Assembly (NCBI RefSeq): GCF_965363235.1
Contig: NC_134844.1
Location: 55,982,872-56,046,871 of the forward strand
Length of the DNA stretch: 64,000 bases
Direction: 5' to 3'
Source: Mytilus galloprovincialis
Lineage: Eukaryota; Mollusca; Bivalvia; Mytilida; Mytilidae
Part shown: one piece after another, positions 1-64,000 of the stretch
How the letters are laid out: each line of letters opens with the position of its first letter
How positions within the stretch are numbered: the first letter of the stretch is position 1
The notes under the pieces: generated by a model
Told to the model about the DNA's origin: nothing
What the model saw: the letters and a program-made list of their open reading frames with translations, nothing else
The model's database searches: none
Position numbers and translations under genes: made by a program

Positions 1-500
1 TCTAAAAGTAGTCTGACTCGAATGTCAAATAGTTAACAAAAGAAAAGTAAGCGAAAATACACTGATACATAAATTACCAAAAGACTGAATATGATCTACT
101 AGTTTTTTGTTTAAACTTTTCTGATGATCTTAAGATCAAAACAAAATGAATAAATCTCATCAACAAGTGGTAGCAACAATCGTGTAAAGAGAAAAGGAGG
201 AAAGAGGGAACGGGGATAAAAAAAAATTATACATGTATGCCTTATGCTCCTGCTCTAAATAAAACGGTCACTGTGTACATTATGCTATTTCTGCATGTCC
301 TCTTAACGTCAATACAGTCCTTTGTTTATAGAATTAGATGTTCCTCAAAGTCGTTTCTAAAACTTTTTGGTAGTAAGCCAAATTTACTTTTGAATCTGTA
401 TTTTCAAAAAAAATTTCAACGGTTATGTATAATAATTGCGCGTGTGCGCACATATAACTACGGATACACACAGAGATTTATGTTTTCAGCCCAATTACAG
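1..500. other. AT-rich sequence, no feature recognised
   Basis: This stretch lies upstream of the exon that begins at 501. I see no convincing coding exon or repeat in it. The open frame that runs through 237-500 into the exon has no coding character of its own, and an acceptor-like pyrimidine tract ending in CAG (to 500) suggests that this part is intron. Confidence 0.4.
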
Positions 501-1301
501 CAGATTAAGAAGCAGACCTTGTCGGCGCTGTACTGTAGAACTATGGACGTTAATACAATGCCCGAGAGTTCATTTGATACTCCATTAGCAGGGTAAGACT
601 TGTGTGAATAATATTCCTGATTAGACAACTTATACTGCATTTTTCTTTGTTTATTTAATGGTATTGTTTTATTTTGATATTTTTTGGGGATCTTTTTTAT
701 GTCTCTTCAGTAGATGATTGTTGGAAAACTATAATTAATGTAATTTAGCCATACCATATTTGCCCAACGTTTACTTTTTTTCATTTTTTTGCAATGTGTA
801 TGTTTGTTTGAAATTGACTAAAGAGTTTGGATGTGCTTTAGTATATTCTTTTCCACTTTTAAAAGTGATATACATAGTATGATGATCGTAAACTAAACTT
901 CCGATTTCTTTCGTAGTACTCGTTAGTATTTTGTTGTACTTGCAAATGTTTTTGTTAACAAAATGTAACATCAAAAGCACAAACAAGTGTTATACATTGA
1001 TTGTCGTTGTTAAAACGTGATGAAAAGTATAATTTAAAATGCTTAAGAACGGGTCGGTTTTTGGTTATATTAAACTTGAGTATTCATATTGAGCAATAAT
1101 AACATCGTTATGAGTTGTATATGTAATCATATATAAAACAATCATATTTATAATTTACAGATCAATATTATACATTAAACGTATGTCTTACTTCTTTCTT
1201 ATTATTTTTCCAGGAAAGAACGCAAACCATGTAATACGTTTCCTGGATTGGACTTGAAACCATGGGCTAATATATACAACTCTTACAAAGGAAATAAATG
1301 A
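501..1301 (+). CDS. 3' end of a small unrecognised gene (two terminal exons)
   Basis: Two exons join in frame. Exon A is 501-592, preceded by the acceptor CCAATTACAG and followed by the strong donor GTAAGA. Exon B is 1214-1301, preceded by the acceptor ATTATTTTTCCAG and ending in TGA at 1299-1301. The split codon is GG|G. The joined C-terminus is about 59 residues: it starts near QIKKQTLSALYCRT, runs through MDVNTMPESS and ends NIYNSYKGNK. AATAAA lies at 1293-1298 and again at 1326-1331, which fits a 3' end. The start is probably in an exon left of the window; the ATG at 543 is an alternative. I do not recognise the protein. It is small, hydrophilic, and shows no signal peptide or membrane segment in the visible part. 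Confidence 0.5.
593..1213 (+). other. intron of the small left-edge gene
   Basis: The intron runs from GTAAGA to TTTTTCCAG. It is AT-rich and I see no repeat family in it. Confidence 0.4.
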
Positions 1302-2315
1302 TTTAAAAAAAACAACATAAAAACAAATAAAAAACAAAAACGATTAAATGTATTAAAGTGAAGGAACGTTTGGAAATATTCGTTTGTTATTTAATTTTGA
1401 TACTTTTAATTTAAAAATTGATTTTTGAAACATTAGATGAAGTTTTATTATGAAACTTATGTTGTGCTTGTCGACGTTTATGGACATTCCTACCAGTTCT
1501 ACATCCGTCCTCTTATCAAGAGCTGTATCTGTTTCTAACTGTTTGAAAGAGAAAAAACGAAACTATAAACATGTACTTCATAGTTGTCTCATTGGTAATC
1601 ATACCACATCTCCTTATTTTCATATAGGTCAGTCCAACCATCACTGTGTTGAACTGCCGGTGTCACGTACATGTACATGTATATCATCATTGGCTGTAAA
1701 CTAAGTTCAATCTTACTCGTTTTGTACTTTAGGCATGTTATTGGGTTCAGTGCAGGTCTCTGAAATTTATTGTCGCTTTTTGAAGAATTAAATTTATGTT
1801 TAGCTTTGTAAAGTGTACATGTACGATAAATAGACACATGTCTGTCGTCGTAGATCGTGTTTCGACCTCTTAATTTGTTTTCGGTCCTATAGTAGATCAT
1901 GCTTTATCGTCGTATATCCCATCACCTTTTTATGTCTCTTTTATTAATAATCTAATTCTCGATTGGTTATACTTGTTTCTTCTATTTCAGAACTTTTCAT
2001 TCTTTTACTTTTTGAGTAAACCAAATATCAGTTACTACTTGTCTGGTTTTATCTTTTATGAATTTTGAGATGCGGGATAATTGCCAATGAAACAATTCTT
2101 CGCCATACCAAATGACGTAGAAAGTAAGAAACTATTGGTCATCGTCATACCTTTAACAATGAGCAAATCATATAGCGTTTATATGTAAGGATAATGAAAT
2201 ATTTGTTTTAGGCTGAGGGTTAACATAATTCAATTTGCTAAATTAAAAAAAAATGGATGATACATAAATGAATCTTACGAGTTTTCAAGACGATAACGTT
2301 AATGTCGTAGTGTCA
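1302..2315. other. intergenic, with fragments of a mussel repeat
   Basis: The only recognisable items are short decayed pieces of the common mussel repeat. One, at about 1450-1625, carries GTCTCATTGGTAATCATACC; another lies near 2070-2190. I see no gene. Confidence 0.4.
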
Positions 2316-2653
2316 TCATTCAAATTCAAATTCAAATTCAAATATTTATTGCCATGTAAACTTTAAACATTAAGTTTGTGACATACAAAATAATAAACAA
2401 TATAACTATATTTCACATATATATATATACACACAATCATTCATTTACAGTAAATATTCCAGTGTCCCCTGTCCTCAATTCTAATGACCTTTTGATGTAG
2501 GACCCCAATTTATTTACTTGTGATTTTCTAATTGAATTTTCTAATTGAGTTACCCTCTTTAAATAAAGAATTTATGGTGTTGATGGATTGAGTATAAAAA
2601 TCAACTTTTCTTTATCAGATAAATCTTTAACAGAAAAATTAAAATCCAAATTG

Positions 2654-2938
2654 TTAAAAAAAAAAATTTCTTAGTTCCATATTTAATTTACAATCTAATA
2701 TCAAATGTTTTTCGTTTTCTAATGTTTTACATTTAAGGCATAATCTCTGCTCTCTAGGAATATTAGTATGTCTGCCTTTTTCTATATTTAAATTATGGTC
2801 ACTAATTCTTAGTTTTGTTATTAATTTTCTATAAGTAAAGTTTGATGTTCTTAAATAGTCTTCAAAACGTAAATTCTGTTCAAGATTCTTATATAAATAA
2901 AGTTTACTTTTTTTCATCAATGTTTTGCATCTTATCAT
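2654..2938 (-). pseudogene. LINE ORF2 C-terminus with Cys/His cluster
   Basis: This frame of 94 residues carries RLCLKC and HLILDC spaced about 12 residues apart. That matches the CxxC...HxxxxC knuckle near the C-terminus of many LINE ORF2 proteins. It is followed by a stop and an AT-rich 3' UTR that leads to the hexamer tail at 2316. It belongs with the frame at 2904-3518. Confidence 0.55.
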
Positions 2939-3518
2939 GTATCAAATTTTCAAAGTAGTTTTTAGAGCTTGTTTTTATATAAACTTTAAATGAATTATTT
3001 ATTTTTTTGTCTGAACTAGTATTTTGTTGAATTTGTGCTATATCTAAATTAAGTTCACTTAAAATATTTTTTACATATGTAAACCAGGAGTATACTCCTT
3101 CTGAGTCTAAGTTTTTACCAAGCGTGTAAGCTTCTTTCAAAAGAGGATTTAACTTACAGCATTCAAATCTCTTTAAATATAATAAAGTTTGTGTTTTAAT
3201 ATTAAATTCTATTATAATAGGAAGTCTCCCCAATTCAGCTCTAGTTGCAAGATTAGATGCATTCTTTCTAGTTCTCAGTAAAAATTTACAAAAATGCAAG
3301 TGTAATTTTTCAATTGGACTTTTTTCTGCAAAACTTAAAATATCTACTTCTTTTCCAGAATTTAAAGCTCTATTTTTTGCTCTAAAAAGAGATATATATG
3401 TGTCTAAATATGTAACTTCAGAGTTGTATATCATTATTGGTTTTATGAGAGAATCAAAGAGGTGGCATGCAACTTTGACTGGTAAATTATTCAAAGACTT
3501 TGTGTAAGCTTTCAACAT
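2904..3518 (-). pseudogene. LINE ORF2 C-terminal region, upstream half
   Basis: This open frame of 204 residues opens with KSLNNLPVKVACHLFDSLIK followed by PIMIYNSEV. That pattern (a small domain, then L..LV.P...YG/S.V) is typical of the segment just after the thumb of LINE reverse transcriptases. The catalytic YXDD box is absent because the element is truncated. The frame overlaps the next one, which starts near 2938, so at least one frameshift separates them. It is a dead fragment. Confidence 0.55.
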
Positions 3519-3560
3519 TGCACTGTGAAATTATATCGTGTCAACAATATGAAAATTAGA

Positions 3561-4194
3561 AGTTATGGTATGAGTGTCACTAAGTCAGCTTTCCACATTA
3601 TAGACCAAATGAAATTAAAGTTTTCAACTGAAGGTAACCATATGACCTTTAACAATGAGCAAATCCCATACCTCATCGCAATGTATAAAAAGCCTTGAAA
3701 TGACAAAAGAAAAACAAATCAATTGAGAAAACTAACTGCCCGATTTATGTATATAAAAAATAAAGAAAAATAGGTACAGAAATATCAAACGACAACCTCT
3801 GAATTTCCGGATCCTGTCGAGGGAAAGGCAACTGTTTATATAGCCATTCTCGTTAAGGGATGACATCAAAATCAATGTAAGATAAAAAAAAAAAAAAAAA
3901 AAAAAAACTTAATTCGAATAGTTTGGAGGTGGGGGGTTGAACTGCTGCAAGATGTGGTTATCTGACATTGATTTTTATATATATCTTCATGTATATAGGT
4001 CAATCATTTTTTCCAAATTAAGGTAAGAGGGGGTGGGGGTCAGTGTAAAAACTATGTGAATAAAGTTTTTTATCCTTTATTGAACTTTTGTATATATTTA
4101 GAGAGCCATTTTTTAATGTAATCTTTATTTGACGGGTTGATTATTAAGTTAAGAATTTTGTTGTCACAGATTACTTTACTAAATCTTCCATAGA
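3561..4194. other. intergenic; decayed repeat and poly-A run
   Basis: An antisense fragment of the mussel repeat (CCTTTAACAATGAGCAAATC near 3648) is followed by an uninterrupted A run at about 3883-3907. That run could be the tail of an unrecognised retroposed copy. I see no gene. Confidence 0.4.
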
Positions 4195-4718
4195 AACCAT
4201 GTATAAAGGTTTAGCTGTTGAAATAGTACTCTCAGATCTGTTCATTGTGTCTTTTTGTGTCGGGATGTATAAGTACCCGGCCACGTCCACTTGTATTTTT
4301 GTCTATCTGATGAGTTAAGCCTTTTTCAACTGATTTTTATAGTTCGTTCTTATGTTGTACTGTTATACCACTGTCCCAGGTTAGGGGAAGGGTTGGGATC
4401 CCGCTAACATGTTTAACCCCGCCACATTATGTATGTATGTCCCTGTCCCAAGTCAGGAGCCTGTAATTCAGTGGTTATCGTTTGTTTATGTGTTACATAT
4501 TTGTTTTTCGTTCATTTTTTTTTTTTACATAAATAAGGCCGTTAGTTTTCTCGTTTGAATTGTTTTACATTGTCTTATCGGGGCCTTTTATAGCTGACTA
4601 TTCGGTATGGGCTTTGCTCATTGTTGAAGGCCGTACGGCTACCTATAGTTGTTAATGTTTGTGTCATTTTGGTCTTTTGTGGATAATTGTCTCATTGGCA
4701 ATCATACCACATCTTCTT
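4195..4718 (+). repeat. high-copy mussel interspersed repeat (GTCTCATTGGCAATCATACC family), copy 1
   Basis: This copy runs from about GTACTCTCAGATCTG to GTCTCATTGGCAATCATACC. Collinear copies lie at 13735-14240 (plus) and 57290-57905 (minus); shorter pieces are near 8370, 24610, 35180, 52645 and 56935. Shared landmarks are CCACTGTCCCAGGTTA, GGTTGGGATCCCGCTAAC and GAAGGCCGTACGG. The copies differ at many sites, so they are old. The class is not certain. Confidence 0.7.
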
Positions 4719-6189
4719 TTTTATGTTATTTTCACTGTGATGTTTATCGAGCACGTAGATTAAGATACACTCAGTGTAAACTTATCGATCCTTTACCTAA
4801 ACCTATTGTAAAAAGTAACCAATTCAACACTGATACTAGATACTTAAATATTGTTTTAACGGTTGAAATATTGATTTTATTATCAATAAATAGAAATCCT
4901 GCAACATTATACACATTCACGGTCCTACATACTGTCTCTTAAATATCTAATCACATTACATATGTGTATGTCCTATGTCAGAAGCCTGTAATTCTATGGT
5001 TGCCATTTGTTGCTGTATATCAAGTGTTTTCGTCTTTTATTGTTTTGTTTATAACAATATATTTGTTTAACAGTTGTAGATATTACATGAATTTTCAGGT
5101 TCACAACAACTTAGCAAAAAATACACATACGGTCCCTTTATAGTTGTTGTTATGGTTTTTAATGTTCAGAAAGAGTGAAACTCTCTAAAGAGGATTTTGG
5201 CGTCGCCATAGTTTCGACATCCCACACCGCCTTACGGACGTCTTACTTTGGAAACGGTTTTGTTGTCGTTCGGAAGAAGACTTAACATGACCATATTTTC
5301 ATTTCTTATCAACTCATGGAGGTATTGAATTATTGGAAACCAATAAGATTTTCTTATTCTCAGTTTTTTAAGAAGAATTGGGATTGCCAGACAAAAGAAA
5401 GAAAGCAAGTTTTCTGAATATGTTAACTTTTTAAATTAATTTAATTGGTACAAAGTGAACAAAATAACTGAAAATCTTTGCAGAAAATATTAACTTATTA
5501 GGGTATGCATGTCAGATAATACATATTTTACGGTTGATTGGTGTCAAGATTGATCAAATGAAAGAAATAATTATTCTTGTCTGCTAATGATATAGTAGCA
5601 AAAATAATTTTAAAAATACTTCTGGTCTCAAGTGCATACGTTGAAAGTTACTCACAAAAAACATGTATTGTCTGAAATTAAAATATACTTTTTGCAGGTA
5701 TTCTTTTTTATTTAGATTAAATGCTTAATTCTCTTCATAACAAACAGTCTGCAAGAGGTGAGTATAGTACATTTACATAAATTGTATGTTTATATAATAT
5801 GTAGATATAATTACACATTAATGGAACATGGAACAAACGTTAATGACAATATTTTATATGTTAAGTACATTGTTTATAATATTACGATTACGTACAGAAA
5901 AGGAAATAATTTAATATTTTGCAAATCACAAGGTCGACATACAGTTTATGGTCTACACCTTTAAATGTTGCATGCCATGCATGCCATGCATGCATGTGTC
6001 AAACTTATATATACATTGAAAGGTTGTCAAAATTCAACACCAACCAGTATCCATCCTACTCTTGATTCCATCAAAAGAACATACATTTGTACAGCCATTC
6101 TCTCCCACAAATTACCATTTATATTATTTTTTTCTAAAAACTAAGGTTGTGGAATTCCTAACCATACCACGTAGCCTGTAGCCCAGACT
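4719..6189. other. intergenic, no gene recognised
   Basis: A second partial piece of the mussel repeat lies at about 4955-5160. A self-complementary run built from ATGCATGCC units is at 5968-5997. The rest is AT-rich with no support for coding. Confidence 0.4.
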
Positions 6190-6790
6190 TAGAAGCATTT
6201 ATTAAGTCTGGTGCAAAGCCACAAACATATTGCTAAATCAAATCATGTTTTATCTATATACCAAACAAAAATGTTTTTGAAATTATTGAAAATATGTTTA
6301 GATTTTAAAAAAAACAACAAGAATGTGTCCAAAGTACACGGATGCCACACTCGCACTATCATTTTCCATGTTCAATGGACCGTGAAAATTGGTAAAAAAT
6401 ATAATAAGGCATAAAAATTAGAAAGATCATATCACAGGGAACATGTGTACTAAGTTTCAAGTTGATTGGACTTCAGCTTCATCAAAAACTACCTTGACCA
6501 AAAACTTTAACCTGAAACTCGCACTTTCTTTTTCTATGTTCAGTGGACCGTGAAATTGGGGTCAAACGTTTAATTCGGCTTTAAAATTAGAAAGATCATA
6601 TCATAAGTAACATGTGTACTAAGTTTCAAGTTGATTGGACTTCAGCTTCATCAAAAACTACCTTGATCAAAAACTTTAACCTAAAGCGGGACAGACGGAC
6701 GGACGAACGAACGGACGGACGGACGAATGAACGGACGCACAGACCAGAAAACATAATGCCCGTATACTATCGTAGGTGGGGCATACAAAT
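6190..6790 (-). repeat. mussel repeat with GTCCGTC microsatellite, copy 1
   Basis: Two degenerate units of about 180 bp share TTTCAAGTTGATTGGACTTC and CAAAAACTTTAACCT. They are followed by a (GACG)n-type tract at about 6690-6740 and end in CGTAGGTGGGGCATA. The same family appears in the opposite orientation at 20095-20735 and in part at 44945-45140 and 54985-55118. The spread of ORFs here is an artefact of the repeat. Confidence 0.7.
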
Positions 6791-8369
6791 CCGTAGTATA
6801 TTCTCAACATTCGTATAGATATACGCTGGCATATCGTTCATTTTTGTAATGCTCAAATTCTATTCATGGATTCATGCACATTTCTTTTGTATATATAACT
6901 TTATAATTTTAAGAGGCACATCAACCACATTAACAACCTACAAATTAGAAAAAACTAAATTTTATCATATCAATGTTAACCCATACAAAATGAATATATT
7001 GTTACCTCAAAAATCAATTCAAAATCATCTAATAATATTATTTATTTTAAAATTCAAACTGACAGTTATGATTTTAATGAGTTAAGTTGTAGTTATACAT
7101 GATTGGTAATATTAATGGGCGATATATGTCATAGGTTTAATGCTGACCAAATTAACTGTACTGTACTTTTCAGGATTGAGATATGTCAATTAAAAAGTTA
7201 CGTGATAACTATGTCTCATTTAAAAAAAAACAGAAGTGACAAATGTCATTAGAATATGCATTTCAGATACATCTTAATGCAAATGAATTGTTGACGTGGA
7301 ATTTACAAAGAAGTTTACAGACTTGAGTGTCGTTTATGTATTATTGAATAGTTTATCTCTCACTAGGTTCTTAAAGATGATAGGTGTAAAATCGTATCTG
7401 TCTTCAATCCCAACCTTTAAGTTTTAAAGTTTTCAAAGGAGTTTCAAATAAATAAATCATTGTGAAAAGAAAGAGACATTTTAAAAACAATAATAAAGGT
7501 GATACAATCTTTCCATTCCGAACAACTAAGAAAAGATTGGTTAATTAATTAGTTGGGAATGTGTTTGTTTAAGGAACAAGTTTTTGATGCAAGATTAATT
7601 CATGGAGATAGACCTTTGTCCCATTCAGTGACGTATAAAAGGAGTCAGATCTTACGAGATTAAAGTTTGAGCACTGGTTTAAACTCCCATTGTTCTTGTT
7701 ATTCACACCAGAAGTAGTCAACGTCTGAAATCAATAGTGCTATAACAACAAATATATATATATACAGTTAATGCACTCCTTAACAAAATAACGGAAGTCA
7801 ACTTACACTGTATTTAACAATGAGTAAATATGTTCACCCTTTTTTTTAATTTCTCAAATTCTGATGCAATGAGATGGCGATTAAAAACAAGTTATTTCTT
7901 TTCGTAATTGAAAAAAAAAACATTTTGTACATAAACATAGAAAAACGGGATTAGTTTGCTTTGCTGTCAAATAATTTGTATCAAAATAGCAGAAATATTT
8001 TTGTTATGTTTTAAAGAAATAAACCAGAACAAATTAACAGCGGCGGAGTATTACTGCAGTCTGCAGCCATTCCACATTTATTTTTAAGATTGATTTTTTT
8101 CAAAACAATTCTTCATCAAAATCTTGTGTATTTGTTTAAAGAAGTAGTTCGTGTACGTGTTTGTGAATACTTTAACAAACACATACTAGTAAATCTATGT
8201 TACACATTTCTTGGATTATGATCATCATTTTACAAAACCCCATTAAAATATAATATGATAAAATATCATTAAACATTCTGAAAACAGTAATCTAAATAAT
8301 TTGGTTGCAGGTGTATGTCTTTACCACAACAGAAAACTAACAACCCGAAATACAATTTTTTTTATTATT
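6791..8369. other. intergenic, nothing recognised
   Basis: The sequence is AT-rich. I see no exon-like open frame with splice borders, no RNA gene and no repeat family I know in it. Confidence 0.35.
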
Positions 8370-8575
8370 ATATAGATTACACCGTTGGTTTTTTTCCCGT
8401 TTGAATGGTTTTACACTAGTAATTTTGGGGTTCTTTATAGTTTGTTGTTCGGTGTGGCCCGAGGCTCCGTGTTGAAGGCCGTACATTGACCTAAATGGTT
8501 TACCTTTTTTAAATTGTTGTTTGGTTGGAGAGTTGTCTCATTGGCACTCACACCACACCTTCCTATATCTACTTA
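8370..8575 (+). repeat. fragment of the mussel GTCTCATTGGCA repeat family
   Basis: This diverged 3' portion has the landmarks GTTTGAATGGTTTTACACTA, GAAGGCCGTACATTGACC and GTCTCATTGGCACTCACACC. It lies about 600 bp downstream of the end of the large minus-strand gene. Confidence 0.6.
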
Positions 8576-9153
8576 GCTCAACTAGCTGCTTTTACAATAC
8601 ATGTAATATAGGATGAGATTTCTTAAATAAAACAAATACGTGTATTATCCATTGTCAATTTTCTTCTTTGACAATAAAAAAATAGATATAGGGGGAATAA
8701 GCAGGTTTTCATTGTTAGTTGAAATTTAATCTTTGCAGAAGGACGGTTTCGTTCGAAACTCGTTAACTTAATTCAATCACATGTATTACACATGATAACA
8801 AAAATAAAACTTTATCATTGTGTACATTTAGTAAAGGTCATGAATTATAAACACACTGTTTGTCATGTTCCGTTCTCTCTCGATATCTTTGATATGTTGA
8901 TGGTAAAAACAAATTTCTATTTCATTATGACTAATTAAAGCGTTAATATTTAGAAACTGAAATACTGATGGCTCAACTGATGGTCGGTTGACATCATGCT
9001 ATAAGGGGGTTATTCTCTGATATAGATCGATGATCAGCGCTTGCTTAAAAATAGTATAAAAAATGAATGACAATGATCATGATGATGAAAATAATTGAAA
9101 TATGTTCAAATACTTCAAAACATTATAGTCATCTGAACTACATTTTAAGTTTT

Positions 9154-9159
9154 TTTATT
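9154..9159 (-). terminator. polyadenylation signal AATAAA of the HEPN-ROCO-protease gene
   Basis: On the minus strand AATAAA lies 34 nt after the stop codon of the protease exon (TAA, 9195-9193). That is a normal position for a short 3' UTR and marks the 3' end of the gene. Confidence 0.6.
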
Positions 9160-9192
9160 CAAAATATGACTGAGTTCTCAGTATTCTCAAAT

Positions 9193-9662
9193 TTACAACA
9201 TTCGGAAAGATGACAGAATAGCTTTAATTGGTGTCACGATGCATCCTCCAGCTGGATGAGAAGCAATTGCCATGCCTATACAACCAGTTATTCCATTTGG
9301 ACCTACAGCATAAATGCACGTTCCAGAGTCACCTAGCTGAAAAGCAATTTTGCTAAATGATAACTGATTGTAGACAGTAAACACTCTTGGACTTCTCAGC
9401 TCACCATCTGCCACAGTTTTAACTTGTTCTTTAAAATGAATAAATTCAGAAATATCATCTGATTTAGGATTACGGATTACCATTTCACTGACAGAATCAA
9501 TAAATGTTTGAAGTTCTTGTCTTCTTTCTTTTTCTATTACTATTTTATCCTGACATTGTTGCAGTCCTGAAACTGATCCACTGGATCGCATTTGCAATTC
9601 TAATATAGTTCCAACTTCTTTATAATCTAAACAACATTTATTTAGGTATTCCGATGACATTC
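9193..9662 (-). CDS. exon 13: protease Ser half and C-terminus
   Basis: The acceptor is a TAG just before 9662, after an AT-rich tract (TATCTATTTTAG). It reads G-MSSEYLNKCC... for 156 residues to TAA at 9195-9193. AFQLGDSGTCIYAV contains the catalytic Ser in GDSG, followed by GCIGMAIASHP and the C-terminal helix. Between Asp (exon 12) and Ser there is an unusually long helical or charged insert of about 100 residues (DKIVIEKERRQELQTFIDSV). With exon 12 all triad residues are present, so an active S1-type protease is expected. Confidence 0.8.
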
Positions 9663-12600
9663 CTAAAATAGATATTGGTTATTATAACATTATAAAATTA
9701 CAGACACAGCACAACGGATGAACGCACAACGCATTGACAGACGATTAACGCAAAGTGATTACAAAATCACACATAAACGCAAAGTGATAACAAAATCACA
9801 CACGAACACAAAGTGATAGCAAAATCACACATAAACGCAAAGTGATAACAAAATCACACATGAACGTAAAGTTATAACAAAATCACACTTAAATGTTTTG
9901 GTCAAGTGAGCTAAACATAAGGTCTATTACAACTAAATCTTATTGAATAATCATAAGGTTAATTTTGTCTCCCTTGAGTAGACTGTACCAAGTCAAGAAT
10001 ATGACAGTTGTCCATTCGTTTGATGTGTTTTATCATTTGTGTTTGTCATTTGATTAGGGACTTTCCGTTTTGAATTTTCCTCAGAGTTCAGCATTTTTGT
10101 GATTTTTTTTAGACACTCCATTGCCTTATAACCACCGTACGCTTAGACTAGCAAATAGGACTTGATTGAATCAAATTTAGACAGGATAGTTATTAAATGA
10201 ATAGCTTCAATCATTACATCTGATGAAAACTTTAAAATGCCAAAATTGCACCTTCTCCATTTGTAAAAAATTTAGTCCGTATCACGACAAAAACTAATTG
10301 TTTGAAGATGTAAAACATAGAAAAAATTTCAAATGTTCAGTAGTTAAACATAAGATATCTTACCCATATCCGTAATTGACCTGGCTATACTATTTTGATC
10401 AAATACCATATTTTGGGGATTGATTTTGACACAAGTTTTGTCAAGTTGAATGATTGCTGCATCAACTGTTGTACCATCACTTTCATCTGGTGGAAATGCA
10501 AAGTTTATCAGTTCACCACACGGAAGAGCATTGGTACCAGGAAGAGATCCCTGATTTATGTAGTAAACATTTATAGTATTTTCATGAATTTTCTGTCTAT
10601 TTTCTTTTGTAACTAGATATTCCTTGTCAATAATCACATGTGCACAGGTTAGGAATGCATCTTTACCAAGATATCGTACAAATCCCCCAAGTGTTCCACT
10701 TTTTCCACCTAGTCTCCCAACTTCACTTCCAATTCTTATGTCTTCCACTAACAACTCGGCATATCCTTGTAAAATGTCTGTTGGAATACCATCTATTTCG
10801 TATGGGAAGTGCGCTTCTCCAACTGGAATGTAGCCCTTTAATCGACAGTAAAGCTGAATACATGGTTCTTTAACAATAATTTGTTTTATTGGGTAACCCT
10901 GGGATTTTATAGGCGAAGGTGAGATAACACTGAGCTTCCGATGTTGTGCAAAATAGTGTTTTGCTCTAGATCCATCTATTCCAGTTACTTTAGAAACCCA
11001 TTCCGGATCTTGGTTTTGCAAACTTGTAATTTTCTCCGTTATCAGTTTCCCCTCCTGTGAGTTGCTAATTTGCTTTTCATACCTAATAGGTATTCCGTAG
11101 AAAGAGTTTGGTTCGCATTCATTTACTTGGGCACTTACTTCGACGATAATTACAACATCAGGAGAACAAAAATAAATAGAGTCTTCACCATGTCGAGCAT
11201 TCCAAAACTTGCATGCACATCTAAATCCAGGCCAAATATCACAACATTCAGGCACTGATACTTCTTTCAGAAACAATCTAGTTATTTGCCAGGCAATAGC
11301 TTTCGCACAACAACCACACTGGTTTTTGATTGCCAAATCCAGTAGCTGTTTCAATAATGTTATGTCGCTTTTAAAAGGATTCCAATATGCAAGAATATGT
11401 CGAAATAGCAACGAATCCTTAGCCTGTATTGCATCAGTTAACTCTTCTCTTAATTTGCTGGAGTTGTAATACCTGCTGTCGATCCTTCTTTGCAATAAAA
11501 GGTGGCGATGATACACACTTTCACAGTCTATTAATCTATTTGAACACTCTGAAATTGAAAAAAGAAATAAATTCGGCAATATCAATGCATATGTGTTTTG
11601 AAGAAAACAAACGTTTTCTTATCTGATCATATTTTATTTTATAACAACATACAATCTATTGTTCCTAATCTTAAAAGTTGTCTTGATTTGAATTTAAATG
11701 CGAAAATTGCCACTCATATGAAAGAATATTGTTATACCGAGAATGATTTTGTTACTTCTCTCATCCAATTTATATTATTAACAACGTGCGTATGAAATGA
11801 TGGGACTATCACAAACTAAACAAGCATATTCCTTCAAAATATATATTTTTGAATCGTTGACAAGAAAACTCAACAACTGCTTTCTGAATAACCCGCAAGT
11901 GAAGATATCAACAGTGGCATTGAAAAATATAACTCATAATATTTAAAACAATACAAGTGAAGCGAAAAAAGAAACACAACACGAACCCCTTCAAACTAAA
12001 CAAGCGACGAACTCGGTTGTATCGGAAAAACAAGCAGTTCTTCGTGTACTAATTGCACCCGTCGTCTTACTCATTTAAAGTATAGATTGGAAATAACTCG
12101 TATTCGGTGATGTCGCAACCAAAAACTAGAGGATCTAAAGATCCTGTTTCACTGACATAGGTCTTAGTATATCTATCTTCATCAATTGACATGCTCCATA
12201 TTGTGGACTATACTTTGTTTAGCCAAAAGGCGAAAAGGGTAATACAAAACCTTAATGTAAGGGCACTCACTCCCTACGAATGATTCCGGCAACATTTGAC
12301 TTATTTGTTGATTTTTTTTCCTTGCTGAAAATTAGTAAAGTTAATCACTAAAGGTACCAGTCTTGTATTACAACTCCAGTTTCCGGTGCATGTCAAAACA
12401 TGGAGGGAAACAAAATAGTCCATTTTTTTCTGAATTTTTTTCAGGACTCAATTTTTTCTGTTTGATTATAGTTTATGCTGAATTGAAATATATATATAAT
12501 TTTAAAAAAATCTTGCATCTTTTTGGGGATATCAATCTAGGAAAGTGGAAGGATATCATGTTTACTGGAAGTGGTGCGGCCTAGTAAAAACAGCAAACAG

Positions 12601-15600
12601 AAAGTAGAAAAAAAATGTTTTGACTTCAGGGTTACGTAACTTTTTATTCTTCGTGGTATGACCCACTTTTTTTCGATTAAATCACAATTTCACATTAGTA
12701 CATACATGATATGAACATGAAATTTTTTTTCTATGTAGCATTTTTTATTTTTTCATTTTCAAAGATCAGCTGTTTAGCATGTAAGCCTATGGAGCAGTCA
12801 ATTACAAGACTGCAACCTAAAGTGCAATGACTAGTAAAAGAAGTCGCCTGAAAGTTTTGAAATAACAATAGAGTAGATTCAACATTGAACATTAATTGCT
12901 ATCCCGTCCGATTATTTTATGTAAAGCAATTTTATATAGTCGAATATAAACTGGTCATTCGAGATACCAATATTTCATAACAATCATCGTAACTATGGGA
13001 ACACAATTACTGAGGCTTGTATAGGGTATATTGGGATACGGGATATTTGCCATTTTAATTTTAGGGATACGGGATATTTGCCCTAAAAGTAAATGGGATA
13101 TGGGATATTGATGCATTCATAAGGATATTGAATTTTAAACATGAAAAAAAATAAGTGGAATTTAAAAGTTAAGTACAGAAATATTTACATCTCACTTGAT
13201 AAAATTGCCCCAAAAAGTTTAATATTAAAGTTCATTTTAGTGCTTTGTTGATTTTAATTGAGTTAATGGTCGTTTTATTTAAAAGTCATCCAAACCCAAG
13301 CGAAAAGTATTGATCTATTTTCGATATTTATATGCTCATATGTACTGATAATTTTAAAAGTATTTGTTTTACTTTCCATACTTCGTTCCTTATTGTTAAT
13401 TTTCCATTTTTGGATGGTGATATTCCTTTGGCACTATCTTACAGTGTTTGTATATCACAACACCTCCTATGTATTACTGGTAAATAATATTAAGTCAGGG
13501 GTTTAGTTACCACAAATCACTTAAAATCTTTACTAAATTCTAGATTTGGTTCTGAAGTTTGGTTCTACCTGTAAAAAAAATATTTTAAACGGGATAGCAC
13601 ATCCTCATTTTTACGAAGATGTTGTTTACCGTGCCATTGGATGTTGGATGTATAATGCTTGATAATTTAGTCTCAGATGCATTACTTTTTATTAGTTGTA
13701 ATTGGCTTTCAACTAGCTGTCAGTAACTGCAAGTACTCTCAGATCTGTAATTAGTGTCTTTTTGTTGATGGGATGTACAAGTACTCGGTCACGTCCACTC
13801 TCTGTTTTTGTTAGATGTATTTCTATTTGTATCAATCTGATGAGTTAAGCTTTTTTCAACTGATTTGTATAGTTCGTTCTTATGTTGTACTGGTACACCA
13901 CTGTCCCAGGTTAAGGGGAGGGTTGGGATCCCGCTAACATGTTTAGCCTCGCCACATTCTGTATGTATGTGCCTGTCCAAAGTCAGGAGTCTTTAATTCA
14001 GTGGTTGTCGTTTGTTGCTGTGTTACATATTTGTTTTTGTTCATTTTTTATACATAATTAGGCCGTTAGTTTTCTCGTTTGAATTGTTCTACATTTGTCA
14101 TTTCAGGTCTTTTTATAGCTAACTATGAGGTGTGAGCTTTGCTCATTGTTGAAGGTCGTACGGTGACCTATAGTTGTTAATTTCTGTGTCACGTGGTCTC
14201 TTGTGAAGAGTTGTCTCATTGGCAATCATACCACATCTTTTTTTTATATTATATGCTCATATGCATTGATAATTTTCTTGAAATAATCATAGATTTTTGT
14301 TAGATGTATCCATCTGATTTGTTAAGCCTTATTGTTTGTAATTTATAATATATTATTTGTTTTGATGCTTTATATGATTACAGGATATTTTATACCTCTT
14401 ATTTTTTTACGTGGCGTGGCAAGGATCTTCAGAGATCTCCACGTTTCACAGATTGTTCTGATGTGCAACGGCTGTTTTGCCAGACAAGCTGGGGCCGAGG
14501 GACGTCAGAGCACGTCCCATATCAAAAAGTAGATATTTCGCTGTATAAACTATGTTAATAACGAATAATTACTAAATAATCAATGTACATTAATATATTT
14601 TTTTCTATTACTGGTGTTGTGAGGAAGGAAATTAAAAAAAAAAGTAACAAAAATATTGGGATCTATGTAATTCATAAAGGTCAAGATCAGTCAAATGTTG
14701 TCTTATTTCTTTGTAAAACAAGGGCTGTGCAAATTTTGCCTGCGGTAAAAAAATTGCAACAGTTAAGTGTAATGTAGGTACATTAGCAGAAAGCTTTCTT
14801 GTGTTAAATTTTGAGTTATTGAACTTGCATGCTATAAATATCCACTTTTTGATATGACGTGATCTGACGTCCTATACATTCCAGCTTGTCTGGCAAAACA
14901 GCCGTTGGATGTCAGAGCAATCTTGGACAAGAGACAGGGTTGCGTCCTTCTGTTCTTTCCAACATAGGTTAACGTGTAGGATCAAGTTTCTTATCAATGA
15001 AAGAAGAATGCTATCAAAATTATATTTTACAGTCATATGCATCACGGTTTGAACAATTAAAACAAGTCTGAAATTAGACCCCTTACACTATATTTATCGT
15101 TTAACATCACATAAAAGAGATTGTTATACAAGGCTCTAAGATGGAACACTTCTTCTTTTGGACACATACATTGTATATTCTTATTTAACACTAGAAGTAT
15201 GCACTAAATTTCCTTTAACACAGTTTGTTTTCCCAGAGTCAAAATTGTTGACGTTGTGATGATGAGGGAAAAAATGGGCTTGGGAATGAATTAATAATGA
15301 TTTTTTGGGATATTTCAAAATAGTTTTAGGGATATGGGATATTTGTAAAAAATATTTATTGGGATATTAGGGGTAAACATTATAGGGATACGGGATATTG
15401 GGATAAAAACTTAATGGGATATGGGATATTGATACCCCCCCCCCCTAAACAAGCCTCATTACTATTTGGAATCTATAATACAATTAGTTCCACGAAGCAG
15501 AACTTCTCCGTCAAGGAAAGTATGATAGGATACGCAAAACTAAGAATATTGTATCAACTGCAGAATGTATATTCTTTAGTTTTGTAAGTTGTGTCTTGAG

Positions 15601-18600
15601 TACTAATATTTGTCTGTTTGACTTTTTTTTTTAAGACATAACGTTGTCCGTTTTTTTTCTATCTATGAGCTTGAATGTCCCTCTGGTATCCAAGTTCATT
15701 GATGTAGATGCAGTAACCTTGCTTAATACTAATACTTATTACAGTAATTGAAAACATCTTTTCTCATAAAAAAACTTAAACTTAAAGGATAGTTAAAGTC
15801 ACCTTCTCTATGAAATCTTCTTCAAAATAAAAAAAAAGAACAAGTCGTTTAGCAGTCGAGCACAGCAGTTTCCCATAAATTTTTCAATTTCAATTGCAAA
15901 ACACTTCCTCTAGGTGTAACATTTTTTTTAAAGATATAGAAAATATAGAAATCCAAACATTTGATGAAGTCACTTACAGTGAATATTTTACTTGAAACTT
16001 AAAACAAGGATACCAAATTAATGATTCGGTTGAAGGTAGTTTTCTAAGAACTTGTATTGATATCGAAACTTATTACAACTATTCATTATGACATGTTTAT
16101 AACATGAGCAACACGACGGGTGCCACATGTGGAGCAGGATCTGCTTTCCCTTCCGGAGCACCTGAGATCACCCCTAGTTTTTGGTGGAATCCTGTTGCTT
16201 ATTCTTTAGTTTTCTATGTTGTGCCATGTGTACTATTGTTTGTCTGTTTTACTTTTACATTTTTAGCCATGGCGTTGTCAGTTGATTTCGATTTATGAGT
16301 TTGACTGTCCCTCTTGTATCTTTCGTTCCTCTTTTATAAAATATTTGACAAACAAGAATTGCGACCGATTGTTACACGGTTAAACGTTGGTTTACATCAA
16401 GTTATAGTTTATATAGTAGTTCGATGCTAACACATGTCCTTAAGTTTGTGATGTCTAAAAACATAAGCCAAATTAATGCTTTGAGCCCATTTGAGTGCTG
16501 CACTAAACATGGAAATATGACTCCGCGAGCTATACATGCTATAGTATGTTCAATGTGTGTATGATTTTCTAGATTTGGAACAAGAGTGGGTTCAACATAC
16601 TAGCATTAAGGTAACGTATAATTCGAAATTTTCATGAAATCTGGGTTGTTTTCAATTAGACCGCGGATAATAATTGAACATTTGATTAAATATAAATTAT
16701 TTACCATCTTTCTCTGCTTTCACTCTCAGGTTGATACCTTTGGCAACAATGCAATCAACAAAGAAGCCATCGCTCGAAAATGTATGTTTGTATAATACGT
16801 TGTTACCTGTAAAGAATTTTAAACGACTACAAAGCTGCTATACTGAGGTATTTGCATGAATATAATATATTTACTCCGTTTCTCAACATAAACATGATAA
16901 CAGACCATGTATTTTACTTCAAAATATTTTGGGTTTATTTCATTTCAAATTGATTGATATTTTTGACTTTTTCAGTTTTGTTATTGCTCGTCATGTTGAA
17001 GGAGTTAATGTGTAAATAATGATAACAGGTAGGTTTAACTGAAACAGATATTAAAACTAAATGGCAAATTTATATAATCAGTTTAAAGCTTGGTGATATT
17101 TCATCTTATGCATATAAACAAATAAAATTATATCATCTAATTTGTTTCTTGTCATATGAAAAAATAGCAAGAAAAGGATCAATAATGAAACAACGTTATT
17201 GTATGATAATATTCATTATTTTTATCTTAACGATGATAATTTAATTGATATATCTGTATTATGTTTTAGTTGAAGTTGCTATTCAAGGTCGTACGATACC
17301 GTAGCAAGTGCAAATATTAGGCTTTGCATGAAATTGCTTAAAATATTCATACACAAATTTAATTAAATACATAAAGGTAATAAGTTAGTTTGTTTTAATT
17401 CAAACGCAATACAAAAGAAAAAGGTAAAGATGATTATAGAATTATGTAAAATCTACCATCGGGCATAAAGCTCAATGGAAATGAAGACAGGTACTATATA
17501 ATCACCAATAAAGTATAATAAAATAGATATTTAACTCAATATGTGAAGCGAGCACAGAAAGTAGAAGAACATATAGTTATAATCCAAGTATTTATTCAAT
17601 CTCTGCAAGGGAAACTATTATAAAAATAAACAATATTTTTATTAAATTACATGTTCTTATTTCAAATATATTATATATGTAGCTTGTTACCTACACCTTT
17701 GTGGTGGAATTCGTTTACAGCAATGTATTTCAAAATAAGCGTTGTATACCTTTGTTTTCCGTAATATATTCGTGTGACGAAATTAACAGTGGACATGACT
17801 TTGATCGACCTCTTCTCGTTGGTTTGTTACTGAAACTTAAAAAAAAAATTTGTTGTGTTTTTAAAATTACATAAATAAACAGATTCTTTTTAACATTTAA
17901 AACTATGTTGTTTCAGTTTAAAGTGCAGACCACTAGCAAATATAAGGTAAATCTAAATTATACAGTGTGTTGTTTAACAAAAGCTGAATTAAAATATATC
18001 GTGGAATTGCAAACAACAGTTTTGAAAGTTAAGGCACACACTTGTTTTTTTATTTTTAATTGTTAATATGATCAGAACATATTACTAGGTTGAATAATTG
18101 GATGTTGAAGCAGTATTTAGAAATTGAAGACAGAACACATAACCCATATAAACAGAATATACTGACCGACTTTAGAAACGCAACACTAGATTATTTCTTT
18201 AAATTCCAATCTTCAAAAATGCATTTTGTTTCAAACAAACTTATGAACAGAAAGTTCTTTCATAATTCAATGTTTAACAAAAAAGACAGTTCGAAAGTTA
18301 AATTGATTACGTAATTTTCAATGTTCAAATGTTGTTGTATACACTAAAACCTTGGTTTTCTCCTTACTAATGAACGCGTCACCATCAAAAGCAATGACTG
18401 TCTGTAACAAACGCAAAAATGATTGTTACCAGGCAAATGATTGTGTTCGCCGTACGAACTTTTTGAAAACAAAAGAGTTATATAAATGAAACTCGAAAAA
18501 AAATGGAAATCCTAGATAAAGAACAAAGTTAAACAAAAATAAACACTCAAAAGATTTTGAAAATCACCAAAAGGTAAAAGAGAGAGAGACGGGTGATAAC

Positions 18601-21600
18601 TAAGAGACAATCAAAATCAAAAGCAAAAAGCAAACTGACAACGACATGGGAAACAACAAAACATGACGAGAGTTTGGCCTTCATACTGAACATATCCGTC
18701 ACGTTTTGGATTCTGTTTTGCACCTGATTTTGCCGTTGTCCCACCCATTACAGTGGTTTTTTTACAATTATGCAGTTGGAACTTAAGGCTTTTAAAAATG
18801 TTTTTTCTGCAGTCGATGCTTTGGCAGTTCAGTTTATGGCATAAATCTGTACAAAATGGCATTCAGCAATTTGATTAGCAGTTGACGTTACGGCCGTAGA
18901 CCTGTCTCGCAAATGACGTTGCGTTATCAAATTCTATTAACGTTGCATCGTCAGTACATGTTGATCTGGTCATTGATGATCTCCAACAAATCTCGTTTTC
19001 CGATATCATTGTTGGAAGTACAGTAAAAAGAGTTTTTGACGTCAAATTCTCTGGTTGCAGCACGTTCACATTTTCCTGTTTGCAGTATTCTAATGGGTTG
19101 ATTAAGATTTTTATTCCTAAGTCTTGGCAATATGGAGATGCAACATTTTTTAACTGATTTAAGTGTGGCCAAGGATTGAAAGAACTGTTTCACAAAGAAA
19201 GAAAAAACTTTTATTGGTTCGTAATTTCGCTTTCTGAATTCGTGCGGTCTCAATAATCTGGTATGTTCAATCACGACAGGTAAGTCAGATATTGTTTTTT
19301 TTTTCGAAAGAGAAAGAAGTGTGATAAGCATGAATAGTAGTTGTATGATTTGGTTAAACAAATCTACAAAAATGAGTGTTGCCTGTTTAAAGTCAGTCAG
19401 TATAGAATGTAACCAAATCATTACATATAACTTTTAAAAAAAACGATGCTTGGTTTTCAGTGACTTAATAGTGGTCAACATGTAGATGTGCTTTTAATTC
19501 CACAGTCTGCATTCCCGATGGAACAGTGCTCTGCTGATGACCAACCTTCTCCTTTATATTTGTCATTTACTTCTTACAGGAGGTCACCAAGAAAAACTGC
19601 TGACATAGGGACATGTCTCGTCTTTATGTTATTCTATAGTATTAATCAAATGTTGAAATTCAAATGGCAATACTTTAACATATAAACTGTCGTCATTTTC
19701 GTGATAGGGAGTGACTGTTCACAAGGAGGCTATCAAAGTGGTGATGTTGAAATCATTAATTATTTTACAGACGCAATCACGAGTTGATTGACCATCCTAG
19801 TTTTACAGATGACGGATATGTTCAGTATGAAGGCCAAACTCTCGTCATGTTTTGTTGTTTCCCATGTCGTTGTCAGTTTGCTTTTTGCTTTTGATTTTGA
19901 TTGTCTCTTAGTTATCACCCGTCTCTCTCTCTTTTACCTTTTGGTGATTTTCAAAATCTTTTGAGTGTTTATTTTTTTTTAACTTTGTTCTTTATCTAGG
20001 ATTTCCATTTTTTTTTCGAGTTTCATTTATATAACTCTTTTGTTTTCAAAAAGTTCGTACGGCGAACACAATCATTTGCCTGGTATCATTGTACGTTTTG
20101 TATGCCCCACCTACGATAGTTGAGGGGCATTACGTTTTCTGGTCTGTGCGTCCTTCCGTCTGTTCGTCCGTCCGTCTGTTCGTCTGTCCGTCCGTTCGTC
20201 CCACTTCAGGATAAAGTTTTTGGTCAAGGTAGTTTTTGATGAAGCTGAAGTCCAATCAACTTGAAACTTAGAACACATGTTCCTTATGATATGATCTGTC
20301 TTTTTTTAAAACAAAATTAAACTTTTGACCCCATTTTCATGGTCCACTGAACATAGAAATTAAAAGTGCGAGTTTCAGGTTAAAGTTTTTGGTCAAGGTA
20401 GTTTTTGATGAAGCTGAAGTTCAATCAACTTGAAACTTAGAACACATGTTCCCTATGATATGATCTTTCTCATTTTAAAACCAAGTTAGACTTTTGACCC
20501 CATTTAAATGGTCCACTGAACATAGAAATTAAAAGTGTGAGTTTCAGGTTCAAGTTTTTGGTCAAGGTAGTTTTCAATGAAGTTAAAGTCCAATCAATTT
20601 GAAACCTAGTACACATGTTCCCTTTTGGTTGATCTTTTTACTTTAAGGCCAAATTCGATTGTTTACCCAATTTCACGGTCCATTGAACATGGAAAATAAT
20701 AATGCGAGTTTGTGGTGCTCAAACGTTATCTATGTTTATTATGGTGCTTTAATTTTTCTTATGTTCATTTATCTTTTTAACCGCATTGAAACATTTTATA
20801 TACCTTTACATCGTTTCTTGGTAAAACTGGTTTTGTAATTCAGAGTGATACTGTTAAAGGTAAGATATGAAACAATATTAATATTTCAAATTTCAAACCA
20901 TTGAGTGATGCGTACAAAACGAGTAGCCATTTTAATGACCAAATGCACAAAATAAGCATATGAAGAATATAGCGGACTTCTTATTCATTTTACCAAGTAC
21001 ATATACTAAGCTGCGTAAACTGTAATTTTATCTAGAAGAAAATGAACGCTATTCCCCTCACGAGCCTTAATATCCCGTTAATATGTCCGGTTCCTTTAAA
21101 TATAAACCAAAAGTAATGTGTATTTATTGTACGATATTTAAAGAATATGAATTAATATAATGAATTACCTGTAATAATCAACAATAGTTTCTAACCCTCT
21201 TCCTCCAATTTTTTCCAATGCCTTCACTAATTGTTTGATCGTAACTGGATCACATAACATTTCCCAATAGCCAAGTATTCTTTGTGTTTTTTCAAATATG
21301 TTATATCTTTTACCAATAACCATATTTGCGATAACAGTACTTTCTATACCCAGGTTGGAACCTAAATTAGCACCGTCAATTCCAACAGCAAACGAAACTT
21401 TCCTGAGCAAATCTGCTGGTGGCTTCTTCATTAGTATAGTTGGGGAGATATATGTATCAGTCACTGAAACATATCACTTAGATGAAATTATTGAATTACA
21501 TCCACTATTATGACTCCTGTTCATCACTTTTAGACGGTTAAATATATTCCGTACCAGTTCCTAACATTAATTCGATAATAAATTTCATCATAAACAAAAA

Positions 21601-24600
21601 CAAACACGTTTACACTTTCATACTTGAAAATTGCAACTTTTATAAATACAACCATGTAAATAAATACAGTTCTGGAAGCAAATCAGACATTGTTGATCAC
21701 ATTCCATAGAGTATGTTTAAAAAGGAAGCATTGTTTTGTACCAAAATATATTTTATGATTGGATTCTGCTATTCGATGTATCTTTTTACTGAAGCTAATT
21801 ATAGCAAACAAAGCATGCGTAAACAAACACAGTAGCTTCGACTGTGTCTTAAATTATAATCACACAAAACTTTATAAATTTTATTTGCTGCTTAACTGCT
21901 TATCACGTTACCCACATGACTCAGTTAAACGCAATTACATGTAAGCTATGACTAAATGTTTAACAATGATCTCTGCTACGTGCACAAAGGAGTTGTTATA
22001 ATGAAAAAGATAGTAGATTATTTTAAAAATTCTTACTGTGTGGTTCATACTGCATCGTGTAGGTCAAATGAAGTCAAGACCTAATTATCTGTAATAAGTT
22101 TTTACTTACTCTTGAATATTTTCTGTGCGTTTTTCTGGTTCTAAAAATTAAAAAAAATCAACACTGTTTTTTTGTGTAGTCTTCATAAATTTTACCACTT
22201 TCAGAAATGTTCATTTAACACTTATCATTAATTATATATGTTTTTGCGCGAAGATGAAATTTGACCCCTTAAGTTTAAGTATATTAAAATATGTGTGTAA
22301 CAATATTATCCCGAGATGTAGATTTAGCGCTATAAATTATCTCGTCATTTTCAAGTACAACCATTGTAGTGTGAATACTTACTAAATATATCTTTTTTTA
22401 GAATTTAAGCAATAGAAAAAATTTATGGCAACTGCTGTTTTGAATTCGTTACGGAACGAGTTTTCCAGGAAATCTGTATATGTAAGATGCACCTTGAGGC
22501 AATTATCCCCTGTCCTTATTCACAGTGCACTGTATTAGAAGAAATTGCATACACTTACTTATTTAGAACAGAGCGAATAAATTCATTCTTACATAGCATT
22601 ATCTTATATAATTTCGGAGTAAATATAATACATATTTAGTAGTCAAGACTTCGGTGTTGACAGGAATATCCATCATATGGTCATTTGTATAAATTTCCTG
22701 TTAACAAACCTATGAATTTTTCGAAAAACTAAGGATTTTCTTATCCCAGGCATTGACTACCTTAGCCATATTTAGGTCAATTTTTTTTTTAATTATGGGT
22801 CCTCAACGCTCTTCAACTTTGTACTTTTTTGGCTTTATAACTATTTTGTTCTGAGCGTCACTGATGAGTCTTATGTAGACGAAACGCGCGTCTGGGGTAT
22901 CAAATTATAATCCTGGTACCTTTGATAACTAATCACTATATAGCGACCAAAATTATATTTTGTTATTTACTCTACAAAATAACGTGCCTGCTTTGAATCC
23001 CAATACCGTAGGTAATCAACCTCATGAAACTGACCATGTTGACATTCCCACATACCATCTTTTGACAGCCTAAGTTCTTCGAACTTCTTCACAAAGCAAG
23101 GTGTTTTACAGGCTGCACCATATTCAAGTTCAAATTGTTTTTCAAATATTGATCTGTTCAAAGCATCAATAATTCTTCGCGAATTAAGTTGATAAAACTC
23201 GGAGATCGATAACATTGCAATTGTTAAACATTCCTGGACACTTGCAACATTGGGCGACTGAATATTTCGTATAGAATTTAAATTTGTGAAATAAATAATA
23301 ATTTTTCTTCCTTGCATAATGATTGAAAACTCATTTATTTCGTCAAATACGAAAGTGGCAATATCTTGGAAAATCATCTTTCTTCCTTGATACACTTTAA
23401 GTGGCCATATTCCGAGAGCAGCGGCAATCAGTCGAAATAAAACGCATGGTGGAACCAGTTGTATTTTGAAATCATATGCCATGCATATACTTTTGTTTAT
23501 ATTCAAATATTTCTCGGCATAGTCATTGTTAAGTCTAGTCTGAATCATACATGGGATGATATAGTATTCTGGGGGGACATTAACTTCTTGATTAACTAGC
23601 TTCGGTTCAACAAGAACATCCAAGTGAAGAAGTATCTTCACAAGAAAGTCCTTAAATTCTTGGTTCTTGAAAATAGCTTGGAACTCGTCTTGGTTCCATA
23701 ACTTCATCAAGTCATTCTTCTTCAGCATTCCATCTTCTTGCAAGTTTTTGAGAATGTTGTAATATTCCGTATCATATGCAGGAAAAAACATCTCATCAGT
23801 AACGAAAGATCGTAAGGCATTTACAAGGACACTAGGCTCTATGATAATGAATTGTGACAATTCATCTTGATCAAAGAAGATCAATTTTCCAATTGCATGC
23901 TGTGTACGCAAGAAAAAATTCAGCTTCTCATCATCCATCATTAAGTCTTCATTTAATCTGTTCAGTTTCTGAATCTCCTCCATTCTAAGAATACTGGTGC
24001 CTCGAAGTTTTAAATCAATAATTTGTTTTTCCAAGGGAACCCATATCAATGGCATCTTCATTCCCCAAGAATTCTGCGAAAAGGCTATTTGAACGAGCTT
24101 GTCTTTTAGTTTATCTATTTCGTTGTCATCTTTTTTTCTGGCATCAATGAAAAACAAATTGTCTAAAAAAAGGTGAGATTTGTTTACGTGTTCTTTGAAA
24201 GTTTTTGTAAGTTGTGCCACAAGCTCTGTCCGTCTAATCTCATAATTAGTCTGTAAAAAATAATCGTTACTGTATAAATTTATCAATAATTTTTATTTTG
24301 TTTACTTGAGATTGTTGACTTATATGAAGACATAAGCGGTAAGCGTGAATTTTATGGTAAAAAGTATTGTAAATCAATTGAAACAAATTCTCCTCGAAGT
24401 ACTGCTTGATATAATATCACCCAAATAAATGTTATTTGCTTGCATTGATAACTTCATGTCTTCTGTGACACATCATTATTTAGACTAAAGTGCTTTGTCT
24501 CTATCTTATTCTCATTGCATGTTATTTTTGGTAGCTTTTTATCGATGGGTCGTTGCATAAATGGAGATCTCAAACAATTACTGGACAAATAGATGTATAA

Positions 24601-27600
24601 AAATAAGAAAATGTGGTATAGTTTCAATTAGGCTTATCATCCAAATGATGTAAATGTTAGTAACTATAGGTATTTGTATGGCCTTCAACAAAGAGCAAAC
24701 CTCATACCACATTGAAAATTACCAAAAGCAGCAACATGGCAAAATGAAACAAATTTAACTAGAAAATCACCAATCTTATATATACTCTTTATAATATACG
24801 AAAAAAACAAATATGATTCACAGCAACAACCGATATTCAATGAATTATAGGCTTTCCGCTGATCTGTGTGTGTAAATCGATAGGATAATGAATTTTATGA
24901 CTGTACCTTTTCAATCAGAATATAAATTCACTTAATTATGACAAACATACACATACAAACAGACGGGAAGGTAGCGGATATTCAAATCAATAGAAACTAC
25001 AAACGCCATAACAAACAACAGTAGACGACGAAAAGACAAAAAGGTTCACAAATCACAACAAAAAAGCTAAAACTAACCCACTATATCAAGTGTTATCTCA
25101 GCTGCTCTGGGAGTGTAAGAAAAAAACTAATTAAGTATGTTTTTCAATATTCATTATAACACTGATGGAGCAGTTTATACATAAATAGTGCGTCGATGTT
25201 AATGACGTCCGTTCAGTGTGAACATGCACCAGAATAACGTAAAAACTAAGGTAGGTAAACGCCACACAAGATGGAGTAGATGGTATGTAACTGTTGAGAA
25301 ATTGAACGTTTAAATCACCACATTCATAAGAATACTAATTTGAATTTGTCCATTTGTTTTAATATCGATGAAAAGATTAAGATATAAACACAGACCTTTT
25401 ACTTTCGATAGTATTATTAATATCAAGTTTACTAAAGATATATGACTTCTGCATCATACTAAAACGAAAACAAGTCATTACCATAAGTATCAAACACCCC
25501 AAAAAACTTACTATATGATGAGTGGTAGGGATGAGCCGCTGGAATAGGTCGATTTTTCATGCTCCATGATATGTGAAAAGGGTGAGAAATTCAGATTAAA
25601 TATATCGATAGGTTGATATTTCTACTTGCTTGATTATATCACAAGTGTCTGAAACTAATCAGATGTCCTTGTCTTGTGATGGGGTGAAACCAAAGTCGTA
25701 AATGCATCAGCTGTATTTGTCAAACCAATTAAACTCTATTTATTCTGATGTGGTATTTCCAGTGATGCTAGTTATAAGTGCTATAAATCTCACCATTTTG
25801 ACATTTGCACCTAATTAACATTCAAAGATTTGTTTACATGAAACATGGTAACAATTATTTAAAGAAATTCCATAGTGTCATCTATGAGAGGGAAACACTG
25901 TAACGTTTGATCAGTTTTTCATTAATATTAAACTCAGTGAAAGTGTTTCTCTCTTGAGTCGTTACGACACTTATCTCACCAAACATTTTTAATTGTCTTT
26001 TGAAAAAGTTGTTTTGGTTTTTTTTAAATATCCAAATATATCAATAGGTTTTTTTTTTTTTTTTTTTGTTAATTGATATATGACAAGTTATATATTTTTG
26101 ATAAACAAAATATATGAAAAGGGTGTGGTACTTGATATCTCAGCTGCTCACCCCTACCAAAAAAAATTTGAAGTGCCCCCCCCCCCGAGCCCCCCACACA
26201 TATCTCTGGTATCCAGACCGGTGTTAAAACTAGATTGGATACTTTGGGATCCTCGGTGGGTCAAAGATGTTCCCATCTTGACCTGGAGATCAATCTTTTG
26301 AAATCTTTTCGGGTTGTCTGTTCCAGCCGAGAAGCCCAGTGGTTCTCTCCGAGTACTTCGGCTTCCTCCACCATAATAACAGACTTCCCGGTGTCCTACA
26401 CGCTCCCTTGGGCGGTGTTGGGTTGGGATTCTTCTGGTGGTTTGGATAATATTGTACAGGACACATCTCCATTAATCCTTAGGGAGTGTACATGGATCCG
26501 CTGTACCCTTGCGGTCAATCAAGGGGTGCATCTCAAATGGCAAAATCTCGAACTACATACATACATACGTGAATGCCATTTATGCGGTGCTATTCAATTA
26601 TCTGTGATAATTTATTCTTATAAATAGCGTATTGACCTTGTTTTGAATGACTTCAACGATTGTGTAGTGTGCGTATAATTATAGTTCATTTAACAGAGTG
26701 TTATTCTTCATTTTGAAGTTGCTTGTTAAGACGTATTATACCTTATATCTATCTCTATGAGTAGCTACGAACTGAATCCTCTGAATTCCACTATCTTCTG
26801 TACAGTATGTGGAGACTGAATTAACCCAGTGCAGTAGAATGTCTGAAAAATAAACTTTTAAAATTTTATATATGGGCTAGTGGCTTAGCAAACATAACAA
26901 ACCATTACAGGGTTGTCGTGAACATGGCCAATAGTTCCTTAAGATCATTCTACATTTGCACTTCTACATTTTTACATATCAATTTGTTACAGTCGGTTTT
27001 AACATGATTTTTTTTAAAGCTGATGCCTTCCTCTGAAAAGATAACATGTAGCATATAAATATAATTTCGATTACGGTTGCCTTTGGTCCAGCTTACCTTA
27101 TAAGTAAATACACAAAATGTAGCTATTTAGCCAGATGTTCGTACTCATCAACTCACAACATTTAGTTTTTTAAGACCATAACTCGAAAAAGTAAAAACCA
27201 AACATAAAGTTAAACAAGGTATTGGTTGACTACATATTTACACATTGAAATAAAAATAAAAAGTGCTTATCATTTGAAAATAAAGGGCTGAATGAACTCC
27301 CTACTAACAGAAGCTAGCGTGGAATTTTTTTCCAATGGTTAAGCTTTGTAACACGCTTATATTCGTGTCAGACAAGTTACAAGGTCATTGGCTATATTTT
27401 AAACGGTTAACAATGCAACATTATTTGCCAATTGATAAGGAAATTGAATCAGCTTATTCATTGGCTCGATTTTAAAAGAAAAATAAAAGTGACCTTCTTC
27501 GTTTACCGGAATAAACAGAGACACAAGAACACACAAAAAAACACCATGGGAAAAACTCAAAACTGATAGTACTCAAAAACCCAATATAGAAAAATAAAAA

Positions 27601-30600
27601 CTGAGCTACACTAAATCCACCAAAAATCGAGTTTGATCTCAAGGGCTAAAGAAGGGTAGGTAGTTCCTGCTCTACTAATGGGACCTGTACTATTTCATAA
27701 CTTCAGGCAAATATAAGGATTTCAACAATACATGTATGTACCATTTATTGTAACAGTTAACTTGTAAGACAAGTCGGGGTAGAAGTAGGCATATTTTTGG
27801 CAGATTAGACAATATACGTTTGATGAAACGAGTAATAGTAGAGAAGGTCGGTAAAATAAATTCTTCATAGTTGCGAATTATAATTGTTGTTGATTAATTC
27901 TCTGTTAATATTTTAATCATGTTTTGTCTGTAAACAGTTTTTAGTCTTTTAAACTAAAATCACGAGCAATCACCCTCGATTAAAAATTGATCGGCAATTC
28001 ACAAAGAAAAACGTATTAATCAAATGTGTTTTGGTACAATTTTTAAGAGTATTTTTTTTATTACAGCGTCATTTATGAGTCTTTCGTAGACGGAACGCAC
28101 GTCTGGCACAAATTAAAAAAAAATGTATCCTGGTTTCTATGATAATTTATTCATTTTGGTCGATGCCACTGCTGGTGAAGTAATTCCCTAGGGTTTGCAT
28201 GTTATGCGGTATTGGATGTCTTGTTAATATTATCTGCCGTACGGTATCGTGCAGATCTTAACGTCGACTTTATTTGTTATATTGTGGCTAGCTGTTTCAT
28301 TGTCTATTATACCACAGGTTTTTTTTCTATTTATATTGATATATTGGTTATACAAATTACCTGCTGAAGAAATATTTTTTCCAGGGTATTCCGGCAATGG
28401 TTCATCCAGATCTTTACTTCCATCAAATAGCAGCAGAACAGTACCTTCTTGCAAAATGAATAGCTGATGTGTCATGTCAAAAGCTTTCTGTCCGCCAAAA
28501 TCTACCAAGTCCGATGGTGCAATCTCTAGATTATATTCTCCACGTCTTATTTCATCCAGTATACTTTTTCGTAAGTCCTCTTCTTGAAGCACATTTGACG
28601 TATTTGATAAAGCTGATGCTTTAGAGGTAAGCTCTTTCAAATACTCAGGATATGAGTTTTCTGTTTTCTTTTCTTTTTCTGCAGTATTTCCATCATTTCT
28701 ATTTAATGTTGGTGTTCTTATCAGTTCAGGTGTACTATCAAACTGAAACAAATCTTGAATGTCAAAGTTTGATTTCATATATATACTTCCATACTTCATT
28801 TGTTGTGTTATGTCTTTATCTAAGTCATTTCCTAAAGCTTCGTCAATTTCCATTTCGTCTGTTAACGTTTGTTTCAAATGGAACCATTCGTCAATCGGGA
28901 CAGCGTCTTCAAATTCAGGTAATGCAAAGGATTGTCCAACTTCAAAATCAACTAGAATAGGAATGGAAATAAAAAACAAGGATTAAATAATGTATGATAA
29001 CAGTATTTTCTTTAAGGTTTATTAAAACCCTTCTGTAGCCATTTTTGTACGAATTTTTCAAACTCTAATTTTATCAAAACTAAAGATATAATAAGTAATA
29101 GGGATAGGCCATTTAGTACATGTTCCAAGGGGAAACTTGATGCAAAGCATTATTTTTTACTGTTTCATTGCATTTGATAGAAAAAGAGGACTTTGTGGCA
29201 AATAAATCAAGATTTTTATAGAAAATCCACAGCCTTTAATACAGAGATTTTTGTTATGAAATTTGAAACATAAATTACTCACTTGATTTTCTATGATGTG
29301 CTAGTGTTTATTTTTTACAAAAAGTTCTAAGTAACCTGTAAATTCCAAAACACCTCGTGCTGAGTCACTAAAGTCGAGCGCACCCTAAAAGGTGTACTTG
29401 ATTTTGGCCATATTTATACTTGTCTTAACCAATAACTACATTTATAAACTTATTTTAAGGAAATCAATGCTAGCACTGCATGCAATAATCCTATATCTAT
29501 CAGTCATCAAATTGCCAAATATGAGAGTACAAGGATAAAGGCTGTGGATTTTCTATAAAAATCTTGATTTATTTGCCACAAAGTCCTCTTTTTCTATTAA
29601 ATGCAATGGAACAGTAAAAAATAATGTTTTGCATCAAGTTGTCCCTTGGAATATGTACCAAATGGCCTATCTCTATTATTCATTATATCTGTAGTTTTGA
29701 TACAATTGAAGTTTGAAAAGTTCGTACAAAAATGGCTACAGAAGGGTACATAAACCTTAACCCAATATCCAACGTTTTAACAAAAAAATGTCTCAAATTA
29801 ATAATTTGAAAGATATGAAATAATTTTTTTTGTTAAATTACAAGAATGACTGAAATGAATGTCATGTATGTGATGCTTACAGAACAGTCAGGAAAAAAAA
29901 GTTGTTTGTCAATGTAAAAAAAAAATAACTAATCAAAGAATTCAATTATTGAAAAATATTCACCTCGTAACCAAACAACACTGTTAATCAACTCATGAGC
30001 TACTCACATTCGTTAATTAATGTGTTTTTCGGTCACTTGTTGATATTTTTCTCTATTCAAATTCTTCGATTATTTATTCTATTATTACCCATTTCTTTCT
30101 TTTCAACTTTATTGGATGCTACCTCTTCTTTTTGTATGTTTGTCATCGCAGCTATTACTTTCCCATGAACTGTGTGGCACAGCATACCTTTAATAAACAA
30201 ATAAAAAGTAAATGTATAAAATAATAAAATAGCGGAACTTTAAAAACAATAATTCATAATTCTTAAGCTCAGAGTTCTTAAGTGTTTAAAAAAAACAAAT
30301 TAAACAGAACCAAGGTGTCAGTCATATTTGATAAGTGCTCATATATTACAACTCACCGCTGATACGAATGCCGACTAATAATAATGTCATTCTGTACAGC
30401 AGTACTTGGACAAAGTATGATTTGTTTTGTTTATTCGATATTGAATTAATTCAAAGCATTGGCAAATAGATAGTTGATTTGTGAAAGGCGTGAAAAATTA
30501 TCACAAACTATACTCATCACTGCAGACATTTTGATTCGGAGAAAATGTGTGATGATATCTTTGACTGACGAACGTGCTGACGATAGGAACGGATAAGACG

Positions 30601-33600
30601 AATGCAATTGGTGTAACTGCACAATCATATTAGAGTGATAACACATTTAATTCAAATCATTAACAACATGTTGATGTTCACTTTTAGATAATGTAATGAA
30701 CGGCCATTGGACCAAAAACAAATTCCAGATCCATAACTATCTTTTAAACCAAACTCAATAGTTATGCAAGAGCATTTACTCACATCGAGCGATTGCATAC
30801 ACATTTTCAAACCGAATACTGAACTAGGGAAAGTTTATAACTTGTATTCTAATATAATTCATATAATGTGCGTGATACACTCTTTTTCTGTATTGACAAA
30901 ATCAAATAATAAATTAAACTCATCATAGCACCATGATTGGAATTTGATATTTGCGCCAGACACGCGGTTCGTCTACAAAAAACCCATAAGTGACGCTGAT
31001 CACACATCTAAAACTATTGTATTTGAATATGTGAGAATCCTTATTTCAAGTTGTTGAACACGGGAAGGAATGGATATGTGTTTTATAGAACTATTTAAAA
31101 TTCATAGCAAATTATTAATGTTATCAACGAAAACTCTTCTGTTTCATAATAAAAAAAATCAGTTCCAGGTCTCTTTCATGTACACAAATGTATCAACATC
31201 CAACGTAAATTAAAAAATACATAAAACAAAACTCTCGACTTTATTTTGTCAAATATAAAACGCACAATACTGTTTAAAAAATGTTGTCAACCACCATCAT
31301 CGAGATGGTTGCAGGAAAACTAAAATTTAACAGTACCTCGAAATTGCAATTGAATCTCGTCATAGATTTAAATGATTATAATCACATGTCTAGTCTATTA
31401 TTATTTGATACACCTGGTGTTTCGGTTTAGGCTTTAGGCCAAGGCATTCCTTATCAGGTACCCCTAACCCGTATTTTTGTAAGTCTAGTTTTAATGATTG
31501 TATACATTGGATACTGAATAATATTACTGGGGCACGACACCTGGCGTATTCCTAGATTTTCAAAGTATGGTTTACAGTATTAACTTTGTTTTATTTAATG
31601 AATTATCTGAGTTTTGATGATGTAAGCATGTCCTTCAAGCTATTTTGCTTTTTGTAGGCTATAATGGATGGTCTCTGAAAAAGCTGTTTAGCAGTTTCGT
31701 CTTTTTCAATAATGTGCCAGTGCTTTCGTATGGTTTTGCCTAGTTGTTTAACCATGGGATAGTATTTAGATATGAAGCATAGGGGAATATTTTCCCGTGA
31801 TTTGTTTCTATATTCAGTCGGAAACCAGGTTGAAATAGAACAAAAGAATCGAAGCTCTTTGTTAGAGAAGGCGATAAATGTTTACTGTATTGATTACTAT
31901 AGTGACAAAATTTTAAAAAGTTAATAGAAACAAACAAAATTGCAATTTTCTTCTACATTACGAGGTGTTTTATTTTAAAAACACCATTTGCATAAGTTTT
32001 CAATTTATCTAGTACACAGTTAAGCAGAACAATTAGATATCAAGTCGACGACATGGGTATCTTTCAAGTTGGATGAAGAAAATGCATAACCTCCGATTTT
32101 TATGAAAAAATTACCACGGACGGAAAACATATCAATCTATTAGTTCAGTAATTTTCGTGTCTGCCCTTCCATTATGTGACTGAAGAAAAAATTCCAAAAA
32201 ATGGGTAACAATTGTATCGAAAAGAGAAAATCGAGGTCACCTTTTTATGTTAGGGCGTGTTTGAGTTGAGTATTTTGTCTTGATATCGTACAAAATAAGA
32301 ATATTTCATACATCGTCTCGCTTCAGATTTTATCATTTTTATATATTAAAGCTACAGGTTGACTTTATAACACAAAAAAATCACAGTACTAAAAGATGAA
32401 ATATATGGGTCAAGTGAAATACCTATCTAATGAGTCATAAAAACAGAGAAGGTGTGTTCGAGTAGCTATTTTTTTTACTGAAAGTACTTGACGACAGTCT
32501 TTCAAGTTGGATGATGAAAATGCATATCTTCGAAAAATTCCAATTTTTTGTGTGTGATTACTATGGTTTATAGTCTTCATACACTAAAAAAATCTAGTCT
32601 GCCCTTCCACGAAATATTTAATTAGAATTTTTTTAAATGTTTATGAATTTTCGAAAATTCCACCTGACAACCGATCAGACAATAGTTTTCAGTTGAATCA
32701 ATGCAGACAAGATTATTAACTGATGCTCATTATCTAGTTGATACATTTGCCTTTTAAAATACAACTGACATATAAGGATCGTAATGGTGCAATGTGGATA
32801 AATTTATCGGTTTCCAAGAGCAATATTGGTAGCGCGTCATCCCTACAATGGCTTCCATTTCTACGATTGTGAAAATGAACTGGCGTAATGGGGAGATAAT
32901 TTTGACGAAGTAGACTCCTGACTGTATTTTAACATGTGATTATAATCATTTAAATCTATGACGATATTCAATCGATCAAACATTCAGATTTATGAGTTTG
33001 ACTGTCCCTTTCGTATCTTTCGTCCCTCTTTTTTAAGCCTCTGCATGGTTCTTTGGATTGGTTCAGGACACGTCTTATATTTAAAAATAGGGATGTACAA
33101 AATCAATGCTGCTGTTAGTGATTTTACAAAATCAAAGATTTCACAAATTCACTGCAACATATATTTAGAGCAAGTTATACTTCGTCCACCAACATAAGGT
33201 ACATGTCCAATAAACGGATATGTGTACCATAAGATACTAAAATTTGCAAATCATTAATTCTTATCTTCAATAATTTGTATCAACCTTTTCGTATTTGAAT
33301 CATTTTCTTGTCTTTTAGATGAATACCATTTTGCCCAAAGTATATCTGTAACCCATTTGTTGATATCCATTTATCTGGTACTTCGTCTCCAGTTAAAACA
33401 CATGCCAGACTTGTCTTCCCTGCATTACAAGGACCTCCAAGATAAACACGATTTTCGTAGGAATCGTAAAAGCCATGTTCCAATAGTTCATAAAATTCTC
33501 TTGAGTCCAATAACGAAGGAGCTGAAAGAGTCGTGTAATTATTTCTTAACCATGTGACACACCATGGTTTGCGTCTATATTGCGTCATATATTAAAACTA

Positions 33601-36600
33601 TTGCCAAGTTTACTTGTTCAATTCAGCGATTAATATTGATGCTTATACGAGGCTGCATTTATATTAATAATAATAATTACTACAAAACGACATACTGTCG
33701 CAATAAAATTTAGGAAAAAAAACAGATATCACTTTCATCAGATATCACTTTCAAAAACTTTACAAACTCATATGTGGGCAATTTACAGCAACAACAAAAA
33801 TTACATTAATAAAGCTTTTGAAGTTTTGTATAACTTGCAAATAAGAAATATAAATGATAAGAGTGAAAAATTGCTTGCATGAGAATTTCATTCTTTTGCA
33901 AAACAATGCAAACGTCTCAATGAGATACTGCAAATTGTCGTAACGACATATCTTGTTGATTTTGTTATTTTCGAGATAAAGCTGGTAGCAATCAAAGGGA
34001 TTGATTATCAACTACAAAATAAATGTCACTTTATAATGACTGTTACAACTTACTTTTTCCAAATCTACCTTTCTCCATCCAGACTGGTTTCTGACTTTTC
34101 TTTTTCAACAGACTGGCAAATAAATGTTTTAGCTGATCAGCCTCAGTTAACAGGTTTTCTAGTTGTTCAACCAATGGAACACATTTCTGTCTTGTGCTTG
34201 TTAGAATTCTATCAAGCATTCTTGCTACATCTTTAAAAACATTGAAATAGTACATCGTTTCTGTATCAGTCAGTTCCTTGTTTCTTCTGCATTGGAGTTC
34301 CTGTTTAGTTTTCTTTATTGCTTCTAAAACTTTTGCATCTATTTCTTTTTTCTGAAGCTGGAGCAAAGCAGATGATAGAAGCATTGTGTCAAAATCTGTG
34401 TACCCATTCTCCTGACTTTCGAGAAACTTGAGATATTCTGTTGCATTAAAATATCTAACTGAATGGTCCGACAAAACAATCCAGTTGAAAATAACTACAG
34501 GTGGGACAATTTGATAAAGTAATTCTCGAAGAATTGTTGATAAGGTATCTTCGAAAGCATAGCCAATCAGTGTGTATCTTGATTCGGGAATTTGCAGATG
34601 TTCTAGGTCATGCCCAGGTGGAAGATACCAATATCGCGGGATAGATTCTATTAAAAAGTGAGATTTTTTTTTAATAAAGTGAAATAATAATACACATGGT
34701 ATACTTAATGGTAGACGGGAATATTAATAGCGTAACCGAAAGCTATTATATGGAGTTGTCTTATGGTTTTATTTTGTTGAATATTTTGTTACAGGAAGAG
34801 GTTAATGATTATTTAATGATAACAAAGAACTCTAGAATGTTTCAATTTATCCTCAGATCTAATATTTAACGATTTGGATTTCTACAATTTAGCTGTTCTA
34901 ATGGCGCATTTGTATTTAAGACACTATTGTACTTCCTTAAATATACTTGCCTTCTATAGGATTTGCATGTTCATAGTTTTATCAACTAAAGAAGGAAATG
35001 CGAACTTTTGCACTGAATCGAATTTAACACTCGTGACTGAACACCACATACCTTTTAACTATAGTAACTGAACAATAATAGTCCTTGACATAAAATCTTT
35101 TTAACAGAAAACTAGAATAACACTTACCATTATTTTTATTATAATTTTACTTTAAAAGATAAAACAATCTGTATATAAATTAGACCTTTGGTTTTCCAGT
35201 TGGAATTGTTTTACACTAGTAATTTGTTTAGGCCCCTTATAGATAGCTGGTAGGTATGAGCCAATGCTACATGTTGTAGACCGTATATTGACCTATACGT
35301 ATTTAGTTCTATTGAAGAATTTTTACTTTTAAATATAGCTTATATCAGTATCAATACGGTAATTTTCCGGTTATGGATTTAGATATTTCGGTTTCAAACT
35401 TGTGGCTCTATGCAAAATTAACGGACAAAAGAGATGAATCCGCTTTGTTCACTATGGTCAATTTCCATTTTTTTGTTTTGGGTGAAGTATTTCTTCCGGT
35501 TTCTTCATACTTCTAAAACCAATTGTCACAGATAGACGAGTGATGAGTTAGAAGGACTCTGTACTTATAAAACTTTGACTAATACCTTACACAATTAACA
35601 ATTTAATCTAGTACAAATTTAATGTTCAAATTAAACAATTTATTCTGTTGCACTAGTTAACTGAACTGCTGTAGAAAAATACACTTCCTGTCATCAAAAC
35701 TGGCCCAACATTGCGATTGCAAGTGCCAACAAAATAAGTTATCATGATATATGGTAAATACAAATCATGCACTCTTTTTTTACATGTTTGCGCTCAGTGT
35801 TCCCGAATTAGAAAGCTGTGTCACAAATATTGGGAAATGTTAACTGTTTGTTCAACGAACTTGCTTTTTAGGAATTCCGTATAACTGACAATTATTTGCA
35901 TACAAATACTGATCCAGATACTTATCTACGAGCAATAAACTAAAGTCACATTGCTCATACTGGCTTTTGCTAACAGTTCCCATTGACAAAATATTCATAC
36001 CTGGGTTATTTCTAAAGGTTCCGAATTCTTGTTCCTTCGCTGCTATATATGTAAGGCCTTCTTTAAACCATTCGAATGTTCGTTCGTCCATACAACACGT
36101 TTTATAGTATTCTAACTTGGCCACGATACTGTCAAGTGGTGCTTTCATCTCAAGTTCCAAATCTTTTGCTATTTGTATAAGAACTGAGAAAATTTTTCCC
36201 ATTTCTGTATCTGTCAAACCTGCATTTCCTCTATATATAATTTTATCGCGTTCTGTCAGAATCCATTTTATATCAAAAGTTTCAAAACTGATAAATTTAT
36301 TTATCATGAGCAATCTTATCAAATATAAACTGAAATGCTTGTATCCATGATGACGGCATTGTCCTATGATATTTTTAATAGTCAATGGTAGTTCATCAAA
36401 AAATTGCGATGTCATTATTTCCCTACACAAGTATTCAGGCGGTAGCCGTGAAGCCATACATTTACGGACTTCATCAGTAAGTCCGACTTGAATCGCATAT
36501 ATAACTCTCATGTAGTTCGTAATTTCGGGCGGTAACTGAAACTCTTCTCGTCCATACATACGTGGATAATATCTTGGTCCTACAAATTGGGAAATATTTA

Positions 36601-38151
36601 AGAAAGAAAAAATGATAGCAATCGCGTTTTCATGATCTTAGCGAAAAAAATGTAATAATAAATATTTAATGCTTTTTTTTAGTAATTTCATAGGGTTGTA
36701 AAAGCGTTGACCGTGCGCACATTTTAAAAATAAAGCGCTTCCGCGTTTCATACAAAATACGGTCATCGATTTTACACTCAAATGAATTTACAAAAAGAAG
36801 CATTCAATATTTATAATTACATTTTTAGCTAAGATCATGAAAACACGATTGCTATCATTTTTTTTCTTTTGTTTAACTGTGCACTTTATTGTAGAAGCAC
36901 GTGTCAACACGAATATTACAATTCATTTTGAAATGAAGTTGATTAAGGAATAACGCGAGATTGCAGCTAGCGAATCAGAATAACCTATTATATAATGAAA
37001 CATGCATGTAATGTAATTATAATAAAATAAAGATTAGTGTAGGTGTTTAAAACATAAAGGTAAACAAAATAAAGGTGTCAATTTGAATAAATGGTTCAAC
37101 CTTTCGTATTTTTTGCTCTTAGACATTAAATACTGGTATCAATATAATCTTTTCGTATCTTGCAAAGTTTTAGATAGAGGCTAAATGTAACAAAATTTTA
37201 CTATGGAAAAAAACCAGTTATATATATATATATATAGATAGATACAGATCAAACATTTCACGAGTTTAAAATAGTTACCGGAAACTGTTATAGTAAATAA
37301 AAAAATATTTTAAATGTCTCAGTTTTTTAACATCTGCACTCTTCTTTCCATTTACAAGCCAATCAGTTATTGAACCTCACTGTCTTTTTAAAGACAAAAT
37401 TTTGACCTTGAAGTTTGTGTTTCATTCTTGTAAAACTTAACTTATTCTTCGTTTTTTTCTCCTTTTTTCGTGTTTGGTTGAATGGAAAAAACGTTTACAG
37501 ACTACTTTAAACCCATGTGGTGGCCAGATGGCCCGGATCATAGACTTTTTATTTTGTTAAGCTTCCAGTTTACTAACCTTTTGTTTCTTTTAAATTCATT
37601 TCCAGTACATGCAAATGATTTCTGTACCTCGAGCGCATCTTGTAATCGACACAACATGTTTCAATATATCTCGTGACACTTTTATTGCCTGTATTGTTCA
37701 TACAGAAATGATCAAATGTTATTGCTATATCATTAAATATTGAAAATAGTTCCCTAACTTCTTCATTGGTGAAGGAAGTTTTACCAGAATGCAAAATTAA
37801 ATTATACTTTTGGTATATCAGTTCAACGCCATCCTCGATTGTAAGAACTTTCGGATATGAGTTGGAAGACAACCTTCTTGATGGCGGCTGAACTAATTGT
37901 AAATTTCTAATCAGCAAGTATAGTAAGCGCAGATCTAATTTCTCAAAACAGTTTTGTTCAATACATTCACGTATAAATACAGCTTCTTCATAATTAAAAA
38001 AAACACTGTGTATACGTTTAAGTTGAAGCTTATGGCCTAAACTTATCTGATTTTTTAACAGCTCTTCCAGAAGATTTCGGTTTTCATATTGAGCAACAAA
38101 ACACAGTCTGACATAGTTTGTCATATAGGTATTACGGTCTTTTCTCTCCAT
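9193..38151 (-). CDS. HEPN(x3)-Roc-COR-death-trypsin-like multidomain protein, 13 exons
   Basis: Exons in order (minus strand) are 38151-37578, 36579-35857, 34647-34054, 33521-33285, 28951-28361, 26842-26742, 24250-22976, 22140-22110, 21463-21169, 17829-17750, 16806-16705, 11548-10364 and 9662-9193. All junctions are GT..AG and keep one frame: 6,258 nt, about 2,085 residues. Approximate domains are HEPN-like 1-190, 200-430 and 435-630; Roc 640-940 (P-loop about 660-667, DFGG 860-863, THRD 934-937); COR 941-1365; death 1376-1473; unassigned 1474-1800; protease 1800-2085 (His1838, Asp1897, Ser2042). No signal peptide or membrane span is visible, so it is probably cytosolic. Roc-COR with a death domain is known in animals (DAPK-like ROCO proteins), and DZIP3-like HEPN domains are common in molluscs. 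The role in immunity or cell death is inferred. The weakest points are the donor at 22976, the short exons 8, 10 and 11, and the true N-terminus. Confidence 0.8.
9663..10363 (-). other. last intron, with 30-bp tandem repeat and mussel repeat fragment
   Basis: About five tandem units of CGCAAAGTGATAACAAAATC lie at 9748-9893. A fragment of the mussel repeat (AATATGACAGTTGTCCATTC; compare 57905-58095) lies at about 9980-10135. Confidence 0.6.
9748..9893. repeat. tandem repeat, about 30-bp unit, five copies
   Basis: The unit CAAAGTGATAACAAAATCACACATAAACG recurs with few changes. GTGAT and ATCAC within the unit are complementary, so each unit can fold into a small hairpin. It sits in the last intron of the large gene. 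Confidence 0.75.
10364..11548 (-). CDS. exon 12: unassigned region plus protease His and Asp
   Basis: The acceptor is CTTTTTTCAATTTCAG and the donor ATGG|GTAAGA. It gives 395 residues. The first about 265 are unassigned: a Cys-rich helical part (NQCGCCAKAIAW, PECCDIWPGFRCACKFW) and a strand-rich part (DVVIIVEVSAQVNE). The last 130 begin a trypsin-like fold: GTLGGFVRY, FLTCAHVIID with the catalytic His, and GTTVDAAIIQLD with the catalytic Asp. The ORF has an apparent ATG upstream of the acceptor, but that lies in intron. Confidence 0.75.
11549..13010 (-). other. intron 11 (part), no repeat recognised
   Basis: This is the proximal part of a 5.2-kb intron. It is AT-rich. I see no exon with the right phase in it. 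Confidence 0.4.
13735..14240 (+). repeat. mussel GTCTCATTGGCA repeat, copy 2 (nested)
   Basis: This is collinear with the copy at 4195-4718, from AGTACTCTCAGATCTG to GTCTCATTGGCAATCATACC. It lies inside the TTAC-flanked element, so it inserted after that element or is carried by it. Confidence 0.65.
14466..14907. repeat. nested inverted repeat with 72-bp arms
   Basis: The arms are 14466-14539 and 14836-14907. They share CAACGGCTGTTTTGCCAGAC and ATCAAAAAGTAGATATTT in inverted order. It is a short foldback or MITE within the larger element, with AT-rich sequence between the arms. Confidence 0.6.
15459..16704 (-). other. intron 11 (remainder) with a mussel repeat at 16110-16335
   Basis: The repeat starts CCACATGTGGAGCAGGATCT and ends TTTCGTTCCTCTTTT; a related copy is at 63413-63625 and 3'-end pieces are at 15595-15700 and 32990-33035. 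It produces a hydrophobic ORF (16104-16298) that I take to be spurious. The rest of the intron shows nothing. Confidence 0.55.
16705..16806 (-). CDS. exon 11: short segment of unassigned region
   Basis: This 102-nt exon has acceptor TTCTTTACAG and donor GATG|GTAAAT. It reads GNNVLYKHTFSSDGFFVDC, then IVAKGINLRVKAEKD. One of three frames is open and it is the one that fits exons 10 and 12. The alternation of strands (VLYKHTF, FFVDCIVAKG, INLRVKAE) suggests the start of a small beta-rich domain that continues into exon 12. Confidence 0.6.
16807..17749 (-). other. intron 10, nothing recognised
   Basis: AT-rich sequence between two short exons. I see no repeat family or extra exon. Confidence 0.4.
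17750..17829 (-). CDS. exon 10: basic linker after the death domain
   Basis: This 80-nt exon has acceptor TTTTTAAGTTTCAG and donor AAAG|GTATAC. It reads SNKPTRRGRSKSCP, then LLISSHEYITENK. Phases fit exactly on both sides (2 in, 1 out). The first half is strongly basic and looks disordered. There is no domain assignment. Confidence 0.6.
18427..20085. mobile_element. DNA transposon with about 270-bp terminal inverted repeats
   Basis: The ends TACCAGGCAAATGATTGTG (18427) and its complement (to 20085) begin inverted repeats that extend to about 18697 and back to about 19811. They share GGTGATAACTAAGAGACAAT and AACATGACGAGAGTTTGGCC. A minus-strand ORF inside (18951-19421, 156 residues) has no motif I recognise. 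ATTGT flanks the left end and appears two bases beyond the right end, a possible target duplication. It lies in intron 9. The inner right part resembles 63180-63300. Confidence 0.65.
20095..20735 (+). repeat. mussel repeat with GTCCGTC microsatellite, copy 2
   Basis: It starts TATGCCCCACCTACGATAG, then runs through a (GTCC/GTCT)n tract at 20148-20200, then three degenerate units of about 180 bp with TTTTGGTCAAGGTAGTTTT and CCAATCAACTTGAAAC. It is the reverse orientation of the copy at 6190-6790. It abuts the right end of the TIR element. Confidence 0.7.
20736..21168 (-). other. intron 9 (3' donor side), nothing recognised
   Basis: Sequence adjoining the donor of the death-domain exon. No repeat or exon seen. 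Confidence 0.4.
21169..21463 (-). CDS. exon 9: death domain
   Basis: The acceptor is GATATGTTTCAG and the donor TACAG|GTAATT (phase 2 out). The 98 residues form a six-helix death-fold pattern: ADLLRKVSFAVG, NLGSNLGIESTVIANMV, QRILGYWEMLCD, TIKQLVKALEKIG and GLETIVDYY. It has the LG.NLGI start of helix 2 and the conserved Trp in helix 4 or so (GYWEM). Death domains form homotypic complexes with adaptors. In animal ROCO proteins the domain follows COR, as here. Confidence 0.8.
21464..22109 (-). other. intron 8, nothing recognised
   Basis: AT-rich; no repeat family or further exon found. Confidence 0.4.
22110..22140 (-). CDS. exon 8: 31-nt micro-exon linking COR and death domain
   Basis: The acceptor TTTTTTAATTTTTAG and the consensus donor GTAAGT frame a 31-nt exon, NQKNAQKIFK plus one base. 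It converts phase 0 after COR into the phase 1 needed by the death-domain exon, making the codon A|TG. No other frame stays open. It was chosen because it fits, so it is less sure than the long exons. Confidence 0.55.
22141..22975 (-). other. intron 7 with a mussel repeat at 22845-22935
   Basis: The repeat carries ACTGATGAGTCTTATGTAGA and ATAATCCTGGTACCTTTGAT. Relatives lie at 28065-28155 and, inverted, at 30925-31010. The remainder shows no feature. Confidence 0.55.
22976..24250 (-). CDS. exon 7: COR domain
   Basis: The acceptor is GATTATTTTTTACAG. The exon encodes 425 residues. It opens with the last Roc helix (TNYEIRRTELVAQLTKTFKE), goes through FFIDARKKDD, and into a typical COR: VPLEKQI, then QHAIGKLIFFDQDELSQFII, PSVLVNALRSFV, and PEYYIIPCMIQTRL. 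It closes with MWECQHGQFHEVDYLRYW, a Cys/His segment often seen at the end of mollusc COR regions. Two donors are possible: TTT|GTAGAG (22976, phase 0) and GA|GTAAAT (22971, phase 2). Only the first lets exons 8 and 9 read through. COR normally mediates dimerisation of ROCO proteins. Confidence 0.8.
24251..25522 (-). other. intron 6 (part), decayed repeats only
   Basis: A minus-oriented fragment of the mussel repeat lies near 24600-24760 (GGCCTTCAACAAAGAGCAAA). Nothing else is recognisable. Confidence 0.4.
25523..26159. mobile_element. MITE-like element with TGGTAGGGRTGAGC ends
   Basis: TGGTAGGGATGAGCCGCTG at 25523 is mirrored by CAGCTGCTCACCCCTACCA ending at 26159. Near-terminal blocks around ATATCGATAGGTTGATA and TATATCAATAGG are also inverted. 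It is 637 bp with no ORF of note. The target duplication is unclear. It lies in intron 6. Confidence 0.6.
26175..26627. repeat. unclassified repeat fragment
   Basis: It has a C run at about 26176-26187, then GC-richer sequence with GTTCTCTCCGAGTACTTCGG, a phrase I recognise from dispersed repeats in marine invertebrates. The two overlapping ORFs here are not exon-like. Class unknown. Confidence 0.4.
26742..26842 (-). CDS. exon 6: Roc GTPase G4 motif
   Basis: This is a short exon of 101 nt with acceptor TTTATTTTTCAG and donor AAG|GTATAA. It translates to ILLHWVNSVSTYC, then IQRIQFVATHRDRYK. The WVNS helix followed by a strand ending VATHRD is the standard Roc G4 (T/NKxD variant THRD). Both phases fit the neighbours (phase 1 in, phase 0 out), and the motif itself is independent proof that the exon belongs here. 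Confidence 0.8.
26843..28360 (-). other. intron 5 with a short mussel repeat at 28065-28155
   Basis: The repeat has TTATGAGTCTTTCGTAGACG and relates to the copy at 22845-22935. Otherwise AT-rich with nothing recognised. Confidence 0.45.
28361..28951 (-). CDS. exon 5: Roc GTPase, acidic insert and G3 motif
   Basis: The acceptor is CCTATTCTAG and the donor GCAG|GTAATT. It gives 197 residues. The first about 130 are acidic and low in hydrophobics (for example LTDEMEIDEALGNDLDKDI), an insert between P-loop and G3. The last 60 contain LEIAPSDLVDFGGQKAFD (G3, DxGG) and GTVLLLFDGSKDL, the strand and helix that follow G3 in Roc domains. The ORF runs past the donor into the intron, but only the GTAATT donor keeps phase with exon 6. 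Confidence 0.8.
29012..29760. mobile_element. foldback element with about 240-bp inverted arms
   Basis: It starts TTAAGGTTTATTAAAACCC and ends TAAACCTTAA. The left arm (29012-29256) and right arm (29527-29760) share AAATCAAGATTTTTATAGAA and AATGGCTACAGAAGGG in inverted order. There is no ORF. It is in intron 4 of the large gene and would form a long hairpin in the pre-mRNA. Confidence 0.75.
29761..31789 (-). other. intron 4 (part); one inverted mussel repeat
   Basis: An inverted copy of the ATGAGTCTTATGTAGACGAA repeat is at about 30925-31010. I see no exon of the right phase between the P-loop and G3 exons, nor is one needed. Confidence 0.4.
31790..32935 (-). repeat. 1.1-kb dispersed repeat, inverted relative to 43770-44865
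   Basis: Matching landmarks in opposite orientation are GTCGACGACATGGGTATCTTT, TTTTATGTTAGGGCGTGTTT, TTCCACGAAATATTTAAT and GGCGTAATGGGGAGATAAT. The copy at 43770-44865 lies inside the CACTA-like element, so this may be an internal part of the same family. No clean ORF. Confidence 0.65.
33285..33521 (-). CDS. exon 4: Roc GTPase P-loop
   Basis: The acceptor is CGACTCTTTCAG and the donor AAAAG|GTTGAT, phase 1 at both ends. Its 79 residues contain NRVYLGGPCNAGKTSL, a clear Walker A (GxxxxGKT) on a beta strand, followed by CVLTGDE. This is the G1 motif of the Roc domain. The preceding text FYELLEHGFYDSYENR is the usual lead-in of ROCO P-loops. It joins exon 5 as QIRK-V-DFEVGQ. Confidence 0.85.
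33522..34053 (-). other. intron 3, nothing recognised
   Basis: AT-rich sequence between the third HEPN-like exon and the P-loop exon. Confidence 0.4.
34054..34647 (-). CDS. exon 3: third HEPN-like domain
   Basis: The acceptor is CTTTTTAATAG and the donor the consensus GTAAGT. The exon is symmetrical (phase 1 both ends) and gives 198 residues. It opens SIPRYWYLPPGHD, which echoes PRYYPRMYG of exon 2. The last helices read KTKQELQCRRNKELTDTET and YYFNVFKDVARMLDRI, which align with exon 2 at LTDTE and with the final helix of exons 1 and 2. The HEPN R/H pair is not evident. It has no ATG before the homologous part, consistent with an internal exon. Confidence 0.65.
34648..35856 (-). other. intron 2 with a mussel repeat fragment at 35180-35310
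   Basis: The fragment carries TTGGAATTGTTTTACACTAG and GTAGACCGTATATTGACC (3' portion of the GTCTCATTGGCA family). Nothing else recognised. Confidence 0.45.
35857..36579 (-). CDS. exon 2: second HEPN-like domain
   Basis: The acceptor is CCCAATTTGTAG and the donor CAAGTTC|GTTGAA. The phase is 1 at both ends, so the exon is symmetrical. It gives 241 residues and starts PRYYPRMYGREE. The core repeats the pattern of exon 1: NYMRVIYAIQVGL, then FSLYLIRLLMINK, then TERDKIIYRGNAGLTDTEMG and IFSVLIQIAKDLEL. The H of the HEPN motif is lost. The donor is GTTGAA, weak but of the same kind as the GTTGAT used by exon 4; it is the only donor that keeps phase. Confidence 0.65.
36601..36870. mobile_element. 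short foldback element 20 bp from the exon 2 acceptor
   Basis: The arms of about 80 bp (36601-36685 and 36785-36870) share ATGATAGCAATCGCGTTTTC and CATGATCTTAGC, inverted. The centre carries AAAGCGCTTCCGCGTTTC. Read in the gene's direction, the end of the element contributes the pyrimidine-rich TCATTTTTTCTTTCTT just upstream of the exon 2 acceptor. Confidence 0.7.
36871..37577 (-). other. intron 1 (part), (TA)n microsatellite
   Basis: A short TA run is at 37218-37236. Nothing else is recognisable. Confidence 0.4.
37578..38151 (-). CDS. exon 1: start and first HEPN-like domain (DZIP3-like)
   Basis: The ATG at 38151-38149 is the first after an in-frame TAG seven codons upstream. The exon gives 191 residues and ends in AAAG|GTTAGT (phase 1). 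Residues of about 70-160 match the DZIP3-like HEPN layout: FEKLDLRLLYLLIRNL, then a PP turn, then LTIEDGVELIYQKY and NLILHSG, then a final helix ELFSIFNDIAI. HEPN domains are all-helical and in some families are RNA-binding or RNase modules with an R-N-x3-H motif. Here the motif is only partly kept (K-Y-N-L-I-L-H), so catalysis is doubtful. An acceptor-like CAG four bases before the ATG leaves room for a 5' UTR intron. Confidence 0.7.
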
Positions 38152-38330
38152 TATACTGACATTACACTACGCATTAATACGAAGTCTCTTCCAAGTTTCA
38201 TCGATGAAGGAAATTATGCAAACTTGATGAACTTCAACACACAATTTTCTAAAACAAAATAAAAAAAAAATATAGTACATTTACACATAAAAGCAACAAA
38301 CTTGTAAGATTAGAAATTTTGTGTAAATTG

Positions 38331-38623
38331 TCAATCTTCTGTAGTATCTGTCTCACCACTTCTGTTTGGCATTTGAGCGGTTGAGAATTTGCTGTAATTC
38401 ATAGACAAGTTGTTGAAGACTAAATATATCTTTTCAGTTATGTTCTGTTTTGTTCGTGTTGTGGTGCTGTTGCATGGAGGAGTATATCCCATACTGTTCC
38501 GTATACAGTTGCAAGTCAATAGATATATGAACAATTCATCAAAGTTTAATGAAAACTGCTCAAAGTATGTTTGAGTTATTTTTTTCAAAAACTGGAAAAT
38601 GTTCTTTTTTTTTAAATTGATCC
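38331..38623 (-). CDS. orphan HEPN-like exon upstream of the main gene
   Basis: After the acceptor TTTTCCGAGTTACAG there is an open frame of 97 codons to TGA at 38333-38331. It reads FEQFSLNFDELFIYLL, then CIRNSMGYTPP, then NITEKIYLVFNNLSMNYS, which parallels FEKLDLRLLYLLIRNL..PP..IEDGVELIYQKYNLILHS of exon 1. It enters in phase 1, like exons 2 and 3, and has an internal donor AGTG|GTGAGA (to 38357) that would also exit in phase 1. It cannot join exon 1 in frame but could join exon 2. It is the end of a neighbouring paralogue, an alternative exon, or a relic. Confidence 0.45.
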
Positions 38624-38734
38624 CTGTAACTCGGAAAAGAAAAACTTTAAAATATATCAAATCTATTTGGAGCTTACGGTAATAGATAAAACCAGTTCAT
38701 CAAAGATTCATGCAAATGTTTAAAGTTATTTAAG

Positions 38735-38894
38735 AAATAATTAATGCAAGCTATACTTTATTGTAGTTTGAACATGGTTAGGCATTATATTCGTGATTAT
38801 TTTTGCCCGAGCGATAGTGATGGCTAAAATAACATGAATATAATGCCTACCCATGTTAAAACTACAATAAAGTATAGCCTGAATCAATTATTTC
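38735..38894. repeat. near-perfect hairpin, 72-bp arms
   Basis: The left arm 38736-38807 and right arm 38822-38893 share GCTATACTTTATTGTAGTTT and GGCATTATATTC, inverted, with about 14 nt between. It is a compact palindrome of MITE type just upstream of the large gene. The loop is GAGCGATAGTGAT-like. Confidence 0.75.
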
Positions 38895-38989
38895 GATTGT
38901 GAATATGACAATCAAGGTAATTTCTATGTCCGATAAGTGTAAGTGTCGTCATATTAGAATTTGAGTTAACGTTATTTGACGATGGAGGA

Positions 38990-39345
38990 ACATACATGTA
39001 CGTACGTACGGACGGACAAACGGACTGACCTACAGACGAACGCCCGGTATTAACAAGAAAAGATTATTGAATCGTACGGAAGCCGGTAAGTGTCATGTGG
39101 GAGGTTTTTTAAAGTCGTTATAACGCATTAGCTTACTCAATATAACGACTTAGCTCATTAAACTCGTTTTAACAACTAAGCTAATTCGTTATAAGGATTT
39201 AGATAAGAGTTAGTCAAGTCGTTTAAAACGTAAGCTCAGTTATTATAACGAGTAAGTTAAGTCGACATGACGAGTAAGCTATGTCGTTATAACGTCTTAA
39301 AAACTAAAACTCCACCCTGACATCAATCGGCTATCGTAGAATCAA
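38990..39345. repeat. MITE-like element with CGTTATAACG-type units
   Basis: A (GTAC)/(GACG) tract is followed by CGGAAGCCGGTAAGTGTCAT at about 39077, then many AACGAC/GTCGTTATAACG and TAAGCT units, and ends near CATCAATCGGCTATCGTA. The start resembles the terminus CGGAAGCCGATAAGGGCCAT of the foldback element at 59239, which suggests a common family. Confidence 0.5.
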
Positions 39346-40559
39346 TTGATTCTGGTTGAATAATAACTCGAATAATTCTGCGCCCTCTAGCGGCCTATAG
39401 CCTATCGAGGCTATTAATGTAGCAATCGGAGATTAGACGGAGATCAGCGGAATATAACGACTGACATTATTCGGGTTAGTTGAATAATTGTAAACGCCAA
39501 ATATTTTTTTTAATTTACTGCTATGTCAAAAGTTTAATTAACAAATAGGAACGCTTAGAATCTAATTTATAAACTAGACTAAAGAGCCTACATCGCCTCC
39601 AACACTCTCCATTATTGTAGACTATAATATCAGTTCAAGTATGACAATATCTTTGTTTCGTTGATCGTTTAATGTTTATGATTTTGTTGTTTTTTTCAGT
39701 TTCAGTTGTTTTCTTAATCGTGATTTCTTTAATGGAAATCATTCTGATTTTTAGATGAAAATAAATGATCTTGCAGGTTACAGAATGAAAATATATTTTT
39801 TGCAAAACTTAATGCAGTCATTTTGTCTCGCTGTGTTGAAGACTCATTAGTGGCCTACGGATGATTTTTGCTCTTTGGTCATGTTGTTGTCTCTTTGACA
39901 TATCCAATGGGCCAAGTGCGTTTTTCTCATGACTTGGCGTCCGTCGTCCGTTTACTTTTACAAAAATCCTCTCCTCTGAAACTGCAGGACTTAATTTAAC
40001 CAAACATAGACACAATTATTATCAGCTTATCTAGTTTGAACATGTGTTCAATACCCGGCCAACCAACCAAGATGGCCGCCACGGCTAAAAATATAACATA
40101 GGGGTAAAATGTAGATTTTGGCTGATATCTCTGAAACCAAAACAGAATTGATATTATTTCAAATAAAGGAATGTATCTCCCTCATGCAAAGCTCTGATTC
40201 CTTGCCCGGATTTGGATATATACACGTTTTTCTTTTGTAGTTTATAATTCTTCTTCCTTTTATTAAGATTTGGGTTTTTAAATTTGTTGGCCTCGAGCAT
40301 CATTGAAAATACATTGCTTGTCGAACTGTGCGTCTGGTGCAGAAAATTGGTACCGTTAATGTTATTACAGCAAATCTGACATGGGGTAAAACAGTTCATC
40401 AGGTCAAGATCTATCTGCCCTGATATGTTCAGATAAATCTGACAATTCGTTCTTGGATTGTGCTCCTGAATTGGTAATTTTAAGGAAATTCTGCGGTTTT
40501 CAGTTATCTTGAATCTTATTATAGTATAGAGATAAACTATACACAGCAATAATGTTCAG
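39346..40559. other. intergenic; repeat-derived sequence
   Basis: A minus ORF at 40154-40549 falls in a segment with GTTGGCCTCGAGCATCATTG and GTCTGGTGCAGAAAATTGG, phrases I know from mussel repeats rather than from a gene. Nothing else is supported. Confidence 0.4.
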
Positions 40560-41890
40560 CAAACATACTACATATAAGACAACATGACCAAATTGTCAAT
40601 TGACCCCTTCAGGAGTAATTACCCTTTTAAATCATTTTTAACAATTCTTCGTAAATTTTTGTAATCTTTTACAAATAAAAATTCTGCTTAAACTCCTGAG
40701 ACAAATTAACCACATTTGTCCACAATCATCGTTAGGGTATCTTGTTTTAAAAAAAATGTGTCTGATGACCGCGCCTACCAACAACTTGGCGGACAAAACT
40801 AAAAGCAAAAGTATAACGGTTGCATTATTTCATGCATTAATTGTAAACAAAAACATCGGGTGAGCAACACATGCTCCTTGGAGCCTATAGTTTCTATTAG
40901 AATAGTTATCAAAGGTATCAGGCTTATAATTTGAATTTACGACAAAAATGTCTTTTTTGTTAAACTTAAATTGCTGATCATTTGTTTTGTCAAATTTTCT
41001 CTCTGTCTTCGTTGTAATAATTTTTTTACCCCCCAAAAAGGGGTACAAAAATTGTCATTTAGTGGCATTCAAAGAGTAAACTAACGACTTCTTTGTAGAT
41101 CTTGTCTTGTTGGTAAGTTTTGCAATTTAAACATGTTAAAGTGGATATCTATCAATAATAATTCAAAATAAGAGGCATAACACTATTTCTTTTAAAATGG
41201 ATCAAAATCGTCATTAAAAGGCAATAACTTCAATAAGGAGAGAACTGACACTTTTCGAACAGTACTCTAATTAGTATATTGTCTTGTTGATAACGTTTGC
41301 TTGTCTACGTTTCTTCCTTTTATAGTTGGGGTTTTTTATAAGGTAAATGAAAATATCATAATTGAAGAGCAAAAAGCCATATAAGTTGTTTGACCATTAA
41401 AACCATCGGTTTGTCCTATTTGTAGATCTTGTCTTGCTGATCCTTTTAACTGGTTTAAATTTCTATATATATATATACATATTATAGTTTTCAGGTGTAA
41501 GACAAAAACAAAAAAGAAAGTAGTAAAAATTGTCATTATAGCGTTAAACTCCAATAAGAGGTTGTCAGACAATTCCAACATGTTGAATTATGTGTAGATT
41601 TTATCTTATCAATCATATTTGATGTATAAAGTTTATCTCTGTATGCTATAATTTTCAAGATAATAGGCAAACCTGGGAAAATATGGTAAATTTTGTTGTT
41701 TAAGGACAAAAACTCCTTAAAGAAGTCGTCTGCTCAGACAGTGTTTATGTCAATGTCAAGGACCTCATCATTCTTATCATATGATTTTATCAGTCAGATT
41801 TCTCCATCAATAAACTTGCACTTTACCCATATGTTATATTTTTACTCATGTCGGCCATGTTTGTCGGCAGGCGGGGTCATTTGACACATT
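40560..41890. repeat. mussel tandem-type repeat, several decayed units of about 300 bp
   Basis: TGTAGATCTTGTCTTGTTG recurs near 41095 and 41423, with variants near 41273 and 41595. Each is followed by AAACATGTTAAA-like or CTATATATA and then GTCATT..GG.AATAACT.CAATAAG.AG. The units are strongly diverged. No gene. Confidence 0.5.
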
Positions 41891-42084
41891 TGTTAAACAC
41901 GATTTGTGGCAGAATGTAAGTTCCACCATAAAATTTGTTTCAAGGAACTTTTAGCATAAAACAAAAGTTTCATAACATTTTATCCAATGCTAATATTAAA
42001 TAAGGAAAGATGCGAATGAAACTTATATATGCTTAAAGTTCTTTAGAATAAACATTATAGACAATAAAAAAAAAATGTTTTATA

Positions 42085-42335
42085 TAATAAAAGCTCCTGG
42101 AATATTTGTTATACATGTATTATAAAAGTTCCAGGAATATTTGTTATATTATAAAAGTTCCAGTAATAGTTGTTATATTATAAAAGTTCCAGGAACATTT
42201 GTAATATTATAAAAGTTCCAGGAACATTTGTAATATTATAAAAGTTCCAGAAATAGTTATCATGGTTATTAGATAATTAAAGTTCTAGAAATATTTATTA
42301 TATGATCAAAGTTCTAGAAATATATACTACAATAA
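42085..42335. repeat. tandem repeat, about 35-bp unit
   Basis: About seven units of TATTATAAAAGTTCCAGGAA-CATTTGTAA type, cleanest at 42110-42250 and decaying to the right. No coding role evident. Confidence 0.75.
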
Positions 42336-42444
42336 CCAAAATTAGTTCTTGCTACAAATGTATTGAAGTAAATTTCCTAGAATAAAAGTGCAAGCATTTT
42401 CATCTGAAATTGGTGACTAACTTTATTCTAGACTTTATAAAGTA

Positions 42445-42492
42445 TAACGTGTTATATTAAAATTGTGAATTGCCAATTTTAATATAACACAT
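42445..42492. repeat. short hairpin, 18-bp arms
   Basis: GTGTTATATTAAAATTG and CAATTTTAATATAACAC are separated by about 8 nt. It sits 350 bp left of the CACTA-like element. Confidence 0.7.
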
Positions 42493-42848
42493 GTATAAGC
42501 TAAACTTTCTTCATTGGTACAGAATAACGGACCATTTTAGTTAAGTAAATCACAGTTGAGCAAGCAGTTATAAAATTTGTTAAGATTAACAACCATCGTT
42601 TAAATATATAACACAAATTGTTGTAATGTACCATTGTGTACTGCATGTACAGGTAAATGTCATGTGAAATGAACATTAATTAAGAGGTAATAAGGTGTAA
42701 AAAATCAAACGACACGTTTTCTTTAAAGGAACAATTACTATGAAACCATATGACGTTTTAGTTCCAGGTAAATATCTGTGGAATGTGGAAATAATATTAT
42801 GTAAAACAAATCCTTGCCTAGGTCTTAATATATCGGACGACCTAAAAT

Positions 42849-45801
42849 CACTGGGGTAAAGCTGATGACCGTAACTGCATTCACGGTCATCCCAAGATGT
42901 CGGATGAAAAATTAGGTCAGTTTCTGTATTGTCTGTTAAAGTGTTTCTATATCATTTTCTTTACAAATCATACATTGAAACGATGTAAATTTATAAAAGA
43001 ATCACTCGGAAATCACTAATTACTTCGGAGAAATGTGCATGAAACGGGAAATTCGATTTGAAAAAATCGCTCAGATGACCGTAAATCACAATCGAGATGA
43101 CCGTAACAGAATCAGCGATTCATAACAAGGGTGACCGTAATTGCTTTTAAGATGACCGTAATTTGTAAATGATGACCGTAACTTTTAAAGGATGACCCTC
43201 AATTCTAAGAAATATCCGTGTTTATATAACTACCTTTTTTGTATCAAATGATTAATCGTGTTGGTATAAACATATTAATATGAGAGTATTATCCTATAGG
43301 TAGAAGAAAATAAGACGTGCTTCAAATGCAAAAATTACCATATGTATCTTTTTTACAGTAGAGGTTTTTTTTTTAAATGAATTTGCAAAAATACATGCAA
43401 ATGAACAGGTAGGGAAAACATGCTACAAAAGCGCGATAAAATGACACTTTACAAGTATAATGAAAAAATGCGATGCACAGCCTCCATGCAACTGCTCGAC
43501 AAAAGATTTTTATTTTTTATTTCTGGGATTCCTTTTAATGACATATAATAAATACACATTTTTAAAAATGCCAATGCATGTACATCAATTGATATTATAT
43601 CGTCTTCCATTTTGTCGTGCAAATAAAATAACAGAAATATTTTGAAAATATCATACGACTAAACTAGTGAAGGTGAGTTCCAGCAAAGTAGATCCTTAAA
43701 ATAGTCTTGTACGAATAGCGTATCACAAGGGGGAACGTTGTTGGTTATTTGTATATATACAGAAATGTTATTCATATAGTCAGGATTCTACTTCTTCGAA
43801 ATTATCTCCCTATTACGCCAGTTCATGCTCACAATCGTAGAAATGGAAGTCACTGTAGGGATGACTCTCTGCCAATTTTGCTCTTGAAAACTGATAAATT
43901 TATCCACATAGCACCATTACGATCGATCGTTATATGTCAGTTATATTTTAAAAGACAAATGTGTCTACTAGCTGCATTGATTAAACTTAAAAAATATTGT
44001 CTGTTTGGATGTCAGGTGGAATTTTCGAAAATTCTAAAGCATTTAAAAAAATTCTTATTAAATATTTCGTGGAAGGGCAGACTAAACATTTTCAGTGGTT
44101 GAAGATTATAAACCCTAGTTATCACACACAAGAAAATCATATTTTTTCGAAGATATCCATTTTCATCATCCAAATTAAAAGACTGTCGTCAAGTACTTTT
44201 AGAAAAAAAATAGCAATTCGAACATACCTACTCTGTTTTTGTGATTCATTAGATAGGTATTTCACTTGACCCATATATTTCATCTTTTCGTACTGTCATT
44301 TTTTTACGTTATAAAGTCAACCTGTAGCTTTGATATATAAAAATGATAGAATCTGAAGCGAGATGCTATATCAAATACTCTTGCTTTGTACGTTTTAAAG
44401 ACAAAATATACACCCCAAACATGCCCTAACATAAAAAGGTGCACTCGATTTTCTCTTTTCGATACAATCATTACCTATTTTGGAGAATTTTTTCTTGATT
44501 CACATAATGGAAGGTCAGACACGAATATTTCTGAACTAAAAGATTGATATGTTCTCCGTCCGTGGTAAAAAAAATCGGAGATTATGCATTTTCTACATCC
44601 AACTTATAGATACCCATGTCGTCGACTAGATATGTTATTGTTTTGCAATATTATGTAATAGATACATTGAAGACTTATGCAAATGGTGTTTTTAAAGTAA
44701 AACACTTCATAATTGAGAAGAAAATTGTCGTTTTATTTGTTTCTATTAAGTTTTTAAAATTTTGATACTATATCAAACACTACAGTAAACATTTATCGCT
44801 TTCTCGATAAACAAAGAGCTTCGATTCTTTTGTTCTATTTCAAAAGTGTTTCCGCCTGCATATATCAAGACAAATTAAGATTTTAATCTGCCCTCTGGAA
44901 CCATACACAGACTCGATTACCAAATAGTAATGTTTTTAATGCTCCATTTATTGGCATTATGTTTTTCTGGTCTGTGCGTACGTTCGGCTGTTCGTCTGTT
45001 TGTTTGTCCGTTTGTCCAGCTTCAAGTTAAATAAAATTGAAACTTAGTACACATTTTCCCTATGGTATGATCTTTTTAATTATAATGCCAAATTACAGTT
45101 TTATCCCATTTTCATAGTTCAATACACATAGAAAATGATAGTGTAGATGAGGCATTCGTGTACTAGGGACACATTCATGTTTCTTTAAATTTTCGTCGTA
45201 TCGCTGTCAATTTGTGTTAAAATTTTAACGTCGTTATCAATAAATATTTCATTATTTACTATCATTGTCATAAATCCAAAATACGGCCAATTATATTATA
45301 GTTTAAAAGAAAAATTATGAAACTTATTTATATCCGCTAACCGAGCCCCTATTGATATTGACAAACTCAACAAAAAAGCTTTGAATACAATACGGATATT
45401 TCTTAGAATTAATGGTCATCCTATAAAAGTTACGGTCGTCCTATATAAATTACAGTCAGTCTTTACAAATTACGGTCATCCTTTACAAGTTACGGTCATC
45501 TTTTTACCAATCACGGTCATCCTTGTTTTATGTTACGGTCATCTTGAAAATATTTTGATTATGATTTACGGTCATCTGAACGATTTTTTCAAATCGAATT
45601 TCCCGTTTCATGCACATTTCTCGGAAGTAATTAGTGATTTCCGAGTGATTCTTTTATAAATTTACATCATTTCAATGTATGATTTGTAAAGAAAATGATA
45701 TAGAAACACTTTAACAGACAATACAGAAACTGACCTAATTTTTTATCCGACATCTTGGGATGACCGTGAATGCAGTTACGGTCATCAGCCTTACCCCAGT
45801 G
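42849..45801. mobile_element. CACTA-like (EnSpm) DNA transposon, non-autonomous
   Basis: The ends are CACTGGGGTAAAGCTGATGAC (42849) and the complement ending at 45801. The inverted arms of about 380 bp (to about 43230 and from about 45395) carry eight or more GATGACCGTAA units per side in mirrored orientation. CACTG termini plus dense subterminal repeats are the mark of CACTA elements. A clear 3-bp target duplication is not visible (AAT versus AAA). No transposase ORF is found. The interior holds a 1.1-kb repeat (43770-44865) and a piece of the GTCCGTC family (44945-45140). Confidence 0.7.
43770..44865 (+). repeat. 1.1-kb dispersed repeat, second copy
   Basis: This is the mirror of 31790-32935 (about 11 kb apart). 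Short ORFs across it do not survive in the other copy, so it is unlikely to be coding. Confidence 0.6.
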
Positions 45802-46390
45802 AAAATGGACCAGCCACATATGGAAAACAATTAGCAAGGCAAGCTGTTCACTATGCTTCATGAGAAGGATATTACGCAAGTGCCCCCAAGAGTTCAAAAA
45901 GCTTGCATACTTAGCCATGGTAAGTTCCATACTAGAATACAGTGCTGTCATCTGGGACCCATTCACCATCAGGGAAATAGAAAAGATAGCTAGAAAGCAT
46001 ACAGAAAAGAGGCACACGTTTCATCCTGCATGATTACATAACCAGAGAAACCGGGTGCGTCACAAATATGCTTTCAAAGCTGAAAATACCACCTCACCAA
46101 GAACGAAGGAAACATCGAAGGCTGACTATGTTCTACAAAGTGGTTGAAGGGTTGCTGCCGGCTATTGATTCAAATGACTACATGCAAGAAATTAAAAACA
46201 AACACAATACACAAATATCGTAGAAAGACAAGAAACCAGTAATAGCAGATCATTCAAATTGATTGGCTACAAAACAGACATTCGGAGGAATTCATTTTCC
46301 CCAAAAATGAGAGTGCAGTGGAACCATCTGGAAGAGAATATTGCATGCCAAAGACAGTTGAGGGTTTCACGGTTGCCCTCCAGCGGTTGG
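45802..46390 (+). pseudogene. LINE reverse-transcriptase C-terminal fragment
   Basis: Frameshifted coding text reads AYLAMVSSILEYSAVIWDPF, a classic post-RT motif of Jockey/CR1-type LINEs. Further on come MLSKLKIPP and HRRLTMFYKVVEGLLPAI, then FKLIGYKTDIRRNSFSPK and VQWNHLEEN near the end. At least two frameshifts and stops. The CACTA-like element ends exactly at its left border, so it may have inserted into this LINE. Confidence 0.65.
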
Positions 46391-48270
46391 ACTAACCAAC
46401 CAGCTCTCCTTCTAGTGCGCATATACCTGCGATCGGATCCTGCACTGTGTAATATACAGGTACAGAATGGTTGTTCCCAAGAACTTTAATTACCCTTTGT
46501 TTTATTCCAGGGGAATAGGTATTAAGCGTAACAAATATATGTTCACATACGCATGTCCAAGATTGAGGCCTAATAATGTTTAAATTATCATACACAAGTT
46601 TTGTTTTGTTTATTTACCTAGATTATATAATCGATTTAGTACAAAGTCACACCTATTATGTTATAAGTAAATGTCCTGAATAATCATTCTGTAAACGGTA
46701 AAAAAAAAACAAATATCCGATAAAGTAATGCCAATGCAATTGTATAATAATTTAGCATTACACGATATTAAAATCTATATTAACATAGTTTCAAATTAAA
46801 GAAAAAATATAAATGCACTACAGTAATATTTTTAAATGTTACACACATATGAAGAGCTCGATTAAATGGTAGTGCATTCTTTTGTGTTTATTTATATACT
46901 TATAATACTAGTATGTGAATTGTGAGGTCGTCAAGGTCATGTGATCGTTGCTAATACATATATATCAGTTGCTTTCAAACCCCAATCAGCAAACTGATGA
47001 TATTATATAATTCTAAGCTTACCTTTCTCATTTTGTAGTATATATGTCCGTATCGTGCTGAAAATCTCATTTCCAGTTCCGTTATCATTGTAGTAAAGGG
47101 AGGTTATAAGTCTTATAAGTATATCTCGTGCAAATACGTTTAGGTTTCACAAGAGCGCAATTTTTCAAAATGCATTTTTCAGGTACTAGTGGTGTTCAAT
47201 ATTTTATTTACCGAAGACTACACGAACTGACCAAGAATAATTGTTACCTTGAAAAATGTCCAGGGGAAAGTCTACCTGAACAGAAACTAGAAAAAATGTG
47301 TAACATTTGTAACGTCCATAGTCCATTCCTGTTACTAGAATTGTCAGCATAGCTTAACATCTAAAACAATATATATATGGTACCGTAATGCAGCAAAAGT
47401 TGACATTTTATGCAGTTGTAAACATCATCTAATTTTTTTTTATGAATGACAAAGGCAAATTTTTCAATGATATCGACGTGCATAAATTGAGCTTATTAAT
47501 AATTTTCTATACTTTGTAAAATATTAATTTGCTTTTCTGGATTTTGTAAACCTTAATTATCGGATATAAGTTTACGATTAACGATTAAAAGTAATTTGAA
47601 TGTCATACATGTATCGTCCTTGCAATCGGCGCTGTACAAATATTCTATATTAAGTAATAGTATCATCTTGTGCGAACAAATTTTTACTAATTTCAGTAGA
47701 CGGATATTCTATCAAGCCTACGATAGAAGTGTAAGTTCATACACTCAACGGTTTTACAATCTCAACCCCCCCCCCCCCCCCCAAAAATATAAATAGAATC
47801 ATTCAATGGTTATGTTTACATGTTTAGTGCTGCACTCATGAAAATGTTTCCAAGTAAGTTAATAGTATACGTATCAAGCTTTGTCAGTAGGAAATCCAGC
47901 CAAAAAGAACAATAGAAAACCTTTTTTATGATAAAAATGGAGAAAATCAATATTTAAACAAAGACAGTGACGGCACTTATCAAAAGTTATTTCTAAATAA
48001 CCCTTTCAATTGTACAGAAATTATTTGTTAAATTGTTTCATAAGAAATAAACATGCAAGAACACTGTCACGATGTGTTATGTTGAAGGTCAAATACTTTG
48101 GGCGTTTTTCAATAAAAGTGTGATTTTCAGACCCCAAAAAATGGAAAAAGCAACTTTTCTAAAAAAAAATGTCAAGAGTTATTTTGAATACCTCTATCAT
48201 AGACCTGTTTTAAATGAAAAGTGCGATCTTAAATACGCTTCAAAATGATTTTTCTTTATAATTTATATAC
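46391..48270. other. intergenic, no gene recognised
   Basis: AT-rich, with a C run at 47766-47782. A plus-strand open frame at 47128-47352 follows a TTTTTCAG acceptor-like site (47181) but resembles nothing I know, so I do not call it a gene. Confidence 0.35.
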
Positions 48271-48271
48271 T

Positions 48272-48682
48272 GTGTCGTAGTGGACATTTGTCCACTATAC
48301 GGAACTGGTTCTAAACGCACATCTTATGTTATAGTTATTGACGGCATTTTAATTTCTTCTGTTGACATTTAGTTTGTTTTATAATAATGAAGGTACAGCC
48401 TACATCTCATGTTACTTATATATATATAGTGGGCATTTTGATTTTCGTAGTTGACAAAAATAGTTTCGTAGTGAACAAAAAGTTTCGAAGTTGACATCAA
48501 CCCTATTCTTTTTTTTTTATAAAAATATATTAAAAATTACATTAAACTAATCATTATTAATTCTTTTGCACGAATATAATTGAAAAAAGAATAAAAAACG
48601 AATGTATGATTGTGGTAGTGTTCCCTACGAAATGCTTTTCTACCAAACTTGTTTCGTAGTTGACCGTTACGTAGTGGACTTA
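48272..48682. repeat. cluster of CGTAGTTGACA-type units
   Basis: TCGTAGTGGACATTTGTCCACTA, TTTCGTAGTTGACA, TTTCGTAGTGAACA, TTTCGAAGTTGACA and TTTCGTAGTTGACC fall within 410 bp. The first contains the palindrome AGTGGACATTTGTCCACT. It looks like the repeat-rich end of a mobile element. Confidence 0.5.
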
Positions 48683-51600
48683 TTCACATGTTGTTGTTTT
48701 TTTCCACAATCCCTTTACTGCAATAGTTACACAAATAATTCTTTTCATCAGAGAGCATAATATTGATATTTTGTGCATCATTTTAAAACCAGATACTGAA
48801 GAAGATTTGACCCATTTCGTAGAGGACATCAGAAAAAAACTGTATCACTCTGGTCTATTTGTTGTGCTCAATTTTTTGGCCAACAATTTAACTGCCGTTA
48901 TAAAAGCATCACTTATTGTAAGACCATTATGTTTTTTATACAGCCCATTTCTTGCAAACAGTGATTTTATAAAAGGGAGAAATCCGTTTGCGCCAAAAAT
49001 TCGTCCTTTTGTGCCACAACTTTTGTCTCCAATGTTACGTTTGTGTCACCTGTTTTAAAATTACATAGTACCATTTGCGCAATAATCAGCAAACGCTTCT
49101 ATTTTCTTCTTTTTTGCTTATCAAATATTCAGTAAAGCAAAAAGTTTGCTTCTGTCTTTGTACATGGACTGTATAATGAATTTTACGCGATTTCTCTCCA
49201 GATGTTCCTCTTCATGGTGAAATATCTCCGAACATATGATACCTTGTAAGCAAAAACATAAGAATAGATATGTATTCATCATTTATATTCATGATATATA
49301 TGCGAACAGGTAAATTGGCGTAAATGAGTTCCAAATATTGGCGCAATTGATACATTTCGTTGCTCAAAATTCAAAATCGTTTGTGAAAAAAACTGTTTAT
49401 CAAAATATGTTGGATAGATAATAAAACATACTTTTGAATAAATATAGAACTTATATTAAGTAAAAGTAACATTTATTTCTACCTCCTTTTACAATCACGA
49501 TTTAGAGTATGAATGTTGAATTGGATGTCTAAGGACATGCCATTTTTGGTTATTTTGAACCATTCAGGATTCAATATTTTATTAATACCTCTAAAAATAC
49601 TTGTAAAGATCAAAAACATTATTTAAAAGTGTCTGGGACAAATCACGTTTTTATTGAAAAACGCCACTATATGTACAATACACCATTTACAGCACAGTTA
49701 CGTATACTTAGCCCGAAAAGCTTAAAAGTATTAGATAAAATGTTTTATATTTTATCTTCTAATGTTTCGTTGGCAAGATTCAATTTCTTCTCCCGACATG
49801 CCTCCTTGCTGCTCTACAAAATAAAAAATCTGCGTACATCATTTCTAGTCAGTTGTCAACTTAAACATGTTAAACTAGTCCGCCATTCCATCTATAGCAG
49901 CAAAACAATTTCATTTTGACTGGGAATCATCTTTGCAGTTTATGTTTAAAATCTCTAATGCAGCATTATTATAGTCCGAAAAATAACATTCTTTAAACCA
50001 TCATCCATAAAACCTTCGGTCTCGTGAGGTTATGGTCGGGGCTTTCAACAAAAGATATATGGTATAATTTACGAAACACCACCAACCTGTCCAAAAGATA
50101 TGTAATATCTATAACTTGTACGGTGTTCTAATTTGTAAGTGTGGATTATTCCTCTTAGTGCATACGAAAATCAAACAATATTATAATTATAGCTTAAAAG
50201 CCAAAGTCATAGAAATATCATTTGAATAATTATGCATAATTCAATTACTATTTTTCAACAATTCAATCTCCAGTTAGAACCCTAGACACACATTTTATGA
50301 TAAATAAAAATAAAAATGCGTGTATTATTTGATACGATTTTCGTAATTTTTTATATATTTTTATAGCATTAATAATTATTATTGTTTAGTCCTGCATCTT
50401 GCACTGCATTTATAAACGTGTTTGTCTCTTTTTTCCCCCTTTATGTCGACAAGTCGAGATGAAAAATGTTAGGGTTGCGATCTCAAGCTAGAGCCAGATC
50501 TACTCTTAAATTCAAAATTAAACTATGCATATCGATAATTACGTACCTTTTCACTGTGGATAGTGAGCTACATGTATCAGAAGAAAGTAAACAGTGAACA
50601 AAGTCAAGTCCTAAGAGTCAATAGACGTCCCCCGTTTATTTTCATATAAATCTTTATAAGTGTCATTCCAATCTAGCAAAATAAACTCTAGTAACTATCT
50701 AGCAACCATTTTCGAACTATCTGTAGTAAGTGACCGTGATCTTTTACCAATTGCAACCAAACTATCGCTTACATGGAACAGAGACTTTCTATACAAACGG
50801 GACTGCTCTCTCTTGATTTTAATTAATTCACAACGCCGCCCCTCTAGAGCTAGAACAGTATAGAAAGTTCCTGCATGGAGCTGATAAAGCTGATGGGTCC
50901 AAATAAATGCCCCTCGAGCCCGAACATTAGCATTATAGTCATGAATTTTCGAAGATAAAACAGAATATAAAAAGATCCGATAGAGATGTCACCATGGATA
51001 AGATATATTCTGATACGACAGGTTTTTCATCATCACCAGACATGACAAATATCCCTAACATGACACATTCAAATCATCACATGATTGACAACAGCAATAA
51101 TCTACGTACGCAGCTACTCTTCTTCTTCTTCTGATATACAGTTACAGCTTCATTGCTTGAAGATTACGAACTAGTATTGTTCAGTTCTGAACAATAACTA
51201 GTGTCTCATTTCGAAATTGCAAAATCTTGAGAAATTAAAGCTACGATTATCTGAATTGTATATCTACAAGTAATGCCTCAAGAAATTGATATTTCCATTA
51301 GCAATGACGACGAAATTGGAACCGAACCGTAGCAGTGCTTTAATATATTTATAAACCATTATCAAGTTTTCGTCCTGAATATGCATTTAATTTCCTATTA
51401 GACATTAAAAAGCCAGTCATCCAGTCAGCCAAATCTTAATCTTGTTTATATCTCATCACATAGCAAAGATTGTCATTGAAATTAAAATTACACAGAAACT
51501 CACACTGGTAGATAATTGTTTTATATTCAAAATAATCATGTTACATGAAAACCTTTGTCCTATAATACATTATTGATGACAAGAAAAGAGAAATGTTTTC

Positions 51601-51990
51601 TCAGATATGTATGAATGCCTTTAGGTCAGTACAAATGTAGCTATTACACATAGTAGTACTATACAAGAATACAAGTAATGCAATGAAGTAACTGGACAGT
51701 CAATTTCCAACCTGCAATGAATTGAATATACAACACTTAAGCTTAAGAAAGAACTTTGTGCTGCCATGGTACCTGACCTGTATTTGTGAAATATTCTTTG
51801 CATTCTTCCCGAATATCACGAGCCTAAGATGAGCTGTGGTATCCTCCCCTTACCATTGGTGGCATGAAGTGTATATTGTATTGTATTGTTTGTATATGCC
51901 TTCAACCCCTAGGGGTATAAATGTGCATTTCATAAATAAATAAATTAAATTGTTAATTCCAATATTTTCAGTTTCTTGTAATCCCAGGAA
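48683..51990. other. intergenic, no gene recognised
   Basis: There are several ORFs of 60-96 codons, none with exon borders or recognisable protein sequence. A CTT microsatellite is at 51117-51133. Near 51890-51950 a segment with AATAAATAAATAAA could be the 3' end of a retroposed element. Confidence 0.35.
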
Positions 51991-51994
51991 ACTT

Positions 51995-52607
51995 TCAGGT
52001 AGGTCTTAAATAATTGTACAAAGTACAACATGCCATGACCAAATGTGTTACTTTTTCAGGTGATAATAAAATAGGGGCATGCATTATCCTGAAACGGTTG
52101 CAAAGAATACCGAATTCGTTTTCCACATTGCGTCGAGCTCTGGACAAACGATAATTAAAAATTCTCTGGGAATCCTCAAGTCTTCCTCGTTGGGGATAAG
52201 GCTTCATGATATTTTCTTTTAATGGGAATGCCTCATCAGCAACTAAAAAACAATGTTGGTGTTGGTTTATTTTGGCTTGGTAATGGTGTGGGTTCAGGAA
52301 TGTTCAAGTCATTGCACTCTAAAGCCTGGTTCAATTAACAATTTTGGAAAGTTCCGCAATCACTGGTTCTGCCATTGTTTCCAACATCAACGTATATAAA
52401 CCTGTAGCTTGCGTCAACAGCTGTCGTATGTACTACACTGTGTGTATTATAGTTGTAGAAGAACGACCCACTGTTATTTGGGGCTTGGATAACCACATGT
52501 TTTCCATCAACCGCACCCAAGCAGTTAGGAAAATTCCATTTCTCATTGAAATCTTTTGCAATAGTTAACCATTCGTGTGCATGCAGATGATGGAACCTAT
52601 AAAACAA
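51995..52607 (-). pseudogene. PIF/Harbinger transposase (HARBI1-like) relic
   Basis: The upstream frame (52607-52335) reads KWNFPNCLGAVDGKHVVIQA and then FIYVDVGNNGRTSDCGTF, the first two acidic motifs of the DDE_Tnp_4 nuclease. The downstream frame (52207-51995) reads MKPYPQRG, QRIFNYRLSRARRNVENEFG and ILCNRFRIM, the C-terminal part with the last acidic residue. Between them the VADEAFPLKEN motif sits in a third frame, so two frameshifts break the gene. The N-terminal part is missing; an acceptor-like TTTTATAG precedes the first frame. It is dead. Confidence 0.8.
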
Positions 52608-52939
52608 AACAAAAACAAGTCTTTACCATGTGGACAGTTCAAGCGGTCTCATTGGCAGTCATAACACTTTTATATATATATATATAAGTACGTTTGAGTC
52701 AGTGACAACTCTACAACAGATGTATCCATCGGATCGCCATCAATGATGGTGATATATATACATGGCTGTGTACATAATGTATATACAACTCGTCTAAACA
52801 TCAACCCAACAATGTTAGATCTGTAAATTGCAGTAGCATGCATGGGTTCGAATCCCGGCGAGGGAAGAGCCAAAAATTTGCGAAAGCAAATTTACAGATC
52901 TAACATTGTTGGGTTGATGTTTAGACGAGTTGTATATAT

Positions 52940-53089
52940 ATTATACAACTGTTAGATCTGTAAATTTGCTTTCGCAAATTTTTGGTTCTTCCCTCGCCGG
53001 GATTCGAACCCATGCTACTGTGATATCGTGACACCAAATCGCCTGCACTTGTAGCCGTCCCGCTAGACCACACGACCACCTGGGCTCTC
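52940..53089 (-). mobile_element. tRNA-derived SINE, copy 1
   Basis: Same structure as the copy at 53360-53530: A box at 53070-53060, B box at 53010-53000. It faces a partial plus-strand copy (B box at 52845-52855), giving a head-to-head palindrome across about 52838-53015. Confidence 0.7.
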
Positions 53090-53359
53090 AAAAAGAGAGC
53101 TTTCGCTGGCCGTGTGTTACCTTTCCTCGTCAGTTTTAATCTAGCGGTGTACTGCAGTTCATGATATATAAGGCATGAAGATGTTATTGTTACAGATCAG
53201 CTAAATTATCTATAGTAAAGGATCCTACAAATTAATGTAATATACAGTCACAGAAAATTATTATATTTATAAGTACGTCTGAGTCAGTGACAACTCTACA
53301 ACAGATGTATCCATCGGATCGCCATCAATGATGGTGATACATGGCTGTGTACATAATGT

Positions 53360-53530
53360 ATATACAACTCGTCTAAACATCAACCCAACAATGTTAGATC
53401 TGTAAATTTGCTTTCGCAAATTTTTGGTTCTTCCCTCGCCGGGATTCGAACCCATGCTACTGTGATATCGTGACACCAAATCGCCTGCACTGCAGCCGTC
53501 CCGCTAGACCACACGACCACCTGGGCTCTC
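53360..53530 (-). mobile_element. tRNA-derived SINE, copy 2
   Basis: On the minus strand an A box TGGTCTAGCGG (53511-53501) and a B box GGTTCGAATCC (53452-53442) are spaced about 50 bp apart, as in a tRNA. They follow GAGAGCCCAGGTGGTCGTG and lead into GGCGAGGGAAGAACC and a tail with TTTGCGAAAGCAAATT. Family not assigned. Confidence 0.7.
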
Positions 53531-54007
53531 AAAAAAAGAGCTTTCGCTGGCCGTGTGTTACCTTTCCTCGTCAGTTTTAATCTAGCGCGGCGTACTGCAG
53601 TACATGATATAAGGCATGAAGATGTTATTGTTACAGATCAGCTAAATTATCTATAGTAAAGGATCCTACAAATTAATGTAATATACAGTCACAGAAAATA
53701 ATTATATTTATAAGTACGTCTGAGTCCGTGACAACTCTACAACAGTAGTGTTATATATATATATAGATGACATTTATCCTAACCCCTGGAATGATGTCAA
53801 GTGAATCTTTTTACAATGAATTTGTAATTTTGTATAAAAATTATTTATTTCATGAAACAGTAAAATCCGGTAGTTAACAGGTATTTCTACTGAAGGGAAA
53901 GTATTAGAAACCACGCATTATATATTTTGTTCTATGTTTTCAACAGTTTGCGTTAAATGCAAACATAGGAAAAAATACCCAAAACTTGAATTAATGTGTG
54001 TAGCTAA

Positions 54008-55792
54008 TCTATACTATTAAACGAGAAGACCTCATTTTTGGTGTCGCTTCTCCTCCTTCCACAATAAATTGATCATTGTGACTATATGTCCTATAGATAC
54101 CATGCATAGTCGCATTTGTCATCCATTCTTATGATTATTCAGTTTCGGTTATTTTGGGAGAAAAACGGAAAAAATGAAGTCCGGATATATGTCCGTCATC
54201 ACTCCGGCTTTTATTCATAGACAACTTCCTCTTCCGTTTATATTTCCAGAAGTTTTTACATTACACATGACATACATGTACCCTATATTATCATGTTTTA
54301 TTTAAGATTCATTGCCTGAATCGTTATATAAGAATGTTGTCCCAAGTGTAAGCAACGACCCAGGCTGTGTGAAAATAAACACAATCATTTTTGTTATTCA
54401 TTGTCCCAAGTGTAAGCAACGACCCAGGCTGTGTGAAAATAACACAATCATTTTTGTCATTCACTTATCGTCACGTAAATAACGACACAGGCATAGCCTA
54501 ATTATCATGTTTTATTTGTCACTTAAATAACGACACAGGCATAGTCTATATTATCATGTTTTATTTAAGATTCATGCAAGCCATTTTCACATTGCCTGAA
54601 TCGTTATATGTTGTCCCAAGTGCAAGCCATTTTCACACTTATCGTCACGTAAATAACGATACAGGCATAGCCTAAATTATCATGTTTTATTTGTCACGTA
54701 AATAACCACACAGGCATAGTCTATATTATCATGTTTTATTTAAGATTCATGCAAACCATTTTAACATTGCCTGATCGTTATATGTTGTCCCAAGTGTAAG
54801 CAACGACCCAGGCCGTGTGAAAATAAACACAATCATTTTTGTCATTCACTTATCGTCACGTAAAGAACGACACAGGCATAGCCCATATTATCATGTTTTA
54901 TTGTCATTCAATCACTTATCGTCACGCAAATAACGACACAGGCATAGCCTATATTATCATGTTTTATATATTAAAATAAGTAAAACATGCTCAACTTCAT
55001 CTAAAACTACCTCGACCAAAAACTTTTACCTGAAGTGGGACAGACAGACGGACGGACGACCGAACAAACGAACGCACGGATGCACAGACTAGAAAACATA
55101 ATGCCCATAATTGGGGCATAAAAATTTATTGTTAAAAGGGAAAATAGTGATTTGGCAAAAATGAAAGTAAGGTAGAGATTAGAGGGAGGCAGGACCTTAT
55201 TCGGGGCGTCGGGATCGGGTGTTTTCAAGCTCGGTATTTGAGGATGGATCCTTACGGGATCCGGGAATATATTTTTCGATTTCGGGATATGAATTTCTTT
55301 AAATTCTGCATCTCAGTTTCATGGTTTTAAGCCCGGGATTTCGAGATCAGGACCCCTCCGATCGACAACCCCTCAAATTAGCATTAGTCGGTATTAGTCA
55401 TTTATACATGATTCAAATCCTACAATTGGCATGTTAATAAGGCTCTCAAAAAAAATAGCACTGATGAATTGTCATAGAAGCATATTCTTTAGACTAATAG
55501 ATATATATGCAGTTACATTTATTTCATGTTTGAAACGGTGCAAATTTTTAATTTGATTTGACTTTTACCAAAAGAAGCATTGTAGCGTAGCAAAGGAGAG
55601 GAATAATTGTGGTCGTAGGGCCAGAAACACGAATCTAATTGAATTTAACAGAAAGGAAACAAATATCGGACTTTGGAAAAAGGGAGGTATACCTTCTATG
55701 TAATTCTCCATACATAATATCTTTTACAAAAAATCATCCTGCAACAGTTCACAAGCTGTATATATGCCCGCGATTTCGCGGGTGTGTTCTAG
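54008..55792 (+). mobile_element. non-autonomous Helitron
   Basis: It begins TCTATACTATTAAACGAGAA after an A (54007) and ends in a 7-bp-stem hairpin CCCGCGA-TT-TCGCGGG (55767-55782), six bases, then CTAG (55789-55792) followed by T. A|TC...CTAG|T with a 3' hairpin is the defining Helitron end structure. No Rep/helicase ORF is present. It carries a tandem array (54320-54970) and a piece of the GTCCGTC mussel repeat (54985-55118). Confidence 0.8.
54320..54970. repeat. composite tandem array inside the Helitron
   Basis: Two alternating blocks recur. Block one is TTGTCCCAAGTGTAAGCAAC plus GACCCAGGCTGTGTGAAAAT (54337, 54402, 54785). Block two is CACTTATCGTCACGTAAATA plus ACGACACAGGCATAGCC and TATTATCATGTTTTATT (many copies). 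Units vary in length, which suggests repeated unequal exchange or rolling-circle growth. Confidence 0.75.
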
Positions 55793-57289
55793 TACGCTTT
55801 AGTATTTATCATTTGTTATTTAACCAATTTCTGTAGTTCATTATCTTAAATTATCAATATGAATATAAAAGACATTACCAATAGGAACAATCGAGAGAAG
55901 AAATTCATTTTTTGTTTTAAATGAAATTTTGCTTCATTTAAAAACACATAAGAAAAGGCTATCAAAGTTACCTCCCATTGATAAAAGGTGATTTTCATCA
56001 AAACAACTTCCATTCACTGGTAAACATTTGAATAAATTAAAGTATCAGAGCAATTAAGAATTCAACAACGTTAAAGGCAGACGATAAAGTGTTTAAAAAA
56101 AATTACAGGATTGAAATTTTTCTCTTGGTGTCATCTCATAGATTTTCAAAAAAGTTTAGTTGCATCTAGTTTAGATGTTTAAAAGAACATAAATTAGCAA
56201 ATCTATATCAACTTTGAAGCCGTTCAAAAAAATTATTCTGCTTGAAATTATGTAATTTGATTTAGGCATTGCACATGTTTTCATATCAACTGGTCTAAAA
56301 ATTGGAGCATTCTTCAATTAATTTCTGAGGGTGGGCTTTGAGATATGAAAAAATACTTTTGTTGGGTTGCTGCTTCATTGATGTATACCTGCATCTCCTT
56401 TTTTCCTGATGCATAATTTTTAACCAACAAAAAATACTTACCATGTATAATTAGAGAAGAGGTTCTTATCCCACTCTTTGGTAACTACAAAGATGGATAT
56501 CTTACTGTACACATTGCTTACTCTTCAAGGTCATTGCTCAATTTTTGGGTTCCTGAAAAATGTCGGTTTTGCATATAATATTTGAAAGGGTGAAAACTTA
56601 TATTATTTCTGGTTCTTCAAAAAATTTCAATCTAAGACAGTCATCCTGGTCATATGTTTTCTTTGATGTATCTCCTTTAATCATTGCCTAATTCTAATAC
56701 TGTAAATTTAGAAATTAAAAAATAAAATTGCGTTTTAGTCTAAAATGACAAATTCGCAATAATAAATGCACGCAACAATTTCTGAATTTACAGTACATGT
56801 ATATTTATCTCAAAAAGATATTAATATTGTCCTGTAAAAATAACTGATCAAAAAATGTTTTGCATGCAAGTATCATTAACTTTGATCATGGTTATTGTTC
56901 CATGACCTATGGCTGTTTATAAACAGAAATTGTCTCAATAGCTATCATACCACATCACCAGTATTATTTATACTGTAAAATCCAGTTTTGTTTTCTGTTC
57001 AGATTTGTTAACCTCTGTAAATATAGACAATGCAATTTCCAAAAGGAACTCCTTTTAAGCATGTAAAAAAATTACTATAAAGTTTAGTAAATAAACTGTT
57101 ATCACAGAGAAATGTCTTGCTTTTTTGTAATTTCAATAATGCAAATGTTGAAATTAAAATAGCAACACTTTTTAAAACATGTAAGTTTTACAATTATTAA
57201 AGTAAATGAACCCTGACTGAAGGTACATGGCAAAGCAATTTCCACGGAAATGAGATGTACCAAAGCTAACACAACTGCCATGCATACCA
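55793..57289. other. intergenic, no gene recognised
   Basis: Only a short fragment with TTGTCTCAATAGCTATCATACC (mussel repeat end, near 56930) is recognisable. Confidence 0.4.
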
Positions 57290-58100
57290 AATATAAAAAA
57301 AGAAGATGTGGTATGATTGCCAATGAGACAACTGTCCACAGGAGACCAAAATGACACAGACATTAACAACTATAGGTCACCATACGGCCTTCAACAATGA
57401 GCAAAGCCCATACCGCATAGTCAGCTATAAAAGGCCCCGATAAGACAATGTAAAACAATTCAAACGAGAAAACTAACGGCCTTATTTATATATATAAAAA
57501 ATGAACGAAAAACAAATATGTAACGCTTAAACCAACGACAACCACTGAATTACAGGCTCCTGACTTGGGACAGACACACACATAAATAATGTGGCTGGGT
57601 TAAACATGCTATTGGAATCCCAACCCTCCCCCTAACCTGGGACAGTGGTATAGCAGCACAACATAAGAACGAACTATAAAAATCAGTTGAAAAGGCTTGA
57701 CTGATCAGATGGACAAAAATACAAGTGGACGTGGCCGGGTACTTATACATCCCGACACAAAAAGACACAATGAACAGATCTGTGAGTACTCGAAGTTATC
57801 TGACAACTAGTTCAAAGCCACTAACAACTAATAAAAATATCATGCATCAAATAGTGAAACTAAACTATCAATCCGTACACATCCAACATCCAATGGATTT
57901 AGTGTAAAGACGTCATAAACAGCCACAGAAAAAAACATGACCTTGTGCAAAAAAAGTAAAATCACAAAAATACTGAACTCAGAGGAAAATCAATTCGGAA
58001 AGTCCATAATCACATGGCAAAATCAAATAACAAAACGCATCAAAAACGAATGGACAAGAACTGTCATATTCCTGACTTGGTACAGGCATTTTCAAATGTA
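57290..58100 (-). repeat. mussel GTCTCATTGGCA repeat, copy 3 (longest)
   Basis: It is antisense and starts AAGATGTGGTATGATTGCCA. It contains the full set of landmarks seen at 4195-4718 and extends further, through AAACATGACCTTG and AATCACATGGCAAAATC, to the block that also occurs at 9980-10135. ORFs within it are repeat artefacts. Confidence 0.7.
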
Positions 58101-59238
58101 GAAAATGCCAAGTTACAGGTATTGACAGATGGTAGATCCATGAATGTCAGGGCCGTAACTACCTATGAGGCAGGAGAGGCAACTACCTCCTCTGAATTTT
58201 CTACACCGAAGTTGAAGTTGAAGTAATAAAATGAAATATTGACAATATGTACACGAAGAATTTGAATTTATATAATAAACAACACAAGTTTACGGTTTTA
58301 AGTGTTGATACGTGATATATGTCATTTTCCGGATTTTTGATCGATAGTGAAACGTTTCAGTATTTGTTTGGGTTTTTTTTTCGTGTGGCCGTCCGTCTGT
58401 TATTCGGTATTCGTACGAGAACACATATTAAACTTTGCTTTTCGATAATTTTGAATAAAACTTAACTGTTCACATTTATTTAGGGACTCAATTAGCATAG
58501 GAAGTTCCCTTTGTATTGTGAATCTTTAATAATATCGGAAATTCGTTACCACTGCTGAATCAGCAGTTGGATCATTTTTTTTTTAAACGTTTCCCGATCG
58601 TACGAGAACATTATGGTCAATGCCTCAGTAGTTAAACACTCCCATTCGTTGTAGCAGTGACTTTCTATACTAAGTATATACTAGTATAGAAAGTCCCTGG
58701 TTGTAGTTATATAAATGTCTGTTCAGCTTTCAACAATATTGAAATTCAAGGTCCTCGATAAAAAAAAATATATCTTGCGTTCTATGATCTTGCTTTATAT
58801 GTTTTTTTTTTGTTTTTTTTAACTTAGTACCAGTTTGATTTCTAACAAAAAGATTTTTAGATACAAATAATAATTGTTTGCATAAAAATTACTTTCAGGA
58901 TCCAGCAATCAGTAACTGGCTGGGTAGAAAAACCTGACACAAGGTGATGTAACAGAATTTTGTTCAGATAATAAAGCATTCCCCTAAAGGGAAAATAAAC
59001 ATTAAAACCTATAAACATGAGGCCCCAATAACCTGCATAATTTTTGTTTTTGGAAAATTTTGCATGATATTGTTTAAAGAATTTAATTGAGTTCTTATCT
59101 AAACACTGATATTGGGATTAACTCAGTTAAAAAACGTTTTTAAAATATGAACAAAGTTAATTTTGGACCCTTTGTAACTTATGTTGACCCATGGCAAAAT
59201 AAGGCTAAAATGAAAAAAATCCAAAGATATAGTTAAAT
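58101..59238. other. intergenic, no gene recognised
   Basis: AT-rich; a short inverted pair CTTTCTATACTA / TAGTATAGAAAG is at 58661-58692. No gene. Confidence 0.35.
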
Positions 59239-62200
59239 TACGGAAGCCGATAAGGGCCATTCAAAAAAAAAAAATTATGTCGTAATTACGACATAGCATG
59301 TCGTAATTTCGACATAACATGTCGTTATTACGACATCGCTATGTCGTAGTTTCGACATAACATGTCGTTATAACGACATCGCTATGTCGTAATTTCGACA
59401 TAACATGTCGTTATAACGACATCGCTATGTCGTAATTTCGACATATCATGTCGTAATAACGACATCACTATGTCGTTAAAACGACATAGCGATCGCTATA
59501 TATAAAAGAATATGTATTATGATTGCCAAGAGACTAAATGACACAGAAATTAACAACTATAGGTCATCATAATGCCCCCAATAATTAGAAAAGCCCCACA
59601 TAGTCAGCTATAAAAGAGGGAGGAAAGATACCAGAGGAAGAGCCCCCGAAATGCTGTGTGGCAGACAGTGTTATAATTAATTATTAGCTCCCTTGGTAAA
59701 ACTCCAAATTTTATTGTTAAATAATTTACATGAAGCTTAATAAGTATATATTTGTTAATTGCATAGCTTTTGCTATTTGAATTCATTGGTTAAAGGTTTT
59801 TTATTTATATTGTAAAGTTTAATATTTGCATCGTCGCAAAATCTTTGGTTACCTTCTTTGAATAGATTCAGTGAGAAACTTATATATTTTATAGATCCCA
59901 TGTAATCATACCGACCCAACCGTGTATGTTAGGTCTAACAATCATTCCTACCAAGGCAACTCAAGCTGTTCAGCTCCCTACAATTAAGTGCAAACTTCAA
60001 GGCTTTTTGTTAAAAGTTTGAATTGAAGTCTTGATTGCTCTATTTCTACTTTCAAACGTTGGGCACGATGTTCCTACAACGCCTAGGATTTAAAACAGAA
60101 TCTTCGAAATTTCATTCGCAAAACAAAATAAAAATAAAAATGTTAGAAAACACGAAACAATATTGTAACAAATTCAGTATATGTTTTAAATTATGTTTTT
60201 ACAGCTCTTGATCATATACTAAGTAATATCTAGTTTATTTGAGGATTAAAATAAGAAAGCTATGTGAAAAAAACGGATGTCCAACGTTACATTTAAGAAA
60301 AACTGTTTTAACTCTTATGTATAGTGATCCTATTTCTTATTCTCTGATCTTCTTGATTCTTGGCAGGAACAACGACATGTGTTGGTTCTCTGTGCCGTTA
60401 AAGCCGTTATTTTGCCAAATTTCATTTGACTCGGTGGCTGCATATTAAGCTGGAATAAGAAAAATGTCCAACGACGTTTTTCATTAACTCAACATCTGAA
60501 AGTGAATTTTATAAGTAGATATAGCAGAAAATGAATTAAAAGAGTAAGACAATAATAATATCTAACAAAAGTACAAATATTTGCCTCATGTGAGTTCAAA
60601 TATTGCTGATTCAATAAAATCTTCTCTACACAGTCGTTTTTCAAACGGTAGCCATTTTGTCCAAGTTGATATTTCATTTTTCAAATCAGTTAACGCGTAT
60701 TTTTTATAATTGAAAAGAACAAAAGTTAGATACACGAAGAGTAAAAAATGCCAAGATTACCTACATATTTGGGTCTTAAAGGAATAAAATGCTTCCACAC
60801 ATTACAAAACGGTAGCCAATTTGTCCAAACGTCTGAAAACGCCTAAAATCCTAAAGACGCTAATTTCCGACGTTACATGTGCTAAAGTTTCAATTAAATG
60901 TTCAGGATAATTAAAACAAATCATGTTATGAAATTTGGAAAAAGAGGTTGATGATTGCTGCCGAAAAAAAAGAATAATGCATGTTGCTATAGACTCCGCC
61001 CGGGGACATAGGTTCGACACAGGTTAAATTTTGCAATTTTTATTAATCGTTTATAGCTTTTAACGATTTATTTAAAAGAATTGGGAAATGGGGAAAACAT
61101 CTCATTACATGAACTTCGTCCAACTTTTGCAAAGACAAATTGGAGACACCAAGACAGTCTCTAAATGTAAAATGCGAATTGAAATTTATGTTACGGAAGT
61201 ACTCCGAAATAGATCATTTAAAGTCGTCACTTCAGTAAGGTGCAATCACCAATATTAAAAGACTTAATACCAGTTCACGGAATGTTTTACTTCGCGATTT
61301 GTCCTGCTATTCATGTTATAACAGTCGTGATGAAAATAATTCCTGTACTAGCGAAGTCGGAACTTTTCGTCAATATAAACTTGTGCATGAAATGGGGGTA
61401 ATTGAAAGACGAATCCCAAACAGCAACGAAAACCGTTTCATCGAATTGATAAAAACCCGGGATTATATTTGCCGTTTTCGCGGACGATCCAGGAGTAGAT
61501 TACTATATTTTAGAATGTATATCAGAAGTTAAACGCTATATATGACTTGGGGAAATAATTCTCAAGCCAAGGTTCAAGTAATTGAAGGGGTGTATTTCGA
61601 CAACTTATTTGCCAGGGAAAATACAAATTTAACCAAGGGTAAAAATGTTCGATTTACTTGCAGAGTGTCAGATATATTTGTATTGATTGAATTAAGATAT
61701 AGAAATTTTACAATGACAGATGATATGCACCTTGAAAGTTAAACATCCTATGATAAAACAAAAATATGGAAAACCGTATACATGTACTTCCGTCCCATCT
61801 TTCCTTCCTACATTACTTGCGACAGTACTGCATTTTTAGTTGAAATAACTTAAAGGGTAAACATTATTAAATCGATTTCCACAACTCGAGGTAATGTTTT
61901 ATAAAATGACATCACAAAACGAACAGAACCAGAATCAACCAACAATATAAAAAAACCGAATAAAACTTGCAAAAATTAGACGAAGTCACAAACCCTCTTC
62001 GACACCGCAATGTGAAAGTGTAACGTCGTGTTGTAGGAATGTCGTGCCCAACGTTTGAAAGTAGAAATAGAGCTATCAATACTTCAATTCACCCTTATTA
62101 CAAGAAGCCATGTAGTTTGCGCTTATTTAAAGGGAGATGGAATGATTGGCATGCAACGTCAGTCCTCATATATTTCCACGTCTTATTTGTCTATTTCAAA

Positions 62201-62903
62201 GTTGTCTGACAGAACAGCCCTTCCACGGCAGGTATCTTATAACACTTAAATGGGATTTTAGAAATATATAAGTTTCTCTTTGAAGGTATCCAAAGAAGGT
62301 AACCAAAGATTTTGCGACGATGCAAATATTAAACTTTACAATATAAATAAAAAACCTTTAACCAATGAATTCAAATAGCAAAAGCTATGCAATTAACAAA
62401 TATATACTTATTAAGCTTCATGTAAATTATTTAACAATAAAATACATTGAATATGAAATTTGGAGTTTTACCAAGGGAGCTAATAATTAATTAATAACAC
62501 TGTCTGCCACACAGCATTTCGGGGACTCTCCCTTTGGTATCTTTCCTCCCTCTTTTATAGCTGACTAATCGGAGGCTTTTCTAATTATTGGGGGCATTAT
62601 GATGACCTATAGTTGTTAATTTCTGTGTCATTTAGTCTCTTGGCAATCATAATACATATTCTTTTATATATAGCGATGTCGTTATTACGATATAGCTATG
62701 TCGTTTTAACGACATAGTGATGTCGTTATTACGACATGATATGTCGAAATTACGACATAGCGATGTCGTTATAACGACATGTTATGTCGAAATTACGACA
62801 TAGCGATGTTGTAATAACGACATGTTATGTCGAAATTACGACATGCTATGTCGTAATTACGACATAAAATATTTTTTTTGAATGGCCCTTATCGGCTTCC
62901 GTA
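59239..62903. mobile_element. large foldback DNA transposon with palindromic arrays in both arms
   Basis: The ends are TACGGAAGCCGATAAGGGCC and its complement. The inverted arms are about 850 bp (59239-60095 and 62020-62903). Each arm opens with a 220-bp array of ATGTCGTAATTTCGACATAA-type units (59275-59495, 62670-62875), themselves palindromic. TA at both borders may be the target duplication. The inner 1.9 kb has only short ORFs with no known motif. Confidence 0.75.
60100..62015. other. interior of the foldback element, unrecognised short ORFs
   Basis: Plus-strand frames at 61299-61532 and 61542-61742 and minus frames at 60489-60677 and 60802-61020 are 62-77 codons. GGTAGCCATTTTGTCCAA recurs near 60648 and 60811. 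I see no transposase motif. Confidence 0.4.
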
Positions 62904-63089
62904 TAAAATTCAGCATATCGAAGAATCTCAACAATGCAATTTTTTATGACCCTTTCAAGAAATACAGTTACGCCTGTCTCATTTCTAGAAATTTACAAAA
63001 CGGAGGGTCGGTTGAAAAAAAAACTTTATGAAAAAAAATGAAAGTTCAGCTTCCCAATTGTGAACTTTCCCTTTCTATGTAGCATTTAC

Positions 63090-63625
63090 ATTCCAGCAAC
63101 GCCTGTATACGAAGTTATACAATCCAGTTGAAACCAGTGTTTTTAATTCCTATCATTATTTCTTTGATAGCGAGTTTCTGCTCACAAGGAAGCTATTGAA
63201 CCAAGATTATCAAATGGTGAAGTTGAAATCCCTTCGTAAATTTTACAGATGCCATCAAGAGTTGGTTGACCGTTATGAAACATCCGTTTCACAGATGATA
63301 CCGCATATGTTCATATTGTCGTAATGACAATCCAATCCCCTGCCCTCCCCCAAATGTGACCAACCAATTTAGACATATTACTGGGTTTGTACTAACATGA
63401 AAAACATGACGATAGCCACATGTGGAACAGGATGTTATTACCCTTTGCGGAGAACCTGAGTTCACCCCCAGTTTTTGATGGGGTTCGTGTTGCTATGTCT
63501 TTAGTGCTCTATGTTGTGTTATATGTACTGTTGTTTCAATTGGTCTGTTACTTTTTTAGCTATGTCATTGTCAGTTTGTTATTTGACAAGTTCAGTATGA
63601 GTTTGAATTTCCCTTTGGTATTTTA
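63090..63625 (+). repeat. two adjoining mussel repeats related to 16110-16335 and 19680-19830
   Basis: The part at 63170-63310 parallels 19700-19830 (GTTCACAAGGAGGCTATC versus GCTCACAAGGAAGCTATT). The part at 63413-63625 parallels 16110-16335 (CACATGTGGAACAGGATG). The ORF at 63420-63692 is repeat-derived. Confidence 0.6.
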
Positions 63626-64000
63626 CTCAACAATCAATCATGTCAAATTTTATTCAAATAATTGGTCCAGTAGTTTTATAGGAGATCTATGAAAAACTGA
63701 AAACAGAACTCAGACACCAAGATATAGAAAAAGCTGAAAACTAGACAGAAAGCCAGGTGAGCTTAAAACTGGTTGGACTCTGCATGTTTGTGTGTCTGTC
63801 TTAAGGACCCTCGCCACTAATTGTCTTCTCTTAGTCTGTATATTGTTTATTTTGTTATTAAAAAAAATGTCATTGGTGGTTAGTCTCTGTTTCTTTTGTT
63901 TGCCATCAAAACTTGTTCAATTTGGGGTCATTTAGACACGGATATTCTGCATTTATGCCAGTCCACTGCTGAAGGCAACATTGGTATCTAGATGTCTTTC

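Follow-up and report, generated by a model that had tools for sequence, protein, structure and literature searches.

Introduction

Roc-COR proteins are GTP-controlled dimers, and Death domains assemble partners. According to the accessible excerpts of PMC8195603, bacterial Roc-COR proteins carry at least 24 kinds of C-terminal domains, trypsin and caspase among them, and bivalve expansions mix Death domains, HEPN domains and NTPases. The accessible parts of three further papers describe expanded HEPN_DZIP3 and NACHT proteins in the pearl oyster (PMC9646362), Roc-COR in TLR and MyD88-like proteins of Aplysia (PMC9334734), and trypsin-like peptidases in bacterial conflict systems (PMC7159879).

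Here we analyze a locus of Mytilus galloprovincialis in which three HEPN-like exons, a Roc-COR unit, a Death exon and a protease cassette follow one another. The original prediction had read it as a single gene, with an order not known to it from any described protein. The combination HEPN-Roc-COR-Death-protease was not found described in the literature searched, which included few subscription journals, and to that extent the claim is not contradicted; bacterial Roc-COR proteins with a C-terminal trypsin are described (PMC8195603, excerpts). We consider it an even chance that the HEPN-like/Roc/COR/Death gene and the protease are made as one fused protein.

Results

Organization of the locus

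The window, a stretch of 64,000 nucleotides (C7:55982872-56046871), lies in a genome of 1.385 Gb in 331 contigs (G000). Its minus-strand exons are open from 38151 to 9193, and the motifs GGPCNAGKTS (P-loop), DFGGQ, ATHRD, TCAHV, VDAAI and GDSG occur on this strand in the order in which they had been predicted (there as DFGG and VATHRD). The domain order on the minus strand is three HEPN-like exons, Roc exons, a COR exon, a Death exon and the protease cassette. That all exons lie on one strand and in order favors a fusion.

Eleven exons are supported, and the splice phases match from exon 1 through the start of exon 7. Coding-score thresholds for exon candidates were lowered, as stricter ones missed known exons. 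The proposal of thirteen exons in one frame encoding about 2,085 residues was not borne out: the nearest model, with twelve exons and 2,075 residues, was built to resemble it and needs a repeat piece (19184-18918), whose use there is a guess. A joined model keeps the frame open for 1,986 residues, but uses a poor acceptor for exon 9.

The predicted kinds of domain (HEPN-like, Roc-COR, Death and trypsin-like) proved right in kind; the Pfam HEPN_DZIP3 match is confined to exon 1. Pfam searches returned COR-A (2.6e-7 and 31.1 bits on the joined protein, cut-off 35.3; 6.1e-8 on the open frame), Roc (3.2e-4 and 21.4 bits on the joined protein, cut-off 27), HEPN_DZIP3 (9.7e-4) and Death (0.015 for the single sequence), all four below the curated cut-offs, and the protease gave no Pfam match. 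No protein kinase domain was found among the hmmscan matches up to E 5 on the joined pieces. Structure modeling, which had been suggested as a check, gave two poor models (pLDDT 39 and 44), and this disfavors a fusion.

Outside the gene, positions 51995-52303 on the minus strand hold a fragment with a DDE_Tnp_4 transposase match (Pfam 5.1e-18), which we take to be Harbinger-like.

HEPN-like exons

The N-terminal part is encoded by three exons:

Positions 37578 to 38151, minus strand: exon 1, start Met and HEPN-like domain 1 (HEPN_DZIP3); donor AAG/gttagt, phase 1.
Positions 36001 to 36579, minus strand: exon 2, HEPN-like domain 2, resembling exons 1 and 3; phase 1 to 1.
Positions 34054 to 34647, minus strand: exon 3, HEPN-like domain 3, the most divergent; phase 1 to 1.

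In pairwise blastp without composition correction, exon 1 matched exon 2 (E 1e-4) and exon 2 matched exon 3 (E 3e-6), and exons 1 and 3 did not match each other. The codon score of exon 1 is negative. By hhalign, a profile of the three exons matched eight HEPN_DZIP3 proteins encoded in this genome (E 1.4e-5), with a score of 41.7; the highest score among 20 column shuffles was 12.5. When the exons were compared singly with these proteins by hhalign, exon 1 matched (1.3e-5) and exons 2 (0.03) and 3 (0.7) did not, so that the latter two are tied to HEPN_DZIP3 only via their mutual similarity.

HEPN domains had been expected possibly to cut RNA. By eye, in the pairwise alignment, none of the three exons combines R and H where the Rx4-6H motif is expected: exon 1 has N and H without R, exon 2 has R without H, and exon 3 has neither, while regular-expression matches to the motif in exons 1 and 2 fall outside this place. 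The domains are therefore not classed as RNases, and they most likely serve as a scaffold rather than as a nuclease.

Of 13 matches to exon 2 elsewhere in the genome, one precedes a COR exon (C9:31.23 Mb) by 7.3 kb on its strand, which favors a fusion; another (C9:31297246) precedes that COR exon by about 67 kb. No HEPN_DZIP3 was found within 60 kb upstream of a listed COR exon at any of the 74 places compared (of 150 listed).

Roc, COR and Death exons

The central part of the locus comprises the following exons:

Positions 33285 to 33521, minus strand: exon 4, Roc P-loop GGPCNAGKTS, read directly; phase 1 to 1.
Positions 28361 to 28951, minus strand: exon 5, Roc insertion and DFGGQ (G3); kept beside three COR paralogues (L078, L081, L084).
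Positions 26742 to 26842, minus strand: exon 6, Roc VATHRD (G4); kept beside seven COR paralogues.
Positions 22990 to 24250, minus strand: exon 7, COR-A/COR-B; end uncertain.
Positions 21169 to 21463, minus strand: exon 8, Death domain; donor CAG/gtaatt, phase 2; acceptor uncertain, with two weak candidates (21463 and 21425).

Exons 4 to 6 contain all the Roc motifs (P-loop, DxxG and [TN][KH]xD), and COR directly follows Roc. The COR exon has 99 matches at no fewer than 98 loci, the window included, a lower bound since 98 of 464 candidates were scored; the best paralogue is 39% identical. Of 29 paralogous COR exons, 28 end in phase 0 before GT, and the remaining one was missed by the search pattern. 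Where the paralogues have GT the window reads CAG/GCACGT, a possible GC donor. Exon 7 may accordingly end at 22990, in phase 0 like the paralogues (by eye), or at 22984, in phase 1.

A Death-like exon is recognizable in five of the 29 COR paralogues, within the approximately 1.5 kb of downstream sequence covered, and matches to these five exons arise by construction. A four-exon Death profile that includes the window copy (9-21% identical to the others) matched 18 PDB entries, with CRADD as the best match (5.5e-4) and PIDD, RIPK1, Ankyrin-3, Fas and FADD among the others. The first 15 are death-domain proteins, and one of the 18 is not. Two paralogue Death exons taken alone had no Pfam match at 0.01.

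Genome-wide, exon 8 has matches at five other places (E 9e-4 to 8e-3), each of them preceded in the same orientation by a listed COR exon, at distances of 4.4-11.6 kb. The COR-Death pairing is a family trait, which favors a fusion.

Protease cassette

Three exons form the 3' part of the locus:

Positions 16705 to 16806, minus strand: exon 9, short conserved exon (DGFFVDCIV) preceding the protease; phase 1 to 1.
Positions 10364 to 11548, minus strand: exon 10 (E11 in some labels), ankyrin-like N part, EIDGIPTD..GTLGG, catalytic TCAHV and VDAAI.
Positions 9193 to 9662, minus strand: exon 11 (E12 in some labels), catalytic GDSG and stop.

Exon 9 is probably real, judging by its relatives. One was found at L120, upstream of protease locus L093 (E 0.004), and with this copy as query L094, L118, L108 and L117 were recovered, as was L102 weakly (E 0.23, internal stop). 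These relatives precede a protease exon at six loci, and exon 9 is for this reason placed on the protease side. All five readable copies have phase 1 acceptors and support the acceptor at 16806; an alternative at 16772, in frame but a poor site, was rejected.

Exon 10 has 28 matches in the genome, grouped as the window copy and 24 other loci. Among the aligned relatives, 23 of 24 retain the catalytic His, and all 23 that cover the Asp site retain the Asp; GTLGG is kept in 22 of 24 and PTD in only 8 of 24. Relatives of exon 11 occur at five loci (L093, L094, L099, L100 and L107), with GDSG readable in three. This conservation of catalytic residues in paralogues favors a fusion. TCAHV, VDAAI and GDSG correspond in order to a His-Asp-Ser triad, assigned by motif rather than by structure. 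The N part of exon 10 is probably a degenerate ankyrin region, because the relative L117 still matches ankyrin (4.4e-5, below cut-off). The intron separating exons 10 and 11 contains a 29-nt tandem repeat (9747-9891), and a broken protease copy with internal stops lies at C12:64337255-64338718, about 43 kb from its closest relative, L093.

The window protease gave no useful match in Pfam, NCBIfam, PHROGs, PADLOC, PDB sequences, plasmids or, by tblastn, genome contigs. The motif DGIPTD..GTLG pointed to a bacterial peptidase family, and a DNA scan for it yielded 53 bacterial loci; going by their motifs, 23 of these qualify as peptidases. A profile of the mussel protease family (20 of 25 aligned rows) matched the bacterial profile with an hhalign probability of 94.5 (E 8e-8) and a score of 65.9, whereas 30 shuffles reached no more than 21.0 and the reversed control 12.8; the 44 matched columns precede the barrel and include the motif used to select the bacterial loci. 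The barrel itself is linked to the bacterial peptidases by motif order rather than by score. Without the family profile, which makes the relationship convincing, the window protease on its own scored weakly, with 11.1 bits against a profile of 10 of the 53 loci (best of 1000 shuffles, 9.7) and 12.7 against a profile of 23 of the 53 (8.4 in 5000 shuffles); from GTLG onward it scored 5.5 against the latter profile, within the shuffles (7.6). A bacterial member matches Trypsin_2 (1.9e-6) and NAL1_N (6e-4, below its cut-off). AlphaFold2 with exon 10 and 14 bacterial rows reached a pLDDT of 44, the Ser half being outside the model. On the strength of profile and motif order, the cassette is classed as a divergent Trypsin_2/NAL1-like peptidase.

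Link between the Death and protease exons

Exon 8 has a phase 2 donor, whereas exon 9, at acceptor 16806, enters in phase 1, so that the two are out of frame. Direct splicing of the two is therefore impossible: either one or more exons that connect them are missing, or the gene terminates with the Death domain or beyond it. The mismatch, with phase 1 seen in five relatives of exon 9, disfavors a fusion and supports two adjacent genes: a HEPN-Roc-COR-Death gene ending at or soon after the Death domain, and a separate ankyrin-like/protease gene with one or more small, undetected or non-coding start exons. We regard this arrangement as a serious possibility that falls short of an even chance. It is also consistent with the immediate stop met on reading through past exon 8, with an AATAAA about 37 nt beyond it, which further disfavors a fusion; signals of this kind are too common here (about 1.5 per kb) to be informative. 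However, exon 8 is closed by a strong donor (8 of 9 positions agree with the consensus), which argues against two genes. In the paralogues L076 and L087 a V codon follows the Death frame where similarity ends, hence a GT at that point; the donor of exon 8 and these GTs favor a fusion.

A linking exon was sought between exons 8 and 9. The best candidate, at 17829-17750, gives 2,024 open residues but has a low score, and its weakness disfavors a fusion. Conversely, the sequence between the Death and protease exons offers only short and weak candidates for the start exon of a separate protease gene, none of them convincing, and exon 10 has its first Met at residue 381, with none in the first 380 residues; both points favor a fusion, and the lack of better start exons weighs against two genes. 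As a terminal exon after the Death domain, 19184-18877 had the top score. It was rejected as part of an interspersed repeat, in which 150 of 554 candidates were scored, all 150 matched and nearly all listed copies carry stops, and the two-gene arrangement is thereby left with a repeat as its best terminal exon. The repeat reading frame lies within a mobile element:

Positions 18424 to 20088, no strand assigned: inverted-repeat mobile element in the interval from exon 8 to exon 9, with the repeat ORF 19184-18877 inside; its arms span about 280 bp and are 99-100% complementary.

The distance between exons 8 and 9 is 4.36 kb, of which 1.67 kb is the inserted element, and so short a gap favors a fusion. 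At positions 20205-20711 a 169-nt unit is repeated in tandem, in three copies, of which the second and third are 93% and 64% identical to the first.

The mobile-element copies between the Death exon and the cassette, together with the broken protease copy at C12:64.337 Mb, would fit a cassette orphaned by shuffling or transposition, open yet lacking a promoter or first exon and expressed with neither neighbor. We consider this improbable, given that the two large protease exons have uninterrupted reading frames of 395 and about 156 codons, catalytic motifs and matching splice phases.

Other protease loci bear on both a fusion and two genes. A listed COR exon lies upstream within 150 kb on the same strand at one of the 24 other loci, at 80 kb, a comparison made with an incomplete COR list (98 of 464 candidates scored). 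As a rule the protease occurs apart from COR; the 23 loci without a listed COR exon disfavor a fusion, and the occurrence of the cassette at 24 other loci, none less than 80 kb from a listed upstream COR, supports two genes. Support for the single-gene claim is uneven along the locus: COR-Death is well supported by paralogues and HEPN-COR by one further locus, but the link to the protease by none nearby.

The two protease relatives with readable upstream DNA (of the 24) both have a Met-starting RCCxC-type exon 12-13 kb upstream:

G000:C5:97544148-97545116 and L121:1035-1703: RCCxC Met-starting module, 12-13 kb upstream of two protease loci.

A different Met exon at both examined relatives disfavors a fusion and supports a separate protease gene. 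Genome-wide, the C5 form of the module has 116 matches; Pfam gives none for it. At one of 31 places compared the module lies within 100 kb of a protease locus, so that it may be a neighbor rather than a partner of the protease. In the window no RCCxC start exon was significant (best E 0.09, from a different reading frame within the COR exon); its absence there favors a fusion and argues against two genes.

Discussion

If the parts are fused, the locus would encode an intracellular Roco-type sensor of the mussel, with a presumed immune role, that combines three HEPN-like domains with a Roc GTPase, a COR and a Death domain and has acquired, by capture, a serine protease cassette of NAL1/bacterial type at its C-terminus. 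From a single transcript, the HEPN-like and Roc-COR parts would sense and dimerize under GTP control, and the Death domain would gather copies or partners. The clustered protease, in the same chain or recruited, might then cut a substrate as effector, as in proteolytic cell-death and immune circuits. Only tentatively, and with more doubt than confidence, do we propose that a built-in serine protease of NAL1/bacterial type is gated by a Death domain together with a Roc-COR dimer that GTP switches. Such a caspase-independent, one-polypeptide "sensor-to-protease", acquired via a captured shuffling cassette, would be an animal counterpart of bacterial Roc-COR-trypsin defense proteins.

Even if the two parts are not fused, the genome has at least 98 COR loci, several with a nearby Death exon, and about 25 loci of a protease family related to bacterial and plant NAL1-like peptidases, whose window copy is missed by Pfam.

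Comparison with known systems

The locus resembles the bivalve HEPN_DZIP3/NACHT/Death expansions in that HEPN_DZIP3-like domains, Death and an NTPase occur in expanded families (PMC9646362, PMC8195603, both in excerpts). The Rx4-6H motif, kept in 194 of 202 pearl oyster proteins (PMC9646362, accessible part), is absent from the HEPN-like domains described here. Unlike in these expansions, the mussel NTPase is Roc-COR.

PIDD1/RAIDD (CRADD) are the best PDB matches of the mussel Death family profile, a comparison that covers the Death domain only. DAP kinase is compared here on the basis of its well-known domain composition. As in DAP kinase and animal Roco proteins (named in the accessible text of PMC8195603), Roc-COR is followed by Death. 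Unlike in DAP kinase, no kinase was found in the mussel locus, the N-terminus is HEPN-like and the C-terminus may be a protease.

The protease shares the order DGxPTD..GTLG..HV..DAA..GDSG and a profile match with plant NAL1 (maize, PMC12915138, excerpt) and the bacterial NAL1_N/Trypsin_2 peptidases (L009-L061). In contrast to these, it has an ankyrin-like N part and 24 further loci in one genome.

The bacterial AP-GTPase (Roc-COR) conflict proteins, as far as the accessible text of PMC8195603 describes them, share the Roc-COR core and the trypsin-like effector in a C-terminal variable position. They have N-terminal LRRs, whereas the mussel locus, in an animal, has HEPN-like repeats and Death, and an effector in the same protein is here a candidate only. 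If fused, the product would represent an animal Roco protein that carries a protease effector of its own, and would link bacterial Roc-COR-trypsin systems to animal Death-domain signaling.
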